The notes beneath the pieces were generated by a model. It did no database searches and was not told the DNA's origin. It saw only the letters and a list, made by a program, of their open reading frames with translations. Position numbers and translations under genes: made by a program. A DNA stretch of 64,000 nt, taken from an uncultured Bacteroidales bacterium. GTDB taxonomy: Bacteria; Bacteroidota; Bacteroidia; Bacteroidales; F082. The stretch is from contig CAMHJX010000014.1 of the NCBI GenBank assembly GCA_946185535.1, forward strand, positions 24,482 through 88,481, read 5' to 3'. Every line of letters starts with the position of its first letter. Position 1 is the stretch's first letter. This document shows, piece after piece, positions 1-64,000 of the stretch.

Positions 1-319
1 ACCTAACGGCTGCACTGAAACGCTGCAACCAAATGGTTCCTTTCGGTGCCATAGCATTCACAATGGAACGGATCAACATATAAACCATTTCACGCAAGGT
101 GCCCGTTGCATAAAAGTCGATGAAAAACAGATTATAATCCTTTTCCAAGTTGAAAGTATCAAAACAATGCTGTATCAGTCCCGACTTGCCGATTTTACGG
201 GTCGCGACCAACGCCACATCATTGCCATTTTCCAGTTCCCGAAGCAGTTGTTGGCTCTCTTTCTCCCTGTCACAGAAGTACTTGGCCGAAACATAGCCTT
301 TTGTTACAAATGGATTCAT
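1..319 (-). CDS. AAA-type ATP-binding protein, N-terminal fragment
   Basis: The first 106 codons of a gene that runs off the left edge. Reading back from the ATG at 319, the protein starts MNPFVTKGYVSAKYFCDRE and carries VATRKIGKSGLIQH, a P-loop in the form seen in the Bacteroidota ATPases usually written PRRxGKTxLI. These proteins bind ATP and are common, variably present genes; their cellular role is poorly known. The start is chosen because a TACTTTTGC -7 box lies at 344-352 on the same strand and no upstream in-frame extension is needed. The C-terminal part, including Walker B and any nuclease domain, is outside the window. Confidence 0.75.
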   Translation of the reverse strand, partial: MNPFVTKGYVSAKYFCDREKESQQLLRELENGNDVALVATRKIGKSGLIQHCFDTFNLEKDYNLFFIDFYATGTLREMVYMLIRSIVNAMAPKGTIWLQRFSAAVR

Positions 320-401
320 ATTGGTTTATGTAGAAATAATTATGCAAAAGTAATAATTTTTTCTACATAAAATTTATTTTATAGAATAAATTATTCTTTT
401 T

Positions 402-1640
402 TTACGGATTAGTGATTACTTTATAAACCTTATCTCCCCGTCTAACCAGCGACTTCACGGGTATGGAGCAATACTCGCCTTTGATGGTCTGTTGCACTTG
501 GTTCAAGTCTACACGAATCTCGCTAAGTGTGTCCTCGTAGACACCCGTGGTCGGACCGATAATCATGATTTGTTCACCGAGTTTAAGGTCGTTGCTGTCC
601 ATACGGATTTCAGCCACACCCAATTTGCTGAAATAATTGGTAATGAGACCGATATACTCCTTGCTTTGCGTGGCGTGCGAACCGTATTGTTTCGACCACT
701 CAAAAGTGCGGCGACCCAGATAATAGCCGTCCCAAAAACCACGATTATAAACGCTCTTTAGCCGTTCCATCCAAGCATCGATCTTCTCTTGCGTGAAGGT
801 ACCTTCCTGAATGGCTTTCACCGCCTCGCTGTAGACTGAAACCGTCAGCTTGGTGTACTCTGGCGAGCGGCCACGACCTTCGATTTTCAGCACTTCCACA
901 CCGGCATCCAACACCCTGTCCAAGAAAGGCAACGTGCAAAGGTCTTTGGGCGACATGATGTACTCATTATCGAGCATCAATTCATAGCCTTCCTCGCGCT
1001 CGCGCACATCGTAACCACGACGACAGAGTTGCATGCATGCACCACGATTGGAAGACGAGTTGTAGATATCCTGACTCAAGTTGCACTTGCCCGAGATGGC
1101 CATGCATAAGGCACCATGGCAAAACACCTCGATGCGCACCAAGTCGCCATGAGGGCCACGGATCTGCTGTTTCTCAATCTGTTCAGTAATGTATCTCACT
1201 TGGTCGATGTTAAGCTCTCGGGCGGTCACCATCACATCGGCAAATTGGGAATAATAGCGCACCGCTTCCAAGTTGGTGATGTTACATTGCGTCGACATGT
1301 GCACCTCAACGCCAATTTGACGGGCATATTGAATCACACTTTGGTCGGAGGCGATGATGGCCGAAATGCCGTTAGCCTTAATGGCATCAAGCAGTTGGTG
1401 CATCTCCTTCATCTCCTCGTCGTAAATAATCGTATTGACCGTGACATAACTTTTTACGCCATACTCGTTGCATGTTTCAGCCAGTTGGCGCAGGTCGTCC
1501 AAATTAAAGTTTTTCGCTGAGCGCGAGCGCATATTGAGTTTGCCGATGCCAAAATAGACGCTTCCAGCGCCAGCTTGTATGGCGGCTGACAAGGCTTCGT
1601 AAGAGCCCACTGGAGCCATGATTTCGATGTTTCGTTTCAT
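402..1640 (-). CDS. Peptidase U32 family protein (RNA-hydroxylation type)
   Basis: 412 aa. The family signature is present as EVFCHGALC followed by GKCNLS and then NRGACMQLCRRGY, giving the cluster of conserved cysteines. The N-terminus IEIMAPVGSYEAL is the usual U32 opening. Members were first called collagenase-like peptidases, but the E. coli members are now linked to hydroxylation of tRNA or 23S rRNA, so proteolysis should not be assumed. The ATG at 1640 lies only 4 bases from a TACCTTTGC box (1645-1653), so the mRNA may be leaderless. It is transcribed on its own, downstream of a secreted-protein gene. Confidence 0.9.
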   Translation of the reverse strand: MKRNIEIMAPVGSYEALSAAIQAGAGSVYFGIGKLNMRSRSAKNFNLDDLRQLAETCNEYGVKSYVTVNTIIYDEEMKEMHQLLDAIKANGISAIIASDQSVIQYARQIGVEVHMSTQCNITNLEAVRYYSQFADVMVTARELNIDQVRYITEQIEKQQIRGPHGDLVRIEVFCHGALCMAISGKCNLSQDIYNSSSNRGACMQLCRRGYDVREREEGYELMLDNEYIMSPKDLCTLPFLDRVLDAGVEVLKIEGRGRSPEYTKLTVSVYSEAVKAIQEGTFTQEKIDAWMERLKSVYNRGFWDGYYLGRRTFEWSKQYGSHATQSKEYIGLITNYFSKLGVAEIRMDSNDLKLGEQIMIIGPTTGVYEDTLSEIRVDLNQVQQTIKGEYCSIPVKSLVRRGDKVYKVITNP

Positions 1641-1644
1641 GGCT

Positions 1645-1653
1645 GCAAAGGTA
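1645..1653 (-). promoter_or_regulatory. Bacteroidota -7 promoter box of the U32 gene
   Basis: TACCTTTGC on the minus strand matches the Bacteroidota -7 consensus TAnnTTTG. Its edge is 4 bases from the start codon, which would place transcription initiation at or next to the ATG. No well-spaced TTTG -33 element is visible. Confidence 0.5.
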
Positions 1654-1673
1654 CGACTTATTCCAAAAGCATC

Positions 1674-2750
1674 TTACTGCTTCATGAACTTTTGTGTGAC
1701 CACACAACCATTCTTCGTAGTTGCTTTCAACAAATAGCAACCAGATGCCAAACCTCTTATATTAACTGATTCTAAACTATTTGCAATTGTCATAATGCAT
1801 TTTCCGTCCAAACTGAAGATTTCTATTTGTTGCAATTCCTCTGCTTCAAGATAAAGCACTTCGTCAACGGGATTTGGCCAAATATTCAATAGGATTTCAG
1901 GCATTTCGTCAATTCCTGTAATAGTCGAATAATAGAATATCTTTTGACTTCTTTCAGATTGACCATCATGTTTTCCCCACCCATCATCGCTATACAATAA
2001 TTTGTTGCGGCAAAACTTATTGATGCCGTTGATATTATACAAATTGTAAAAATAGAAATCAAGACCCGCAATATTACTGCTAAGAACTGTCGTATCATAA
2101 TAATAACTGATTTCATTTTCAAGCCACCATTCCTCAGCATCATAATAGTATTGTTTTGAAACTATACAGTTTTGATGATTGTCATAGGTGTGTACAATTT
2201 TACTTTCAGGAATCCAAACCCCAAGCGAATTAGTACCCCAAAAAACAATTTCATCAATATCAAGTTGGTCATCATAAAAAAACTCTTTCTTACTCTCTTC
2301 TCGCCAACTTCCATTATTAAGAAACAATTCCGTTACAATTGAAACATTGTTATCTTCATTGTATTCATAAACGGTTTTCGCTTCATCAGTTACGGCTCCG
2401 TTTTCCAAAAAACAAAGCAATGCTTCCGACCTTCTACCTAAATTGTCGTAAACATATTCTGTACGATAACTATAATCAGGATCGATATCTGTTTGAATAG
2501 CACTACTAAGTCTATTCAGACTATCATACGTAAACTCAAAATAGAATAAATCACCGCCTTCTTTAATTTCCATTTTCTCTACATTGTATTGATTGTCATA
2601 CACAAAATGGTATTTATACCTTCCTGCATCAATACTATCAAGTTTTTCGGTATATGCATTCATTTGTTTTGAAAAACCTTCTTTTGGCATCTGAGCCATT
2701 GCCGAAATCATGCAACATAAAACAGCTGCAACAAGTAAATACTTCTTCAT
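1674..2750 (-). CDS. Secreted protein with YD-like repeats and T9SS sorting domain
   Basis: 358 aa. A signal peptide (MKKYLLVAAVLCCMISAMAQ) is followed by a region of repeated Y-D/N motifs such as YDSLNRLSS and YVYDNLGRRSEA, resembling the short RHS/YD-type units of Bacteroidota surface proteins. The last 75 residues form a type IX secretion C-terminal domain: LNIWPNPVDEVLYLE, then IEIFSLDGK, then GCYLLKATT and a final KFMKQ. It is expected to be exported through the outer membrane and anchored or released. A TATTTTTGC box lies upstream at 2778-2786. Base composition is more AT-rich than the neighbouring housekeeping genes. The specific function is unknown. Confidence 0.8.
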   Translation of the reverse strand: MKKYLLVAAVLCCMISAMAQMPKEGFSKQMNAYTEKLDSIDAGRYKYHFVYDNQYNVEKMEIKEGGDLFYFEFTYDSLNRLSSAIQTDIDPDYSYRTEYVYDNLGRRSEALLCFLENGAVTDEAKTVYEYNEDNNVSIVTELFLNNGSWREESKKEFFYDDQLDIDEIVFWGTNSLGVWIPESKIVHTYDNHQNCIVSKQYYYDAEEWWLENEISYYYDTTVLSSNIAGLDFYFYNLYNINGINKFCRNKLLYSDDGWGKHDGQSERSQKIFYYSTITGIDEMPEILLNIWPNPVDEVLYLEAEELQQIEIFSLDGKCIMTIANSLESVNIRGLASGCYLLKATTKNGCVVTQKFMKQ

Positions 2751-2788
2751 GGGGCTAATTTTAGAGTTAATACAAAAGCAAAAATAAA

Positions 2789-2824
2789 TAAAAAAACAGC
2801 TCGACTGATATTCAAGCTGATTTT
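2789..2824 (-). terminator. Rho-independent terminator after tRNA-Pro
   Basis: On the minus strand CAGCT (2815-2819) pairs with AGCTG (2797-2801) and is followed by a run of seven T. It lies 8 bases past the 3' end of the tRNA, so it most likely ends that transcript. Confidence 0.6.
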
Positions 2825-2831
2825 TTCAAAG

Positions 2832-2905
2832 TCGGGATGACAAGATTCGAACTTGCGGCCTCTTCGTCCCGAACGAAGCGCGCTACCGGGCTGCGCTACA
2901 TCCCG
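2832..2905 (-). tRNA. tRNA-Pro (anticodon CGG)
   Basis: 74 nt without an encoded CCA. The acceptor stem is CGGGATG / CATCCCG with discriminator A. The anticodon stem is CTTCG / CGAAG around the loop TTCGGGA, giving anticodon CGG, which reads CCG (proline). The T arm GCAAG-TTCGAAT-CTTGT closes with one G-U pair. Confidence 0.95.
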
Positions 2906-2979
2906 AACCCTTTTGCGCTGCAAAATTACACAATATTTTGATATGGTGTGCAATTAATTGGTCAGATTTTTCTTTTCCG

Positions 2980-3552
2980 TCAAAAACTGATGATGCCCAA
3001 ATGCTCTAAAAGAATCTTCAATCCTATGAGAATCAGTATGATACCACCAATAATTCCTGCCGACTTCTCATATTTCGAACCAAAAACATTACCAATCTTC
3101 ACGCCCAAAACCGAGAAAACAAAAGTAGTCAGGCCAATAATGAGCACTGATGACCAAAGCTTCTCTTGAATGCAGGCAAACGACACACCCACCGCCAAGG
3201 CATCGATGCTGGTGGCGATGGCCAAAAACAGCATGGTCTTGAAATCGAGGGCACCGTTTTCTTTGCCTTCTTCTTCCTTACCCCAAATGGCTTCCCGAAT
3301 CATGTTGGCACCAATGAGAAAGAGCAATCCGAAGGCAATCCAATGGTCGTATGCCTCGATCATCTCTTGGAACTGTGCACCCAAGAAATAGCCAATCGTG
3401 GGCATCAAGGCTTGGAATCCTCCGAACCATAGACCACAGACCAAAGCCATACGCCAAGAAAACTGCTTGGTGGTCAGGCCTTTGCAGATGGACACCGAAA
3501 AGGCATCCATGGAAAGGCCAATGGCAATCAGGAGAAGTTCAACAAAGGACAT
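2980..3552 (-). CDS. mntP: Manganese efflux pump MntP
   Basis: 190 aa, the family's normal length, with about six membrane segments. The duplicated motif of the family is visible: LSMDAFSVSICKG near residue 16 and ATSIDALAVGVSF in the second half, each with the membrane Asp needed for transport. MntP exports Mn2+ across the inner membrane. A TATTTTTGC promoter box lies about 20 bases upstream, so the leader is short. I looked for a yybP-ykoY manganese riboswitch there and saw none. It is divergent from the outer-membrane barrel gene at 3783. Confidence 0.95.
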   Translation of the reverse strand: MSFVELLLIAIGLSMDAFSVSICKGLTTKQFSWRMALVCGLWFGGFQALMPTIGYFLGAQFQEMIEAYDHWIAFGLLFLIGANMIREAIWGKEEEGKENGALDFKTMLFLAIATSIDALAVGVSFACIQEKLWSSVLIIGLTTFVFSVLGVKIGNVFGSKYEKSAGIIGGIILILIGLKILLEHLGIISF

Positions 3553-3610
3553 TTCGTATCAATTGAGCGGCAAAAATAGCACTATTTTTCGCTAATGTTG
3601 ATAAAAAACC

Positions 3611-3619
3611 TATTTTTGC
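3611..3619 (+). promoter_or_regulatory. -7 box of the outer-membrane barrel gene
   Basis: TATTTTTGC matches the Bacteroidota -7 consensus, with TTTC 20 bases upstream as an imperfect -33 element. A transcript from here would have a leader of about 155 nt that contains the whole cloverleaf element at 3645-3734. Confidence 0.5.
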
Positions 3620-3644
3620 ACGATGAGCAAAACCTCAAGCCTTT

Positions 3645-3734
3645 AGCCTCATGGCGGAGGGACATCCGCCATCTCCTATGCGTGAGGGTGTCCCTATCGC
3701 TTAGGAGATCGCGGATCAAGTCCGCGATGAGGCT
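3645..3734. repeat. Cloverleaf-shaped palindromic element, 90 nt
   Basis: An outer stem AGCCTCAT / ATGAGGCT encloses three hairpins: GGCGGA / TCCGCC (3653-3670), a long middle arm ATCTCCTAtGCG / CGCtTAGGAGAT with an inner AGGG-TGT-CCCT, and CGCGGA / TCCGCG (3709-3726). This makes a closed four-way junction. The first hairpin's loop GGGACA is complementary to TGTCCC in the middle arm. It lies between the promoter and start codon of the barrel gene. No second copy is visible in the window. It could be a REP/MITE-class mobile palindrome or a structured leader. Confidence 0.7.
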
Positions 3735-3782
3735 GTTGGATAAGGTTAACTCTTGAATAAAAAGTAAATCAACATCATCAAT

Positions 3783-5126
3783 ATGAAAAAGACCATATTC
3801 CTTATGCTCGCCCTCCTATTGGCCGTGGGCGGCATGGCTCAAGAAAAGAAAGCCAAGAAAGAAAAGACCTACAACGAAAAAGGTGAAATCATCAAGAAAG
3901 GCTGGAACTTCGGTCCACTGCCTGTGGTGGGCTATGATGCCGACCTGGGCTTCCAGTACGGCGTGACTTGCGACATCTTCAACTTCGGAGACGGCTCGCG
4001 TTATCCCCGTTACAACTACAAGTTCAACGTGGAAGCCTCGCGTTACACCAAAGGCTCGGGCGTGTTCCGCTTCTACAGCGACATGCCGTATGTCGTGAAA
4101 GACACCAAACTCTTCTTCGATGTGACCTATTTCTACGCCAAGAAATACGAGTTCTTCGGCTTCAACGGCTTCGAAGCCAGCACCTTCGACCCATATGCAG
4201 GCATTGAAGGAGTCAAGAGCGGCTATCATTTCATCAACCGCAACCAGTTCCGCTTTGTGGGCAGTATGCAAAGGCCTTTCTTCGATGTACCCAACCTCTA
4301 CTGGACAGCAGGCTTGGCCTACTACAACACCAAGGTCGACCGAATCAACTTGAAAGGCTATGAAGACCAAGTGACATTGTATGAAAACTATGTAAACAAT
4401 GGTATCATCAAGGAAGATGAGGCCCACGGCGGCAACACTACGCAAATTCGCCTCGGCATGGTCTACGATAGTCGCGACCACAACAGCGACCCGACGAAGG
4501 GCATCTATGCTGAAGCCACTCTTGTCGGCGCCCCCGACTTCATCGACCGCAAAGGTTACAGCAACCTGTCGTACACCTTCTTGTGGAGACACTACATCCC
4601 CGTTTATAAAGACAAACTGACCTTTGCCTACCGTTTGGGCGCACAAAATCGCCTTGCAGGTAAGACCCCATGGTATATGATTAACAACCTGAATACCATG
4701 TTCTTCCAGAAGATGTACACCGAAGGTTTGGGCGGTAGCGTGACCATGCGTGGCGTGAATCGCAACGGCGTACTCGGCGAAGGCTTCGCTTTCGCCAATT
4801 TGGAGCTGCGCTGGCGCATTGTGGGCTTCCAGTTCATTAATCAAAACTGGCAAGTGGCTTTGAATCCCTTCTTCGATGCAGGTATGGTGACGCAAAAATT
4901 CCGCGAAAAGGAAATGATAGATGCGGAGCCGATGATGCCCGCCATCCCAGATTGTGGTCCGATGTATTATAGCGGCGACAAAGAGAGCATCCACATGGCT
5001 GCTGGCTGTGGCCTCAAACTCATCATGAACCGCAACCTCGTCGTGTCCGTTGACCTAGGCAAAGCCTTGGACAAACGCGACGGCGAGAAACTGAAGACAT
5101 TCATCGGATTTAATTACATTTTCTGA
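3783..5126 (+). CDS. BamA/TamA-like outer-membrane beta-barrel protein
   Basis: 447 aa. A signal peptide (MKKTIFLMLALLLAVGGMAQ) and a short lysine-rich linker precede a beta-barrel domain of the surface-antigen D15 type. Alternating aromatic strands and the region GLGGSVTMRGVNRNGVLG resemble the barrel's conserved RGF-like L6 motif. The C-terminus KTFIGFNYIF ends in an aromatic residue, as expected of barrels folded by BAM. There are no POTRA domains, so it is a short Omp85-like protein rather than BamA itself. The substrate or cargo is unknown. It is a single-gene unit with an unusual structured leader. Confidence 0.75.
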   Translation: MKKTIFLMLALLLAVGGMAQEKKAKKEKTYNEKGEIIKKGWNFGPLPVVGYDADLGFQYGVTCDIFNFGDGSRYPRYNYKFNVEASRYTKGSGVFRFYSDMPYVVKDTKLFFDVTYFYAKKYEFFGFNGFEASTFDPYAGIEGVKSGYHFINRNQFRFVGSMQRPFFDVPNLYWTAGLAYYNTKVDRINLKGYEDQVTLYENYVNNGIIKEDEAHGGNTTQIRLGMVYDSRDHNSDPTKGIYAEATLVGAPDFIDRKGYSNLSYTFLWRHYIPVYKDKLTFAYRLGAQNRLAGKTPWYMINNLNTMFFQKMYTEGLGGSVTMRGVNRNGVLGEGFAFANLELRWRIVGFQFINQNWQVALNPFFDAGMVTQKFREKEMIDAEPMMPAIPDCGPMYYSGDKESIHMAAGCGLKLIMNRNLVVSVDLGKALDKRDGEKLKTFIGFNYIF

Positions 5127-5165
5127 ATTTTCGGAAACAAATCTTACATTAATAGGCTACAAAAC

Positions 5166-5281
5166 AATGAGGGTGACTAAAAAGGTCTGGAACCCTGTCT
5201 GAGAATCGAATATTTGACAACAGACTCGTATCCCCCTCCGAATAAAAAGAAGAGGATGACCACTTTTTGGTCACCCTCATT
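5166..5281. repeat. MITE-like repeat element, copy A
   Basis: 116 bp with terminal inverted repeats AATGAGGGTGAC / GTCACCCTCATT extended by AAAAAG / CTTTTT, and an inner inverted repeat GTCTG / CAGAC. A second, clearly related copy sits at 18449-18556 in the same orientation, sharing GTCTGAGAAT, CAGACTCG and GAATAAAAAGAAGAGGATGA. It has no coding capacity. It lies between two convergent genes, where it may also end transcription. Confidence 0.8.
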
Positions 5282-5317
5282 CTTATTTGTAATGGATTTG
5301 TGGTAGAATTGTTTCCC

Positions 5318-6064
5318 TTATTTTGCCTTACCTTGGTTGGCGACGGCAGCCATCAGCGCGGCCACCTTCTCGGGATCACCGAGGAAGAAGTCCTTTTGGA
5401 GCTTCATGTTGTCATCAAACTCGAAGACATAAGGGATGCCCGTCGGGATGTTGAAGGCGATGATTTCATCGTTACTCATGCCTTTCAGCACCTTCACCAC
5501 GCCACGCAGGCTGTTGCCATGGGCCACCACTAGCACTTGGTCGTGGGTCTCGAAAGCCTTCATGATATTGTTTTCATAGTACGGCATCACACGCTCGATG
5601 GTGTCGCAGAGGGCCTCGGTAAGCGGGATCTGCTCGTCGGTGAGCTCGGCATATCGCGGGTCCATGCGGGGGCTCTTGGGGTCGTTCATCTCCAACGCGG
5701 GCGGACGCACGTCGAAGGCGCGGCGCCACAGGCGCACTTGCTCGTCACCGTATTTCTCGGCGGTCATCTTCTTGTCGAGGCCCTGCAACTGGCCATACGA
5801 TTTTTCGTTGAGACGCCATGATTTGTATACTGGCAACCAGTCCATGTCCATGGCTTCGAGGGCGAGGTTCAAGGTCTTGATGGCGCGCTTCAGATAAGAT
5901 GTAAAGCAGATTTCGGGCTTATAGCCGTTTTCTTTCAGCGTTTTACCTGCCTCGATGGCTTCTTGTACGCCTTTCTCCGAAAGGTCAACATTGGTCCACC
6001 CCGTAAAGAGGTTCAATTTGTTCCATTCACTTTCACCGTGACGGATTAAAATCAGTTTTTTCAT
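5318..6064 (-). CDS. gpmA: 2,3-bisphosphoglycerate-dependent phosphoglycerate mutase
   Basis: 248 aa, the usual length. It interconverts 3-phosphoglycerate and 2-phosphoglycerate in glycolysis and gluconeogenesis through a phosphohistidine. LIRHGESEWN near residue 9 carries the phosphorylated His, and VVAHGNSLRG carries the second active-site His. TSYLKRAIKTL contains the conserved basic residues. The gene starts 10 bases after the stop of a RelE/ParE-type toxin gene on the same strand, so the two are probably cotranscribed. Confidence 0.97.
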   Translation of the reverse strand: MKKLILIRHGESEWNKLNLFTGWTNVDLSEKGVQEAIEAGKTLKENGYKPEICFTSYLKRAIKTLNLALEAMDMDWLPVYKSWRLNEKSYGQLQGLDKKMTAEKYGDEQVRLWRRAFDVRPPALEMNDPKSPRMDPRYAELTDEQIPLTEALCDTIERVMPYYENNIMKAFETHDQVLVVAHGNSLRGVVKVLKGMSNDEIIAFNIPTGIPYVFEFDDNMKLQKDFFLGDPEKVAALMAAVANQGKAK

Positions 6065-6074
6065 TTTATTCTAT

Positions 6075-6425
6075 TTATTTGATTTTGCTAAGTTTCTTTG
6101 GATTGGTGGCTTGATGTACAATTGAAATTACACGTTTTGTAGTTTTTGTGACCGAATAAACCACATAATATTTCTCGTAAACTATGTTTCTATATACTTT
6201 TCTTTCTGTACTCTCAACAAAGCGACTTTTAGGATTTGCATGCGGCATCAATGGCAACGAAAATATACGGTCTAATATCTCTTTTTGGAATTTATTTGCA
6301 ACAATATCACCAAAAACCGTATGGCCATACAAAATAACAATTTCCAATTCTTTCAGAAAATTCTCAGTAATAACAAGCCTTGGTTTCTGTTTACGGCCTG
6401 ATATTATACGTTTTCGGCCAGCCAT
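6075..6425 (-). CDS. RelE/ParE-family toxin
   Basis: 116 aa. Features of the RelE/ParE fold are visible: an N-terminal helix region after a basic leader, then the strand pairs KSRFVESTERKVYRNIV and YEKYYVVYSV, and VISIVHQATNP at the C-terminus. Such toxins are mRNA interferases or gyrase poisons; which type cannot be told from sequence. Its start overlaps the end of the small upstream gene (6404-6571) by 22 bases, the usual arrangement of an antitoxin-toxin pair. Downstream it abuts gpmA. Confidence 0.75.
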   Translation of the reverse strand: MAGRKRIISGRKQKPRLVITENFLKELEIVILYGHTVFGDIVANKFQKEILDRIFSLPLMPHANPKSRFVESTERKVYRNIVYEKYYVVYSVTKTTKRVISIVHQATNPKKLSKIK

Positions 6426-6571
6426 GTTTCCAATCTACGTTTGAACTCACTTACACTCATATCACCAGACTTTTCGTCTTCACGAATCTTGTCACGATAG
6501 TCTTCCAATGTCACTTCTACGTCGGGATCGGGGAAAAGCCAATTGATTTGTTTTGTCTTGGTAGTTGCCAT
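6404..6571 (-). CDS. Probable antitoxin partner of the RelE/ParE-type toxin
   Basis: 55 aa from the ATG at 6571; a longer reading from 6598 adds nine residues that look like promoter sequence (TATTTTTGC lies there). The C-terminal half is acidic and helical (EDYRDKIREDEKSGDMSVSEFKRRLETWL), in keeping with a toxin-wrapping antitoxin helix. No DNA-binding domain is obvious in so short a protein. It is identified mainly by size and by its overlap with the toxin gene. Confidence 0.6.
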   Translation of the reverse strand: MATTKTKQINWLFPDPDVEVTLEDYRDKIREDEKSGDMSVSEFKRRLETWLAENV

Positions 6572-6618
6572 GGTTCTTATTTTTCTGCAAAAATACAAAC
6601 TTTTCTGGATTTGGGTAA

Positions 6619-8280
6619 TTATTCCACTTTCTTTCTCTCACGATGCCGTTTCGGCTGCTCTTCTTTGATTTCCGTTTCTTTAGTAGTTTCTGTTGACGGT
6701 TCAGTAGGCGTTTCTTTTGGCGTGACTACAGCTTGAGGCATTTCAGCTTCAATGCGGCGGAAAATGTCATCCTTATCCTTTGGCCTGGCCTCATCATGCC
6801 ACTTGAAACCTTGCAGATAACGGTTACTTTCACTCAAGTCTTCCTTTGGATACATCGTCTCATCAATGCCCTTGTACGATTTGATGACGGAAACATTTTG
6901 TTTTTCCATCTCAATGACCATGGTTTCCGACTTCGACACATCTATTCCTATGATACCTCCATCGTCGTCACGAATCCAATAGATGGTTTCAGCTTGGTCG
7001 CCGTCTACATTGACATGATGAATGTCGCCATCCTTGAATAGTGAGGTGATGTCCTTGCCTTTGATTTGGTTGAAACCTTCTATCGTGTCTTGCGAAATGA
7101 TGAAGGCATTTCCTTTTTGCAGCACCCATTCTACCGTACTTTCCTTGATTTTAATGTCGATGTCGGTGCCTGTCATTTGGCTGTCTTCGGCCCAAAGAAT
7201 CGGTGCCACACGCATACGGATAATCGAGTCCTCCATCAAATAAGTGAGTGTGTCGCATTTGCCTTGCAAGTCTGACTTGAAGAAACGCACATGGCGGCGG
7301 GCAATGAGTTTCTTGGCCTCCTCTTTTTGCTTGTCGAAATACATAAATAAAGTATCGCCATGAATGTAAAGTGAGTCTCCACCATCGTAGCTGATGGCGT
7401 AGGCACTGTCGGTAGCGAAAGAAAGACCTTTGTTTTCCCACATTTCCACATAATCACCTCGCATGACAACCTTGTAGGAGGTGTCAATCATATCCACCTG
7501 ACTATAGGCCTGCGCCACACCTCGATTGCGGTCATAAAAGATGGAGTCGGACCACATCAATTGGGTTTCGTTATGCATGAATGGCCGTTGGTCAAGGTAC
7601 ACATGGTCTTCATTCACAAGATAATAACCGTGTTTACCTTCCAACACGTTTTCTTTATTAATAATGGTTGTCGGCCCTTGAAACCACATCTTTTCGATGC
7701 CCGTGTTGTAATACAAAGTATCGGTATACATCTGATACTTAGGACTATAAACCTCAACATTCTCAAAAAACGAAAACTCTTTGAGTCGGTCGCGGTAGTA
7801 GCCATAATGGCTTTTCAAGGTCTTATCACCACGGATTGTAATTGCGCTGTCGGGATAACAAGCCAAGTGTAAGTTACGGTCATACGTAAGGTATTCTGTG
7901 TAAAGGTTGGTGGAATCGTCGCGAAGATGAACGTTGTCGTGGAACTCTGCAAAACGGGTATCGCCATCGTAATTCAGCAAGTCGCTAAAAACCTCCACGC
8001 TGTCATTGACAATGATATGGACGTTCTGATAGGCATCAAAACTGTTGTTTTTCTGGTAGTAATAGGCACTGTCGCAGAAGAAATAAGCCGAATCGTGACG
8101 CATCTTCACATGACCAATCAGTCGTTGCACATCGCCCATACTCTTTGAGTAAGTGGCTACATCATAATGCAAAATGTTGATGCGGGTTTTCTTGCGTTGC
8201 ACAGTATCTTGCTCCTGAGCTACAACGAGTTGCGAGAGCAATAGAAACAAGGATACTATGAACAACACTTTACCTTTCAT
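6619..8280 (-). CDS. OstA-like envelope protein (LptA/LptD N-domain type)
   Basis: 553 aa. A signal peptide (MKGKVLFIVSLFLLLSQLVVAQ) is followed by serial beta-strand repeats typical of the OstA/LptA jellyroll: LIGHVKMRHDSAYFFCDSA, NVHIIVNDSVEVFSDLLNY and NVHLRDDSTNLYTEYLTYD. Bacteroidota carry such long OstA-like proteins with no C-terminal LptD barrel. By homology they act in lipopolysaccharide transit across the periplasm. The tail after about residue 510 is rich in P, T, E and K and ends RHRERKKVE. It is followed on the same strand by the toxin-antitoxin module and gpmA. A TAATTTTGC box lies upstream at 8297-8305. Confidence 0.85.
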   Translation of the reverse strand: MKGKVLFIVSLFLLLSQLVVAQEQDTVQRKKTRINILHYDVATYSKSMGDVQRLIGHVKMRHDSAYFFCDSAYYYQKNNSFDAYQNVHIIVNDSVEVFSDLLNYDGDTRFAEFHDNVHLRDDSTNLYTEYLTYDRNLHLACYPDSAITIRGDKTLKSHYGYYRDRLKEFSFFENVEVYSPKYQMYTDTLYYNTGIEKMWFQGPTTIINKENVLEGKHGYYLVNEDHVYLDQRPFMHNETQLMWSDSIFYDRNRGVAQAYSQVDMIDTSYKVVMRGDYVEMWENKGLSFATDSAYAISYDGGDSLYIHGDTLFMYFDKQKEEAKKLIARRHVRFFKSDLQGKCDTLTYLMEDSIIRMRVAPILWAEDSQMTGTDIDIKIKESTVEWVLQKGNAFIISQDTIEGFNQIKGKDITSLFKDGDIHHVNVDGDQAETIYWIRDDDGGIIGIDVSKSETMVIEMEKQNVSVIKSYKGIDETMYPKEDLSESNRYLQGFKWHDEARPKDKDDIFRRIEAEMPQAVVTPKETPTEPSTETTKETEIKEEQPKRHRERKKVE

Positions 8281-8357
8281 CGTGATAGAATAACGTGCAA
8301 AATTACGATTATTGTTGGATTTGGGCGAATGAAACGAAAAAACATCTAATTTTGGTC

Positions 8358-8427
8358 GGCCCTTCGACGGGCTCAGGGACCTTTGCCAAACAAAAAGTGA
8401 AGGGTGCCTGAGCCTATCGAAGGCACC
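8358..8427. repeat. Inverted pair of CCTGAGCC-type palindromic repeats
   Basis: Two copies of one short repeat face each other 21 bases apart. One, at 8358-8381, reads CCCTTCGACGGGCTCAGGG; the other, at 8403-8427, reads CCTGAGCCTATCGAAGG flanked by GGTG / CACC. The head-to-head layout is that of a REP pair (BIME-like). The same repeat recurs in coding sequence at 37373-37396 and 58221-58294. Confidence 0.75.
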
Positions 8428-8460
8428 ATTTCAACAATTAAACAATCAACAACTAAACAA

Positions 8461-8799
8461 ATGTCAATTAAAGAAGCCCAAACCGCCGTTGACGAATGGA
8501 TCAAGACCTACGGCGTGCGTTATTTCAGTGAATTGACCAACATGGTTCTGTTGACTGAGGAAGTCGGCGAACTGGCCCGCATCATCGCCCGCACCTATGG
8601 CGACCAATCTTTCAAAGAATCGGACAAGAACCGCAACATGGCCGACGAAATGGCTGATATATTATGGGTGCTACTCTGCCTCGCCAACCAAACGGGTGTC
8701 GACCTCACCGAAGCTTTCGCCAAAAACATGGAAAAGAAGACCTCACGTGACAGGGAACGCCATATCCACAACGACAAATTGCGCGACCCCATCGCATAA
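8461..8799 (+). CDS. MazG-like nucleotide pyrophosphohydrolase
   Basis: 112 aa from the ATG at 8461. The reading frame is open further upstream, but that part is the palindromic repeat and starts with GTG, so the shorter start is chosen. The all-alpha NTP-PPase signature is complete: LTEEVGELARII (EExxE) and, 30 residues on, MADEMADILWVLL (ExxD), which bind Mg2+. Single-domain MazG-like enzymes hydrolyse (d)NTPs to monophosphates and serve house-cleaning or stress roles. The gene is convergent with glnS. Confidence 0.85.
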   Translation: MSIKEAQTAVDEWIKTYGVRYFSELTNMVLLTEEVGELARIIARTYGDQSFKESDKNRNMADEMADILWVLLCLANQTGVDLTEAFAKNMEKKTSRDRERHIHNDKLRDPIA

Positions 8800-8803
8800 A
8801 AAA

Positions 8804-8833
8804 TGTGGAGACGGTGTGCACTCCGTCTCCACA
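8804..8833. repeat. GAGACG-family palindromic repeat
   Basis: TGTGGAGACGG and CCGTCTCCACA form an 11-bp stem around TGTGCACT. It starts 5 bases after the mazG-like stop codon and lies between convergent genes, so it may also serve as a bidirectional terminator. It is one of six related palindromes in the window. Confidence 0.75.
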
Positions 8834-8881
8834 AAACAATGTGAATTCAAGATGATTACAAATTACATTGTCGGTTTCGTT

Positions 8882-8907
8882 TAGACGTTGCACGCAACGT
8901 CTCTACA
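8882..8907. repeat. GAGACG-family palindromic repeat, short form
   Basis: AGACGTTG / CAACGTCT with loop CACG, followed by CTACAA. It lies 9 bases past the 3' end of glnS and about 50 bases from the previous palindrome. Confidence 0.65.
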
Positions 8908-8915
8908 AACGTAGA

Positions 8916-10661
8916 TTACATAGTTTTCGCCCAGGTGTCTTTCAACGCCACGGTGCGGTTGAAGACCAGATGTTCTGCCGTGCTGTCTTTGTCGACGGTG
9001 AAATAACCGATGCGTTGGAATTGGAAGTGGTCAAGCGGCTTGGCATCGGCCAAATATTCTTCCACATAGCACTTGGGGCGAATCTCCAACGAGTTGGGGT
9101 TCATCATCTCTTTCATGGCTTCCAATGCGGTCTTGCCTTCATTTTGCAGACGGGCGAGTTCATCGCGCGGGTTCTCCACCTTCCAGAGGCGGTCGTACAT
9201 GCGCACTTCGGCTTCGAGGCAACGCTCGCAACTTACCCAATGGATGGTACCCTTCACCTTACGGTTGGCACCAGGTAGGCCGCTCTTCGTGTCGGGGTCA
9301 TAGTCGGCATAAACCTCCACTACCTCACCATTTTCGTCCTTCTTGCAGCCCGTGCATTTCACGATGTAAGCGTTCTTCAGGCGCACTTCGTTGCCAGGCG
9401 TCATGCGGAAATACTTCTTCGGAGCATCTTCCATGAAGTCCTCCTTCTCAATCCACAGTTCACGGCTGAAGGCAATCTTGTGGCTACCAGCGGTTTCGTC
9501 CTCGGGGTTGTTGATGGCTTCCATCTCCTCAATCTGTCCTTCAGGATAGTTGGTGATGACCAGCTTCACTGGGTTGACCACAGCGGCCACACGGGTGGCA
9601 GTGGCGTTGAGGTCCTCGCGAATGGCGCTCTCCATCAGGGCAAAGTCGTTCAAGGCATCGTAGGTGGTATAGCCAATCTTGTCGATAAACTTGTGGATGC
9701 TGCTTGGCGTGTAGCCACGACGACGGAAGCCGCAAATCGTGGGCATGCGCGGGTCGTCCCAGCCGCTCACCAAACCCTCATTGACGAGAACGAGCAAATT
9801 GCGCTTGCTCAGCAGGATATAGTTGAGATTCAGTTTGTTGAACTCAGTCTGACGCGGACGGTTGTCGTCCATGTTGTCACCTTCGCCACGGATTTCCTTC
9901 AACCAGTCGACAAAGAGGTCGTAGAGTGGACGGTGCACTACAAACTCCAAAGTGCAGAGTGAATGGGTAACACCCTCAAAGTAGTCGCTTTGTCCGTGGG
10001 CGAAGTCATACATCGGATAGGCGTGCCATTTGGTGCCCGTGCGATGGTGCGGCGTATCGACCACGCGGTAGATGATGGGGTCACGGAAGTGCATGTTGGG
10101 GTTAGCCATGTCAATCTTGGCACGAAGCACCATCTTGCCCTCGCCAATCTCACCGTTGTTCATCTTGTTGAACAAATCGAGCGATTCTTCGATGGGACGG
10201 TTGCGATAAGGGCTTTCAATACCCGGCTGCGTGGGAGTACCCTTCTGTGCAGCAATCTCCTCAGAGCTTTGCTCATCGATATAGGCTTTGCCGCGTTTAA
10301 TCAATTCTATGGCAAAATCCCATAGTTGCTGGAAGTAATCGGAGGCGTAGTATTCGTTACCCCACTGGTAGCCAAGCCATTGGATATCCTCTTTGATGGC
10401 ATCGACATACTCCATGTTCTCCTTGGTGGGGTTGGTGTCGTCGAAGCGCAAGTTGCACACGCCGCCATGTTGGGCGGCGATGCCGAAGTCGAGACAGATA
10501 GCCTTGGCATGACCGATATGGAGATAACCATTCGGTTCTGGAGGAAAACGTGTCTGCACGCGACCGCCATTCTTGCCGTTGGCGAGGTCTTCTTCCACTT
10601 TCGCTTCAATGAAATTGAGCGATTTCTTTTCCGTTACTTTTTCTTCTTCCGGGTTTGTCAT
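8916..10661 (-). CDS. glnS: Glutaminyl-tRNA synthetase
   Basis: 581 aa from the ATG at 10661. The open frame continues 70 codons upstream, through a promoter and a terminator, which cannot be coding. Class I signatures are present: PEPNGYLHIGHAKAI (HIGH) and ILLSKRNLL (KMSKS variant). The enzyme charges tRNA-Gln with glutamine in the cytoplasm. The C-terminal anticodon-binding beta-barrels are intact, with a short cysteine-containing insertion (KCTGCKKDENGE, then CERC). The gene has its own promoter, just downstream of tRNA-Cys. Confidence 0.97.
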   Translation of the reverse strand: MTNPEEEKVTEKKSLNFIEAKVEEDLANGKNGGRVQTRFPPEPNGYLHIGHAKAICLDFGIAAQHGGVCNLRFDDTNPTKENMEYVDAIKEDIQWLGYQWGNEYYASDYFQQLWDFAIELIKRGKAYIDEQSSEEIAAQKGTPTQPGIESPYRNRPIEESLDLFNKMNNGEIGEGKMVLRAKIDMANPNMHFRDPIIYRVVDTPHHRTGTKWHAYPMYDFAHGQSDYFEGVTHSLCTLEFVVHRPLYDLFVDWLKEIRGEGDNMDDNRPRQTEFNKLNLNYILLSKRNLLVLVNEGLVSGWDDPRMPTICGFRRRGYTPSSIHKFIDKIGYTTYDALNDFALMESAIREDLNATATRVAAVVNPVKLVITNYPEGQIEEMEAINNPEDETAGSHKIAFSRELWIEKEDFMEDAPKKYFRMTPGNEVRLKNAYIVKCTGCKKDENGEVVEVYADYDPDTKSGLPGANRKVKGTIHWVSCERCLEAEVRMYDRLWKVENPRDELARLQNEGKTALEAMKEMMNPNSLEIRPKCYVEEYLADAKPLDHFQFQRIGYFTVDKDSTAEHLVFNRTVALKDTWAKTM

Positions 10662-10686
10662 AGTTAAAATAGGATTAAAACAAGGT

Positions 10687-10717
10687 GCAAAAATAGTAAA
10701 AAATGCACATTTACAAA
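10687..10717 (-). promoter_or_regulatory. Promoter of glnS
   Basis: TATTTTTGC (-7) at 10687-10695 and TTTG (-33) at 10714-10717 with an 18-base spacer. The -33 element lies in the T-run of the tRNA-Cys terminator, so the two transcription units are packed back to back. Confidence 0.6.
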
Positions 10718-10745
10718 AAAAAGCCTGCCGAAACTCAGCAGGCTT
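10714..10745 (-). terminator. Terminator of tRNA-Cys
   Basis: On the minus strand AGCCTGC pairs with GCAGGCT around TGAGTTTCG and is followed by eight T. It begins 4 bases after the tRNA. Confidence 0.85.
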
Positions 10746-10748
10746 TTG

Positions 10749-10819
10749 AGGTACCTGGCGGACTCGAACCGCCGTCCCCGGTTTTGCAGACCGATCCCTA
10801 ACCACTCGGGCAAGGTACC
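10749..10819 (-). tRNA. tRNA-Cys (anticodon GCA)
   Basis: 71 nt. The acceptor stem is GGTACCT / AGGTACC with discriminator T (U73), the identity base for cysteine. The anticodon loop CTGCAAA gives GCA. The T arm is GGCGG-TTCGAGT-CCGCC. CCA is not encoded. Confidence 0.95.
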
Positions 10820-10880
10820 CTTTTGCGGCTGCAAAGATACGACTTTTTGGCGAACCGCAATATATTTTCAAAGATTTTTT

Positions 10881-12290
10881 TCAAACCAACCCTCGTGCCG
10901 ACAATTTCAACCAGTTCCACACTACCAAGGCTACGAAAAGCACACCACAGTATACATAGAAGAGTTTCAGGTCTTTACGACGCAAATGGGTCATTGCGTA
11001 TGCAGCCATAATGATTAATAATGGTATGGCCGGTTCATGATAACGTTCCGAATTGGCGGCAAAGGAAAACATTATAATGGCCAAATACGACAACTCGTAA
11101 GCCCCAATCAGGCTGAAATCACGCCATTTTTTCTGCCGAAAAGCAATAACAATGGCCAACATGGCAAAGAAAGCCAAATAGTTCTTCACGAATGTGCTAC
11201 CATGCAACATCTTGTTGTTGTCAGGGCTCTCCTCCACCATAGGCGACAAAGGAAGCACAAAAGCTCCTGGAGCCAAAATCCAACTTTGAGCCAACTCACC
11301 ATGTTTCATGCCCATGGACTCGTATTTCTCAGACTGATATTTCAAATCGGTGAATTTCCACCGATAGATATTCCTCATTTCACTTCCCACAGGAGAAAAC
11401 AAAAAGACCAAAAACACAACCACAACGGATGCTGAAATGATGATCTTACCTTTATTCCCCACCAAATCCTTGGAAGACAAAAACACAAAAACAAGGAAAG
11501 CGTAAATCAAGCACATACCAATGATAGTACGGAAACCGAAAGACAATCCTGTCAAAAGAATAGGAAACAGTATACTCCAAAAAGTGTATCTCTTGCTCCG
11601 AATAAGGTAATCCATGCGTTCAAGGGCAAGGATGGAAAGGAATATCATTTCCGCTTCTTTGGTATGCAAGCCACATGTCTGTATTAAGATGGGCATGAAC
11701 ACACACATCACAGCAGCCAAGCGACCCGTTCGCTCGCCGAAAGTACGCGAGCCCAACTTCCAAACCACAATACAAAGATAGGCATGCATCAAGGCTTTGA
11801 AAAGCCTTGGCACCAACCAACTGCGACCAAATATGCTATAGATCAAAGTCAGCCAAAGTATATACCCATGATCAGAATACCCCATGGCATAGACTTTCAA
11901 ATACTGAAAAATATACGAGACATATCCTGCCCGAAGGTATCTTGAAAAAAGAACTCCCGCTGAATGGTATTCAATACTATCGCCTGCACCATACTCAAAG
12001 CCAATGCCCGTCTCCCAATAATAATAGTAACACATCACGAAGGCATACACAACCCTGATACCCAAGGCGGTCCAAAACACCTTATGCTTAAACTTTTTGG
12101 TCTCAGCACTTTTCCAACGGGGATAAAAAACAGCGGTCAGAACGAAAAAAAACAATACCTCTCCTATACCCCACAGCATCCATTTCAGTTGCAAGGCGTG
12201 ACTTCTGAACGCCAAACTCACCGTCAGCAAGGCTGCCAAATACAACCCTACGCCTATGAATGAGATATGTCGAACAAGTTTGTTTCCCAT
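10881..12290 (-). CDS. Polytopic membrane protein, GT-C-like (paralogue 1)
   Basis: 469 aa with roughly ten or more hydrophobic segments. The layout (long hydrophobic protein, short loops, GDSIEYHSAG in the first large loop, YSDHGYILWLTLIY, and a cluster RTFGERTGRLAAV) resembles GT-C type glycosyltransferases or polymerases of surface glycans that use a lipid-linked donor, but I do not recognise a specific family. It lies 22 bases downstream of a close paralogue (12313-13719) on the same strand; N-terminus, middle (FGERTGRLAAVMCVFMPILI) and C-terminus are nearly the same in both. The divergent part is the first 60-150 residues, where specificity could lie. Confidence 0.55.
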   Translation of the reverse strand: MGNKLVRHISFIGVGLYLAALLTVSLAFRSHALQLKWMLWGIGEVLFFFVLTAVFYPRWKSAETKKFKHKVFWTALGIRVVYAFVMCYYYYWETGIGFEYGAGDSIEYHSAGVLFSRYLRAGYVSYIFQYLKVYAMGYSDHGYILWLTLIYSIFGRSWLVPRLFKALMHAYLCIVVWKLGSRTFGERTGRLAAVMCVFMPILIQTCGLHTKEAEMIFLSILALERMDYLIRSKRYTFWSILFPILLTGLSFGFRTIIGMCLIYAFLVFVFLSSKDLVGNKGKIIISASVVVVFLVFLFSPVGSEMRNIYRWKFTDLKYQSEKYESMGMKHGELAQSWILAPGAFVLPLSPMVEESPDNNKMLHGSTFVKNYLAFFAMLAIVIAFRQKKWRDFSLIGAYELSYLAIIMFSFAANSERYHEPAIPLLIIMAAYAMTHLRRKDLKLFYVYCGVLFVALVVWNWLKLSARGLV

Positions 12291-12312
12291 TGTTTTGATG
12301 TTTTATTCCAAA

Positions 12313-13719
12313 TCAAACCAATCCCCTAGCCGCCAATTTCAACCAGTTCCATGCAAATAATGCCACGAATAGCAAGCCACAATACACATAGAACCAAACC
12401 AAATCCTTACGCCGCAAATGGGTCATAGCGTATGCCGCCATGACCAAAATCAAAGGAATGGCTGGCTCGTGGAACCGTTCCGAATTGGAGGTGAAAGTGA
12501 ACATGATTATGGCCAGATAAGAAAATTCATAAGCGCCAATCAAGCTGAACTCGCGCCATTTTTTCTGCCTTATGGCAATCACTATGGCCAACATGGCAAA
12601 AAACGCCATAAAGTTTTTAACGTAAGTACTGCCGTGTATCAGTTTGTTGTGGTCGGGTGCTTCCTCCAGCATAGGCGACAAAGGCAAAACAAACGCACCT
12701 GGAAACAAATACTTGCTCTTTGAGAGCTCACCATATTTCAACCCCATTGACTCGTATCGTTTGGCCATATAATCCGTGCCGCTGAAATTGATTCTATAGA
12801 TGATTTTCATCTCACTGCCAATCGCCGTGAAAAGGAATACCAAAAACACAACAGCAGTGATTGACAATGTGATGATTTTACCCTTTCTGCTCACCAAATT
12901 GCTGGGTGATAGGATAACAAATACCAAAAACGCGAAAATCAGACACATCCCGATAACCGTCCTGAAACCAAAGCTCAAGCCCACGAGCAATATGGGAAAC
13001 AAAATATTCCAAAAAGTATATTTCTTGCTCCGAATAAGATAATCCATGCGTTCGAGGGCTAAGATGGATAAGAAAATCATTTCCATCTCTTTGGTGTGCA
13101 TTCCTGTCAACTGAATCAGGATGGGCATGAAGACACACATCACGGCGGCCAAACGGCCTGTGCGTTCACCAAAAGTCCTAGATGCCAGTTTGTAGACAAC
13201 AATGCACAAATAGGCACTCATCAAAGCCTTGAAAACCCTTGGCACCAATACATTGGTACCAAATATGGTATGGAGAATCGTGAGCCAAATCAAATAGCCG
13301 TGATCGGAATAACCAAATGAATAATTCCTAATGAAATCAATAACATATCCGAAATCACCTCTCAGAATGTATCTCGACAATCCTGCACTTCTATTATAAT
13401 AGCCCAAACCATCACCCGGAACGTCAAAATGAATTCCAACGGTGTGCATGAAATAATAGTAAGAAAAGACGACATAAAACAAACGGATAGCCAAAGCCAC
13501 CCAAAACACCTTGCGCCAAAACTTCTTTGGCTCGTCGTTTTTCCAACGAGGATAAAAGACGATGGTCAGCACAAAGAAAAACAGCACCTCACCTATCCCC
13601 CACAGCATCCATTTCAGCTGGAGGGCATGCTCGCGAAAGGCAACACTGATGACGACAAGCGCAAGTAGATACAGCGCAACGCCAATGAGGGAGATATGTC
13701 TCAGCAGTTTGGTGCTCAT
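12313..13719 (-). CDS. Polytopic membrane protein, GT-C-like (paralogue 2)
   Basis: 468 aa, the upstream member of the tandem pair. It shares HALQLKWMLWGIGEVLFFF, the GERTGRLAAV block and the C-terminal MTHLRRKDL region with the protein at 10881-12290. Residues 85-130 differ most (FDVPGDGLGYYNRSAGLSRY here, against FEYGAGDSIEYHSAGVLFSRY); both keep a G-D pair that could be the acidic catalytic loop of a GT-C enzyme. Function is inferred only from topology. The gene starts 12 bases from a GAGACG-type palindrome (13732-13759) that separates it from the BACON lipoproteins. Confidence 0.55.
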   Translation of the reverse strand: MSTKLLRHISLIGVALYLLALVVISVAFREHALQLKWMLWGIGEVLFFFVLTIVFYPRWKNDEPKKFWRKVFWVALAIRLFYVVFSYYYFMHTVGIHFDVPGDGLGYYNRSAGLSRYILRGDFGYVIDFIRNYSFGYSDHGYLIWLTILHTIFGTNVLVPRVFKALMSAYLCIVVYKLASRTFGERTGRLAAVMCVFMPILIQLTGMHTKEMEMIFLSILALERMDYLIRSKKYTFWNILFPILLVGLSFGFRTVIGMCLIFAFLVFVILSPSNLVSRKGKIITLSITAVVFLVFLFTAIGSEMKIIYRINFSGTDYMAKRYESMGLKYGELSKSKYLFPGAFVLPLSPMLEEAPDHNKLIHGSTYVKNFMAFFAMLAIVIAIRQKKWREFSLIGAYEFSYLAIIMFTFTSNSERFHEPAIPLILVMAAYAMTHLRRKDLVWFYVYCGLLFVALFAWNWLKLAARGLV

Positions 13720-13731
13720 GTTTTATGCAAA

Positions 13732-13759
13732 GTAGAAACGTAGCGCGCTATGTCTCTAC
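13732..13759. repeat. GAGACG-family palindromic repeat, diverged
   Basis: GTAGAAACGTAGCG and CGCTATGTCTCTAC form an imperfect 14-bp palindrome in the 42-base gap between the membrane-protein gene and the BACON lipoprotein gene. Confidence 0.65.
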
Positions 13760-13761
13760 AA

Positions 13762-14577
13762 TTAATCCGTTTTAAATATGCCACCGTTGCCTTTACGGTT
13801 CTTGACAGCGCGCATCAGCATTGATTTCTCGCCAGGTGTAATCGTTCCCACCTTACGCATGTCGGCGCGTTCCCACCAGTTAGGCTTGTATTCATGGAAT
13901 ATACGATAAAGCGAGTCGGAGGCACAAAGCACCTCTGGATCATAAGGTTCAAGTCCACCATCCTCTAAATGGAACACGATATGAAAAATGCTGCTATCGC
14001 TGTCATAATCATACTCAAAAGTATAATATAAGACGCTGTCATCACGCTCACGAACACGACGTTGTATACCTTGACCGTCCTCTAAGAAATACATCCGCTG
14101 ACCTCTTGTAGTATCGTAGGGGTCATACTCATAAAGGTCATATTCATCTTCTATAATTTGCCCCCAAAAATCAGTATTCCAATGTTCTAAGGTGGTCAAG
14201 CCAAACACCTTATTGACCAAGCCATCGAAGTCAAGTTTGTTTTGGCTGATGAAAACCGTACGATAGACGTGACCGCCAGGTGAATTGACGACAAAAGAAG
14301 AACCCCGAAAATCGCCTCCGCTATAATCCTTAACGGTGACCGTAACAATACTGTCTTTGGCGCGACCCGACATGGGAGAAATGGTATACCAATCGGCATC
14401 GTCATTCTTGGTTATTGTCCATTTGCAATTGGCATTGATGGTAATCGTTTGGCTCTCAGACTGCAACCCAAAACGAAGGTCTTGAGATGAAACCAAAATG
14501 CTATAGTCTTTGACGCAACCCGTAAAGCACAGCAAAGCCATAGCTAGGATAAAAAGATAAGGTTTATTTGTTCTCAT
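13762..14577 (-). CDS. BACON-domain lipoprotein (paralogue 1)
   Basis: 271 aa from the ATG at 14577. The frame is open for 19 more codons upstream, but these come from a palindromic repeat and are not coding. The signal peptide ends in the lipobox LLCFTGC. The N-terminal third is a BACON-like Ig fold: TITINANCKWTI, then NDDADWYTISPMSG, with the W and the following P/G pattern of the family. The rest (LTTLEHWNTDFWGQIIEDEYD and on) is a conserved domain of unknown role shared with its neighbour. BACON domains usually hold carbohydrate- or mucin-binding surface proteins. It is 56 bases downstream of its paralogue on the same strand. Confidence 0.75.
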   Translation of the reverse strand: MRTNKPYLFILAMALLCFTGCVKDYSILVSSQDLRFGLQSESQTITINANCKWTITKNDDADWYTISPMSGRAKDSIVTVTVKDYSGGDFRGSSFVVNSPGGHVYRTVFISQNKLDFDGLVNKVFGLTTLEHWNTDFWGQIIEDEYDLYEYDPYDTTRGQRMYFLEDGQGIQRRVRERDDSVLYYTFEYDYDSDSSIFHIVFHLEDGGLEPYDPEVLCASDSLYRIFHEYKPNWWERADMRKVGTITPGEKSMLMRAVKNRKGNGGIFKTD

Positions 14578-14596
14578 AGGTCTTTTATTTAAATGG

Positions 14597-14624
14597 GTAG
14601 ACACGGTGTGTACACCGTCTCTAC
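14597..14624. repeat. GAGACG-family palindromic repeat
   Basis: GTAGACACGGTGTG / TACACCGTCTCTAC. It lies between the two BACON lipoprotein genes, close to the start codon of the downstream one, and produces the false N-terminal extension of that reading frame. Confidence 0.75.
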
Positions 14625-14633
14625 AAAACATCA

Positions 14634-15446
14634 TTAGAATTGGAAAATCGGTTCGTCGCCCTTGCGCTTAATGGCCTTTTGCTTAATAAGAGCCTTAGCG
14701 TCTGGATTGATTGTACCGATCTTACGCATATCAGCGCGCTCCCACCAGTGTTCCCTATATTCGTGGACGAAACGGAATAGTGAGTCGCTGGCCGTCAATA
14801 CTTGAGGATCATAGTCCTCTGGAGCGTCTTCAATTGTCTCAAATTCAATATGCAGAAGCTGATTAATAGGATTGTATTCGTAAGAGAAAACATAATAGAC
14901 CGCCGTGTCATTATGATGGTCCATCTGCACTCCCGTCCCATCGGCAAGGAAATACATGGTATAACCAGTCGCCGTGTCGTAAGGGTCAAATTCATGGTGC
15001 TTGTACGAATCCTCAATCATCTGATCAAAATAGTCTGTGTTCCAATGCTCTAAGCTTGACACGCCAAACACCTTATTATAAAGGCCGTCAAAATCCAACT
15101 TGTTTTGCGAGACGAAAACCGTACGATAGACGTGTCCACCAGGCGAATTGATGACGAAGGAGGAACCACGGAAATCGCCATCCTCCATGGCTTCGACAGT
15201 GATGGTGAGCGAGCCGTCGTTTTTGCCACTCATTGTGCTAATGGTATACCAATCGGCATCGTCGTTTCTGGTGATGGTCCATTCGCAGTTGGCAGTAAAG
15301 TCAATAGTCTGTGAGCTAGCTTCCATGCCAAACCAAAGGTTATTCGTGGGAACATGGATTTCGTACTTTTTTACGCAGCTTGTGAATTCAGCTGCCGCAA
15401 TGAGCAACAAGGCTACAATTGCTAAATGAAGGGTATGCTTTTTCAT
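14634..15446 (-). CDS. BACON-domain lipoprotein (paralogue 2)
   Basis: 270 aa from the ATG at 15446; a longer open frame starts inside the end of the rnr gene and is rejected. The lipobox is AEFTSC. The sequence parallels the downstream neighbour through its length: TIDFTANCEWTITRNDDADW, then SPGGHVYRTVF.SQNKLDFDGL, then SLEHWNTDYFDQMIED, and near the end RADMRKIGTI. The pair is a tandem duplication. A TACTTTTGC box at 15468-15476 gives it its own promoter after rnr. The function of the shared C-terminal two thirds is unknown. Confidence 0.75.
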   Translation of the reverse strand: MKKHTLHLAIVALLLIAAAEFTSCVKKYEIHVPTNNLWFGMEASSQTIDFTANCEWTITRNDDADWYTISTMSGKNDGSLTITVEAMEDGDFRGSSFVINSPGGHVYRTVFVSQNKLDFDGLYNKVFGVSSLEHWNTDYFDQMIEDSYKHHEFDPYDTATGYTMYFLADGTGVQMDHHNDTAVYYVFSYEYNPINQLLHIEFETIEDAPEDYDPQVLTASDSLFRFVHEYREHWWERADMRKIGTINPDAKALIKQKAIKRKGDEPIFQF

Positions 15447-15486
15447 TTTATTAGTTAGTTTTAAAATGCAAAAGTACAATATTTTC

Positions 15487-17685
15487 TTAATATCTTCTTC
15501 TTTGTTTCGACTTCTTAGGCAGCGTATCGGCCAACATCTCAAAGTCCATCTTGTGCTTGAAAAGGTCGACGGCTTTCACGCGGATGCGCACCTCGTCGCC
15601 CAATTGGATGACACGACCCGTCTCCTGCCCTATGACACGGAAGTTGTCATCGTCGAGATAATAATAGTCGCCGGGAAGGTCTTCGTAGCGCACCAAGCCT
15701 TCGCATTTGTTACCTTTCAGTTCCACAAACAAACCCCATTTGCTGACACCCGAAACCAAACCCTCAAACACTTGTCCGATCTTATCTTGCAGATATTCAG
15801 CTTGTTTGTATTTGATACTCTGGCGTTCCATTTCCTCGGCCTGTTTCTCCATTTCACTGGCATGGACACACATTTCCTCGTATTCCTTCTTGTTGACTGA
15901 ACCTTGGCTTTCGATGAGATACCTTTCTATCAGTCGGTGTACCATCAAGTCGGGGTAACGGCGGATGGGCGAAGTGAAGTGGGTGTAGTAGTCAAAGGCC
16001 AAACCATAGTGTCCGATGTTATCGGTGCTATAGACCGCTTTGGCCATAGTGCGCAGGGCAACAGTCTGAATGAGATTCTTCTCTCCCTTGCCTTCCACAT
16101 CCTCGAAGAGTTTGTTATAAGAGTTGACCAAGGTGCTGCGGTTGCTGATGTTCATGGTATAGCCCAAACGCGAAATCAGCAACATGAACTTGTTGAGTTT
16201 CTCGGGATTAGGCTCATCGTGAACACGATAAACAAAGGTATAATTACTCCATTTGCTTTCAGGTTGTCCAAAGGTCTCGGCCACGGTGCGGTTAGCCAAC
16301 AACATAAAGTCTTCGATAAGTTCGTGCGACTCGTTTTGCACACGCACATAGGTGTCAATAGGTTTCTTGTTCTCGTCAAGGATGAATTTCACCTCCTCCG
16401 AATGGAAATTGATACTACCTGCCTCCATGCGTTTTTCACGGAGTTTTGTGGCTAAACTATTGAATGTCAGAATCTCATCCTTGTAGTCGCCCTCGCCACC
16501 TTCAATCATGGTCTGCACCTCTTCATAGGTATAGCGACGGCATGACTTGATGATGGTCTTGCCAATCCACTTGTCGTAAATCTTGGCTTCATCGTCCATT
16601 TCGAAGACCACAGAGAAGGTGAGTTTCTCCTCATCGGGACGGAGCGAACAGACATTGTTACAGAGTTTCTCAGGCAGCATGGGAATCGTGCGGTCGACAA
16701 GATAAACGGAAGTGCCACGGTCGAGAGCTTCCTTATCGATGGCAGAACCTTTGCGTACATAGTGCGACACATCGGCGATATGGACCCCCACTTCCCAATG
16801 GCCATTGGGTAGTTTTTGCAATGAAATGGCATCATCGAAGTCCTTAGCATCGGCCGGGTCGATGGTAATGGTGAATACCTTACGGAAGTCGCGGCGTTTT
16901 TTGATTTCGTCTTTACTGATGGTAACTGGAATCCTATCCGCTTCTTTTTCAACCTCTTCAGGAAATTCTATCGGATACTCGTGCGCCGCCAAGATGGATT
17001 CCATCTCCACATCGTTCTCGCCGGGTTTGCCGAGCACGCGGACAATCTCGCCAAATGGGTTGCCCGAGCCATCGGGCCAGTCGGTGAGGTGGACGATGAC
17101 TTTCTGTCCGTCTTTGGCACCGTTGAGGTCGCCGCGAGGAATGAAGATGTCGACAGGCATCCAATCCACATCGGGGCGAACAAAGACATAGCCATGCGAG
17201 ATGCTGAGTACACCTACAAACTCGGTATGCTTGCGTTCCAGCACTTCGACAATCTCGCCTTCTGGTTTGCTGTTGTTGCGCTTGGGGAACATGGCCACGC
17301 GCACACGGTCGCCATGCAAGGCCTTGTAGGTATCCTGTGCCGCAATGAAGATATCCTCGCCTTCGCCATCATCTCGCACCACATAGGCCTTGCCCGTCGA
17401 CTTCATCTCCACGGTACCTTCCACATACTTTGTCTTCGGTCCAAACTGAGCCATACCCTCGGAACCCATCACATAGCTATAGGGACGCACCTCTTGCAGC
17501 AAGCCTTTGTCTTTTAAATCAATAAGCAAATTGTAGACCACATCTTTTCCAGCTTGGTCTTTGATACCCATGATTTTACAGACCTGCTTGTAGTTCTTCG
17601 GGCGGAAAGGCTGGTCGGCAAAGATGCCTAAAATCACACTTGTGAAAGTGCTGAGTTTATTCTCGATTTTTTTCTTTTTTGCCAT
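15487..17685 (-). CDS. rnr: Ribonuclease R
   Basis: 732 aa from the ATG at 17685 (MAKKKKIENK); the 14 extra upstream codons of the open frame include the promoter box and are excluded. Domains run: winged helix at the N-terminus, cold-shock OB folds, the RNB catalytic domain with DPADAKDFDDAISL (the four Mg2+-binding Asp), and a C-terminal S1 domain (GQVFEGLVSGVSKWGLFVEL) followed by a basic tail KKSKQRRRY. It degrades structured RNA from the 3' end and takes part in rRNA and tmRNA quality control. TATCTTTGC lies upstream at 17705-17713. Confidence 0.96.
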   Translation of the reverse strand: MAKKKKIENKLSTFTSVILGIFADQPFRPKNYKQVCKIMGIKDQAGKDVVYNLLIDLKDKGLLQEVRPYSYVMGSEGMAQFGPKTKYVEGTVEMKSTGKAYVVRDDGEGEDIFIAAQDTYKALHGDRVRVAMFPKRNNSKPEGEIVEVLERKHTEFVGVLSISHGYVFVRPDVDWMPVDIFIPRGDLNGAKDGQKVIVHLTDWPDGSGNPFGEIVRVLGKPGENDVEMESILAAHEYPIEFPEEVEKEADRIPVTISKDEIKKRRDFRKVFTITIDPADAKDFDDAISLQKLPNGHWEVGVHIADVSHYVRKGSAIDKEALDRGTSVYLVDRTIPMLPEKLCNNVCSLRPDEEKLTFSVVFEMDDEAKIYDKWIGKTIIKSCRRYTYEEVQTMIEGGEGDYKDEILTFNSLATKLREKRMEAGSINFHSEEVKFILDENKKPIDTYVRVQNESHELIEDFMLLANRTVAETFGQPESKWSNYTFVYRVHDEPNPEKLNKFMLLISRLGYTMNISNRSTLVNSYNKLFEDVEGKGEKNLIQTVALRTMAKAVYSTDNIGHYGLAFDYYTHFTSPIRRYPDLMVHRLIERYLIESQGSVNKKEYEEMCVHASEMEKQAEEMERQSIKYKQAEYLQDKIGQVFEGLVSGVSKWGLFVELKGNKCEGLVRYEDLPGDYYYLDDDNFRVIGQETGRVIQLGDEVRIRVKAVDLFKHKMDFEMLADTLPKKSKQRRRY

Positions 17686-17796
17686 ATCAAATGCGAAATT
17701 TTTTGCAAAGATAATGAAATCATGCAATTAGCATGTTGATAGTTTTGTAGAAAAATACTTGAACCTACGGCAAGAAAGCGAAAAAAAACGTTTGGA

Positions 17797-18444
17797 TTAT
17801 TCACTCCACCGTCGGAGAGGCCTTGCCGGGTGCGCCTCATCCACCTTGCGAAATGTCGAGCTTTGATGAAGGTCCTTTCGTCCAGTGCCTTCCGTATCCG
17901 TAATGACAAGGCATTTCATCTCATACCCTTTGTTGAGGATACCGAAACTCACATAGCCGTTCAGTATGGCCTCAGGCAAGTCGCCCACCTTCTCAAAGAC
18001 CGCCTTGCGGGTCTCTTCAGGAACGGTAATCAGGTATTCACCGTAAGGATTCTCTTCCGCTTTCTTCAGCGTATACTTCGCTCTGTCCACTATGGTCTCT
18101 CCATTGAAATCCACACTAAGCCTGTTTCCGTCCTCAAAGCGAAGCACCATGCACCAGGTCACCTTACAAGACAAGTCACCAAACTCACAACGGGTATGAA
18201 GCCACTGCCAGGAACCTATCAAACTGTCTGGATGAAAAGCTCCATATTTTTGGTTTTGTTCATAATGACCTTCATTGAGTGTTGATGTGTCGATGGAAGC
18301 CGCTGTTTGGTTTTTATTGTTCTTTTGTGAGGGATGTCCTTTTGAGTTTCCTTCTTGGCATCCCGCCAACAAAAAGACGGCGTTAGCTATCATCGTAAAT
18401 ACAAGAATAAAGATTTTTGCATTTCTTTTCATCTTCATTTTCAT
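17797..18444 (-). CDS. Lipoprotein of unknown function
   Basis: 215 aa. The signal peptide ends in the lipobox LLAGC. A polar linker (residues 35-60) precedes a compact domain with SLIGSWQWLHTRCEFG, MVLRFEDGNRLSV and YEMKCLVITDTEGTG, a pattern like the lipocalin-type folds of Bacteroidota lipoproteins. No catalytic motif is seen. The gene ends 111 bases from rnr and its start codon is 4 bases from the MITE-like copy B, so its promoter must lie in or beyond that element. Confidence 0.55.
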   Translation of the reverse strand: MKMKMKRNAKIFILVFTMIANAVFLLAGCQEGNSKGHPSQKNNKNQTAASIDTSTLNEGHYEQNQKYGAFHPDSLIGSWQWLHTRCEFGDLSCKVTWCMVLRFEDGNRLSVDFNGETIVDRAKYTLKKAEENPYGEYLITVPEETRKAVFEKVGDLPEAILNGYVSFGILNKGYEMKCLVITDTEGTGRKDLHQSSTFRKVDEAHPARPLRRWSE

Positions 18445-18448
18445 TCAA

Positions 18449-18556
18449 AGGGTGACTAAAAAAGGGGGGGGACCACCGTCTGAGAATTGAATAGTTGAAA
18501 CAGACTCGAATCCCCGAATAAAAAGAAGAGGATGACTGTTTTTTTAGTCACCCTCT
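18449..18556. repeat. MITE-like repeat element, copy B
   Basis: About 108 bp, same orientation as copy A at 5166-5281 and alike along its whole length. Terminal inverted repeats are GGGTGACTAAAAAA / TTTTTTAGTCACCC. The inner GTCTGAGAATTGAATA and CAGACTCGAATCCCC blocks and GAATAAAAAGAAGAGGATGA are shared. It differs from A mainly by a run of eight G at 18464-18471 and by losing a few bases near TCCCC. It sits between two minus-strand envelope-protein genes. Confidence 0.8.
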
Positions 18557-18573
18557 TACTTGGCTTAATGGAA

Positions 18574-19278
18574 TTACAGCTTAAACATCACCGTGCCCAC
18601 AATAGGCCTGTTGATGCGCATAGGATAGCCCAAGTACTGCGCCGTATAGTCCTTGTCGAAATGGTTGAGCAGACCCAGCGACGACGAAATCCTGATGGCG
18701 ATGTCGTTGTATTGGATGCCGATGCCGAAATTCCACGACAGGCCAATCCAATTCCACAGGGGCTTGCCAGTGTCTTCGAGCGGACTACCAAACAGATAGC
18801 TGCCGCTTCCCGATACGATTCCTGATGCATCCGTCTTGCGGAAAACCACCAAGTCGAGGCTGGGACCGGTGAAAAGCTGTAGCTCGGTACGGTCGCCCAG
18901 CTTGTCGTGGTATTGCAGCATGACGGGAAGCACACCCGCCAAGTCGTGGGCTTTCACTTCGAGGGTTTCGCCCTCTTCCTCGAATTTGGCGTAGGGGTGG
19001 CTGTACTCAAGGCGCACACCTGTCACAATGCCGAGGGGTGTCTTGCCCAACATGTACTCGCGGCCGTATTCCAAGCCGTAGGCAAGGGCCATCGTGCCCT
19101 GTTCCGATGCAAGGTACGACATGCTGATGCCGTTACACTGCGTTGTTTTGCCCATCATGGAAATGCCGAGCGTGTTGTTCACCCTCTTGCGGCTGACGGG
19201 TTCGTTTTTGGTTTCCTGCTGGGCGAATGCTGTAGAGCCTAGCATCAATGCGATTAGTAATAATGATTTGGTTTTCAT
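18574..19278 (-). CDS. Outer-membrane beta-barrel protein, porin-like
   Basis: 234 aa. A signal peptide (MKTKSLLLIALMLGSTAFAQ) is followed by alternating amphipathic strands: GISMSYLASEQGTMALAYGL, GIVTGVRLEYSHPY, TELQLFTGPSLDLVVF and WNFGIGIQYNDIAIRISS. The C-terminus IVGTVMFKL ends in the pattern of small 8-stranded barrels of the OmpW/OmpX/porin-family type. No specific substrate can be inferred. MITE-like copy B lies just past its 3' end. Confidence 0.65.
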   Translation of the reverse strand: MKTKSLLLIALMLGSTAFAQQETKNEPVSRKRVNNTLGISMMGKTTQCNGISMSYLASEQGTMALAYGLEYGREYMLGKTPLGIVTGVRLEYSHPYAKFEEEGETLEVKAHDLAGVLPVMLQYHDKLGDRTELQLFTGPSLDLVVFRKTDASGIVSGSGSYLFGSPLEDTGKPLWNWIGLSWNFGIGIQYNDIAIRISSSLGLLNHFDKDYTAQYLGYPMRINRPIVGTVMFKL

Positions 19279-19321
19279 AATGATAGAAACAAATAAAAAC
19301 TGTTCAAAACTTATAAGTAAA

Positions 19322-19651
19322 TTAAAAAACCTCTTTCTTTAATATAACTATATCATTATCCGTACAACAAGAACTATATTTTCTGATAGTCTTTTTATAT
19401 CCCTCTTTTTCAAATGAAGTCTTAATAGCCGGACAAAAAGGTAATCCAACTTTTTTTGATAAAAAACTAAAATTTCCAAATGTATCCGTATAGACAATGA
19501 TGTGAGGTTCTCTTTCTACCGTTATCAATACGCTGTCAAGTGGCAACTTTGTTTCATAATCAATTACAGTTCCTTGTACACATCGAAAACAATCGCAAGA
19601 AACGGAAGTCACACTGATAAGGAATAATATGCTAATTTTTATTGTTTTCAT
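19322..19651 (-). CDS. Small lipoprotein with carboxypeptidase-regulatory-like fold
   Basis: 109 aa from the ATG at 19651 (MKTIKISILFLISVTSVSC); the longer open frame overlaps the preceding gene and is rejected. The lipobox is SVSC. CVQGTVIDYETKLPLDSVLI followed by TDTFGNFSF is the pattern of the CarboxypepD-regulatory Ig-like domain found at the N-terminus of SusC proteins, here standing alone. It contains several cysteines (SCDCFRC, SSCC). It follows the DUF3244-type gene closely and is probably cotranscribed with it. Confidence 0.6.
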   Translation of the reverse strand: MKTIKISILFLISVTSVSCDCFRCVQGTVIDYETKLPLDSVLITVEREPHIIVYTDTFGNFSFLSKKVGLPFCPAIKTSFEKEGYKKTIRKYSSCCTDNDIVILKKEVF

Positions 19652-19664
19652 AATACTACCTGTT

Positions 19665-20168
19665 TTAAGGGAAGATATATCTAATACCATATCCCTCTTT
19701 ATAATAATCATAATAATAGCCTAAACGTTGAAATACATAATAATCTGCAGCATATTCCAATGTGCCAGGAGTTCTATATACAGAATCAAAATTACCTACC
19801 CCAAATAAGTAATCATCCCCATTGGAGAGTGTAAATGTGACAATGTAATTCCCTGCATTAGGGATGTAGAATTGGATGCCGTTAGGGGTGAGGCAAGAAT
19901 CGGCCTGTACATAGCCGCCCATAGAAGTAGTAATCTCTATTGAGACTTGCCCAAGATTTTCATTAAAAACTACAGTAAGTACATGACCGTTAAGTGTTGG
20001 AATGATAGAGTTACCTCTGCTGGGACCCGTACAACTTCCTGACTCTATTATTTCAATAGGTATTCCTTCTCCTTTTTCATTTTCTGTTCTGGCCTCGCCG
20101 TGGGCGTAGCACAATGCTCCCGAAAGGATGAAGCAGAGCATCAGAATCATTTCTTTTAATTTGTACAT
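19665..20168 (-). CDS. Secreted DUF3244-like protein
   Basis: 167 aa. A signal peptide (MILMLCFILSGALCYAHG region) precedes RGNSIIPTLNGHVLTVVFNE, then QVSIEITTSMGGYV and GNYIVTFTLSNGDDYLFGV, the order of strands seen in small Bacteroidota DUF3244-like proteins with an Ig fold. The last 40 residues are tyrosine-rich (YYVFQRLGYYYDYYKEGYG), which is unusual. TACTTTTGC at 20229-20237 is its likely -7 box. The function is unknown; the family assignment is from memory of the fold pattern. Confidence 0.5.
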   Translation of the reverse strand: MYKLKEMILMLCFILSGALCYAHGEARTENEKGEGIPIEIIESGSCTGPSRGNSIIPTLNGHVLTVVFNENLGQVSIEITTSMGGYVQADSCLTPNGIQFYIPNAGNYIVTFTLSNGDDYLFGVGNFDSVYRTPGTLEYAADYYVFQRLGYYYDYYKEGYGIRYIFP

Positions 20169-20360
20169 AGTTTTGTGATTTTAATTTTGTGATTTTAAAG
20201 TTGAAATTTTTCGCTTAAACTTTCGGAAGCAAAAGTAGAGTATCACAAAAACATAAATCACAAAACCATGCTGGAGAAATGTTGGAATCTTTTAATATTA
20301 GTGGATTTATTATTGATAATCAATAAGTTATAAAACAACTTGATAGGGAACAAAATGCAA

Positions 20361-20388
20361 CCAAAAACCCCGCTCTGTAGGCGGGGTC
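20361..20388 (-). terminator. Terminator of the TPR regulator gene
   Basis: On the minus strand CCCCGC pairs with GCGGGG around CTACAGA, followed by TTTTTGG. It lies about 37 bases past the stop of the 20425-22845 gene. The rest of the 256-base gap 20169-20424 holds only AT-rich sequence, including a direct repeat of TTTTGTGATTTTAA, and the promoter box of the upstream-facing gene. Confidence 0.7.
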
Positions 20389-20424
20389 AAATAGTGTCAC
20401 TTTCTGTTTAACAAAGTGCCAACA

Positions 20425-22845
20425 TCATCCAATCACTTCCCAATGTCCACCCTTATCAGGCCCAACACGACGGATAACACCTTTATCTTGAAGCACTTTG
20501 AAATGTTTGGCAATTCCTCGCGGGTTTAGGTTCAATTGTCTGGCGACTTCTGGAATGGTAACATTGGGATTACTGATGATGATTCCAACGATTGTTTTCT
20601 GTGTACCTTTCAATGTATCTTTCAATGTACTTTTCAATGTACTTTCTTGTGAAATTCCTTCCGTTTGACCCTCAAAACCATCCATTATCTGTGGCAAAGG
20701 CATATTTTCCTCTTCTTTTTGATTGACATTTTTGGGACCGCACAGCCCTTCCGCAACCTTCAAAACATAGGCTGACAAACTTTCTTCCACCCCCATCTTT
20801 TCCTGAAGGTTCTCGTTCTGCTTCTTGATGGCCGAATAAGTCCGATCTTTCAACGCCCCAATCTCTCCCTCATTCAATCCCAGCAGATGCAGGTGGCATA
20901 GCGTGAGGTCGCTCTGTTTCAAACTCGGGCATCGGCTCAACAGCATATTGTCAAAACCCTTATAATGTCTTTCCACGGCATCTTTGAGTTGTTTGAAATC
21001 CTCTTCTTTGAGACCGATGCCATGTTGGAAGGAAGTATCACGAGAGGTAATATGTTTGCCATGTAACAAATCTAAGATACTTTGGCAGATTTCTTCATTC
21101 AGGAAAGCCGCACGTTGTTTCGTCGCCACTTCGCTTTGTTGTTCCAATACCTTTTCCAATGCACTTACTTGCGCTTCACGTTGTTGTAGGTTCTGTCGCA
21201 ATGCTTCTTGTTCCTTTTGATAGGCCAACCGCTCTGTTTCCAGCTCTTCCTCATGCCGCTTCTTGGTCTTCTCTATCTCCTTTTCCGATTGGTCTTTTTG
21301 TGCTCGCAATTCTTCATCGTGGCGTTCTTTTGTCTTTACCATCCATTGTTGGTGCTTCCTTTCCACCTCCTCTAGCTGTTGTTCAGTATCCGCTTTAAGT
21401 TGTCTCAGTTCTTCCTCATATTTCTTTTTCGTTTCTTCCAATGTCTTGTCAGCCTCCGCTTGCCATAATCTCAATTCCTTCTCATGTTCTTGCTCCGTTT
21501 CTTCAAGTATTCTATCTGCGTCGTCTTGTTGTTCTTTTAGCAGTTTCTTGCTTCTTAGTTTTGCCAAAACAATAATGATTAAAGCTAACACAGCGACAAT
21601 AGGGATAATAACTCCCAAGACTTTTTTTATTGCAGTCTCACGCTTCGCTTCAGCTTCTTTTTCCTGTTTCTGGATAGTATAAGTCTTGAACAAATCTTCA
21701 AGCTTCGAAACCAATGCCTTGTTTTCACCCTCTGATTCCTTATGGTCTGTTAAATAACGCATAAACTCATTTGCCTTTTCTTTGTCGCCAAGACTGTCAT
21801 AAACAACACGAATGCTTTCCGCGGCTCTAATTTTAGAAGTTGCATCTGTCTCATTTTTAAAAGCAAATTCAAAGTAACGAAGTGCCGAATCGTAAATGTC
21901 TTCCTCGGAATAAACCGATCCTATGACCAAAAAACGGGCGACCTTCTCTCTCTCATCTTTTACAGAAGCAAGATTCTGTTTCATTGTATTTAGTGATTGT
22001 TCCGCTCCTAAACCTAATTGATAGTCGCAAAGTGCTTTCATGGAAACGGCATCCCTGTAGATAGGACTATTAGTATCAGGCATTTCTTCTATGGCCTTCT
22101 CATAATATCTCTTTGCAACGTCTTTTTCTCCCTTCTTGTCGTATTGTTTCCCGATATGAAAATATGTATTGGGAATTTCTTTGGATAAAGAAGGAACTTT
22201 TCGGCAATATGCCAAAGCCTTTTCACCACAAGTAAGGGCTGGGGCCATCATAAATTGTGCTGAAAACAACTCCAAAAGCCTATTATAAGTATAAAACATA
22301 AAAACAGCTTTCTTTCCCGTTAGTGCTTTCTCTTCAAATTGTTCCTCCATCGTTTCCAAAGCCTTTAAGTATTCCGCACAAGCGTTCACAACTTCTCCTC
22401 GCTCATAATACCCAGCACCATTAATATAATGTGCCCTCGCATCAAAAAAAACATTCTGCTCCTGTATGAACATACCGTGTGCGTCTGCTTTGCATATGTG
22501 TGTGCTATCTGCTGCCACTATCGAATCGAAATAATCCACTGCATGTAACAACTCTTCTCGGTTGCTTTGGCCATAATAGTTTTTATAAAGCAGTTCCGAA
22601 ATCAGCAGTTGGCAGTAATGTCCATTAAATTCATTAAGGCTGTCGGCCTTGGGGCTTGCCGCAAACTGCCTCAGCACCGCAAAGGCACTATCCGGCTGCC
22701 GCCACATGAGGCTGTCAATGGTAGCCAACTCTAGTAACGGCTTCTCCATCGGCTCCACAACTTTCTCCTTTGGGTCACAAGCCACCATCAACGCCAACAA
22801 AGCTACCAATAGCCATATTCCAGTAAGGTGTATATACTTTCCCAT
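20425..22845 (-). CDS. Membrane-spanning TPR regulator with LuxR-type and winged-helix domains
   Basis: 806 aa. Residues 1-23 are a signal peptide with lipobox LMVAC23 and Asp at +2. Residues 40-390 are TPR-like helical pairs, for example IGKQYDKKGEKDVAKRYYEKA. Residues 408-428 form one transmembrane helix. Residues 432-575 are a long charged coiled coil. Residues 640-687 (SDLTLCHLHLLGLNEGEIGAL) match the LuxR-like HTH of Bacteroidota TPR regulators. Residues 748-806 form a winged helix (VTIPEVARQLNLNPRGIAKH, then GVIRRVGPDKGGHWEV). A short repeat STLKSTLKDTLKGTQKT links the two. The likely design is a one-component system: periplasmic TPR sensor, cytoplasmic DNA binding. It is divergent from the cobalamin riboswitch and nrdDG. 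Confidence 0.75.
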   Translation of the reverse strand: MGKYIHLTGIWLLVALLALMVACDPKEKVVEPMEKPLLELATIDSLMWRQPDSAFAVLRQFAASPKADSLNEFNGHYCQLLISELLYKNYYGQSNREELLHAVDYFDSIVAADSTHICKADAHGMFIQEQNVFFDARAHYINGAGYYERGEVVNACAEYLKALETMEEQFEEKALTGKKAVFMFYTYNRLLELFSAQFMMAPALTCGEKALAYCRKVPSLSKEIPNTYFHIGKQYDKKGEKDVAKRYYEKAIEEMPDTNSPIYRDAVSMKALCDYQLGLGAEQSLNTMKQNLASVKDEREKVARFLVIGSVYSEEDIYDSALRYFEFAFKNETDATSKIRAAESIRVVYDSLGDKEKANEFMRYLTDHKESEGENKALVSKLEDLFKTYTIQKQEKEAEAKRETAIKKVLGVIIPIVAVLALIIIVLAKLRSKKLLKEQQDDADRILEETEQEHEKELRLWQAEADKTLEETKKKYEEELRQLKADTEQQLEEVERKHQQWMVKTKERHDEELRAQKDQSEKEIEKTKKRHEEELETERLAYQKEQEALRQNLQQREAQVSALEKVLEQQSEVATKQRAAFLNEEICQSILDLLHGKHITSRDTSFQHGIGLKEEDFKQLKDAVERHYKGFDNMLLSRCPSLKQSDLTLCHLHLLGLNEGEIGALKDRTYSAIKKQNENLQEKMGVEESLSAYVLKVAEGLCGPKNVNQKEEENMPLPQIMDGFEGQTEGISQESTLKSTLKDTLKGTQKTIVGIIISNPNVTIPEVARQLNLNPRGIAKHFKVLQDKGVIRRVGPDKGGHWEVIG

Positions 22846-22937
22846 TTCATTTCAAATGTCTACACGTGTGCAAAAATAGTAAAAATCACCCAATTAACTC
22901 TGTTGATAATTTTGTTGACAAAAAAAAGAAGAATTAA

Positions 22938-22970
22938 TTTGGTAGGTGAAACCAAAATGCTATACCTTTG
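22938..22970 (+). promoter_or_regulatory. Promoter of the nrdDG riboswitch transcript
   Basis: TTTG (-33) at 22938-22941 and TACCTTTG (-7) at 22963-22970 with a 21-base spacer, a good Bacteroidota promoter. Transcription would start a few bases into the riboswitch P1 stem. Confidence 0.75.
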
Positions 22971-22974
22971 CAAA

Positions 22975-23134
22975 ACAAGGTTCTTGGGAGAAGATGAAAA
23001 GGGAACCCCGTGAAAATCAGGGACTATACCCGTAGCTGTGAGCTCTGAAACATGCCGAACACCCCATGCCACTGTCCGACCACGAGGACGGGAAGGCCGT
23101 TCGGAAGGGAGTAAGTCAGAAGACCTGCCTTGTG
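22975..23134 (+). promoter_or_regulatory. Cobalamin riboswitch
   Basis: The conserved core is recognisable: GGGAACCCCGTGAAAATC, then GGGACTATACCCGTAGCTGT, the B12 box ATGCCACTG, a GGACGGGAAGGCC segment and AGTAAGTCAGAAGACCTGCC. The P1 stem is ACAAGG (22975-22980) with CCTTGT (23129-23134). It senses adenosyl- or hydroxo-cobalamin and usually lowers expression of the gene behind it. That gene is nrdD. Confidence 0.95.
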
Positions 23135-23142
23135 AAATGAAG

Positions 23143-23220
23143 CATGCCCTCCCTCGGGATAAGGGAAACATGCCGAACCATTGAAAACGACAACTATACT
23201 AGGCATCAGTTTTTGATGCA
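23143..23220 (+). promoter_or_regulatory. Probable expression platform of the cobalamin riboswitch
   Basis: Two hairpins lie between the aptamer and nrdD: GCATGCCCT..AGGGAAACATGC (23143-23174) and GCATCA-GTTTT-TGATGC (23204-23220), the latter ending 24 bases before the start codon. The sequence GAAACATGCCGAAC occurs twice, in the aptamer (about 23047) and here (about 23166), so the two copies could compete for one partner. No long T-run follows, which favours translational control. Confidence 0.45.
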
Positions 23221-23244
23221 ACAAACAGAAAACGAGCACATTAT

Positions 23245-25356
23245 ATGAGCAACGGAGGATTGTACATTACCAAAAGGGACGGCAAGCAGGAAGCCTTCTC
23301 TTTAGACAAAATCAAAATCGCCATCAGCAAAGCTTTTCTCGCTTCGGGATTCTATGCCACTGATGAGGATTTGAATTCCATCTTGAGCCGCGTCCGCGTG
23401 ACCAACGGCATCACCGTGGAGGAAATCCAAAACCAGGTGGAGACGGCATTAATGGCGGAACAGTACTACACTGTAGCCAAAAACTACATCCTATACCGCC
23501 AGAAGCATACCGAAGACCGTGAGATCCGCGAGAAAATCGACTTCCTGAGCAACTATGTCAACGCTTCGAACGCCGCCACCGGCTCGAAATACGACGCCAA
23601 TGCCAATGTGGAGAAGAAGAACATCGCCACTTTGATTGGTGAGTTGCCCAAGTCGAGCTTCATCCGCATCAACCGCCGCCTGCTGACGGACCGTATCAAA
23701 GAAGTGTTTGGCAAAGAACTTGCCGACCGTTACCTCTATTTGCTCAACAACCATTTTATCTACAAGAACGACGAGACCAGTCTGGCCAACTACTGCGCTT
23801 CTATCACCATGTATCCTTGGCTTAACGAAGGCACGGCTTCCATCGGCGGCAACTCAACCGCTCCTACCAAGCTGCGTTCCTTCTGCGGCGGCTTTATTAA
23901 TATGGTGTTCATGGTCTCTTCGCAATTGTCTGGTGCCTGCGCCACGCCGGAGTTCCTGATGTATATGAACTACTTCATCGCCAAGGACTACGGCCAAGAC
24001 TATTACAAACGCGCTGACGAAGTGGTTGACTTTTCGTTGAAACCACGCACCATCGACAAGGTCATTACCGACTGCTTCCAGCAAATCGTCTATTCCTTGA
24101 ACCAACCTGCGGGCGCAAGGAATTACCAATCGGTGTTCTGGAATATCGCTTACTATGACAAGAATTATTTTGAGTCTCTGTTCGGCAACTTCTACTTCCC
24201 TGACGGCACAAAACCCGACTGGGAATCGCTGAGTTGGCTCCAGAAGCGCTTCATGAAGTGGTTCAATGCCGAACGCTTGAGAAGTGTGCTTACCTTCCCT
24301 GTGGAGACGATGGCCTTGCTCTCGAAAGACGGTGATGTCATCGACCAGGAATGGGGCGACTTCACCGCAGAGATGTATGCCGAAGGACACTCCTTCTTCA
24401 CCTACCTCAGCGACAACGCTGACTCACTTTCTTCGTGCTGCCGTCTGCGCAACGAAATCCAGGACAACGGCTTCAGCTACACCCTCGGTGCCGGTGGTGT
24501 TTCCACAGGCTCCAAGAGCGTGCTGACCATCAACCTGAACCGTTGCATCCAGTATGCCGCACGCAACAACATGCACTATCTCACCTTCCTTGAGGAAATC
24601 GTCGACCTCTGTCACAAAGTGCAGATTTGCTACAACGAGAACCTGAAGGAGCTGCAGAAAAAGGGTATGTTACCACTGTTTGACGCGGGTTACATTAATC
24701 TTGGTCGCCAGTATCTTACCATTGGCGTAAACGGCCTTGTGGAAGCTGCTGAATTCTTAAAAATCAAGATCTCTGACAACCCAGAATATGAAAAGTTTGT
24801 GCAGGATGTACTCGGGCTCATCGAGCGTTACAACAAAAAGTACTACTCGAAAAAAGACGGCCTGATGTTCAACTGCGAGATGATTCCCGCCGAGAATGTG
24901 GGCGTGAAACACGCCAAGTGGGACAGAGAGGACGGTTACGAGGTTCATCGCGATTGCTACAACAGCTATTTCTACATCGTGGAAGACCCCAATACCAATG
25001 TCCTCGACAAGTTCCGCCTCCACGGCGAGAAGTACATCAAGCACCTCACCGGCGGCTCGGCGCTCCACTGTAACTTAGAGGAACACCTCACCAAGGAACA
25101 GTACCGCCAGCTGCTGCGTGTGGCTGCCCGCGAAGGCTGTAACTACTTCACCTTCAACATCCCGAACACAATCTGCAACGACTGCGGCCACATCGACAAG
25201 CGTTACCTGAAGGAATGCCCCGAGTGCCACAGCCACAACATCGACTACCTGACCCGCATCATCGGTTACCTGAAGCGCGTCAGCAATTTCAGCGAGCCAC
25301 GTCAAGAGGAAGCCGCCCGCCGTTACTATGGAAAAATGGAGATGGACAGATGTTAA
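23245..25356 (+). CDS. nrdD: Anaerobic ribonucleoside-triphosphate reductase (class III)
   Basis: 703 aa, the usual length. It reduces ribonucleoside triphosphates to deoxy forms in anaerobes through a glycyl radical. The N-terminal 90 residues are an ATP-cone (ITKRDGKQEAFSLDKIKIAI). The C-terminal zinc site CNDCGHIDKRYLKECPEC is intact, followed by the radical site RIIGYLKR with Gly674. GTG-type alternatives are not needed: ATG at 23245 follows GAGCACATTAT. It overlaps nrdG by 7 bases. The whole unit lies behind a cobalamin riboswitch, which suggests that this B12-independent enzyme is turned down when cobalamin is available for a class II enzyme. Confidence 0.97.
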   Translation: MSNGGLYITKRDGKQEAFSLDKIKIAISKAFLASGFYATDEDLNSILSRVRVTNGITVEEIQNQVETALMAEQYYTVAKNYILYRQKHTEDREIREKIDFLSNYVNASNAATGSKYDANANVEKKNIATLIGELPKSSFIRINRRLLTDRIKEVFGKELADRYLYLLNNHFIYKNDETSLANYCASITMYPWLNEGTASIGGNSTAPTKLRSFCGGFINMVFMVSSQLSGACATPEFLMYMNYFIAKDYGQDYYKRADEVVDFSLKPRTIDKVITDCFQQIVYSLNQPAGARNYQSVFWNIAYYDKNYFESLFGNFYFPDGTKPDWESLSWLQKRFMKWFNAERLRSVLTFPVETMALLSKDGDVIDQEWGDFTAEMYAEGHSFFTYLSDNADSLSSCCRLRNEIQDNGFSYTLGAGGVSTGSKSVLTINLNRCIQYAARNNMHYLTFLEEIVDLCHKVQICYNENLKELQKKGMLPLFDAGYINLGRQYLTIGVNGLVEAAEFLKIKISDNPEYEKFVQDVLGLIERYNKKYYSKKDGLMFNCEMIPAENVGVKHAKWDREDGYEVHRDCYNSYFYIVEDPNTNVLDKFRLHGEKYIKHLTGGSALHCNLEEHLTKEQYRQLLRVAAREGCNYFTFNIPNTICNDCGHIDKRYLKECPECHSHNIDYLTRIIGYLKRVSNFSEPRQEEAARRYYGKMEMDRC

Positions 25357-25850
25357 AGTATGCTAATTTTGATATCGTCTTTCAGGAAGTTCCTGAAGAG
25401 GTGACGCTTGCCATTAATATCTCCAACTGTCCCAACCAATGCCCTGGTTGCCACAGCAAGTATTTGTGGGAAAACAAAGGCAACCCATTAAACACCAAAG
25501 AGTTATATCGCCTTGTGGAACAATACAAGACAGGCATCACCTGCGTGTGCTTCATGGGCGGCGACAACGAGCCCGAATCGGTGGCTCAATTGGCCAACCA
25601 AGTGAAAAAAGACTATGGGGTCAAAGTGGCTTGGTATTCCGGCAAGAACGACCTGCCACAAAATGTCTCCACCGACCATTTCGACTACATCAAGTTAGGC
25701 CGATATGTAGCTGAATTGGGCGCCTTGGACAGCGCCACCACGAACCAGCGCATGATGAAACGCCTGGCTGATGGGCGTGTGAAGGACATCACGGAGTGGT
25801 TCCGAAAGAACAAGAAAGTCACAGAGGTAGAAAAAAATCCGGCAGAGTGA
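25350..25850 (+). CDS. nrdG: Anaerobic ribonucleotide reductase activating protein
   Basis: 166 aa from the ATG at 25350, which overlaps the nrdD stop; the longer open frame lies inside nrdD and is rejected. The radical SAM motif is CPNQCPGCH (CxxxCxxC) near residue 27. MGGDNEPE is the SAM-binding glycine motif. It makes the glycyl radical in NrdD using S-adenosylmethionine and a [4Fe-4S] cluster. The C-terminus EVEKNPAE is encoded by the upstream half of the terminator hairpin. Confidence 0.95.
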   Translation: MLKYANFDIVFQEVPEEVTLAINISNCPNQCPGCHSKYLWENKGNPLNTKELYRLVEQYKTGITCVCFMGGDNEPESVAQLANQVKKDYGVKVAWYSGKNDLPQNVSTDHFDYIKLGRYVAELGALDSATTNQRMMKRLADGRVKDITEWFRKNKKVTEVEKNPAE

Positions 25851-25867
25851 TTCTGTCGGATTTTTTT
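25831..25867 (+). terminator. Terminator of nrdDG
   Basis: AAATCCGGCAGA pairs with TCTGTCGGATTT (one G-U or mismatch) and is followed by seven T. The stem overlaps the last codons and stop of nrdG. Being A-rich on the other side, it can also work for the convergent gene at 25910. Confidence 0.9.
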
Positions 25868-25909
25868 GTCATTCCATTGCTGAGCCATGGCACATCGAGG
25901 TTCAACAAG

Positions 25910-27121
25910 TTATTCTTTTACAAATCCCTCACCATTCCAAAGGTATTTCGGTGTTTTGTCACCCCTATAAGAACTCCATCTAGTTTCATCCATACCCGCG
26001 TAAGTCTCCTCGCAATCGTAAGGATAAAGCTCAACATTCAAAAAAAGAGGTGGTGTGAAATCAAAATTGACATGGTAAAATGGAGCCTTGTCATAATAGT
26101 TCTCTTTAAAATCGGCGATTTCAGCTTTGTATGGATCTGTTTTCGAGGGATTGAGCAACAGTTCCAATTCAGGCAATGGCAAAATGTCCGATATGGTATC
26201 GAAAACGCCATCCTTATAAGTGTGAGTAGCATAAGTATAGCTCCCTGCACAGCCTGGACCAGCAAAACAACTTTCGGATATCACAAGGAATCCGCCATCC
26301 TTCAACGGATAACAATAAACGCCTTCACTAGAGTAGCAACCTTCACAACCAGGATCGTAACCACCTGAGTAAGAAAGAGGATAGTAGCCCGACGCTTCTT
26401 CAATGTTGGGGAATCGTTGTGTGAAGATATCTTCCGCAATCGTTGCTGTTTCCAGAGGTTGGAGGACAAACTTTTCGCCATCCCATTGGTAAACGATATC
26501 TCTCATGAGTTCCAAATCAATCTCTCCCCATTGCTCACAGCCGTTACCCTCGGCACTGACGATAAGTGCGCCATTATCTTTAAGACCATAAAGAAGATAC
26601 CATTGGGGGTGTTTGTTGTACTGAGCAATGATGTCTTGAACTTGCGCCTCACGTCCTTTGCATTTCTCGCTGTCGAGCATGAGACGCATCTCAGGCACAG
26701 GCAAGATGTTACCTACTTTGTTGATTTCTCCGTTTTTGCAAATGAAGGTGCTGTCGTACCATTCCATAGTCGCCTCACATTGCGAATTGTAACTGTACAT
26801 CGCCATATAACCGCCATCTTTCATCGGCAAGGCATAATAGTTTTCATTGATTTCGCAAAATTGTTCCTCTATCTCGTATGAATCGTAGACATGATAAACC
26901 TGCTGGTCAGGTGTTTGGGGAAGGTTTTTTATGAACTCGAAGAAACTGTCGGGAACGCTCGGAAGCTGATACATGTCATCATCTTCTTCAGTCACTTCCA
27001 CATTTTCCGTTGTTACTGTGTCAACGGTCGGTTGATTGTTACTGCTGTTGTGGTTTCCCTTTCCTGCGCAACCGAAGAGGATGAGTGCGGAGAGGGATAG
27101 GATTAGGATTTGTTTTTTCAT
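25910..27121 (-). CDS. Lipoprotein of unknown function with duplicated domain
   Basis: 403 aa. The signal peptide ends in the lipobox ILFGC, followed by an N/T/E-rich linker. The two halves share features: YYALPMKDGGYMAMYSYNSQC (about residue 95) resembles VYCYPLKDGGFLVISESCFAG (about 265), and KVGNILPVPEMRLML resembles TISDILPLPELELLL, so the protein appears to be an internal duplication. Several cysteines (CEGC, GPGC) may form disulfides. No enzymatic motif is seen. It is convergent with nrdDG, and its upstream side is a perfect 32-nt palindrome (27141-27172). Confidence 0.55.
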   Translation of the reverse strand: MKKQILILSLSALILFGCAGKGNHNSSNNQPTVDTVTTENVEVTEEDDDMYQLPSVPDSFFEFIKNLPQTPDQQVYHVYDSYEIEEQFCEINENYYALPMKDGGYMAMYSYNSQCEATMEWYDSTFICKNGEINKVGNILPVPEMRLMLDSEKCKGREAQVQDIIAQYNKHPQWYLLYGLKDNGALIVSAEGNGCEQWGEIDLELMRDIVYQWDGEKFVLQPLETATIAEDIFTQRFPNIEEASGYYPLSYSGGYDPGCEGCYSSEGVYCYPLKDGGFLVISESCFAGPGCAGSYTYATHTYKDGVFDTISDILPLPELELLLNPSKTDPYKAEIADFKENYYDKAPFYHVNFDFTPPLFLNVELYPYDCEETYAGMDETRWSSYRGDKTPKYLWNGEGFVKE

Positions 27122-27140
27122 GTTGTTTATTTTTTAAAAA

Positions 27141-27172
27141 TTGTAGAGACGGTGTGCACACCGTCTCTACAA
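27141..27172. repeat. GAGACG-family palindromic repeat, perfect copy
   Basis: A perfect 32-nt palindrome: TTGTAGAGACGGTGTG and its exact reverse complement CACACCGTCTCTACAA. It is the cleanest copy of the family, between the start of the lipoprotein gene and the end of proS, both on the minus strand. Confidence 0.85.
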
Positions 27173-27181
27173 AGGTTTTCA

Positions 27182-28909
27182 TTAATCTTCAGGCGTCAAT
27201 GCCGCAATCATTTCAGCAATCTTGGCCTTCACCTCGCCAACCACATTGTCGGGGCTGAGGTCGGCCTTGAAGCTCTTGTCGCGGGCTGCGAACTCGATGG
27301 CGTTGCGTTCCAGCGTCTTCGGGCTGACCACGATGCGCAGCGGCACACCGAGCAGGTCAGCATCGGAGAACATCACGCCTGCGCTGATGTTGCGGTCGTC
27401 ATAGATGACCTCCACGCCCGCCTTCTTCAGGTCTTCGTAGAGCTTGTCGGCCACACGGCGCACATTCTCGTCACCTACGCGCAAAGCGCAAATCTGCACC
27501 TGCCAAGGAGCGATGGTGATGGGCCAAATCGGACCGTAGTCATCGTGGCTCACCTCGCAGACCGAGGCAATCAAACGACCCACGCCGATGCCGTAGCAGC
27601 CCATGATGGGGTATTTCAGCGTGTTGTCGCTGTCGAGGTACTGCATGTTCATCGACTCGGTGTATTTCGTGCCGAGCTGGAAGATGTTGCCCACCTCGAT
27701 GCCGCGGCTGATGGTGATGCTGTGCTTGCCACACACGGGGCAGATGCCGCCAGCGGTGGCCTTGGCCACGCTGTCGTACTTCACCTCGCCGAGGTCGCGG
27801 GCCATGTTCATGCCCTTGTAGTGGTAGTTCTCCTTGTTGGCACCCGCCACGAAGCTGTTCAAGGTCTTCAGCGACTCATCATAGACTACGGTGATGCCTT
27901 CAGGCAAGCCCTTGGGGCCGATGAAGCCAGGGCAGATACCCATCTCGGGGGTGACGGTGGCGGCATGCACTTCGGCACAAAGCAGGTTGCGGAGCTTGGT
28001 CTCGTTCACTTCAAGGTCGCCGCGTAAGAAGACAATGACCAACGAGTCATCCATGTTACGCTGATAGAGCACGGCCTTGCAAGACTGAAGAGGCGACTTG
28101 TGCAGGTAGTTGCACACATCCTCGATGGTCTTCTGTTCTGGGGTGTAGACCTCCTCCAAAGGCTCGATGGGGTATTCTTCGTTGTGGACGATGCAGTCGG
28201 CGGCTTCGCTGTTGGAGCGGTAACCGCATTCGGGGCAGATGACGATGGTGTCTTCACCAATGTCGGTGAGCAGCATGAACTCATGCGAGATGCGGCCACC
28301 CATCATACCCGAGTCGGACTTGACGGCCACGACCTGCGGCACGCCAGCACGAGCGAAAATGCGGTCGTAAGCGTGGTAAGCCTTGGCGTAGTATTGCTCC
28401 AAATCCTCTTGCGAGGTGTGGAAGCTGTAGGCATCCTTCATCGTGAACTCACGGGTACGGATGAGGCCACCACGCGAACGGGGTTCGTCGCGGAACTTGG
28501 TCTGGATCTGATAGATCATAAAGGGGTATTGCGTGTAGCTCTTCGCGGCATCGCGGGCCAGCTGAACAGCGGCTTCTTCGTGGGTCATGCCCAGCACCAT
28601 ATCGATACCATTACGGTCCTTGAAGCGGAGCAGCTCCGAACCGATGCTGTTGTAACGCCCAGACTCCTGCCACAGCGTGCCTGGCATCACGACGGGGAAC
28701 ATGACTTCCTGTCCGTCGATGCGGTCCATCTCCTCACGGATGATATTCTCGATCTTCTTCGCGATGCGCTTGGCCGGCATAAAGAAAGAAAACAGACCGG
28801 TACCTACCGACTTGATATATCCACCACGCACCATCAACGCCTGACTGTCGAATACGCAGTCGGCTGGTGCCTTCTTGAATCGTTCGCCTAATAATGTTGC
28901 AACTTTCAT
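27182..28909 (-). CDS. proS: Prolyl-tRNA synthetase, bacterial type
   Basis: 575 aa, the length of the bacterial form with the editing (INS) domain. Class II motifs are present: MVRGGYIKSVGTGLFSFFM near the N-terminus, TKFRDEPRSRGGLIRTREF (motif 2) and GCYGIGVGRL (motif 3). The editing domain lies between motifs 2 and 3 (about residues 225-395) and includes zinc-like cysteines (CPECGYRS and CPVCGKH). It charges tRNA-Pro and clears mischarged alanine. TAACTTTGC at 28940-28948 is its -7 box. Confidence 0.97.
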   Translation of the reverse strand: MKVATLLGERFKKAPADCVFDSQALMVRGGYIKSVGTGLFSFFMPAKRIAKKIENIIREEMDRIDGQEVMFPVVMPGTLWQESGRYNSIGSELLRFKDRNGIDMVLGMTHEEAAVQLARDAAKSYTQYPFMIYQIQTKFRDEPRSRGGLIRTREFTMKDAYSFHTSQEDLEQYYAKAYHAYDRIFARAGVPQVVAVKSDSGMMGGRISHEFMLLTDIGEDTIVICPECGYRSNSEAADCIVHNEEYPIEPLEEVYTPEQKTIEDVCNYLHKSPLQSCKAVLYQRNMDDSLVIVFLRGDLEVNETKLRNLLCAEVHAATVTPEMGICPGFIGPKGLPEGITVVYDESLKTLNSFVAGANKENYHYKGMNMARDLGEVKYDSVAKATAGGICPVCGKHSITISRGIEVGNIFQLGTKYTESMNMQYLDSDNTLKYPIMGCYGIGVGRLIASVCEVSHDDYGPIWPITIAPWQVQICALRVGDENVRRVADKLYEDLKKAGVEVIYDDRNISAGVMFSDADLLGVPLRIVVSPKTLERNAIEFAARDKSFKADLSPDNVVGEVKAKIAEMIAALTPED

Positions 28910-28968
28910 ATCTGATTTTTTTTGTTCTCAATTGAAGCCGCAAAGTTACGCTTTTTTTTGGTATGTAT

Positions 28969-29001
28969 ATAAAAAACCTCCCGTCGTTGCCAACAGGAGG
29001 T
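28969..29001 (-). terminator. Terminator of the susCD-PNGase operon
   Basis: On the minus strand ACCTCC (28996-29001) pairs with GGAGGT (28976-28981), followed by six T, starting 26 bases past the stop of the PNGase F-like gene. Confidence 0.8.
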
Positions 29002-29026
29002 CTTGCAGTTTAAGGTTTTGGTGTTC

Positions 29027-31696
29027 TTAGTTCTGGATCATCACCTTCTTCGTCACCACCTTGCCTCCAATGACATGGATGAAGTACATACCTGAAGGCA
29101 GGTCGCTCACATCGACAGTGGTCGAGCCCTTCATGCTGAACTGGCGCACCTGTACACCCTGGGCGTTGATGATACGGACAGTGGTACGACCCTTCTCATA
29201 ATCCGTGGAGATGGTCATATTGCTTCTCACAGGATTGGGAGCGATGTTCACTTGGAAAGCATCGTCATCGACATCAAACAGCTCAGAAACATCGGTAAGG
29301 ATATCGGTGTTGTGACTGTAGGTCACCAATTTACCAGAGACCCTCAAAATCGGGTTGCTGGAGTTTTCGCAATCCGGGCAGCTGTTCTGGCCGCTCACGC
29401 AATCGGGATAGTTGGGGTGGCATTGATCGATATAGGTCGGGTCGAACTCATAGAGCACATCGGCGTGGCCATTGGCGAGATAGTTGTCGAGGCTGTAGTC
29501 CCAAACCATACTCATACTACCTGGGCACCAGCCAGCACGAGCGTAGGTCCAGGTGCCGTTTTGAGGTTGACAGCCTGCGGGATTGGGGCTACAGGTTTCC
29601 CAGAGGTGCTGCGTGTAGGTTGTGGCACCATTAATCTTGACATTGTGCGTGGCTTCGTAGAACTCGGCGGCGTTGCCCGTGTTGTATGCACCATTACCCG
29701 TGTCGCTCCAGTTGTGGCCAGAGGTCGTGATTTGCAGTTTTGCCTTCTCAACACATGGGTCAAACACGACATTGCGAGTCGGGACGGGACATGGGTCTGA
29801 ATAATCACCGAAGGCATAGTTGCCATACCAAATCTCCTGCATATCTACATAAGGATACTCAGGTGTGCCCTTGGTATATTCAAAGATAGCGGTGGGGTTG
29901 TAGCCGTCACCCGTGGCATACTGTTCGCTATAGTACTCGAATTCGACAAGTCCCTGCAGCACGGAGGTGAAGTCGGTCACATCAAGGTCGTCAACGCATT
30001 CCACGCCAAACGGGGTGATATAACGACAGAGTTCCACCCATTCGCCACGGTAGTTTTTCACACGAACATAACTGATGTGGTCGTAGGTATTGCAGTTGCC
30101 GTTCACGCAGTTGTGCAGATAATGCAGATTGATGGCTTTGAAAGCATTGACATGGGTCGGGAAGGCGTATTCGCCATGGTCGGTAAACTGTGAGGTAGTT
30201 GCCACCATCTCGCCATTCATTGCGGAAACCACCATGTCATCGTAGTCGGTAGTCACCTCAAAGGTGTTGGAGGCTGTGGTGACCTTGCCACCCGTCTGCG
30301 TAATGCTTACCGTCATGTTGTAGGTACCTACGCTCGAGGGGGTCCAAGTGGTATACCAATAGCCGTTTTCCGGTTTGTTGGGATAATCTGTCTTCAAATA
30401 CAACTCTTGTCCATCCACCTCACATTTCACTTGCTCAAACTTGATGGCATTGGCATGTTCGATATAAGCACTCAACACAATCATCACGGGATTCTCGAAG
30501 TCGGGCATAAACACCTTGGTTCCTTCGTAGGGACGACGAATGGTAATCTCGGGTTCATAGTTTTCGGGATCCACCACATAGAAAGTACGGGTCACCGTGG
30601 GAGCAGGCTGCCATTGTGTGCCGTCGCCACCTTGGATGGCTTTCACCTTCACTGTGCCTTCCTCACCCGTGAGGGTCAGGATGTTGCCTTCAACGGTGGC
30701 AGGACCTTGGGCAACCTCAAAGGTCACAGGCAGTCCTGAAGTAGAAGTGGCTTCAAGGGTAATAGGCGCATTATAGACCAACTGGTCGGGGATTTCAGCG
30801 AAGTCGATAAACTGTGCAGCCAGTCCACCAGGGATATGGCGCACGGTGAAGTTGTCGAAACCGCCCCAGCCGCTGTTGAGCATATAAATATAGTGCCACA
30901 TGGCAGGGTCGTATTTGTCACCACTACCAGGAGTGAGACCAGCATTGACGCCTTGGCATTCCGGAACTGCTTCCCATTCGGCATCGAGATCGTCATACTT
31001 CATAAAGAGGGTGACGGCACCTTGACCATCGTTGGCGTCAAGGTCGATGGAGACCTTCCAACGGTACCAATGGCTGTCCGATCCGATAGGCTGGATATTG
31101 CTGGTGATGGTGTTGTTGGGCAGCACCACGCCGTTCATGAAGAGCGGATTGCTCGGGTTGACGCCGGTCATCATCAGATAGATACCACCATCGGGAATCG
31201 TGCTGTTCTCATCGGGATAGACAGGCTCACAGATGGCGTTGGCAGAGGAGGCCTTACGCAAAGGAGGAAGGACTGAGCCATCGCCGTCGCCGTCATAGCC
31301 GATACCGAAGAAGTCGCCCCACCATTGGCGGAGGATGTCGCATTCAAACTCGATGATACCACCATTTGAGAAGTCGAAACCATATTGGGTGATGTCGTGC
31401 GTGGCGATGTCGCCAAAAGCAGTACCAGAGGCATCAGAGAACACACCTATGGTCTCGTCGGCCGTCGGGATGGGAGGTGTGGTGCCCCAGAAGTGGCCCA
31501 TATAGTCGGTGTACAAGGGAGTGAAGGCTCCATTGCCTGCGTGGTGCACGCGGACATACCAGCCGTCCTGGCCATTGAGGAGATGGTTCGGGTTCTCTCC
31601 ATACTCATAATCGTTGAAGTCGAAGGTCTTTTCGACTTGGGCATTCATCCCAAAGGAGAAGGCCAAAAGCATAAGGATTAGTGATAGTTTTTTCAT
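29027..31696 (-). CDS. Secreted PNGase F-like glycoamidase with T9SS sorting domain
   Basis: 889 aa. Signal peptide 1-20. Residues 22-290 resemble a concanavalin-like lectin fold (FDFNDYEYGENPN, then GGFDNFTVRHIPGG). Residues 300-480 are two Ig-like modules. Residues 485-795 match peptide-N-glycosidase F: FPTHVNAFKAINLHYLHNC, CNTYDHISYVRVKNYRGEW, then RAGWCPGS at 720-727. By hand alignment to the flavobacterial enzyme, catalytic Asp60, Glu118 and Glu206 correspond to D539, E591 and E678, with near-equal spacing (58/88 there, 52/87 here). Residues 815-889 are the sorting domain (IAPNPVRSNMTIS, then SGMYFIHV). PNGase F cleaves the Asn-GlcNAc bond of N-glycoproteins. It follows susC-susD on the same strand with a 122-base gap. 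Confidence 0.8.
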   Translation of the reverse strand: MKKLSLILMLLAFSFGMNAQVEKTFDFNDYEYGENPNHLLNGQDGWYVRVHHAGNGAFTPLYTDYMGHFWGTTPPIPTADETIGVFSDASGTAFGDIATHDITQYGFDFSNGGIIEFECDILRQWWGDFFGIGYDGDGDGSVLPPLRKASSANAICEPVYPDENSTIPDGGIYLMMTGVNPSNPLFMNGVVLPNNTITSNIQPIGSDSHWYRWKVSIDLDANDGQGAVTLFMKYDDLDAEWEAVPECQGVNAGLTPGSGDKYDPAMWHYIYMLNSGWGGFDNFTVRHIPGGLAAQFIDFAEIPDQLVYNAPITLEATSTSGLPVTFEVAQGPATVEGNILTLTGEEGTVKVKAIQGGDGTQWQPAPTVTRTFYVVDPENYEPEITIRRPYEGTKVFMPDFENPVMIVLSAYIEHANAIKFEQVKCEVDGQELYLKTDYPNKPENGYWYTTWTPSSVGTYNMTVSITQTGGKVTTASNTFEVTTDYDDMVVSAMNGEMVATTSQFTDHGEYAFPTHVNAFKAINLHYLHNCVNGNCNTYDHISYVRVKNYRGEWVELCRYITPFGVECVDDLDVTDFTSVLQGLVEFEYYSEQYATGDGYNPTAIFEYTKGTPEYPYVDMQEIWYGNYAFGDYSDPCPVPTRNVVFDPCVEKAKLQITTSGHNWSDTGNGAYNTGNAAEFYEATHNVKINGATTYTQHLWETCSPNPAGCQPQNGTWTYARAGWCPGSMSMVWDYSLDNYLANGHADVLYEFDPTYIDQCHPNYPDCVSGQNSCPDCENSSNPILRVSGKLVTYSHNTDILTDVSELFDVDDDAFQVNIAPNPVRSNMTISTDYEKGRTTVRIINAQGVQVRQFSMKGSTTVDVSDLPSGMYFIHVIGGKVVTKKVMIQN

Positions 31697-31759
31697 AATA
31701 ATAAATTTGAAGATTTAAAGATTCAAAATTCAAGATTTAAAGATTCAAGTTTGCCCTTC

Positions 31760-31808
31760 GGGAATGGAGTGCTCTGTCTTCTAAATAAAGGAGAGGACTT
31801 CCATTCCC
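31760..31808. repeat. Inverted repeat between susD and the PNGase gene
   Basis: GGGAATGGA (31760-31768) pairs with TCCATTCCC (31800-31808). It may moderate readthrough from susD into the PNGase gene. Next to it, at 31710-31750, AAGATTTAAAGATTCAA occurs twice in direct orientation. Confidence 0.6.
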
Positions 31809-31818
31809 ATAGGGAATC

Positions 31819-33507
31819 TCATTTTTCGTTCCACCACACTCGGGTCTGACGCGTGTCGCCATGCGACATTCTTGCCAATTCCTTGGTGTAGTTCTCATAA
31901 TTGTATTCGATTTCCTTCTGGGGATATTCCATGCGGAACGAAGTCAGCTTGGCATGGTCGGTGGTGGTCGGTGTCGCCATGGTGCGGCGTGCCAAGGCCC
32001 AGGCTTCCCAAGGCTGACGGAAGAGGTTGAGCCAACGCTGTTGATAGATGAGCTCCAGATAAGCCTCGTTAGAATAATCGAAGTCGAAGTTCATATACAC
32101 GGCATTGTTCATCACATTAGAAGCCATATTGTTACAGTAAGACCAGATATCCAGGCTCCCAATATAGCTGGTATACTCTGGATAGAAAAAGGTCCAACGA
32201 CTTGTGTTTTGGGGCATGTGGGTCCAAAATAGACAAGACTGGTAGATGCCTTGGAAGATCATCTGGTCAAGGTCCATGCCCGAGAGGGTGATGCCGCCGA
32301 TGCCGCGTGCGCCAATCTCAGCCTTCATGAAAAGCACATCGGCATAGGTAACCAGGATTTGCGGCACATATTTCTCATCACGGGTGAGATAGTAGTTGAA
32401 GGGCGAGAAGAGGCACGAAGGGCCTTTGAAGGTATAGTTGCCGTCGCGGCTCTGGGCGTAGGGAGAACCTCCTTCGGTGGGCGTCTCGAGAGTGCGTATC
32501 TGCGGGTAAGGCCGCCAGGCACCGTCGGGGAAGCTGTCGTTTTTGTGGCTCGTATCGAAGAAGAGGTAGGTACGGTAGTCGAAGATGCCGCTACCGTCCA
32601 TGTCGTCGGTCGAAGAGAGACAGCTCCAGATGGTCTCGCCCATGCGCAGATGCTTATGTTCGCGGAACGACCAGTTGTTGTCCCAACTCGTACCTAATAC
32701 ACTAGGCCACAAACAGATGCCTCCTCCCGTAACTCCACCACCCGATGTACTTATTTTGGAGTAGATATAGTTGTAGGCCTCCACCAACAAAGGCGTGGCG
32801 TAATCGGGGTCCTTGTCATACATACGCAGACCGTGACGCAGGATGAGCGAGTTAGCAAACTCGGCCCAAAGCGTGTAGTCGTTGTTGAGCAGCACTTCGT
32901 AGGGCAGCTTGTAATACTCGTTGCCGCTAGCGGTGGTGACGGAGTCAGCATGCAAGAGGTCACGCGACCAAACCAGCTCTTCCAAAAGCGATTTGTAGAT
33001 GCTCTCTTGGGTATCCCATTCAGGTTTCATTGTTGCCTGTGAAGAGGCATTTTCCCAGATTCGCCCAGCTTGAGTATAAGGCATGTCACCGAAGATATCT
33101 GTGACTTTAAAGGTCTGGTAAGCTTTCAGTATGTTGAGTTGGGCGCGTACTTTGTCACATACGGCACTGTCGGCCTGCTCCTCGCAGTAGCTGTCGAAAC
33201 GCCTCTCCAGCTCACGGATATTGGACAACATGAGATAGTAGTCGGACCAAACATTTGAGGTTCCTATTTGGGAGTTGCCCCAAGCCTCAGATGTCAGGGC
33301 ACCGAGTTCCGTTTCGGGATACCAAATCTCGTTTTGCAGGTAGAACTGCTCGTTCATGCTCTGCTGCAAGGAACTGACCACGCCATTAAACAAGGCCTCG
33401 ACGGTCGTCCCCGTTGGCGAGAACGGATTTTGGTTCATCTCTTCGAAGTTCTTTGTACATGATGCCAAGGCAAATACTGCACAAACTATAAATAAGCTTC
33501 TTTTCAT
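31819..33507 (-). CDS. SusD/RagB-family outer-membrane lipoprotein
   Basis: 562 aa. Lipobox ALASC17, followed by TKNFEEMNQNPFSPTG, the opening typical of the SusD-like 2 subgroup. TPR-like helices include LNILKAYQTFKVTDIFGDMPYTQAG, the most conserved SusD block, and the C-terminus has LIYQQRWLNLFRQPWEAWALARR. It is the surface lid that captures the ligand for its SusC partner, encoded immediately upstream. The paired operon gene for a PNGase F-like enzyme suggests an N-glycan or glycoprotein ligand, but the SusD sequence alone does not show this. Confidence 0.93.
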   Translation of the reverse strand: MKRSLFIVCAVFALASCTKNFEEMNQNPFSPTGTTVEALFNGVVSSLQQSMNEQFYLQNEIWYPETELGALTSEAWGNSQIGTSNVWSDYYLMLSNIRELERRFDSYCEEQADSAVCDKVRAQLNILKAYQTFKVTDIFGDMPYTQAGRIWENASSQATMKPEWDTQESIYKSLLEELVWSRDLLHADSVTTASGNEYYKLPYEVLLNNDYTLWAEFANSLILRHGLRMYDKDPDYATPLLVEAYNYIYSKISTSGGGVTGGGICLWPSVLGTSWDNNWSFREHKHLRMGETIWSCLSSTDDMDGSGIFDYRTYLFFDTSHKNDSFPDGAWRPYPQIRTLETPTEGGSPYAQSRDGNYTFKGPSCLFSPFNYYLTRDEKYVPQILVTYADVLFMKAEIGARGIGGITLSGMDLDQMIFQGIYQSCLFWTHMPQNTSRWTFFYPEYTSYIGSLDIWSYCNNMASNVMNNAVYMNFDFDYSNEAYLELIYQQRWLNLFRQPWEAWALARRTMATPTTTDHAKLTSFRMEYPQKEIEYNYENYTKELARMSHGDTRQTRVWWNEK

Positions 33508-33565
33508 GGTGATTCTATTCTTTTTGACGCGAGACTTCGGGACACGGGACTCCGGGACATTGTCC

Positions 33566-33597
33566 GTCTCGCAGTCTCGTAGTCTCGCAGTCTCGTG
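33566..33597. repeat. Tandem GTCTCG repeat between susC and susD
   Basis: Four tandem units of GTCTCG(C/T)AG in the 120-base gap. The preceding bases contain GACGCGAGACTTCGGGAC and related segments in inverted sense, so the gap can also fold on itself. Confidence 0.75.
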
Positions 33598-33627
33598 TCA
33601 TATTGTTTTGCATTGTTTTGTGATTAA

Positions 33628-36600
33628 TTACAAACTGACTTTAAGGTTTATCATAAAGGATCGTGAGCCTGGATAGGAGGCATACTCGAGGCCTTGGGCG
33701 TTGCCTGAGCCTTGGGTGCCTTCGGGGTTGATATTGTCAGGCAAGGTCTTGTAGAAATAGAACAGGTCACGACCCACGAGGGAGATGGATGCCTGCTTGA
33801 AGAAGTTCTGCTTGTCGAGCCACTTACGAGGGAAGTCGTAGGTCAACGAAAGTTCACGCATCTTGATCCAAGTGTTGTTCACGATGCCAGGGGTGCTGAG
33901 GATATTGCCCCAGCCACCGAAGTTGGGCATGTATTTGTAGAGGTAATGCACCACATGGTCGTTCTCAACGGCCTCGCCCGTCTCGGTGTTGATGCAATAA
34001 CCCGGCAGAATGATGCCGTAATTACCGAGCAGCTCACCGTTTTCTTCATAGGGCAAACCGTTGCCTTCACGTTCATAAAGGGTTTCGGGGCTTTGGCCGG
34101 TCTGCATACCCACCACATAGGAGGCGCAATAGATCTGACCTCCCAGCTTGGCATCGACCAAAGCATAGAGCGACCAGTTCTTATAGGAAGCCCTCATGTT
34201 GATACCGCCCGTCACCAAAGGTGCGCAGTTGCCAACCGGTACGCGGTTGTCGGTCTTCAGATAAGTGGTACCCGTCTCATTGAGCAAAGGCATGGGTTTG
34301 CCATTGGCATCGTAGAATGGTCCCACGACGGAGCCATCGGGCATGGTGTATTCATACACATAATCCCATCCGTAGATGGTGCCGTACTCCTCCCCTTCTT
34401 CCACGGCAATGGCAGGGCCATTGGAGCCCCAAATCTCGGAAAGCAGGTACATGTCGGAGCCTGCCAGGTCGACAATACGATTCTTGTTGCGGGCGAGGTT
34501 CATGCCCACCTGAACGCCATAATCCTTGCCTTGGGCAATGTCGTAAGTCAAAATGGCCTCAATACCCTTGTTGGTCACCACACCTGTGTTAATGGTCACG
34601 TTGTTGGCACCCGATGAGGGAGCAAGCGGCGAGGAAAGGATCTGGTCCCAAGAATAGATGTCGTAATAAGTGAAGTCCATATTGAACCTCGCACCCAATC
34701 CGAGATCGAAGCCTAACTCATAGGCGCGTTGACGTTGGGGCTTCAGCTCCAAAGGCGGCACAACGGTAGGCAAGGCGGCCGACAGCTGATGACCAAAAGA
34801 GCCTGTACTGTAGGTATAAGTTAGCTGGTACGGATCGGTGTCGCTGGCGGTCTGTGCCCACGAACCGCGTAACTTGAGGTAATTCACCGGACCCCAGTTC
34901 CAGTTCTTGAAAGCCGAGGTCGGGATAAAACTCAAGGTGGCGGAGGGATAGAAATAGCTGTTGTTGGTGATGGGCAAGGTCGACGACCAGTCGTTACGAC
35001 CTGTAACATCCAAGAACAACCAATCGCTGTAGCTCATGTTGAAGAAGGCATAAACCGAGTTGACTTGCTTCTCCCACCGTGACTCACCAAAGGTGCGTTC
35101 CGTGGCGTTGGAGTAGTTGCTTATAGCGTACAGATTGGCATAAGCCCATTTACCCGAAGTGCCATTGAGGCCGTCGCGGTAACCATAATACTGTTCGCCA
35201 CCCATTGAGAAGCGTACATTGAACTTCGAGCCAAATATCTTGTCCTTGTAAGCGGTGAGCAGGAAGTCCATGTCTCGAGTTACTGAATTCGACTTGCTCT
35301 TCGAGTAGTAGCCACCCGCCATGCCGTCGAGGGTGGTGGGCTTATGCTTGGTAGTGTAGTCGTCGGCAGTCCAGTCCAAGGCTACCTTTGCGGAAGCACT
35401 CAACCAAGGCGTGATGTCGTACATCAGGCGGACGGAGCCGTACATCTTGTCGCGGTCGAGGGTGGTATTGTTGTTGTAGAATGTCCAGAATGTACTGTTG
35501 TAGATGTACATATAAGGATAACCGTCAAACTGGTTCATCGTACCGTCTTCATTTTCGTATGAAGTGACCTCAAGGCCTTTCCAACTACGAGGCCAGCTGT
35601 AAAGCAAACCTTTGTTGAAGTTGCTGTTTGACTCACCGATTTCAGGCGAGTTGAGGCGGAAGTAGTCTAAATAGTTAAACGAAACATCGACCTTGATTTT
35701 CTCTGATACATTAATCAAGGTACCTACATTGACTGTGGTCTGCTTCAGGTTGCAGTTGTCGATGATGGCGTCGGTGCGTGAGTCGGTGAAAGAGACGCGG
35801 ACGCTACCGAAGTCACCGGCATTTTGGAAGGCCACATTGTGGTTCATCGTGTGACCATTCTTGAAGAGCATCTTCAGGTTGTCAGGCTGGGGGTCGTATT
35901 TCCGCACCTCGCCGTCCCACCAAAGAACGCTCTCGCCGTTCATCGCAGGGCCCCAGCTTTGGGCGCCGCCGTAGTAGCCGAAGGTGGTGTTGGTAGGTTC
36001 GCCGGCAGGACCATTATCGACGCTATAAATGCCTGGATATTCATAGACTTGGTTTCCATTTTCATCCGTCATACCCTCAATGGGTTTCAAAGAGGGCGTG
36101 CTGAAAGTGATAGGTCCTCCTGCACCATATTTGTTTTGCACATCGCGATAGAGATAAGGCGTAGTGATCTTGAAACCAGCCGAATAACTGATGCCGAGAC
36201 CACGTTGCTTTGAGCCTTTCTTGGTAGTGATGAGCACCACACCGTTGCCGCCACGCGAACCGTAAAGAGCGGCAGCCGTGGGGCCTTTCAGGATGTCGAG
36301 ACTCTCTATGTCCTCCTGGTTGATGTTATTAAGGGCGGTACCCCAGTCGCGACCACCGCTCCAATCGGTGACACCACCTTCGTTGGTCATCGGCACACCA
36401 TCGACCACGATGAGGGGTTGGTTGTCGCCAAAGATGCTGTTGTTACCACGGATGGTGATACGCGAAGAACTACCGTCAACGCCATTGGGGTTGATGATCT
36501 GCACACCTGCCGAACGTCCGCTCAAGGCGCTGATGACACTTCCCGAACCTGACTTAGCAATCAGTTCGCCACCGATTTCCTCGGTAGCATAGCCTAATTC

Positions 36601-36960
36601 GCGTTTCTGTCGTTTGATGCCAAGGGCGGTAACCACCACATCATCAAGCGTTTGTGAGTCAACCTCAAGGGTGACATTGATTTTGTTCTTGCCTTTGATG
36701 GCCACTTCCTTGGTCTTGTAGCCAACAAAGCTGAACACCAGCACATCCTTGCCATCGGCATTCAAACTGTAGTTGCCATCCATGTCGGTCACGGTTCCAT
36801 TAGACGAATTCTTCACCTGAATGGTGACGCCTGGCAAACCGTAGCCATCATCGCTTGACACGACTTTACCGCTCACCGTAATGCTTTGTGCAATAGCGGC
36901 AAACGGGGTCATTAATGCAAGCAAAAATAGGAATAGTAGAGTTTTTCTGTTCATACACAT
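33628..36960 (-). CDS. SusC/RagA-family TonB-dependent outer-membrane transporter
   Basis: 1110 aa. Signal peptide to about residue 25; an ATG two codons downstream is an equally good start. Residues 27-110 are the CarboxypepD-regulatory domain (ITVSGKVVSSDDGYGLPGVTI, then FSFVGYKTKEV). A TonB-box-like region DDVVVTALG and the plug (RSAGVQIINPNGVDGSSSRI, LYGSRGGNGVVLITTKKG) follow, and then the 22-stranded barrel ending SFMINLKVSL. It imports oligosaccharides or peptides using TonB energy, with the adjacent SusD as lid. It is the first gene of the susC-susD-PNGase operon. Confidence 0.95.
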   Translation of the reverse strand: MCMNRKTLLFLFLLALMTPFAAIAQSITVSGKVVSSDDGYGLPGVTIQVKNSSNGTVTDMDGNYSLNADGKDVLVFSFVGYKTKEVAIKGKNKINVTLEVDSQTLDDVVVTALGIKRQKRELGYATEEIGGELIAKSGSGSVISALSGRSAGVQIINPNGVDGSSSRITIRGNNSIFGDNQPLIVVDGVPMTNEGGVTDWSGGRDWGTALNNINQEDIESLDILKGPTAAALYGSRGGNGVVLITTKKGSKQRGLGISYSAGFKITTPYLYRDVQNKYGAGGPITFSTPSLKPIEGMTDENGNQVYEYPGIYSVDNGPAGEPTNTTFGYYGGAQSWGPAMNGESVLWWDGEVRKYDPQPDNLKMLFKNGHTMNHNVAFQNAGDFGSVRVSFTDSRTDAIIDNCNLKQTTVNVGTLINVSEKIKVDVSFNYLDYFRLNSPEIGESNSNFNKGLLYSWPRSWKGLEVTSYENEDGTMNQFDGYPYMYIYNSTFWTFYNNNTTLDRDKMYGSVRLMYDITPWLSASAKVALDWTADDYTTKHKPTTLDGMAGGYYSKSKSNSVTRDMDFLLTAYKDKIFGSKFNVRFSMGGEQYYGYRDGLNGTSGKWAYANLYAISNYSNATERTFGESRWEKQVNSVYAFFNMSYSDWLFLDVTGRNDWSSTLPITNNSYFYPSATLSFIPTSAFKNWNWGPVNYLKLRGSWAQTASDTDPYQLTYTYSTGSFGHQLSAALPTVVPPLELKPQRQRAYELGFDLGLGARFNMDFTYYDIYSWDQILSSPLAPSSGANNVTINTGVVTNKGIEAILTYDIAQGKDYGVQVGMNLARNKNRIVDLAGSDMYLLSEIWGSNGPAIAVEEGEEYGTIYGWDYVYEYTMPDGSVVGPFYDANGKPMPLLNETGTTYLKTDNRVPVGNCAPLVTGGINMRASYKNWSLYALVDAKLGGQIYCASYVVGMQTGQSPETLYEREGNGLPYEENGELLGNYGIILPGYCINTETGEAVENDHVVHYLYKYMPNFGGWGNILSTPGIVNNTWIKMRELSLTYDFPRKWLDKQNFFKQASISLVGRDLFYFYKTLPDNINPEGTQGSGNAQGLEYASYPGSRSFMINLKVSL

Positions 36961-36982
36961 AACGTTTATAAATCTTTGGGGA

Positions 36983-37016
36983 CAAAAATAGGAATAATTC
37001 TCATTACTCGGGCAAA
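36983..37016 (-). promoter_or_regulatory. Promoter of the susCD-PNGase operon
   Basis: TATTTTTG (-7) at 36983-36990 and TTTG (-33) at 37013-37016, spacer 22, about 23 bases upstream of the susC start codon. Confidence 0.55.
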
Positions 37017-37048
37017 AAATGAAAAATAACGCCTATCTGTCAAAATAA

Positions 37049-37155
37049 TGGCAGCCGTTGTAGTTCAACAGCGGCTGCCATATTATCGGCTGCCACAATG
37101 TGACAGCTTTACAATGAAATTCTGTTGCGGCTGCCACAGTGTGACAGCCCTACAA
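37049..37155. repeat. Cluster of three GGCTGCC-type palindromes
   Basis: A strong hairpin at 37049-37080 (TGGCAGCCG..CGGCTGCCA) is followed by two direct copies of a smaller palindrome, GGCTGCCACAATGTGACAGC (from 37088) and GGCTGCCACAGTGTGACAGC (from 37129), each trailed by TTTACAA or CCTACAA. It fills the 202-base gap between the BspA-like gene and susC, and probably ends transcription of the former. Confidence 0.75.
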
Positions 37156-37162
37156 ACCGAAA

Positions 37163-40100
37163 TCAATCAATAACGATTCTCTGGGTTTTCACGTCGTTAC
37201 CATTAATCAGGCGAAGGACATAAACGCCAGGTGTCATTCCGTTTGTAGAGACGCGATTCATCGCGTCTCCCTTGATCGAAACAAGGATGCGCCCCGTAAC
37301 GTCCACAATTTGCAGCACGGCACCAGCCTCGGCATCCGTGACAATAATGTTCCCATTGTTAATAAAGGCAAAGGTCCCTGAGCCTGTCGAAGGGCCGTCC
37401 GTCTCAATGGCATTGAACACCAAGCGGAAACGCGAAGCATAATCGCTCGTCTTGGCATCAAAGGAATAACTCGGTTCAACCAGCAAATCCACATCCGCAC
37501 CGATGAGGTTGTCGATAAGATGCAGATAGTCAAATTCCATGTTGTCAGTGTTAACATTAATAGTGTAAGTACCGTCCTTAGCAGCCTTGAAATTAACAGG
37601 CTGCTCGTTGCCCTCACAAGGCACGATGGCGATTTCCTGATGGTTTTGTGTGGCGAACACCTTGGTACGCTGTTCTTTGAGTGACAATTTCTCCAAAGGC
37701 TCACCCTCCATCTTCACAATGAGGCGGTCGATGAGTTTGCCATGGTCCGAAAGTTCCACACGGATGGATCCGCTTCCATTTGCCTTTATGCCGCGACCCG
37801 GATTGAAGGTGACAGAAGCCCTTTCGCCTGTGGCCTTCACGAAGAAGCCTTCGGCGGGTTGCAATGGATTATCCTCGTTGATTTCGCTTACGATAAGGTT
37901 ATCGTGCGTTTCATTCAGCTGATAGCAGCCTTCGGCCACATTAGTGCTGCCGTAGGTCGTGACATTATGTACAAACGGATTGCCCACGAGATTGAAGCCT
38001 TTCAGTTGTCCTGCTGATTCGGTATAACTCAATGGAACGCTCACTGCGGCAGAACCGCTCTCAAGTTCACCGACGAATGAAAAAGAAGCATTGTTTGTTG
38101 CACTTTGGTCTGATGTTCCATAGAGCCTGAAAGCAAAGCCGACACCTTGTTCTGTTCCACCATCTAAAGCATAATTCCATGAACCCTGCCAGTATTGTAA
38201 TCCATTTCCTGTATTCTCCGTATTAGGAATGGCTACAGGAATACCCCAAGTCCCCCCAGTCAATTTCCACACTAAATAATAGCAGCCAACTTCAAGTTCA
38301 ATATTCAAGTTGTCTGCTGTAATTTTCATTATTGGTTTATTCGTGGCAAAAGTGTTGTCTGTTCTATAACAATTGGTCCAATTGGTGACTGTCAAAATAT
38401 TAGAATCCATGTCGCCCCAAATAGGTTGTCCACCATTCATTGGATTGCCATCGTAGATTTGGGCATATAAACCAGTAAATGTAGAAATGGTGTCAGAATT
38501 TGTCTGGAAAGCATAAACTTCTATGCCATTTATAACTGTGGTAGTATTTATGATAAAGTCATCAGCTAACTTTTGTGTTGCATTAAAACCAGTTGTACCT
38601 TGCGAGCCTTGCAGAACCGAAGCATCGTGCCCGTCAATCAAGCCTCGATCTGTTACATAGACAGCTTGGTCGAACACACAGTTTTGAACGCCACTATTAG
38701 CATACAGATACCCCTTCCCCGCCTCCAACTGGTTGAAATTGTTTGCTGTATATTCTTGGTTCATCCAGTAATGTGTAGGCTCGTCGTAATAATACAAGTC
38801 GTAATCATTGTTGAGCAAATTCATTACCGAAGCCACATAGCCTGTATCGACAAGCGGGAAAGAAATCAAGTTCCAACCGTCATTCGTCGCATCGTAGGCA
38901 TCCACCGTTTTTCTCACCGTGGCCATGACACCTTCGCTGTGATGGACAACCTGTCCACCGTCTTCAATCACAAGACCGAATGGATTAGGCGAACCAAGCG
39001 TTTGGTCAACGGTGAGTATCGCGTTCGGCATCACGGTCACCACATGGTTACCATAATTATAGATTGACCCGACATTGACATCCGTATCAATGATTACATC
39101 GGACTGAATATCAATGCCCATCGTGTCAGTAGGCACGCCTTCGGGTTCCCAATTGGCGGGGTCAGACCATACAATTGTACCACCGCCACCCGTAAAGCAT
39201 TTCATAGGTTCAAAATTGGCAACCATAACCTTGTCCTCGTCAATTGTGAACGCATAACTATGTATTTGTGTGACCACTTCACCGTTGCATGTCCAGTTGA
39301 GGAAACGGCAGCCTCTGTTGGGTATGGCTCTCACAATGCATATCGTGGTGTTGCAATCGGGTTGTTGCACGATGACAGCCCTTCCCAAATGTTCAGGGTT
39401 GGCTTTCGCGACAAGAAAATACTCCGATTCTGTGTAATTAGTGAATTCCGACCAATACTCCGCTACTTCATAGTCCTCTTGGAAACCACATGGTACACCT
39501 ACAGGAATTCCTCTATCAATGCCAAAGAAAGCATCTTCCCCTCCTACAATTGGCGGCACCTCAATGTATGACCTGATAAACTGGAAACCTCGACAACCGT
39601 AAAATGCCCTATCATCAATGTTATTCACCGAACTGGGTATTTCCAGTTTGCCAATCAACCCCATATTCGTAGTACTATTATAGAACGCCCCGTATCCTAT
39701 AGTTCCCACTGCATCGCCCAGAACTAATTGACAATGTTGAGAATTATGATTGGCAAAAGCATAAATAGGTATTTGAGTGACATTATCTCCGATAACAATT
39801 TCATTCAAGGAAGTATTATTATAGAATACAAAATAATATTGGCCTTCTGCTTCGACATACCCCATATTCTCACAATTAGAAGCATTAAAATGAATTGATG
39901 TAATGCTTCTACAATTGCTAAAAGACGCTGCACCAACAGAAGTCACAGAATTGGGAATTATAAGGTCACCTGTGAAGTTTCCATAATAGAACATATAATT
40001 CGGAATCCTTTGTACATTATTGCCTATCACAAGATTGCCACCACAACCATAAAATGGTTCATAAGAACTATTAGAAAGATCATTGCAATTTGTAGGATTA

Positions 40101-41869
40101 TAATGCACAGTTGCGAATCCACTGCAATCTCGGAAAGCCTCTCTACCTATTGTAGTTACAGAATTACCGATTACCAGATTGCCAGTAAAACCACTACAAT
40201 AACGAAAAGCATAATCACTTATCGATATCACAGAATTAGGTATAGTCAAATTGCCAGAAAAGCCGCTGCAATTATAAAAGGCAGCACCTCCAATTGTGGT
40301 TACAGAATTCGGAATGACAAGATTGCCTATTAAGCCACTGCAACCATAAAATGTACTACCATTAATCGTAGTAAAAGATTCATTATCTGGCAAAGTCAAG
40401 GTTCCGTCGAATCCACTGCAATTATAGAAAGCAGAAGCGCCTATCGTGGTTACAGAATTCGGAATGTTCAAATTGCCTGTGAAGCCACTGCAACCAGAGA
40501 ATGCACTGGCTCCAATGGAAGTCACGGAATTGGGTATAGTCAAATTGCCAGAAAAGCCGCCTAAACCTCCGAAAGCATAATTGCCAATTGATGTCACGGA
40601 ATTACCTATGGTCAGGCTGCCCGTAAAGCCGCTGCAACCAGAAAAAGCCCCAACGCCTATCGAGGTCACGGAATTGGGGATGGTTAGGTTGCCCGTGAAG
40701 CCACTGCAATTGTCGAAAGCACCACCACATATCTCCTTTACAGAATTATAAATTGTCAAATTGCCTGTGAAACTTCCATCAGAAAACAACCAACTTGGAA
40801 TCTTCTCCACATTATCTCCAATTGTAAGACTTCCACCACATCCTTCAAAAGGCGGATAAAGGGTAGCTGAAACCAAATAACCATCGGCATTATCTATATT
40901 TGCATCATAATAAACAGCCGTTAGATTTGAACAGTTCTTGAAAGCGTTTCTTCCAATATATGTAACAGAATTGGGGATAGTCAGGCTGCCCGTGAATCCG
41001 CTACAGTTCTGGAAAGCGTAATCGCCAATCGAAGTCACAGAATTGCCAATAGTCAAGTTGCCCGTGAATCCGTTGCAATTATGGAAAGCATATTTACCAA
41101 TTGTGGTAACAGAATTCGGAATAATCAAATCGCCTATAAAACTACAATTACTAAACATACCTTCATTTATGCTTTCTACATTATCTCCAATTAGTAAAGG
41201 TCCGTTAATATTTTGGAAACTACTTCTGCCATCAGCATTTATAGCATTGTAAATCAATCCTATGAAACCATTACAACCTCCAAAAGCCGCTCCAAGATAG
41301 GTTACCGTTTCTGGTATCGTTAGGTATCCCGATAATCCACTACAATTCAGGAAAGCACTATTATATATATGAGTTACCGAATTCCCAATGGTGAGACTCG
41401 TGAAGCCACTACAATCACGGAAAGCAAGAGTTCCTATTGTAATCACAGAATTTGGGATAACCAAATCACCCGTGAACCCTGTACAACCTGCAAAAGCGCC
41501 AGAATACCCTCCTACAACAGGATCATCAATAGATATAACAGAATTTGGTATTATGAGTTCGCCCGTAAGACCGCTACAACCTGTAAAAGCACTTCCACCA
41601 ATTCTCGTTACATCATAAGTATGAGTAACTCCCTTATTGTTTGTATAAGTTACAGAAGAAGGAATGACAAGACTTCCTGTCGCATTTGTGCCATCTATAT
41701 GACCTTCCACAATCGCTGTTAATGTATTGTGGTTCAATTTATATAATAAATCACCTATTGTGACATGAGACCAATCAGCATACATTTTCCCCATCCCCAC
41801 CACACTCAGCAGCAGGACAAGCAGGGCAGTACGCAACGCCCTTTTTCGTTGTAAATCTTTTACTTGCAT
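37163..41869 (-). CDS. BspA-like leucine-rich-repeat surface protein with T9SS domain
   Basis: 1568 aa. Signal peptide to about residue 31 (MYA/DWS). Residues about 65-830 are more than twenty 24-residue LRRs of the BspA type, for example GNLTIPNSVTSIGASAFSGC. Residues 850-910 hold a module with FLNWTCNGEVVTQIHSYAF, akin to InlB-type repeats. A long region of beta-rich modules follows to about 1480. The last 75 residues are a T9SS sorting domain (VLQIVDVTGRILVS, then GMTPGVYVLRL). BspA proteins act in adhesion to host or other bacteria. Two palindromic repeats are inserted in frame near the C-terminus (residues 1492-1500 and 1534-1542). A long leader contains a 115-nt hairpin. Confidence 0.9.
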   Translation of the reverse strand: MQVKDLQRKRALRTALLVLLLSVVGMGKMYADWSHVTIGDLLYKLNHNTLTAIVEGHIDGTNATGSLVIPSSVTYTNNKGVTHTYDVTRIGGSAFTGCSGLTGELIIPNSVISIDDPVVGGYSGAFAGCTGFTGDLVIPNSVITIGTLAFRDCSGFTSLTIGNSVTHIYNSAFLNCSGLSGYLTIPETVTYLGAAFGGCNGFIGLIYNAINADGRSSFQNINGPLLIGDNVESINEGMFSNCSFIGDLIIPNSVTTIGKYAFHNCNGFTGNLTIGNSVTSIGDYAFQNCSGFTGSLTIPNSVTYIGRNAFKNCSNLTAVYYDANIDNADGYLVSATLYPPFEGCGGSLTIGDNVEKIPSWLFSDGSFTGNLTIYNSVKEICGGAFDNCSGFTGNLTIPNSVTSIGVGAFSGCSGFTGSLTIGNSVTSIGNYAFGGLGGFSGNLTIPNSVTSIGASAFSGCSGFTGNLNIPNSVTTIGASAFYNCSGFDGTLTLPDNESFTTINGSTFYGCSGLIGNLVIPNSVTTIGGAAFYNCSGFSGNLTIPNSVISISDYAFRYCSGFTGNLVIGNSVTTIGREAFRDCSGFATVHYNPTNCNDLSNSSYEPFYGCGGNLVIGNNVQRIPNYMFYYGNFTGDLIIPNSVTSVGAASFSNCRSITSIHFNASNCENMGYVEAEGQYYFVFYNNTSLNEIVIGDNVTQIPIYAFANHNSQHCQLVLGDAVGTIGYGAFYNSTTNMGLIGKLEIPSSVNNIDDRAFYGCRGFQFIRSYIEVPPIVGGEDAFFGIDRGIPVGVPCGFQEDYEVAEYWSEFTNYTESEYFLVAKANPEHLGRAVIVQQPDCNTTICIVRAIPNRGCRFLNWTCNGEVVTQIHSYAFTIDEDKVMVANFEPMKCFTGGGGTIVWSDPANWEPEGVPTDTMGIDIQSDVIIDTDVNVGSIYNYGNHVVTVMPNAILTVDQTLGSPNPFGLVIEDGGQVVHHSEGVMATVRKTVDAYDATNDGWNLISFPLVDTGYVASVMNLLNNDYDLYYYDEPTHYWMNQEYTANNFNQLEAGKGYLYANSGVQNCVFDQAVYVTDRGLIDGHDASVLQGSQGTTGFNATQKLADDFIINTTTVINGIEVYAFQTNSDTISTFTGLYAQIYDGNPMNGGQPIWGDMDSNILTVTNWTNCYRTDNTFATNKPIMKITADNLNIELEVGCYYLVWKLTGGTWGIPVAIPNTENTGNGLQYWQGSWNYALDGGTEQGVGFAFRLYGTSDQSATNNASFSFVGELESGSAAVSVPLSYTESAGQLKGFNLVGNPFVHNVTTYGSTNVAEGCYQLNETHDNLIVSEINEDNPLQPAEGFFVKATGERASVTFNPGRGIKANGSGSIRVELSDHGKLIDRLIVKMEGEPLEKLSLKEQRTKVFATQNHQEIAIVPCEGNEQPVNFKAAKDGTYTINVNTDNMEFDYLHLIDNLIGADVDLLVEPSYSFDAKTSDYASRFRLVFNAIETDGPSTGSGTFAFINNGNIIVTDAEAGAVLQIVDVTGRILVSIKGDAMNRVSTNGMTPGVYVLRLINGNDVKTQRIVID
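37245..37270. repeat. GAGACG-family palindrome inside the BspA-like gene
   Basis: GTAGAGACGCGAT / ATCGCGTCTCC in the coding sequence, read as GDAMNRVST (residues 1534-1542) just before GMTPGVYVLRL. Sorting domains normally go straight from the VTGRxLVS strand to this block, so the palindrome looks like an insertion tolerated in a loop. Confidence 0.75.
37373..37396. repeat. CCTGAGCC-family palindrome inside the BspA-like gene
   Basis: CCCTGAGCCTGTCGAAGGG flanked by GGT and CC, read on the minus strand as GPSTGSGT (about residues 1492-1499), at the entry of the sorting domain. It is the same repeat as 8358-8427 and 58221-58294. Confidence 0.75.
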
Positions 41870-41950
41870 ATTACTTTGTTTTTAATGTGTCTTCCTTTTG
41901 TTGTTTCCAAGATGGCAATTAAAAACATGGACTTTTACTTTTCTAAGTTG

Positions 41951-42065
41951 ATCACTGAGGCCTTCGACTGCCGATACCACAACTTACTAGTAAAGCCCAT
42001 GTGGAAAACACATGAGCTTAGCTTTACCACTTGTGGTATCATGAAAGTGTCGAAGTTTCAGTGAT
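41951..42065. repeat. 115-nt interrupted hairpin in the BspA-like leader
   Basis: Nested arms pair from outside in: ATCACTGA / TCAGTGAT, TTCGAC / GTCGAA, GATACCACAA / TTGTGGTATC, GTAAAGC / GCTTTAC and CATGTG / CACATG. It lies in the 385-base stretch without a gene (41870-42254), between the BspA-like gene and a likely promoter at 42177. The remainder of that stretch shows only AT-rich sequence. It has no coding capacity; it could be a MITE or a structured 5' leader. Confidence 0.8.
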
Positions 42066-42176
42066 ACAAGCTTTAAGCTAATGCTTTGTTTTTAATATGC
42101 CGTTTTTCGTTAATGCGCCCGATGCGCTGTATTCATTTTAATTTGATTTGGTTAAACTTTGGGGTGTTTGTTGGGG

Positions 42177-42185
42177 GCAAAGGTA
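42177..42185 (-). promoter_or_regulatory. Probable -7 box of the BspA-like gene
   Basis: TACCTTTGC on the minus strand with CTTG 21 bases upstream. It gives a leader of about 300 nt that includes the 115-nt hairpin. Confidence 0.45.
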
Positions 42186-42225
42186 AGGAAAATTTGAAAA
42201 GATGAGCAAGTTTGGCGAAATTTTG

Positions 42226-42234
42226 TATTTTTGC
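42226..42234 (+). promoter_or_regulatory. -7 box of the PIN toxin-antitoxin operon
   Basis: TATTTTTGC, 20 bases before the antitoxin start codon. The AGGAGG ribosome-binding site at 42244-42249 is a purine-rich Shine-Dalgarno of a strength rarely seen in this window. Confidence 0.55.
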
Positions 42235-42254
42235 AGCAAGAAAGGAGGAAAAAT

Positions 42255-42485
42255 ATGTCGTACAGTGAAATGGCCCAACTCGAATTGATGAATGCCCTGA
42301 ACAGCATTAATTCAGAAGCAGAACTGAATGAGTTCAAGGATTTGGTGGCAAGGTATTTTGCCGCAAAAGCCCAAAAGGCGATTGATGCCCTATGGGACGA
42401 AGGTGTTATCGATGAAGAAACTATAGAGCAATGGGGCACAGAACATATGCGTACCCCCTATCGTTATGCGTCGCATCGTTCTTGA
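42255..42485 (+). CDS. Putative antitoxin of a PIN-domain toxin module
   Basis: 76 aa from the ATG at 42255, chosen because it follows AAAGGAGGAAAAAT. The protein is helical and acidic (LELMNALNSINSEAELNEFK, then AIDALWDEGVIDEETIEQWG), with no clear DNA-binding motif. Its 3' end overlaps the PIN gene by 20 bases. Small proteins of this form are the usual partners of COG1569-type PIN toxins in Bacteroidota. Confidence 0.75.
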   Translation: MSYSEMAQLELMNALNSINSEAELNEFKDLVARYFAAKAQKAIDALWDEGVIDEETIEQWGTEHMRTPYRYASHRS

Positions 42486-42870
42486 TACCAACTGTCTTTT
42501 GCAGTCATTGCCATCTAAAAGCCCGTATCATAAGATATGGACAGATGTGTTTTGTGGCAAAATCAGTCTTTGCGTAAATACGGAAATTTTGGATGAATAC
42601 GAAGAAATCCTTTCCCAAAAAATCAACAGCGAAGTGGCAATCAATGTAGTGGAAGCCATCGCACGGTTACATACTACTATTTACCAAGAAATCTATGTCC
42701 ATTTCGGCCTAATTCAAGATGATGAGGACGACAATAAGTTTGCAGATTGTGCAATAGCCTCTGGTGCCGAATTTATCGTAACAAATGACAAACACTATAA
42801 CATTCTGAAAAGTACACCTTGGCCAAATATTAAGGTTATGAACATCAAGGAGTTTATCGAATTGTTATAA
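42466..42870 (+). CDS. PIN-domain ribonuclease toxin (COG1569 type)
   Basis: 134 aa. The PIN acidic triad is visible: VLDTNCLLQS (Asp at 7), LDEYEEIL (Glu) and DDEDDNKFADCAIASGAEFIVTNDKH (Asp pair and the final TNDKH). These enzymes cleave RNA with Mg2+ or Mn2+ and are neutralised by the protein made from the overlapping upstream gene. Start at ATG 42466, inside the antitoxin's last codons. Confidence 0.88.
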   Translation: MRRIVLDTNCLLQSLPSKSPYHKIWTDVFCGKISLCVNTEILDEYEEILSQKINSEVAINVVEAIARLHTTIYQEIYVHFGLIQDDEDDNKFADCAIASGAEFIVTNDKHYNILKSTPWPNIKVMNIKEFIELL

Positions 42871-42965
42871 TCTCTTGTTTGATTTGGAAAAACGAAACAC
42901 ATCTTTTTTCAAAAAACCGCATAATCTTTCGTGCAATTTTCGCATTTTTGCAGAAACAAACATTT

Positions 42966-44060
42966 ATGTCAAATATCCAAGAAGAACAAATCTATTCGGA
43001 AAGAACCGAAAAAGAAACCGATAAGAAATGCCCCAACTGCGGCGCTACAGTCGTCTTCGATCCCGCAACGGGTGGTATGCATTGCGAGTATTGTGGCTAC
43101 ACGTGCGAGCTGCCCAAAGCTGACACTGAGAATGAGATCTGCGAGATGGACTTCGAGGCGGCCATGCACACCGAAAGCTTCAACTGGGGTGAGCAGAAAA
43201 AAGAGGTGCAGTGCAAGCAATGCGGTGCTGTGACGGTGTATGATGCCCTCGAAACCGCAGCTGTGTGCCCCTTCTGCGGCTCCACCAGTGTGATGCCCGC
43301 CGCCAATGAGAACACAATTGCTCCTGGTGCGGTGTGCCCCTTCGCCATTTCCAAGGAACAAGCTGGTGACCGTTTCACCAAATGGCTCAAAGGCAAGCTG
43401 TTTGCACCCAGAAAGGCCAAGCGGAGCGCCCGCCCCGAATCTTTCACAGGCGTGTATCTCCCCTATTGGACCTACGATGCACAAACCACATCCAATTTTA
43501 CAGCACGCGCTGGTTATGACCGCATTGTGAAAGACAAAGACGGCAATAGAAAAACGGTTACTGATTGGCGACATGTTAGCGGCATCTATCAGGAGTTTTT
43601 CGACGATGTGACCGTCATGGCCTCGAAACGTCAGACTGACTCGGGCGTGAGTGCCTGCGAACCATTCGATTTCTCGAAACTAGTGCCTTATTCCCCACAA
43701 GTGGTGGCAGGCTTCATTGCAGAACGCTATTCTATTGGCCTTAAGGAAGGCTGGGAATCAGCGCAAAAAACCATCCAGTCGCGACTGCATTCCGATATTT
43801 CCTCATACGTTTGCAGGCATTGGAATGCCAACCGTGCCGATTCGGTCAGATTCTCCACACTCTACAGCAACATCACCTATAAATACCTCCTTGTTCCCAC
43901 TTGGATTTCCTCGTTCAAATATAAGGACAAAGTGTATCAGTTTGCGGTGAATGGCCAAACCGGCAAAGTGGGCGGCAAGGCACCTGTCTCGGTATGGAGA
44001 GTACTCATTGCTATCGCCCTCGGTATTGCTCTTATCGCCCTTCTGGCCTATCTGGCTTGA
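42966..44060 (+). CDS. TFIIB-type zinc-ribbon membrane protein
   Basis: 364 aa from the ATG at 42966; the earlier in-frame ATG would put promoter-like sequence into the protein. Two zinc ribbons open it: CPNCGATVVFDPATGGMHCEYCGY and, 50 residues on, CKQCG with CPFCGS. The middle has AISKEQAGDRFTKWLKGKLF and GVYLPYWTYDAQTTSNFTAR, conserved in a widespread but uncharacterised family. The C-terminus is one membrane helix (VLIAIALGIALIALLAYLA), so it is probably tail-anchored in the inner membrane. It is convergent with gpsA, only 13 bases away. Confidence 0.75.
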   Translation: MSNIQEEQIYSERTEKETDKKCPNCGATVVFDPATGGMHCEYCGYTCELPKADTENEICEMDFEAAMHTESFNWGEQKKEVQCKQCGAVTVYDALETAAVCPFCGSTSVMPAANENTIAPGAVCPFAISKEQAGDRFTKWLKGKLFAPRKAKRSARPESFTGVYLPYWTYDAQTTSNFTARAGYDRIVKDKDGNRKTVTDWRHVSGIYQEFFDDVTVMASKRQTDSGVSACEPFDFSKLVPYSPQVVAGFIAERYSIGLKEGWESAQKTIQSRLHSDISSYVCRHWNANRADSVRFSTLYSNITYKYLLVPTWISSFKYKDKVYQFAVNGQTGKVGGKAPVSVWRVLIAIALGIALIALLAYLA

Positions 44061-44073
44061 TGGATTTCAACCT

Positions 44074-45084
44074 TTATTCCAAAAGGCTCTCAAGGTCTTT
44101 CAAGGCCTTGCGGGCAGACATGCCCTGATGCAGCACTTGGTAGGTTTTCTCGGCAATGGGGAGCTGTCGGCGTTGTTCCTCAGGAAGGAATGGTAACAAG
44201 GCTGAAGAATAATATCCCTCGGCCACCATAGTCATCTCGTTGAGGGCAGTCTTTACCGTGTTGCCACGACCAATCAACACACCCAGCTGACGGTTACGGC
44301 TGTGACTGGAATAACATGACACCAACAAGTCGCCAAAGAAATTGGATGGATTGAACTTAGTGAGGTCATTGACGCTCTGCGGGGCGAGCAGGAAATACAT
44401 TTCCTTGATGCAGTTTGAAACCAATACAGCGATGAAATTGTCGCCATAGCCCAAGCCCATCGCCATGCCAACCATCACGGAATAAATGTTTTTCAGCACC
44501 GAGGAATGCTCCAAATAGTGCATGTCTCTCAGACAGTTGACCTTTATGAAAGGCGTCTTCAGTTTTTCACCCACAACGCGGGCATTGCCTATGTTGGAAC
44601 ATGCAAAAGTCATATAGGTAAGCCTTCCATGGCCCACCTCCTCAGCATGAGTGGGACCGCTAATGCAGCATAACTGTGCATCCGTCAAACCATAGTTTTG
44701 TTTCAGATAATCTGTAACAAACTGATTCTCTTCGGGAATGATACCCTTGATGGCAGAAACCACCATTTTGTCTTGCAAAGGGGTTTTCAAGTCGGAAAGA
44801 TAGCACTTCAGATAAGGTGCAGGCGTCACCAAAAAGATGATGTCGGCCTTGTCGACAGTTTCATTCACATCGTCAGTGAGATGGATGCGGCTCATGTCGA
44901 ACTCAACATCGGAGAGATAACGACAGTTGCGGCCTTCGGTGCGCAACGACTCAAGCACTTCCTGATTGCGGACATACCAGCACACCGACGACTCATTCAT
45001 AATCAACACTTTGGTGATGGCTGTAGCCCAACTGCCGTGTCCGATGACGGCGCAACGCGATGTCTTTTGTATCAGGGGACCCAT
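44074..45084 (-). CDS. gpsA: Glycerol-3-phosphate dehydrogenase (NAD(P)+)
   Basis: 336 aa. It reduces dihydroxyacetone phosphate to sn-glycerol-3-phosphate, the backbone of glycerolipids. The Rossmann motif is VIGHGSWATAI, followed by FLVTPAPYL, the catalytic Lys in SAIKGI, and later NIYSVMVGMAMGLGYGDNF (KNIxA-like block with K). The C-terminal domain ends with VAEGYYSS and HQGMSARKAL. It starts 18 bases after the BtrH-type gene on the same strand, so it is likely in one operon with it and joined functionally to the lipid cluster that follows. Confidence 0.95.
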   Translation of the reverse strand: MGPLIQKTSRCAVIGHGSWATAITKVLIMNESSVCWYVRNQEVLESLRTEGRNCRYLSDVEFDMSRIHLTDDVNETVDKADIIFLVTPAPYLKCYLSDLKTPLQDKMVVSAIKGIIPEENQFVTDYLKQNYGLTDAQLCCISGPTHAEEVGHGRLTYMTFACSNIGNARVVGEKLKTPFIKVNCLRDMHYLEHSSVLKNIYSVMVGMAMGLGYGDNFIAVLVSNCIKEMYFLLAPQSVNDLTKFNPSNFFGDLLVSCYSSHSRNRQLGVLIGRGNTVKTALNEMTMVAEGYYSSALLPFLPEEQRRQLPIAEKTYQVLHQGMSARKALKDLESLLE

Positions 45085-45102
45085 AGCTTTTGCTCTGTTT
45101 AT

Positions 45103-46152
45103 TTATGCATACTTTAGTGCCGAACTGGACTTGAGAAACTCCGAATCGATTCGGGTGAAAATCTCTTTCTCCTGCTGCCCGATGGTCTCCAAAATGTCAG
45201 CCATTTCGTTCAAGGTCACATTCTCGCTTTTCATATAGCGACGGCAATCCAAGGAGAATTGGCGCCAGGTGTCGGCATCCTTGTTCATCAATGTCGAACA
45301 GTCTTCGAGTACCTCATTTTGGAAAACTGTAGCGGCTTCTTTCAAAAAGTCGGAATAGATGTAACGGTAACCGGCGCCACCTGTTCCCGCCGTTTCAATC
45401 AGCCTATAAAACCATAGCAGTATATATCCTCTCAATTCATCTGAAAAATAAGCCTTCCATCGCTTCAGGTTCTTGGCAAAACGATGCAAGCCCGTATATC
45501 CGTAATAAGAAAGAGGCATCCGCAACATACGGTAGCACGACTCCTCCAATCCCTGCACAATGGCCGGTTTCAGGTCGACTTTCTCGGCAAAACCAGTCGA
45601 TGGCGGGTCGAGATAGAACATACGTCCTTCTGGAGCTGCCAGACCTTTGGCAAAACGAATCTTGCGCATAGTCTCTTCATCGATGTAGACATAGTCGTCG
45701 GTATATAGGCGGCTGTCGGAATCAGCGATGATATAGTTAGAACCCTCTTTGCCGATAACCGTCAACACATGACCATTGAAATGCGACTCATTGACAATTT
45801 TCCCGAAATAAGTTAAGCCGCTCACGCTGACCACCACACCGACTGGAATTTTTTTCTCCACCAGTTCATCGAGATCGCGCATTGACTTATTCACTTTGCA
45901 ACCATATCTCATGCCATGATAGCCAATATGCATCCTTTCGGCAAAATTCTTCACAATGCAAGCAGGCTTGATGCGAAGCATGGGTAAAACGACACCGCGC
46001 ATCCGCAAAAAAGGCGAATAAAGAAAATAAATACCCGAACCTATACCAAAAGCCATAGGCTCACTGATCTGATATCCGTAATATTCCAACATATTCAGAA
46101 AAGTGCCTGTCTCACAATGCTTTCTTCTCGGATTGGGATAGCTTTCTATCAT
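45103..46152 (-). CDS. BtrH N-terminal / DUF4872 domain protein
   Basis: 349 aa from the ATG at 46152 (MIESYPNPRRKHCETGTF); the 57 extra upstream codons of the open frame cross two promoters and are rejected. The N-terminus with KHCETG and GYQISEPMAFGIGSGIYFLY is the BtrH pattern, a papain-like fold in which the Cys is the nucleophile; BtrH itself is an acyl-ACP transfer protein of butirosin biosynthesis. FNGHVLTVIGKEGSNYIIADSD supplies the likely His and Asp. The second half is DUF4872-like. In Bacteroidota this family accompanies aryl-polyene and related lipid clusters. It is divergent from the acyl-ligase gene. Confidence 0.8.
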   Translation of the reverse strand: MIESYPNPRRKHCETGTFLNMLEYYGYQISEPMAFGIGSGIYFLYSPFLRMRGVVLPMLRIKPACIVKNFAERMHIGYHGMRYGCKVNKSMRDLDELVEKKIPVGVVVSVSGLTYFGKIVNESHFNGHVLTVIGKEGSNYIIADSDSRLYTDDYVYIDEETMRKIRFAKGLAAPEGRMFYLDPPSTGFAEKVDLKPAIVQGLEESCYRMLRMPLSYYGYTGLHRFAKNLKRWKAYFSDELRGYILLWFYRLIETAGTGGAGYRYIYSDFLKEAATVFQNEVLEDCSTLMNKDADTWRQFSLDCRRYMKSENVTLNEMADILETIGQQEKEIFTRIDSEFLKSSSALKYA

Positions 46153-46183
46153 CGTGTTTTTTTGACTTTGGAAAATAATGCGT

Positions 46184-46281
46184 GCAAAAATACGACTTTT
46201 TCTTTTTATGACTCCACTTGCCAGTATTTTCCAACGAAACACGCTCTTTTCTAAATTTTTATGAAGTTTTTGTATCTTTGC
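46184..46281. promoter_or_regulatory. Divergent promoter region, BtrH-type gene and acyl ligase
   Basis: Minus strand: TATTTTTGC at 46184-46192 for the BtrH-gpsA unit. Plus strand: TATCTTTGC at 46273-46281 for the acyl-ligase gene, with CTTTT about 22 bases upstream. The 169-base gap would let one regulator act on both. Confidence 0.6.
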
Positions 46282-46321
46282 CGCTCGATTTTGAAAGGAA
46301 ACATCGCTCATATCCGTCAAC

Positions 46322-47926
46322 ATGGAAGAAACCTTAGGTTTATATGAAACATTCAGGGCAGCTGCAAAAAAGTATTCCGATAAGGTTGCCTTGAGTTATT
46401 TTAAGACGGATACGAGGTTTAGAGATTTATTGGAACGCGTCGACATAACAGCCTTGGCTTTCAGAAAACATGGGGTGAAAAAAGGCGATATCATCTGTCT
46501 TGCATTGCCTTCGATGCCCGAGTCGTTGATGTGTTTCCTTGCACTGAACAAAATCGGTGCCATCCCCTGCATGATTGATGTCAGATACACACCTGAAGAG
46601 TTTTGCAAGATTGTTGACAGGACACATTCTAAAATGTTGTTCATCATGGGACTTTACGCGGCCAATCTAGCCACCGCCGATGCCCAGCTCAATGTGGAGA
46701 AAGTCGTGGTATGTTCAGGTGCCGATTCCATTCCTGGGATTTTTTTCTGGTTTGGTGTAGGCGAATGGTTCAATGGAAGGAGAAAGGTGTTTCGCAAACA
46801 CAAGAAATTCTGCCATTGGAAAGACTTTTACAACACAGCGCAAGGCAAAGATGAAACCGAGCCTTACCATTGGTTGCCCGACGAGATGGCCGCCTTGTTC
46901 CAGACCTCTGGCACAACCGGTACGGTGAAAAGCGTGATGCTTTCCACAGAGAACATCATGCACTCCGTGTTTCCCGACCCGCCCGTGCTCAACAATATTT
47001 CGAGCGACGATACTGCACTATGCATCTTGCCTATTTTCGCTTTCTTCGGGGCGAATACCTTGTTGCTCCCGCTGTTTAATGGCTTACGCGTCGTGGTCAT
47101 TCCTATCGCACCTCGCAAGGAATTCCGTAAAATCCTGGCCCAACACAAGCCACAGCATGTCTTTTCAGTACCAGCCTACTGGGATTTCGTCAACGAGGAA
47201 AAAGTGGTCAAGGAAGACTTTTCCTACTTGAAATCCATCAATGTGGCGGGTGACATCTTAAACACTGCTTTCGAGAAACGCATCAACGAGTGTCTGCACC
47301 AAGGTGGCTGCCACTATGACCTCACAAAAGCCTACGGCATGACCGAGACAGCTGGCGTCATTTCGTTCACCCCTCAAGGCAGCGAAAACCAATATGTTCA
47401 AGGCTTTTCAGGGAAACCTGTGACATGTTACGAGGTCAAGACCTTCGACGATGAGATTTGCGTGCACTCGGAGATGAAGTTTCTCGGGTACTATAAAAAC
47501 GAAGAAGCCACACAACAACTTGTCCAAACCCAAGCTGATGGCCGACAATGGCTACATACGGGCGACATAGGCTATGTGGACAAAGAAGGCAATATCTTCG
47601 TGATCGGCCGCAAGAAACGCATGATTGTCCGTCACGACGGCTCCAAAGTGTTCCCCGTGGAGATTGAAGACTGCTTGATGCAGCACCCATCAGTGGCAGC
47701 TTGTGCCGTGGTGCCCATGCATGATCCCGACCATTCGGAGAGCCATCTGCCCAAGGCCTTTGTGGTACTGAAGGATTCCGACACCCAAGCCACCATTAAA
47801 GAACTGATGGCCTACTGTGAGATGAACTTACCAGTTCACCTCGTTCCAGCGGCCATCGAGTTGATTGATGCCTTGCCGATGAACGGCAACGGGAAGGTTG
47901 ATTACCAAAAACTCATCAGAAATTGA
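46322..47926 (+). CDS. AMP-dependent acyl/aryl-acid ligase
   Basis: 534 aa adenylate-forming enzyme. Core motifs: FQTSGTTGTVKSVML (A3), KAYGMTETAG (A5), HTGDIGYVDKEGNIFVIGRK (A7/A8) and NGNGKVDYQKL (A10, catalytic Lys). It activates a carboxylic acid as acyl-AMP and passes it to CoA or an acyl carrier protein. A hydrophobic stretch near residue 140 (IPGIFFWFGVGEWFNGRRK) might touch the membrane, as in ligases of aryl-polyene clusters. Substrate not predictable. It is the only plus-strand gene of the cluster, divergent from the BtrH-type gene, and its 3' end overlaps the next (convergent) gene by 11 bases. Confidence 0.88.
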   Translation: MEETLGLYETFRAAAKKYSDKVALSYFKTDTRFRDLLERVDITALAFRKHGVKKGDIICLALPSMPESLMCFLALNKIGAIPCMIDVRYTPEEFCKIVDRTHSKMLFIMGLYAANLATADAQLNVEKVVVCSGADSIPGIFFWFGVGEWFNGRRKVFRKHKKFCHWKDFYNTAQGKDETEPYHWLPDEMAALFQTSGTTGTVKSVMLSTENIMHSVFPDPPVLNNISSDDTALCILPIFAFFGANTLLLPLFNGLRVVVIPIAPRKEFRKILAQHKPQHVFSVPAYWDFVNEEKVVKEDFSYLKSINVAGDILNTAFEKRINECLHQGGCHYDLTKAYGMTETAGVISFTPQGSENQYVQGFSGKPVTCYEVKTFDDEICVHSEMKFLGYYKNEEATQQLVQTQADGRQWLHTGDIGYVDKEGNIFVIGRKKRMIVRHDGSKVFPVEIEDCLMQHPSVAACAVVPMHDPDHSESHLPKAFVVLKDSDTQATIKELMAYCEMNLPVHLVPAAIELIDALPMNGNGKVDYQKLIRN

Positions 47927-48479
47927 CACTAAAGGTCATGCCCACACCCAGATTGGCTTGATCAGGCATGGTGGTGCAACGCATGACTGATGGCGAGAGG
48001 TTGAACGAAACCGATTTGCTGTTGTTGTATTCGTTAGCCACCCAGTTCATGCGACCCTTGCCTATGCTCGAGAAAACAATCCACAACGGAAGGCTGACAT
48101 CAGCAGCAATGGCAGGAATATAACTCGTATAGGCTAAATCCAGGTCTTCTTTTGCAATGGCAGTAACCAAACATACAACGGTTGCGGTAGCCGTTCCGAT
48201 AAAGACACCCATAAAAACATTTCCCGTTGTGATTTGCTTTTGCGCACCGAGATAAGTCTCATAGTTTTGTGAACCGACAAGTTGCTTGACTTCCGCATCC
48301 GAAAGTTGGCGACCGTCGAGGGTTAGGTGTCTGCCATCACGCTCCATGTGACCGCCCGCCAGGGTAGAAAGCGTCAGTTGGTTGGACACATTGATGGTTT
48401 CCGTTTCATTGTAGTTGCATTGTGCAAACATGGAGATACCTGCCAAGACAAGCATCATCGATAAGAATAACTTCTTCAT
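47916..48479 (-). CDS. Small secreted membrane-associated protein, unknown
   Basis: 187 aa. A signal peptide (MKKLFLSMMLVLAGISMFAQ) precedes a polar domain ending in SDAEVKQLVGSQNYETYLGAQ, then two hydrophobic stretches (VFMGVFIGTATATVVCLVTAI and SYIPAIAADVSLPLWIVFSSI) and a C-terminus with SFNLSPSVMR and ANLGVGMTFSVNF. The layout matches Bacteroidota envelope proteins in which a short beta-region ends in a barrel-like F. No function can be assigned. It is the last gene of the minus-strand acyltransferase-ligase run. Confidence 0.6.
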   Translation of the reverse strand: MKKLFLSMMLVLAGISMFAQCNYNETETINVSNQLTLSTLAGGHMERDGRHLTLDGRQLSDAEVKQLVGSQNYETYLGAQKQITTGNVFMGVFIGTATATVVCLVTAIAKEDLDLAYTSYIPAIAADVSLPLWIVFSSIGKGRMNWVANEYNNSKSVSFNLSPSVMRCTTMPDQANLGVGMTFSVNF

Positions 48480-48497
48480 AATTATTAATGTTTTAGG

Positions 48498-49622
48498 TTA
48501 ATATTGTGCTTTCACGTCTACCGAGTTGGCATAAATCCCCAAAAAAATCTCCTCCAATTCCGAACGGTCAAAATCGGGATAGTCGTTCATCCAATCCATA
48601 TATTTTATGAATGTTTCTTTTTGTTCCTGAGTATAATGCCCAATGTATGTTTCACTACGACTCCGCAAGTCGTGGGCAATGTAGTTGTTCGGATGGAGAT
48701 AGAAATGCGGATTGACGCGGCTGTCCATTAGCTCGGCCACACGCTTGTAGAACTCGCCCGAAGGGCAGTCGTTCATGGCCTTCAAATCGTCTTCTGAAAC
48801 CATCGGACAGATATGGAAATGCACATGACCCTTGGGCTGCATGATGCCCGTCAGGATGCTGTTAAGATCTTCGCCTGGTTTCTTCTCATAATGGCCGTTT
48901 TTCTTGGTCATGTACAACTCCAAGGTCTTCAATTTGTCGCACGACTCCCATTCGTACGACACCGCCACGGGTACGATATTGAGCTCAGCCAATGAAACTA
49001 CGCGGTCATCGCGGCGGCTCATGCCGAACATCTTGATGATGGCAGGGTCGGTAGCATCAATGCCGTTTTTGGTGCGACCATTGCGCTGCGCAATCCACAC
49101 CGACTCGTGCACCTCAGTGATGACATGGCGCATATATTCCGACATGTGCATCATGCTGTTGTAGAACTCTTTAGGCGAGCCTCCGCGTTCAGTGCGGAAC
49201 ATCTTGTTGACCTTACCGAAGTCGATGACAAAAGGATGCGACATCAGGTTGCTGCCGAAGGTGATTTGGCAGGTGTTTTGACCGACTTCCGTCAAGATAT
49301 ATTGCAAAAACATGGCATCAAGCACGATGTCGCGGTGATTGGAAACGAACAGATAAGGTTTCTTCTCATCGATGTTTTCCAAACCCGCCCAATCGAATTG
49401 TGTTGTGGTCTTTTTCAACAGGGTCTCTATCACCTCTTTCAATAGCACCAATTGGAATTCCTTCAAGGTTTTGATGCTACGGATCCTTTCACGAAGCGCC
49501 TCGGCAGGCACACCCAAATATTGGGCAATGGCAGGAATCACCTCGCTGTCGGCCATGCGTTGTGTCGCTGCGGGAATTTCGTCTGCATTGAAAGGTCTGA
49601 TATCCTCGAAATTGGTCATCAT
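48498..49622 (-). CDS. PlsC-like acyltransferase
   Basis: 374 aa. Motif I is VSNHRDIVLDAMF (HxxxxD), with SNLMSHPFVIDFGKVNKMF and WIAQRNGRTKNG as the later substrate-binding blocks (the second in place of FPEGTRS). It would move an acyl chain from ACP or CoA to a glycerol phosphate or similar acceptor at the inner membrane. The N-terminal 60 residues and the C-terminal 120 are extensions not found in standard PlsC. It overlaps the PaaK-like gene upstream by 4 bases (ATGA), so the two are translationally coupled. Confidence 0.8.
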   Translation of the reverse strand: MMTNFEDIRPFNADEIPAATQRMADSEVIPAIAQYLGVPAEALRERIRSIKTLKEFQLVLLKEVIETLLKKTTTQFDWAGLENIDEKKPYLFVSNHRDIVLDAMFLQYILTEVGQNTCQITFGSNLMSHPFVIDFGKVNKMFRTERGGSPKEFYNSMMHMSEYMRHVITEVHESVWIAQRNGRTKNGIDATDPAIIKMFGMSRRDDRVVSLAELNIVPVAVSYEWESCDKLKTLELYMTKKNGHYEKKPGEDLNSILTGIMQPKGHVHFHICPMVSEDDLKAMNDCPSGEFYKRVAELMDSRVNPHFYLHPNNYIAHDLRSRSETYIGHYTQEQKETFIKYMDWMNDYPDFDRSELEEIFLGIYANSVDVKAQY

Positions 49623-50917
49623 CTGTTTCTCAAATCAATGAATTTAATGGGTTTGCGACTCTTTGCGGGATAGTTGATTTGCCTAATCTCATCAACGGGA
49701 TGTATCTCTATGGCAGGAGCCACACGGATACGTGAACGGAAACTGTCTTTCAAGGTCTTGACCACATCAAACTCGGGTTCATACTTCAGGCCTATCTTCA
49801 CCACCACATCATCGGTGCCAGCTTCGCTTTGGCGCACTTCGATGACATAGTTCTCCACATAGTCGGTGTTGTCCAACACATCGTTAATCGCTGGCGGATA
49901 AAGCGTGGTGCCTTTCAGTTTGATCATGTTGTTCTTGCGGCCCACAAGCGGTGTAAGACGATAAGAGTTGCGGCCACACTTGCATTGGTCGACTATCTTG
50001 GCGGCGATGTCGCCCGTGCGGAAGCGCAACAGTGGCATGGCTTCCACGCCAAGGGTGGTGACCACGATTTCGCCTGGCTGACCATCGGGAACGGGCAGAC
50101 CGTCCTCTCCAATGATTTCAACAATAATCAGCTCGGGATGCACATGACCGCCAAGGCCATATTCGCATTCCGAGAAGGTCGCCCCCATTTCCGTCGAGGA
50201 ATAGGTGGCAAAGAGTTGCACATCCCATTTCTCCTTGATTTTCTTGCCCAACAGGTTGAGGTTGAAATCTTGGTCGCGCAAGCCTTCGCCGATGCCAATG
50301 ATGCGGCGGATGCTGCTGTTCTTATAGTCGATGCCGTGCTCTTCGGCATATTGGATTAGCTTGAGGATGAACGAAGGCACACACATGATGGTGTCGGGCT
50401 TGATGCGACGGATGGTGTCCCATTGCAGCTCGGGGATGCCGTTGCCCACGCGGATGACACCCGCACCCAATTCGCGAAGGCCAAGGAAATAGGCCAGACC
50501 CGCCATGAAACGTTTGTCCAAGGTGGTCATCAGCTGCACAACATTACCTGGCTTCACACCAGCACATTCAAACGATTTCTTCTCATTGAAGGCCAGACGC
50601 TGCAAGTCCTTCTCGGAACAACCAAAGGTAACGGGGTCGCCCAAAGTGCCCGAAGTAGTGATATAATCAATAATCTTGTCCTTCGGACAGCACAGAAACT
50701 CATCGTTGAAAAGTTGAAGGTCCTTTTTTTCGGTGAAAGGAATCTTCACCAAGTCCTCAATATGCTTGATTTTGTCGATTTGGATGCCATAGCTCTTGAA
50801 CATCCGCTGGTAGTATGGGGAATAAGCCTCCAAATAAGCCAAAGCTTTGTGCAGCAAGCCTTCTTGATAGGCTTTGATTTGTTCTATGGACTGGTATTCT
50901 ATGTCGTTGGTAATCAT
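49619..50917 (-). CDS. PaaK-like adenylate-forming ligase
   Basis: 432 aa, the length of phenylacetate-CoA ligases. Motifs: ITTSGTLGDPVTFGCSEKD (P-loop), TYSSTEMGATFSEC, MPLLRFRTGDIA, and VGRKNNMIKLKGTTLYP near the C-terminus. PaaK-type enzymes activate aryl or short carboxylic acids as CoA or carrier thioesters. A cysteine pair in DQCKCGRNS is typical of this subfamily. It is coupled to the PlsC-like gene and follows the esterase gene by 10 bases. Together with the ligase at 46322 it gives the cluster two independent acid-activation steps. Confidence 0.88.
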   Translation of the reverse strand: MITNDIEYQSIEQIKAYQEGLLHKALAYLEAYSPYYQRMFKSYGIQIDKIKHIEDLVKIPFTEKKDLQLFNDEFLCCPKDKIIDYITTSGTLGDPVTFGCSEKDLQRLAFNEKKSFECAGVKPGNVVQLMTTLDKRFMAGLAYFLGLRELGAGVIRVGNGIPELQWDTIRRIKPDTIMCVPSFILKLIQYAEEHGIDYKNSSIRRIIGIGEGLRDQDFNLNLLGKKIKEKWDVQLFATYSSTEMGATFSECEYGLGGHVHPELIIVEIIGEDGLPVPDGQPGEIVVTTLGVEAMPLLRFRTGDIAAKIVDQCKCGRNSYRLTPLVGRKNNMIKLKGTTLYPPAINDVLDNTDYVENYVIEVRQSEAGTDDVVVKIGLKYEPEFDVVKTLKDSFRSRIRVAPAIEIHPVDEIRQINYPAKSRKPIKFIDLRNR

Positions 50918-50927
50918 TGTTTATGTT

Positions 50928-51827
50928 TTAAAATCCAATTTCTTTCAGCCATTTGACAAATTCTTCCTTCCATGCATGGCACTCGGCGCTACCCTTGTAA
51001 TTGCTCATGCCAAAGCCATGGCCTCCGGTTGCATACTGGATATAACGGTGGTTGACACCTGCTGCCGTCAAAGCTTCATCCAAAAGTACTGAGTTACGGT
51101 AGTCGACCACGGGGTCGTCGACGCAATTGACGAGGAAAATAGGGGGACAATCCTTGGGAACATGTCTTTCAAGTGAAAGCGAGTCTTGCAATTTAGCATC
51201 GTTGACACGCGTATCTCCCAACAATCCCCTGCGCGAACGCTTGTGGACGCAGTCCTCCGCCATGGTGACTACGGGATAGAGCGAAGCCACGAAGGCAGGC
51301 TGTAGGCTGGTCTCGGTCACCACGCCAACTTGCTTGAGATAGTCATGGTCTTTGAAGAAAGCCGCCGACAATACCAAATGACCGCCAGCCGAAAAGCCTA
51401 ACATGCCGACTTTCTCGGGATTAATATGGTATTCTTCGGCATGCTCGCGTACCCATTGCAGTGCCCGTTGCGCATCAGTCTGCATATCAGGATACTGATA
51501 GCCACGGAAAAGATAACGGTAACGCCAAGCAAAAGCAGGGACGCCCGCCGTGCGATAATGCAATACGAAAGTGGTGATGCCTTGGTCGCGAAGCCACATC
51601 GCCACCGAATCGCCTTCCACCTTTTTGTCAAGCCAATAGTAACTACCGCCTGGACAAACGATGATGGCCTTCCCGTCGGGATTCATGTCAGCAATAAAAG
51701 GAATCAAACCCACTTTGCGAGCGCCTTTCACATGGACATCATTCCATATCGGGATTTTTTCTTGTGCCATCGAAGTTCCTATGTAGAAAACAATTACTAA
51801 ACTGGTTAACAGTGTCTTAATTCTCAT
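50928..51827 (-). CDS. Secreted alpha/beta-hydrolase (esterase)
   Basis: 299 aa with a signal peptide (MRIKTLLTSLVIVFYIGTSMAQ). The hydrolase triad is visible: nucleophile in MLGFSAGGHLVL, Asp in VNCVDDPVVDYRNS and His in YATGGHGFGMS; the oxyanion motif is VCPGGSYYW. This is the acetyl-esterase/lipase (BD-FAE, axe-like) family. In the cluster it may trim an acyl or acetyl group from the exported product in the periplasm. It overlaps the small gene upstream by 11 bases. Confidence 0.85.
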   Translation of the reverse strand: MRIKTLLTSLVIVFYIGTSMAQEKIPIWNDVHVKGARKVGLIPFIADMNPDGKAIIVCPGGSYYWLDKKVEGDSVAMWLRDQGITTFVLHYRTAGVPAFAWRYRYLFRGYQYPDMQTDAQRALQWVREHAEEYHINPEKVGMLGFSAGGHLVLSAAFFKDHDYLKQVGVVTETSLQPAFVASLYPVVTMAEDCVHKRSRRGLLGDTRVNDAKLQDSLSLERHVPKDCPPIFLVNCVDDPVVDYRNSVLLDEALTAAGVNHRYIQYATGGHGFGMSNYKGSAECHAWKEEFVKWLKEIGF

Positions 51828-52188
51828 TATAATTAAGTATTTTCATTACCTCTTCCTTCGTAAGCTGTCTGTATTTGTGCTGCATGTCAGCAAAGAAATC
51901 CACTTGAAAATACTCTTCATCGTAAAACGACAACTTCGAGTTGGTGTTGGGAGTGCATTCCAAATAGATAATATCTTCCAACTTCAGGTTCTTTGCTTCA
52001 CAAATCTGATCGGCGAGCTTGCGACCGGCATAGGTCACGGAAGTGCCGGGGTTATCTTGATACAATTCTGTAACGATGACATAGGTCTTGCCTGCCACTT
52101 CCCGGATTTTCAAGCCGCAGGTCGATTCCATGTCCCATTCGCCTTTAAAAGGAAATATTTCGTCGTAATAATCTGGAGAAACTTTCAT
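51817..52188 (-). CDS. Conserved small protein of unknown function
   Basis: 123 aa, soluble, acidic. It begins MKVSPDYYDEIFPFKGEWD and contains GKTYVIVTELYQDNPGTSVTY. No family recognised. The overlap with the esterase start and the short gap to the radical SAM gene upstream support that it is real and cotranscribed. It has no signal peptide, so it acts in the cytoplasm. Confidence 0.65.
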   Translation of the reverse strand: MKVSPDYYDEIFPFKGEWDMESTCGLKIREVAGKTYVIVTELYQDNPGTSVTYAGRKLADQICEAKNLKLEDIIYLECTPNTNSKLSFYDEEYFQVDFFADMQHKYRQLTKEEVMKILNYNEN

Positions 52189-52231
52189 TAATTTAAAAAT
52201 TCAAAATTTAAGATTCTACATTCAGCATTCC

Positions 52232-53566
52232 TCATTCAGCATTCTTGACTATCAGCTTTTGGCTTTCGGTTCTTACATTAACATTGCGCTTGCTGCGATC
52301 CACGTCGCGACCGAACGACTTGTTGGCCAAACGACGGTCACGCGGCCGATAGGTGCCTTCCTCCATCTCGCGCAAAGCCACATTGCAGAACAAGCGGAAC
52401 ATTTTCTGTTCTTGACTCTCGGAGGCATAGAAACTCTTCCAAGCGTATTCATAGAGATCCTGCAATTTCTCGGGCGTCATGTGCTTAGGCTGATACACCA
52501 CCTGACCGGCATTGTAATGGTCCCAGTCGAAGTCGAAGATGCGGCCTTGGCGCAACAGGTCATCGTGACCTTTGGTATGCGGGAACGGAGCAAAAATAGT
52601 GAACTCGGCTAAGTCGAGGTCAATTTCGCCCAAAAAATCAATGAGACGCTTAATGTCATCTTCGGTCTGGTTGTCAAGGCCAAAGAGGATGGTGCCTTCC
52701 ACGCCGATACCGTAGTCATGATAGCGCTTCACGCGCTCTTTAATATAGTCGGAGGTGTCGTAAACGGCTTGATATACATACCAAGCACCTGCTTTTGCAG
52801 CCAAGTCGAGTACCTCAGGGTCGTCTTCAATGGTGTGACTGATCCATTTCTTCTTTAGCGGCGCAATGGCACGGAAGAGGTCCATCTCCCACTGCTTGTC
52901 CTGTGCTAACGAGTTGTCGACGATGAAAAGACGGTTGTTGTCGATGCCCGCCATGTCTTCCACCACCTTGTCGACGGGACGCGGACGGAACTTGCGGCCG
53001 CCAAGATACGACACAGCGCAAGGATAGCAGCTGAAACGGCAGCCACGACTGGCGTTGAAAAGGTCGACCATCTGCACGCCCTTATGGTTGTATAGGTCAC
53101 GTTTGTAAAGATCGCGTCGGCAGGGACCCACCGAGGCAATGTCAGGTTGGTTGCCAATGTAATTATATATCTTTTTCAAACATCCGTTCTTCCAGTCTTG
53201 GATGACCTGCTCGGAACGACCTTCCGACTCGCCCAAAAACACGCTGTCGACATGGTTCACCATTTCCTCGGCATGCAACATAGTCGAAATGCCACCAGCA
53301 AGGACAGTTTTACCGCGTTTGTGGTATTCCTCAGCAATGGCCCAGCCGCGCTTCACCTGCGTGGTGAGCATCATTGAAAGAGCCACAAGGTCGCACTCCT
53401 CGTCAAAATCGATAGGCTCCACATTCTCATCAGTAAAGGAAATGTCGACATATTCAGGCAAAGTGGCAGCAAAAGCAACGGGACCATGAGGCGGCAGGTT
53501 GAATGTCGTCTGACCCGGCAGTTTGTTCCACTTCGGATAAATAAGCTTCAGTTTGATTGTATCCAT
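52232..53566 (-). CDS. Cobalamin-binding-type radical SAM protein
   Basis: 444 aa from the ATG at 53566; the -7 box TATTTTTGC overlaps the seven extra upstream codons. Residues 1-150 are a B12-binding-like Rossmann domain (IDFDEECDLVALSMMLTTQ, then GKTVLAGGISTMLHAEE) without the DxHxxG motif, as in many class B radical SAM enzymes. C176, C180 and C183 form CRFSCYPC, the [4Fe-4S] site. FGLDNQTEDDIKRLI and FAPFPHTKGHDDL follow. Such enzymes methylate or cyclise unreactive carbons; similar ones occur next to lipid and hopanoid pathways. The last residues (IVKNAE) are encoded by a low-complexity repeat of CATTCAGCATTC type. Confidence 0.85.
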   Translation of the reverse strand: MDTIKLKLIYPKWNKLPGQTTFNLPPHGPVAFAATLPEYVDISFTDENVEPIDFDEECDLVALSMMLTTQVKRGWAIAEEYHKRGKTVLAGGISTMLHAEEMVNHVDSVFLGESEGRSEQVIQDWKNGCLKKIYNYIGNQPDIASVGPCRRDLYKRDLYNHKGVQMVDLFNASRGCRFSCYPCAVSYLGGRKFRPRPVDKVVEDMAGIDNNRLFIVDNSLAQDKQWEMDLFRAIAPLKKKWISHTIEDDPEVLDLAAKAGAWYVYQAVYDTSDYIKERVKRYHDYGIGVEGTILFGLDNQTEDDIKRLIDFLGEIDLDLAEFTIFAPFPHTKGHDDLLRQGRIFDFDWDHYNAGQVVYQPKHMTPEKLQDLYEYAWKSFYASESQEQKMFRLFCNVALREMEEGTYRPRDRRLANKSFGRDVDRSKRNVNVRTESQKLIVKNAE

Positions 53567-53583
53567 TTCATATTGTTGAAACT

Positions 53584-53592
53584 GCAAAAATA
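53584..53592 (-). promoter_or_regulatory. -7 box of the radical SAM gene
   Basis: TATTTTTGC on the minus strand, inside the 45-base gap after the desaturase-like gene. A second TATTTTTG lies just upstream of it. Confidence 0.45.
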
Positions 53593-53611
53593 CAAAAATA
53601 TATAGTTGGTT

Positions 53612-56599
53612 TTAACTTTTGTTGATTTTGCGTACTATGGCATTGGCCCCTACAAACGCCTCGGCCGTCTGTATGGCTGTGAGCGAAACGCCGCACAGTC
53701 CATGTATGTTGACATTCTGCCCAGTCAGAAACAGGTTCTTGACTTTTGTATAGACCGACATCTGCGAGAGCATAATATTGTGGCTATCCTTTAAGAAACC
53801 ATAGTTTGAACCTTCCTTGTTGCCATAATAGTCACGGATGGTGAGCGGCGAGGATGCCATTACGAAATCGATTCCGTCACGGAAACCAGGATAGAGTTTT
53901 TCCAAAAAGTCAAACACTTTCTCTGTCATCATTTGTTTCCATTGTTCGTAAGCTTCTCCCCGATGACCTACTTTGGTATCTTCCCAAGGTTTGACCCATT
54001 CAAAGGGCATCTCACCAATGATGACCATAGTCTCCGCAAACTCACCCTGGTTTTCAATCGCTGGAGTATAATACATAAGATTGTTCGGCCAGTCTTCCTG
54101 CCCCAGGTTTTTGAGGTTGAATTGCGAGTCGTACTTGTATAGACAATAGTTGGTATGGTTGACATATGGAAAAGCCTTCTTCTTGAATTTCACATAGACC
54201 TTGAAGCTGGAATAGGTTTCAGGAATCGACCACAGCCTTTTCCTGAACGAAACAGGGAAAGCCCTATCGCCCACCAGACGCAAAAGCACATCGGGATGCA
54301 CATCTGAGATGTAACCTTCGGCACGATAAATATGGCCTTTTCGGGTGACCACTTGTTTCACTTCGTGGTTGTCCACCTCGATTTGGATGACTTCTTCGTT
54401 GGCCAGCACCTGTCCACCAGTCTCTTCGATGACTTCTTTCAACAAATCTGCCATCTGTTGGCTTCCCCCGACAAACTGGTAAGTGCCGCCAATGTGCAAT
54501 ACACCGAGTAGGGCAGCCATAAAAGCAGGTGTCGTGCCTGCCACCCCACCAAAGAGCGGACTGATGTAAGACAACAAGCCTTTCAGTTTCGGATCTTTGA
54601 TGTAACGGTCCATCAACTCATCATATGGTACTATAGCGTCTTCGGACACCGACATGAACATTTGTGAGGGTCGTTCGCGCAAATAGAAGAGGTCTTCTTC
54701 TTCCGAAAGGGCATATATCTTCTCGACATAAGCTCTGATGTTGTCTTTTTCAGCTGGGAAAAGTTCAGCCAAATAGTTGATATATTGTTCTTTGCCTTTG
54801 GGAAGTCGATAGGAAGCGTTGTCTTCAAGCATTGTCACTACATCATAGCCATCCTCATCCATAGCACGAAGCGATAGACGATCCATGATGCCAAGATAGG
54901 AGAAGAGTTTGCGCAACTGTCCCACCTCATTGAAACCACCAAACACATGCATGCCCGTGGGAAAAGTGACGCCTTTTCTCTTGAAGTTTTGGAGGCCTCC
55001 GCCGATGATGGCATTTTTTTCCAACACGGTCACCTTGTAGCCTTCCTTGGCCAACAAGGCACCCGAAACCAAGCCTCCCAAGCCGCCTCCGATGACAACA
55101 ACGGTCTTTCGGTTGGCTTCCATCATCTGTTGTCGCACCTTTTCTTCGCCCAATAGATGCTGACACACCGTCATCGTGCCCACCAACACACCTAACATGC
55201 CATGTGAATTGATGTTTTGCCCCACCAAAAGCAGGTTAGATACCTTGGTCTTATACGACACTCTGTCTGCGATGTTGTTTACATTCTTGGCCAAACCATA
55301 GATGGAGCCTTCAGGTGTCAGCGTATAGTCACGATAGGTCAATGGTGTGGCGGCATAATAATTGGCCAAGGACTCACGGAAACCTGGGAAGTCTTGCTCC
55401 ACGGCATCGATAAGGCGTTCTGCCATCTTGTGTTTGAACTGTTCATAGTCCTTGCCTCTGTGGCCAATGGTTGTTTCGCTCCATTGTTTCACCGCATCCA
55501 TTGACATGTAGGCCAAAACGACGCCTCCACGGGCGGTCTTGGGATGAGGTACATGGCAATGATGCATGTAAAGATAGCCTTGCGGCCAACAGTCGTCAAT
55601 CCTTCCGCTCATCTTCCAAGGTGAATCGGTATGGAAACCATAAAAATTGGAGTTGATGTAAGGCATTGCGCCGTCCTTGAAACGGAGGAAGAGCGAAAAC
55701 ACCGAGATGGTGTCTGGAATACTCTTGATGCGTGATTTGTATGCTTCGGTGAAAACGCTAGAATCTACCAAATCCAGCATTTGCTTGGGGTTGACATCCG
55801 AAATGACCACATCGGCAGTGAAAGTCTGGCCGTTTTCTGTCACCACACCCGTAGCCTTTTTGCCTTCCACCAAGATTCGACTCACTTTGTGACGGGTTAG
55901 GATGGTGCCGCCATATTGCTCAAGCACCTGACGCAAGGCCTTCACGATGGCATCGCTACCACCTACAATACGAAAGGCACTTTTGTTGTAGAAATCGAAA
56001 ATGAAAGCATGCGTTGCAAAGGGAGTCTTGTCTTTTTGGGCAGCATAAAGCGAAAGGTTGCCTACCAATACCTCGCGCAGCAATGGGTCGGTGATGGTCT
56101 GTTCAATCACTTCGCTCAGGCTTTGGTACAACAACTTGTCGTCAATAAAACGGTTCTCGTCGACACTGTGCTGCAAGTCGCGGAAGGGTGACAAACTAGC
56201 CACCTGCTCCACCAAGTCGCAATAGCGCTCAAGGTTTTCCCTTTGCGAAGGGAAACGCTGTGCAAACTTTTCAATGAAAGCCTCGCGACCATTGGGAAAG
56301 GCAAAACGCTCGCCTTGCAGTGACACCACATCATAGGCCTGTGGATCCAAACAATTGAACTGGATTTTATCTTTGATTTCGAGATAGTTGAAATAATGCG
56401 AAAGCACCTGGTCGTCGTCGAGACTGCCGATGAAATGCATCCCCGTCTCAAACTTTACTCCATCGCGAGTGAAACATTGCAGACAACCGCCCACCTGCGA
56501 GGCCCGCTCCAAAATGGTGACCTCATAGCCATTTTTCGCCAGGATGACACCCGTCGAAAGACCACCCAATCCACTCCCTATGATGATGCATTTCTTCAT
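53612..56599 (-). CDS. Fused double phytoene-desaturase-like oxidoreductase
   Basis: 995 aa made of two complete FAD-dependent CrtI/CrtISO-like units. Unit 1 opens with the dinucleotide motif IIGSGLGGLSTGVILAK (residue 6 on), unit 2 with VVIGGGLGGLVSGALLAK (G504 on). Each has a VGGCLQ/IGGGLQ loop, a VGGS block (RIVGGSDAIVKALR, QFVGGSQQMADLLK), a GHRGKDYEQFK/GHRGEAYEQWK block and a C-terminal LLVGQNINSHG/LFLTGQNVNIHG. These enzymes desaturate or isomerise polyenes, or saturate retinol-like bonds. The fusion joins two related steps in one chain. It overlaps the MMPL gene by 4 bases (ATGA). Confidence 0.9.
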   Translation of the reverse strand: MKKCIIIGSGLGGLSTGVILAKNGYEVTILERASQVGGCLQCFTRDGVKFETGMHFIGSLDDDQVLSHYFNYLEIKDKIQFNCLDPQAYDVVSLQGERFAFPNGREAFIEKFAQRFPSQRENLERYCDLVEQVASLSPFRDLQHSVDENRFIDDKLLYQSLSEVIEQTITDPLLREVLVGNLSLYAAQKDKTPFATHAFIFDFYNKSAFRIVGGSDAIVKALRQVLEQYGGTILTRHKVSRILVEGKKATGVVTENGQTFTADVVISDVNPKQMLDLVDSSVFTEAYKSRIKSIPDTISVFSLFLRFKDGAMPYINSNFYGFHTDSPWKMSGRIDDCWPQGYLYMHHCHVPHPKTARGGVVLAYMSMDAVKQWSETTIGHRGKDYEQFKHKMAERLIDAVEQDFPGFRESLANYYAATPLTYRDYTLTPEGSIYGLAKNVNNIADRVSYKTKVSNLLLVGQNINSHGMLGVLVGTMTVCQHLLGEEKVRQQMMEANRKTVVVIGGGLGGLVSGALLAKEGYKVTVLEKNAIIGGGLQNFKRKGVTFPTGMHVFGGFNEVGQLRKLFSYLGIMDRLSLRAMDEDGYDVVTMLEDNASYRLPKGKEQYINYLAELFPAEKDNIRAYVEKIYALSEEEDLFYLRERPSQMFMSVSEDAIVPYDELMDRYIKDPKLKGLLSYISPLFGGVAGTTPAFMAALLGVLHIGGTYQFVGGSQQMADLLKEVIEETGGQVLANEEVIQIEVDNHEVKQVVTRKGHIYRAEGYISDVHPDVLLRLVGDRAFPVSFRKRLWSIPETYSSFKVYVKFKKKAFPYVNHTNYCLYKYDSQFNLKNLGQEDWPNNLMYYTPAIENQGEFAETMVIIGEMPFEWVKPWEDTKVGHRGEAYEQWKQMMTEKVFDFLEKLYPGFRDGIDFVMASSPLTIRDYYGNKEGSNYGFLKDSHNIMLSQMSVYTKVKNLFLTGQNVNIHGLCGVSLTAIQTAEAFVGANAIVRKINKS

Positions 56600-59500
56600 T
56601 TCAAAAAGTCTTGGGATTCAATAATATACTCACACTGTGGAACCGCATCAACACCCTGTAAGAAATGCAAGTTCTCGGGGATGTAACTGCAATGAGAGGC
56701 CAAGAGGAACTTGTCCTCATCTGCCTCAACGGCATATACCTGTGCGTCGCGATGCACCAAAGCCACCGTCCACGCCAACTCGCCATAGCCGCTGTTTTGA
56801 ATCAAAAAAGACTTCTGTTCCATGGCGTCAATTTCCAAAGCTTGTGCCTTGATTTTCTCTAGGTTACGACGACAAGTGCGTTCCACTTCCGGACCTTTGT
56901 AGATGTATTTGTAGCGCACAAATGGCAACACATATTCTGTGTTTTCCAATTTGTTCTTGAGTTCGGCAAAACGCTGGGTATAGTAAGCGCGGAACTGCGA
57001 AGTCAAAGCACGAGTCTCCATTGTGACCAACTCTTCATATGGCATGCGTTGCTCAATCACCACATGCAGTTGGCCTTCGCGTAATACCACATCTTTCTTA
57101 GGCATCACATGGTTGGCTCCGTGGATAAAGACCGGCAGAATGTCGAGCTGCAACGACTGTGCCAATTGGAACGCACCTTTATGGAAACGCAGGATTTCGC
57201 CCGTCTCAGAGCGTGTGCCTTCGGGGAAGACCACCACGGAATAACCTCGTTCCACCAAGTTTCTCAGGCGTTCCACATTCTTGTCGTAGCCGTCGGAAAC
57301 AGGATAATATTCGGCATAACGGATGATGAGGCCATAAATCGGGTTTTTCCATACCCAGTCCGTCGTCAGCAACACCACCTTGGGGTTCAACATGATAGTG
57401 CACAACAAGTCGAGATGCGATTGATGGTTGGCGATAATGACGGCAGCCTTTTCGAAGTTCTCGCCGTATTTGTTGACCAAATGGCACTTTACGCCTGGCA
57501 ACAGTTTCAAAGCAATGCGCATGAAAGCCGCTATCAATTGATGGAAACGATAGCGTTTCTTCTCGGTATTGGGGCCCAAAATCATGTAAACCAAAGTAAA
57601 CGGCGTAAAGATAAAGAACACAAAAACGACGAAGACCAACAAGGATAATAGGGTATAAATCAGTCGTTTCAGGGTCAACGGCACTTGGCGAAGTTGACCC
57701 TTTTTCTTGGTCAACCAACCAAAGACAATGGGAGGAAGATAGCAGGCCATCAGAACCACCGTAGCCATACCAATGATGGCCACCTCGGCCAAGGAACGCA
57801 TGGCGGGATGCTTGGCGAAGATTAAAGTGCCAATACCGATGAACATCAAGATGCCCGAAAGAATGACGCTGTTGCGGTAGTTTTTCAGCATTCTCTTGCC
57901 ATAAGCATACTCATAGAGCAAACCCTCGGTGATGAAGATGGTGTAGTCGTCGCCTTGACCGAAAATGAAGGTGGCCAAGATGATGTTGATGATGTTAAAC
58001 TTGATGTCGACCAGGTTCATGATGCCCAAGATCCAGGCCCAGCCGACCGTCAGCGGGAGGAAAGCCAACAAGGCAAGCTCCAAGCGACCAAACGAGAGGC
58101 AGAGGAAAAAGAACACCACGATGCTGCACACATAAAGGATGTAGTCGAAGTCGCTTGATAGCGCACTGACCAAGTTGTTGCCCACATCGCTGATGCTAAA
58201 GGCGAAGCCATTAGAAACCGAGGTCCCTGAGCCCTGAGCCTGTCGAAGGGTCGAAGGGCCGACTTGTTGAGGTCCCTGAGCCTGTCGAAGGGCCGTTCTA
58301 ACTCGTTCCTTCACCGCCTCCGAATCCTCCATCGGCACCCGCACAAAATTTACCACCCGCGCCACCGAATCGTGCTGCAACATATAGTTGCCACACAAAC
58401 CTAACAGCGGCTCCATCTCGCTTTCAGTCAAAGGCTGATAGTCCTTGGTGATACCCTCAATAAAAGGAGCAAAAGCGTTTTCAGTGAAACCCGCCTTCAC
58501 CGCCTCAACCTTGACTTGCTCGGCCAAGTCAGCATGGCGTTGCCAGAACTCATGCCACATTGCCAGCGATTTCTCTTGTCTTTCCACGGAAGGCAACAGG
58601 CCATCCATACCCGAAATGCTATATTCCACAGTGTCGGGAATCGACTGCTGCAAATGGGTGATGAGGCTTTCGTTTTGCTTGATGGCTTTTTGGAAATCCT
58701 CGGCTTCCGAAACCACATAAATCAAGTCTGTCTCCCCTTCCTTTTGCAATGATTCGCTCAGCAAGGCCAGGTCTTTCTGCTCTTGGCGCGTCATATAGTT
58801 GATATTATGAAGATCGGCATCGAAAGCGGCTTCTTTACCGAAATAACTGAGTATCAGCGTGATGATTACCAAAGGCCAGAAAGCGTATAGTTTGACTTTG
58901 CGCCACCATTCCGAAGGGGCTTTGCCGTCATCAACGAAGAGTTTCTTGGTCTTTTTCGGCACCACAGCAAACAAAGGCAGGAAGACCATCACGAAGAGTA
59001 TCGTTCCAACCAAAGTCAAGGCACCGAAAAGTCCCAAGTCACGCATGGCTTCGGCCTTCACGAAGACAAGGCAGGCAAAGGCAGCCACGGTGGTAATGTT
59101 GCCGATGACCAAAGGCTGGATGACATCCTTCAAGGCCTCGCGCTTGTTGGGTTCTTGCTTGATGTGGTCGAGATAATGCAAGGGATAGTTGACCGCGATG
59201 CCCACGATGACCGAGCCGATGCCCACCACGATGATGGAGATGCTTGATTTGAACAAGGCGATGACCGCCAAGGCGAAAATCCAACCGAAAAGGATGGCGA
59301 TGCCGAGCCAAAGCAGATTGCGTTTGCGTGCCATGGTAAACATCAAAATGCCAAAGATGAGCACCAAGGCCAAGGCGATGGAGAGATAGCTGTCGTGCTT
59401 GATCTGCCGCGCATTGGTGACGGCGATGGTAGGTGCGCCGACAGCCGAAATCTTTACTTCTGGATGCTCGCTCTCTGTCAATTCGGTCACTTTATCAATC

Positions 59501-60222
59501 AAATCCACGATTTTGGCGTTGCCTTGGGTGTCGCTGCCCGAGAAAGGCGATGAGAAGAAGGCAAAGCCTTTGTCGCCGCTTTCGTTGAAGAGGTATTCGT
59601 CCTCCAAGCGGTAGTTCTGTGTGGGATTGAGCGCGTTGAGCCGTTGCAAAGCGGGCGAATAGAGATTGAGCGGGTCAGCCTTGATGCCATCCACCACAAA
59701 ACCCGCCGTAGGCATGGAGAGCATCCGCTTGATATTAGCCATGCTATTGGCTACATGCTCGGGATCGGCCAGCAAAGAGTCCATGCGTTGGTAGTCGTTC
59801 TCCGTAAGGAACAGGGCTTGGTTTTTGCGGATGAAATCGATGGCATCAAACACTTGGCTACCGTCGACGCGACATTGCAAGTCGCTGACGATTTGTGCCG
59901 TGTCACATTCCTGCCAATGGCTCTCAAAAGCATCCATGGCTTCCATGATGGCGTTGATGGCTTCGTCGCCAGCCAACTGGGTGGTATCGGCAGTGAAGAT
60001 GACGGTGATTTGACCTTGGTTGCCCAAGTCGTTGTAGACCGAGGTATAGCGTTCTTTTTCAGGATCGGTAGGCAGGAAATCGGCAATGTTCTCCTTGTAT
60101 TCCAAACGCAGTGCCGAAAACACGCAGAGGGCCGTGACAACCAACAATAAGGCTATCGAGAAAGCCTTGTGTTTCGACAAGTAGTCATAGATATTGAGGA
60201 AGAACTTGTTCATTTTTTTCAA
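56596..60222 (-). CDS. MMPL/RND exporter fused to PlsC acyltransferase
   Basis: 1208 aa. Residues 1-860 are an RND/MMPL-type exporter: one N-terminal helix, a periplasmic domain, then two six-helix bundles (about 270-450 and 675-860; VGIAVNYPLHYLDHIK and FIFGQGDDYTIF carry the proton-relay acids). Residues 880-1110 are a 1-acylglycerol-3-phosphate acyltransferase with NHQSHLD (H933, D938) and FPEGTRS near residue 1000. Residues 1130-1208 look like a class I methyltransferase (GYGELAWTVAL, VYAVEADEDKF), probably incomplete. Such fusions mark aryl-polyene/flexirubin-type clusters, where the exporter carries the finished lipid to the outer membrane. A palindromic repeat is inserted in frame at about 641-666. 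Confidence 0.88.
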   Translation of the reverse strand: MKKMNKFFLNIYDYLSKHKAFSIALLLVVTALCVFSALRLEYKENIADFLPTDPEKERYTSVYNDLGNQGQITVIFTADTTQLAGDEAINAIMEAMDAFESHWQECDTAQIVSDLQCRVDGSQVFDAIDFIRKNQALFLTENDYQRMDSLLADPEHVANSMANIKRMLSMPTAGFVVDGIKADPLNLYSPALQRLNALNPTQNYRLEDEYLFNESGDKGFAFFSSPFSGSDTQGNAKIVDLIDKVTELTESEHPEVKISAVGAPTIAVTNARQIKHDSYLSIALALVLIFGILMFTMARKRNLLWLGIAILFGWIFALAVIALFKSSISIIVVGIGSVIVGIAVNYPLHYLDHIKQEPNKREALKDVIQPLVIGNITTVAAFACLVFVKAEAMRDLGLFGALTLVGTILFVMVFLPLFAVVPKKTKKLFVDDGKAPSEWWRKVKLYAFWPLVIITLILSYFGKEAAFDADLHNINYMTRQEQKDLALLSESLQKEGETDLIYVVSEAEDFQKAIKQNESLITHLQQSIPDTVEYSISGMDGLLPSVERQEKSLAMWHEFWQRHADLAEQVKVEAVKAGFTENAFAPFIEGITKDYQPLTESEMEPLLGLCGNYMLQHDSVARVVNFVRVPMEDSEAVKERVRTALRQAQGPQQVGPSTLRQAQGSGTSVSNGFAFSISDVGNNLVSALSSDFDYILYVCSIVVFFFLCLSFGRLELALLAFLPLTVGWAWILGIMNLVDIKFNIINIILATFIFGQGDDYTIFITEGLLYEYAYGKRMLKNYRNSVILSGILMFIGIGTLIFAKHPAMRSLAEVAIIGMATVVLMACYLPPIVFGWLTKKKGQLRQVPLTLKRLIYTLLSLLVFVVFVFFIFTPFTLVYMILGPNTEKKRYRFHQLIAAFMRIALKLLPGVKCHLVNKYGENFEKAAVIIANHQSHLDLLCTIMLNPKVVLLTTDWVWKNPIYGLIIRYAEYYPVSDGYDKNVERLRNLVERGYSVVVFPEGTRSETGEILRFHKGAFQLAQSLQLDILPVFIHGANHVMPKKDVVLREGQLHVVIEQRMPYEELVTMETRALTSQFRAYYTQRFAELKNKLENTEYVLPFVRYKYIYKGPEVERTCRRNLEKIKAQALEIDAMEQKSFLIQNSGYGELAWTVALVHRDAQVYAVEADEDKFLLASHCSYIPENLHFLQGVDAVPQCEYIIESQDFLK
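58221..58294. repeat. Two CCTGAGCC-family palindromes inside the MMPL gene
   Basis: Copy 1 (58221-58260) carries small internal duplications (CCCTGAG twice, CGAAGGG twice); copy 2 (58270-58294) is clean and reads CCCTGAGCCTGTCGAAGGG. On the coding strand they give ALRQAQGPQ and TLRQAQGSG, in the periplasmic segment just before the second membrane bundle. The frame is kept. Confidence 0.8.
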
Positions 60223-60321
60223 GAATGTGTTTTTGCTTTATCAAGAATTAAAGAATTGGAGAATTTTTCATTTTGCGTTGTATTTTGTTGGGTTGAATTT
60301 TTAATTGTAGGAATTTGAGAT

Positions 60322-60370
60322 GAAAATCGTGAACGATTTTCTTCCTCCCAATTCTCAGCACCGCAGGTGC
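60322..60370. repeat. Palindromes in the gap between the GT2 and MMPL genes
   Basis: GAAAATCGT..ACGATTTTC (60322-60341) and GCACC-GCA-GGTGC (60358-60370) lie in the 218-base gap 60223-60440. The flanks are AT-rich with AAGAATTAAAGAATT and its inverse TCTAATTCTTGA. A weak structural terminator or another small repeat family are both possible; no good promoter is seen. Confidence 0.5.
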
Positions 60371-60440
60371 AGTATTTCAGTATTCTTTATGCTATTCATT
60401 TTTCTCTAATTCTCTAATTCTTGACATTAATAATTTCCTC

Positions 60441-61193
60441 TTAATGTTTTCGTAGGAGCCGTGAGGGCCAGCCGTAGACAATGGCTACGAGGCAAAGGAT
60501 GGTATTGAGCACGCTGATGCGAAAGAAGTCCCAAAACGGGCGAAAGTGCGTGACACGGTCCTCTGGATATAAAACATTGACCTTGATGGGCACCAAATCG
60601 GTGCCGCGCCAAGCGGAAAAGACCAACAATGACAATTCAGCTTCATAGCGTGCGCTAAAAATTTGGGGCAACCTTTTCAAAGGATACAAGCGATAACCCG
60701 TCTGTGTGTCGGGCAAATCAATCCAAGTTTGAAGTTTGAACCAAAAGTTCGAGAATTTGTTAGCGAAGCTGTTCTTGCCCGGCATGTTCTCTTGTTTCAG
60801 GTTGCGGCTGCCCACAATCAAGGCGCCAGGATGTTGCTCCAATGCCTCAACAAACAGCGGGATGTCTTCGGGATAATGCTGTCCGTCGCTGTCGATGGTG
60901 ATGGCATAGTCGAAACCCATGGCCTTGGCTTTCTTGAAGCCTTGCTTCAAGGCATAGCCTTTGCCTCGGTTGCGACCATAGTCAACCACGGTGATGCGCT
61001 CGCCGAATGATGCCAAAATCTCGTCAGAGTTGTCGGTGCAGCCGTCGTTGACCACGATTACATCTTTGCAATAAGTCAGCACACGTTCCACCACATCGCG
61101 CAGGGTGCCGCCATTGTTGTAGGTCGGCATCAGCACGCAGACTTTCCTTTGCTGCATCAGGTTCCGTGTCGCTATGGCATCAGACGGGTTCAT
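60441..61193 (-). CDS. Family 2 glycosyltransferase, DPM1-like
   Basis: 250 aa. GT-A fold motifs: VLMPTYNNGGTLRDVVERVL, VNDGCTDNSDEIL, RNRGKGYALKQGF and the metal-binding TIDSDGQHYPEDI (DxD-like). The C-terminus with VLNTILCLVAIVYGWPSRLLRK has one hydrophobic segment. It would add a sugar or phospho-sugar to a polyprenyl or lipid acceptor. It overlaps the FabZ-like gene by 14 bases and belongs to the same operon. GT2 enzymes of this type are standard in Bacteroidota aryl-polyene/flexirubin-type clusters. Confidence 0.87.
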   Translation of the reverse strand: MNPSDAIATRNLMQQRKVCVLMPTYNNGGTLRDVVERVLTYCKDVIVVNDGCTDNSDEILASFGERITVVDYGRNRGKGYALKQGFKKAKAMGFDYAITIDSDGQHYPEDIPLFVEALEQHPGALIVGSRNLKQENMPGKNSFANKFSNFWFKLQTWIDLPDTQTGYRLYPLKRLPQIFSARYEAELSLLVFSAWRGTDLVPIKVNVLYPEDRVTHFRPFWDFFRISVLNTILCLVAIVYGWPSRLLRKH

Positions 61194-61557
61194 AGCTAAA
61201 GGTCAACGACATTTTGGTGTAGACGGAAGTTTCGTCGAAAATGACAAGTTGGGCTTTGCATTCGGTCTCGTTTTCAACAAGATTCGAAAAAGTGAAACAC
61301 ACCTCTTTGCCCTCGGCAGGAATCAGCACATTGAGGTATTTGATGTTCTTCGAAGCTTTCAGGAAAAGCGGACGACCAAGTTTTTGTTGCAGCACCTCTC
61401 CTGCAGTTTGTAGCAAACAGGCTCCCGGAGTGATGGGATTGCCTGGAAAATGGGCTTGATAGATCAAATGCTCGGGGTTGCAGCACAAAAGGGCTGCGAA
61501 ACCATTTTCCGTGTCTTCTATTGATTGAAGTATAAAGAGTTCGTCCAAGAAATGCAT
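61180..61557 (-). CDS. FabZ-like hot-dog protein, catalytic Glu replaced by Gln
   Basis: 125 aa. The hot-dog-fold signature is present: LIYQAHFPGNPITPGACLL, with the FabZ catalytic His in HFPG. By hand alignment to E. coli FabZ (FPGVLILEAMAQ), its catalytic Glu falls on Gln here (GACLLQTAGEV). The protein could therefore be a dehydratase with altered chemistry, a thioesterase, or a binding protein for polyene intermediates. First gene of the minus-strand cluster, with TAATTTTGC and TTTC at a 20-base spacing upstream. Confidence 0.75.
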   Translation of the reverse strand: MHFLDELFILQSIEDTENGFAALLCCNPEHLIYQAHFPGNPITPGACLLQTAGEVLQQKLGRPLFLKASKNIKYLNVLIPAEGKEVCFTFSNLVENETECKAQLVIFDETSVYTKMSLTFSYEPV

Positions 61558-61578
61558 CGTGATTTCGTTTATGAAGAG

Positions 61579-61587
61579 GCAAAATTA
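61579..61587 (-). promoter_or_regulatory. Promoter of the lipid cluster (leading gene)
   Basis: TAATTTTGC (-7) on the minus strand, with TTTC 20 bases upstream as the -33 element. It drives the FabZ-like and GT2 genes and possibly the MMPL and desaturase genes. Confidence 0.55.
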
Positions 61588-61621
61588 AGGATTTTTCTTT
61601 TTGTCGTGAAAACGACTAAAC

Positions 61622-61664
61622 AAAAAGACGAAAAGACCCATATCCTTTTCGTTAGGATATGGGC
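61622..61664 (-). terminator. Terminator of the InlB-repeat protein gene
   Basis: On the minus strand CCCATATCC pairs with GGATATGGG around TAACGAAAA, followed by TCTTTTCGTCTTTTT. It separates the repeat-protein gene from the lipid cluster, which is on the same strand. Confidence 0.85.
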
Positions 61665-61690
61665 CTTTCCAAATGAAACAGAAGGATGTG

Positions 61691-64000
61691 TTATTCCTTC
61701 ACAAATCTTCTGATTTCAACAGCGCTGTCAGTGGTCAGACGAATCATGTAGGTTCCGGTAGCAAAGGTTTCAACATTGATTTCAACCTTGTCGGAACAGT
61801 TGTTCTGTCTGTATACCAAAGCTCCGTTGATGTTGTAGATTTCAAGCATATTGACAGGCTCGGAAGCTTCAACGATCAGTCTGCGTTTTGCAGGATTCGG
61901 GTACAACGCAATAGTGATACCACCTTGTTCATCGATGCCATCCACATGCTGCAAATGAGCTACGTAGTCGCGTGCTTCTGTCACGACGAAGGAGATGCTC
62001 TCTTCTTCTGAGACGACTTCGCCGTTCAAAGTCCAGTTGACGAATTCGTATTCAGCGTGCGGAGTGACTGTCAGAGTGCAAGTTTCACCATAGGTGTAGA
62101 AACCAACGCCTTCGATATCGCCCGTGTTATCGGGATCTGTATTGGCCTTGATTTCAAAGACAATGGAACGGAAGTTGGCCACGTACTCAGCATCTTCTCT
62201 CACCACGATAGGATAGTTGGCACTCGATGATACGACACCGCCGTCTCTGGTCCAATTGACAAACTCATAACCCTCATTGGCAATAGCACGCAAAGTGACA
62301 ACATGTCCAAAATCGTAGGTTCCAGCACCAAAGACGTTACCTCCTTCGGCAGGTTGTGCCAACAGGGTAATTGTGTATTGAGCAACGGAGAAGTGGGCAA
62401 CATAATCTCCATTATCCATAACCGAGAAGCTATAGGTGGCATTGCTGCTAACCACCGATCCATTCTTCGTCCAGTTGACAAAAGCATAACCCGAATTAGG
62501 TGTAGCTGTCAAAGTGCAAGTTTCACCATAAGTGAAGTTTCCACCACCAGTTGCAGTACCACCGACTTCAGGATCAACGGAAACGGTGATGTTGTAATGG
62601 TCGAGGCTGAAGTGTGCAACGAGATTGGCATCTTCAGTTACGATGAAGGTATAAGCGGCGTCTGTGGAAACCACTGTACCGTTCTTCGTCCAGTTGGTGA
62701 AGGTGTAACCTGCATTAGCCATGGCTGTGACGGTGCAGTTGCTGCCATAGAGATATGCGCCACCACCAGCCACTGTACCACCCACTGTCGGGTCGGCCGA
62801 AACGGTAATCATGTACATGTTGACAGAGAAGTTAGCTACGTAGGTGGCATTCTCCGTAACAGTAAAACTGTACGATGCGTAGTTCGAAACCACTGTACCG
62901 TTCTTCGTCCAGTTGACGAAGGAATAACCTTCAGCAGCTGTAGCGGTCAAGGTGCAGATTTGGCCATGTTCGTATGAACCATCACCAGTAATGGTACCAC
63001 CTTCTGCCGGATTGGCCATTGCTGTAATCTGATAACTATTGGCGCTAAAATGTGCGACATAGTTACCAGACTCAGTAACCGTGAAACTATAAGTAGCATC
63101 CATGGAAACTACAACACCGTTCTTAGTCCAATTGACAAAATCAAATCCAGAGTTGGCAGTAGCGGTCAGTGTAGCAGTAGCGCCATAACCGTAGACACCA
63201 GCACCCGTGACGATACCACCATTGGATGGATTGGCAGAAACATTGATTTGGAATTCATTCGCGGCAAAAGTGGCCACATAGTTACCTGAACCAACAACGG
63301 AGAAACTATAAATAGCATCTGTGGAAACCACAACTCCATCCTTGCTCCAATTGACAAAGATGTAGTTTTCGGCTGGTGTAGCGGTCAGGGTACAAGTCTC
63401 AAGGTATGAGAAAGTGCCACCGCCAGTGACAGCACCACCTGTGGTCGGGTTGGCTGAGACAGTGATTTCGTAGGTGACGATTTCAAAGTTAGCAACGTAT
63501 GTAGCATCTTCTGTCACGGTGATAGCGTAGTTCGGACTAGTAGAAACCACATCGCCATCCTTGGTCCAGTTGACGAAGATGTAACCCTCTTCAGCCGTAG
63601 CGGTCAACGTGACCGATGTGCCATAGTTGTACGTGCCTGCGCCTGTCACCGTTCCCGCATCAGCAGGGTTAGCCATAGCCGTGATGGTGTAGCTGTCGAC
63701 ACTGAAGTTGGCCACGTAGGCGGCATCTTCAGTCACCGTGAACGTGTAGGCCAGGTCGGTAGAGACCACCTCGCCGTCCTTTGTCCAGTTGCTGAACGTG
63801 TAGCCCTCGTTGGGGGTCACCGTCAGCGTGCAGCTCGTGCCGTAGGTGTACGTGCCTGCGCCCGTGACGCTTCCGGCTTCAACCGGGTTGACCGTCGCCG
63901 TGATCTCGTAGCTGTCGATGCCGAAGTTGGCAACGTAGGCGGCGTCCTCAGTCACCGTGAACGTGTAGGCCAGGTCGGTAGAGACCACCTCGCCGTCCTT
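61691..64000 (-). CDS. Secreted InlB-type repeat protein with T9SS domain, N-terminus missing
   Basis: 770 codons in the window, open at the right edge; the apparent start near 63988 is a GTG inside a repeat and not the real one. It holds about nine tandem 73-residue units of the divergent InlB B-repeat type, each with GAGTYTYGTSCTLT, then GYTFSNWTKDGEVVS, YTFTVTEDA and YVANF. The last unit is diverged (YEFVNWTLNGEVVS). The C-terminus is a T9SS sorting domain (IALYPNPAKRRLIVE, then ATGTYMIRLTT, RRFVKE). It is probably a long surface stalk or adhesin. Units near the edge are nearly identical in DNA. Confidence 0.85.
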   Translation of the reverse strand, partial: KDGEVVSTDLAYTFTVTEDAAYVANFGIDSYEITATVNPVEAGSVTGAGTYTYGTSCTLTVTPNEGYTFSNWTKDGEVVSTDLAYTFTVTEDAAYVANFSVDSYTITAMANPADAGTVTGAGTYNYGTSVTLTATAEEGYIFVNWTKDGDVVSTSPNYAITVTEDATYVANFEIVTYEITVSANPTTGGAVTGGGTFSYLETCTLTATPAENYIFVNWSKDGVVVSTDAIYSFSVVGSGNYVATFAANEFQINVSANPSNGGIVTGAGVYGYGATATLTATANSGFDFVNWTKNGVVVSMDATYSFTVTESGNYVAHFSANSYQITAMANPAEGGTITGDGSYEHGQICTLTATAAEGYSFVNWTKNGTVVSNYASYSFTVTENATYVANFSVNMYMITVSADPTVGGTVAGGGAYLYGSNCTVTAMANAGYTFTNWTKNGTVVSTDAAYTFIVTEDANLVAHFSLDHYNITVSVDPEVGGTATGGGNFTYGETCTLTATPNSGYAFVNWTKNGSVVSSNATYSFSVMDNGDYVAHFSVAQYTITLLAQPAEGGNVFGAGTYDFGHVVTLRAIANEGYEFVNWTRDGGVVSSSANYPIVVREDAEYVANFRSIVFEIKANTDPDNTGDIEGVGFYTYGETCTLTVTPHAEYEFVNWTLNGEVVSEEESISFVVTEARDYVAHLQHVDGIDEQGGITIALYPNPAKRRLIVEASEPVNMLEIYNINGALVYRQNNCSDKVEINVETFATGTYMIRLTTDSAVEIRRFVKE

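Follow-up and report, generated by a model that had tools for sequence, protein, structure and literature searches.

The locus under study occupies positions 44074..61587 of a 64,000-nt window, by which we mean the whole stretch of DNA analysed, on contig CAMHJX010000014.1 (hereafter C14; positions 24,482-88,481, forward strand) of assembly GCA_946185535.1. The assembly derives from an uncultured Bacteroidales bacterium (F082), and this genome (G000) is 93.5% complete. The open reading frame listing of the window gives 13 adjacent frames in 44074-61557. An earlier sequence-only reading of this DNA had described fourteen adjacent genes; the adjacency holds, the count does not. For comparison across relatives we used 80 named loci, which were chosen by the presence of the radical SAM gene described below and many of which are cut by contig ends.

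Most of the genes lie on the minus strand. The first gene of this half encodes a hot-dog fold protein (61180..61557) whose FabA-like match is weak (PF07977, 21.9 bits, under Pfam's cut-off of 23). The hot-dog gene adjoins LolA in relatives with a contiguous cluster, and among the 64 of the 80 named loci that could be evaluated it has LolA within less than 600 bp in 51, a ketosynthase (KS) at no more than 2.5 kb in 8, and neither in 5. It is followed by a GT2 glycosyltransferase resembling polyprenyl-phosphate-sugar synthases (60441..61193; PF00535, 86 bits), with NCBIfam matches to AglJ and PpgS that both fall far under cut-off, and by an MMPL/RND exporter fused to a C-terminal PlsC-type acyltransferase (56596..60222; PF03176 and PF01553 above cut-off). 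The fusion carries the motifs NHQSHLD and PEGTRS; its listed start is TTG, and the likely start is three codons further in. The double desaturase of the sequence-only reading corresponds to a tandem fused CrtI/CrtISO-type FAD enzyme (53612..56599), with two FAD motifs and PF01593 matched in two stretches. It is a single unit in G038, G040, G044 and G056 as well as in G143, G175 and G213.

After a radical SAM enzyme (52232..53587) and a small conserved protein that we call h123 (51817..52188), the minus strand continues with a BD-FAE type esterase/hydrolase (50928..51827; PF20434, 82 bits; GFSAG), the aryl (4-coumarate) CoA ligase FlxY (49619..50917), a PlsC-type acyltransferase (48498..49622; PF01553, 34 bits) and a hypothetical 187-aa protein without a Pfam family match (47916..48479). 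An accessory acyl-CoA/AMP ligase on the plus strand (46322..47926; PF00501, 188 bits) has a homologue in 12 of the 80 named loci. A DarH-like, BtrH-related acyltransferase (45103..46323, minus strand) and gpsA, the NAD(P)-dependent G3P dehydrogenase gene (44074..45084, minus strand; PF07479), close the locus, and a zinc-ribbon protein gene (42879..44060, plus strand) forms the chromosomal flank beyond. Profile searches of the window thus recovered the two acid ligases, two PlsC-type domains, BtrH-type protein, esterase, GT2 and G3P dehydrogenase that had been proposed. FlxY scores 698.7 bits against a curated cut-off of 520, which bears out the suggested kinship with aryl-polyene/flexirubin clusters.

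The same reading had taken the cluster to lack its own ketosynthase and carrier protein (ACP). This is true of contig C14: genome-wide searches place 6 ketosynthases, 10 ACPs and 1 FlxA in the whole genome, none of them on C14. The pathway nevertheless has its own ketosynthase, ACP and lyase genes, since the look through the full genome that had been proposed for these genes found all of them at C5:46875-58964, on another contig of the same genome. There, FlxA (tyrosine ammonia-lyase, TAL; 843 bits), FlxJ (597 bits) and FlxB (408 bits) exceed their curated cut-offs of 700, 560 and 340. Three ketosynthase genes (KS408, KS390 and one fused to a chain-length factor, the second half of the fusion being without Cys-His-His) are accompanied by the dehydratase DH155 (a weak FabZ-like match, 23.9 bits versus 113), two ACPs, a thioesterase, an LpxL-like acyltransferase, EamA and LolA. 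Taken together, the two contigs hold the gene kinds expected of an aryl-polyene (APE) cluster: supply and activation of an aromatic starter by FlxA and FlxY (aryl-CoA ligase); a type II ketosynthase with chain-length factor, KR, dehydratase and ACP, all from C5; and a LolA-like carrier, RND/MMPL exporter, glycosyltransferase and acyltransferases. Very probably, then, C5 and our locus carry parts of a single aryl-polyene cluster of the flexirubin type, our locus being its FlxY/export half.

For a flexirubin in the strict sense, darA and darB are also expected, and neither was found in G000 at its 93.5% completeness; the DarA and DarB candidates are proteins that we take to be such from their position, not from a family model. 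DarA gives no match in G000 at E 0.001, and among 119 relatives its candidate matches clearly once (G117) and marginally twice (E 6e-4 and 8e-4). We considered the genome's own four KAS III genes as a source of DarB and rejected them, since none is close to the DarB candidate (best match 36% over 101 aa). The available DNA of the 80 named loci contains no match to DarA or DarB. It could still be argued that we are dealing with a flexirubin cluster in the strict sense and that its genes for dialkylresorcinol lie elsewhere and escaped the searches, given that a DarH-like gene is present, that the genome falls short of full completeness, and that in Chitinophaga pinensis darA and darB are described as lying apart from the flx cluster (PMC3992019). 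Set against the searches above, we consider this very unlikely. The gene itself is called DarH-like and not DarH because it reaches 255 bits against the curated NF053550 cut-off of 300. Its true start is probably near 46152; in its product H69-C70, H185 and D201 are invariant across 8 sequences, and no PDB relative is found at E 0.01. If active, the enzyme of this sub-clade would have to use an acceptor other than dialkylresorcinol. We accordingly class the cluster as a Bacteroidales variant of the flexirubin-type aryl-polyene kind that does without the resorcinol.

Comparison of gene order shows that the halves found on two contigs in G000 form one locus in relatives. G044, of the same genus, carries both as one unbroken cluster, and the same order is found in G011, G052, G038 and G060 (the thioesterase was not detected in the clusters of G011, G052 and G060). 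A complete cluster directly beyond this region in related genomes is the very observation that the sequence-only reading had named as speaking against itself, and its idea of a cluster without a chain builder is given up. FlxA and FlxY share a contig in 22 of the 30 same-genus genomes that have both, 18.5-29.4 kb apart in 21 of these, and lie on separate contigs in the other 8 (draft assemblies). Because the order and strand of the detected core genes are kept in 79 of the 80 named loci, and those of all nine core genes in 49, the gene set is not due to chance.

These results bear on the alternative that the locus decorates an imported or housekeeping-made acyl chain to give a gpsA-based glycerol polyene or aryl lipid. 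In its favour, C14 taken alone has no ketosynthase, ACP or FlxA, the locus has two PlsC-type acyltransferases, and of the 18 genomes of the genus in which a gpsA of this type occurs together with FlxA or FlxY, 17 have it at a distance of 2.2-6.2 kb from FlxY (the eighteenth, G019, has no FlxY match). The chain-building part of this proposal is already refuted by the ketosynthase/ACP/lyase half, which this genome contains and which adjoins the window's genes in relatives, so that no outside acyl chain is needed. As for glycerol, gpsA is the only copy in G000 (one PF07479 match), and in four relatives without FlxY (G018, G031, G048 and G058) a PlsC homologue 55-56% identical to that at 48498..49622 stands beside gpsA, the pair adjoining PGK. 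A zinc-ribbon homologue (74-75% identical) likewise lies beside gpsA in G031 and G058, and G011 and G052 have the cluster while their gpsA is elsewhere. The PlsC gene is therefore probably a flanking chromosomal gene, gpsA is a flank of the locus that offers no argument for a glycerol lipid, and we dropped this explanation as highly improbable. PGK adjoins flxA in G000, G021, G071, G044 and G065 and was not found beside it in G011, G052 and G038, which indicates that the chromosomal site is not common to the whole genus.

In the clade of the window, and apparently in G000 too, the halves of the flexirubin-type cluster are separated by an array of large surface-protein genes. C14 ends inside such a gene (61691..64000, minus strand; repeat-rich, with Flg_new_2 and a T9SS tail, Por_Secre_tail), and beyond LolA, C5 continues in such genes until it stops. 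A single 242-kb contig of G071 holds both halves, separated by 50.9 kb of surface-protein genes, and alignment shows the end of the window and the end of C5 to be colinear with it. Modelling on G071, we infer that C5 and C14 adjoin through an array of ~59 kb. That the split is merely an assembly artefact of repeat-rich surface-protein genes, as the breaks of both contigs among such genes might suggest, is extremely unlikely given the single G071 contig and the ~47 kb of array assembled on C5, which is colinear with G071 in pieces. The finding is mostly an ordinary one, because the locus is half of a bacterial pathway for pigment lipids of a known type and the "missing" half sits in the same genome, apparently just past the array.

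Several known systems can be set beside this cluster. With the flexirubin clusters of C. pinensis (flxA-flxY) and Flavobacterium johnsoniae it shares FlxA, FlxB, FlxJ and FlxY above curated cut-offs and, by gene kind, the type II ketosynthase/ACP/dehydratase/thioesterase set; it differs in that DarA and DarB were not found, the radical SAM enzyme and h123 are added, the CrtI gene is doubled, and a surface-protein array interrupts. The likeness to C. pinensis extends in the same way to LolA, glycosyltransferase, acyltransferase and exporter, and the biochemistry of FlxA and FlxY is reported as established in that species (PMC3992019). The APE cluster of E. coli CFT073 (apeA-R), as described in PMC8253772, shares ketosynthase, chain-length factor, ACPs, dehydratases, thioesterase, glycosyltransferase/acyltransferases, LolA-like protein, RND exporter and methyltransferase; its starter is 4-hydroxybenzoate, whereas here it would come from tyrosine via FlxA/FlxY, and radical SAM and CrtI-type enzymes do not appear in its ape gene table. 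The same source gives the APE lipid of X. doucetiae as solved. A precedent for a split gene set is arcuflavin in Azoarcus sp. BH72, for which PMC3949708 describes polyene genes divided between two loci that are not linked and that are each essential; that product differs as a resorcinol hybrid with a hydroxybenzoate starter made by a chorismate-using enzyme. Judged by its description, pBGC-12 of B. xylanisolvens, a flexirubin-like arylpolyene cluster of a gut Bacteroides that is syntenic with that of C. pinensis, may also be comparable (PMC12940132).

From the observed gene content, order, homology and co-occurrence, we infer each chemical step in this organism as follows. FlxA would deaminate tyrosine to 4-coumarate, which FlxY would activate. 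The type II ketosynthases of C5, including the chain-length factor fusion, would then build the aryl polyene together with FlxB, the dehydratase and the ACPs, FlxJ would methylate it, and the CrtI-type enzyme would probably set its unsaturation or geometry. The LpxL-like and PlsC-type acyltransferases and the GT2 may load the polyene onto a lipid or glycolipid anchor, and EamA, MMPL and LolA may take the product, likely an envelope lipid, to the outer envelope. The radical SAM/h123 pair would probably modify the polyene or its head group.

This pair is an addition relative to true flexirubin clusters. The radical SAM enzyme (likely start at codon 8) matches PF04055 at 30.4 bits against a cut-off of 29.5 and has the CX3CX2C cluster motif of cobalamin-dependent members at 183-190. 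Of the B12-type radical SAM enzyme proposed earlier, the radical SAM part stands, while the B12-binding domain match is sub-threshold (PF02310, E 5.8e-5, 23.4 bits, under the cut-off of 32.1). The sole PDB relative of its profile is AprD4 (6fd2; 6e-5). The gene occurs in 25 of 32 FlxY-positive and 0 of 40 FlxY-negative same-genus genomes; since 7 of the former do without it, the cluster does not depend on it. A cultured carrier of such a locus is Caecibacteroides pullorum AN421, whose available flanking DNA gives no FlxY match. Its neighbour h123, about 120 aa long (123 aa here), is present in all 80 named loci, themselves chosen for the radical SAM gene; in 32 members the best Pfam E-value was no lower than 0.07, and no PDB match improved on E 0.056. 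We saw neither gene in G143, G175 and G213, whose clusters are flexirubin-like. The CrtI-type enzyme was also weighed as a novelty and rejected, as G143 and G175 each have a single CrtI-like gene flanked by MMPL and FlxY, and the cluster of G213 contains one too. Among the papers listed by full-text literature searches, which most subscription journals lay beyond, we came upon no description of the radical SAM/h123 pair.

More tentatively, gut and rumen Bacteroidales may have a distinct branch of the flexirubin pathway that has lost the resorcinol cap and in which a probably B12-dependent radical SAM enzyme, with h123 as its dedicated partner, tailors the product without oxygen, for example by C-methylation of the polyene or the aryl head, while in this sub-clade the DarH-like enzyme has been re-aimed at another acceptor, giving an undescribed polyene envelope lipid of anaerobes; we regard this combination as possible, though rather doubtful.

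The apparent oddity of a polyene cluster without a chain builder is thereby removed, and the case illustrates how a known pathway may come to seem incomplete when a window or contig edge and a genuine insertion of giant surface-protein genes act together. Compared with true flexirubin clusters, what is unusual is the added radical SAM/h123 enzyme pair and the absent resorcinol cap. The locus remains of interest because gut and rumen Bacteroidales, which are probably anaerobes, retain a resorcinol-less version of the pathway with this conserved pair.

The 13 ORFs found at positions 44074-61557 of the window agree with the gene list of the sequence-only reading, which had described a lipid/aryl-polyene-like cluster without its own ketosynthase (KS) or carrier protein (ACP). 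A curated NCBIfam model identifies one window ligase as FlxY, an aryl-CoA ligase (698.7 bits against a cut-off of 520), and the BtrH-type protein is DarH-like (255 bits, under the NCBIfam cut-off of 300). A 187-aa protein (window 47916-48479) belongs to no family; several relatives have weak homologues of it close to the cluster, G060 two of them.

Family searches across the window's own genome (G000) returned six places for ketosynthases, ten for ACPs and one for FlxA, with none of the three on C14, the contig that holds the window. Contig C5 has four of the six ketosynthase places, two of them within a single 767-aa ORF. This ORF, a KS followed by a second half that lacks the KS catalytic residues, as a chain-length factor does, belongs to one minus-strand run (C5:46875-58964), listed from LolA through a half-size EamA transporter, the 767-aa ORF, a 300-aa protein with a C-terminal ACP, KS390, a 4HBT thioesterase, a FabZ-like dehydratase (weak match), an LpxL-like acyltransferase, an ACP, FlxJ (597 bits against a cut-off of 560), KS408 and FlxB (408 against 340) to FlxA (843 against 700). 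In PMC3992019, FlxA is reported to be a tyrosine ammonia-lyase, and FlxY a 4-coumarate-CoA ligase. The chain builders thought to be missing are thus present on C5, and the surprise of a cluster without them dissolves.

We compared 119 genomes, G000 included, of which 72 (G000-G071) are of the same genus. Above-cut-off matches to FlxY came from 41 genomes and to FlxA from 38; within the genus, 32 carry FlxY and 30 carry both. The two share a contig in 22 of these 30, spaced 18.5-29.4 kb apart in 21 and 73.5 kb in G071, and lie on separate contigs in the other eight, all draft assemblies. Unbroken clusters mapped in G044, G011, G052, G038 and G060 share the order FlxA ... LolA, hot-dog, GT2, MMPL, CrtI, radical SAM, h123 (a conserved ~120-aa protein; window 51817..52188, minus strand; taken in G060 from its named copy, L118), esterase, FlxY, PlsC. 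The thioesterase was not detected in the cluster maps of G011, G052 and G060, the radical SAM gene is missing from the cluster of G056, G074 has a shorter version, and ~6 kb separates LolA from the hot-dog gene in G002.

That interval spans 50.9 kb in G071 and is filled by surface-protein genes, an array into which C5 (left end) and C14 (right end) both align colinearly. With G071 as a ruler, the unassembled gap in G000 would be ~9.6 kb and the whole interval ~59 kb. In a FlxY+MMPL+GT2 tree of 29 of 30 genomes or loci (L147, lacking one gene, was left out), G000, G021, G071 and locus L104 group together (support 0.988), with G044/L108 as sister. The C5 part of the array (C5:1-46874; L059, L060, L007) comprises nine large ORFs of 684-3239 aa on one strand, eight with a similar C-terminal tail as read from the sequence; of the two ORFs scanned, Pfam placed a T9SS sorting domain in one and a C10 peptidase domain in the other. 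LRR_5/Flg_new_2 repeats occur in one array ORF (Pfam). The array lies inside the pigment locus and breaks no pigment gene.

A scan of genome contigs with an alignment of the radical SAM enzyme gave 322 relatives, of which the best 80 were examined; many of these loci are cut by contig ends. All but one (79) have MAG or uncultured in their titles, with ruminant and other gut samples as a frequent source; the exception is an isolate, Caecibacteroides pullorum AN421. Among these 80 loci, chosen for the radical SAM gene, h123 is present in all, followed by CrtI (76), esterase (75), MMPL (74), FlxY (70), GT2 (69), PlsC (67), hot-dog (66), KS/CLF (57), LolA (54), AMP ligase (12), gpsA (11) and DarH (8). 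The hot-dog gene is adjoined by LolA or near a KS in 59 of 64 evaluable loci and shows neither in five, the remaining 16 of the 80 being beyond judging. Elsewhere in the window, positions 23245-25356 encode an anaerobic ribonucleotide reductase (NRDD), which fits an anaerobic host.

The sequence-only reading had taken gpsA to indicate a glycerol-based lipid. PGK adjoins flxA in G000, G021, G071, G044 and G065, and a PlsC homologue and gpsA lie close to PGK in four genomes without FlxY (G018, G031, G048, G058); housekeeping genes therefore bracket the cluster in this part of the genus, and the best reading makes gpsA and the PlsC gene its flank. PGK was not found beside flxA in G011, G052 and G038, and PlsC also follows FlxY in G011 and G052, whose gpsA is elsewhere. 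The gpsA of G000 is the sole copy in the genome, and window-type gpsA lies 2.2-6.2 kb from FlxY in 17 genomes, a closeness that counts against pure coincidence. In G052, G011 and G009 (L069, L070, L075) a divergent gpsA, 26-28% identical and elsewhere in the genome, replaces the window's type. A Card1-like CARF endonuclease gene lies near PGK (L008:5441-6652; C5:65440-66651), and past the gpsA-side flank the window encodes a 1568-aa protein (37163-41869) whose repeats look LRR-like by eye.

In G143, G175 and G213, three genomes from the same class, candidates for the dialkylresorcinol genes darA and darB lie within ~3 kb of DarH. Both were named by position and resemblance: the darA candidate looks flavodoxin-like by eye, and the darB candidate is FabH-like (E 3e-15). 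Neither candidate matched in the best 80 of the 322 radical SAM loci. The DarA candidate gave one clear match (G117) and two marginal ones among the 119 relatives and, in contrast to flexirubin clusters, none in G000. At E 1e-80 the radical SAM enzyme occurs in 25 of 32 FlxY-positive and 0 of 40 FlxY-negative genomes of the genus and in five of the 47 remaining genomes of the order. At E 1e-60 it was found in none of 147 others sampled across the phylum, eight of which carry DarH over cut-off. G117 has both the DarA match and the radical SAM gene, the latter bearing one internal stop codon, so one trait does not preclude the other. For the aryl polyene of E. coli, the anchor was not known at the time of writing, according to PMC8253772. 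The G000 cluster belongs to a known type, of which it is a resorcinol-less variant that carries a radical SAM gene.
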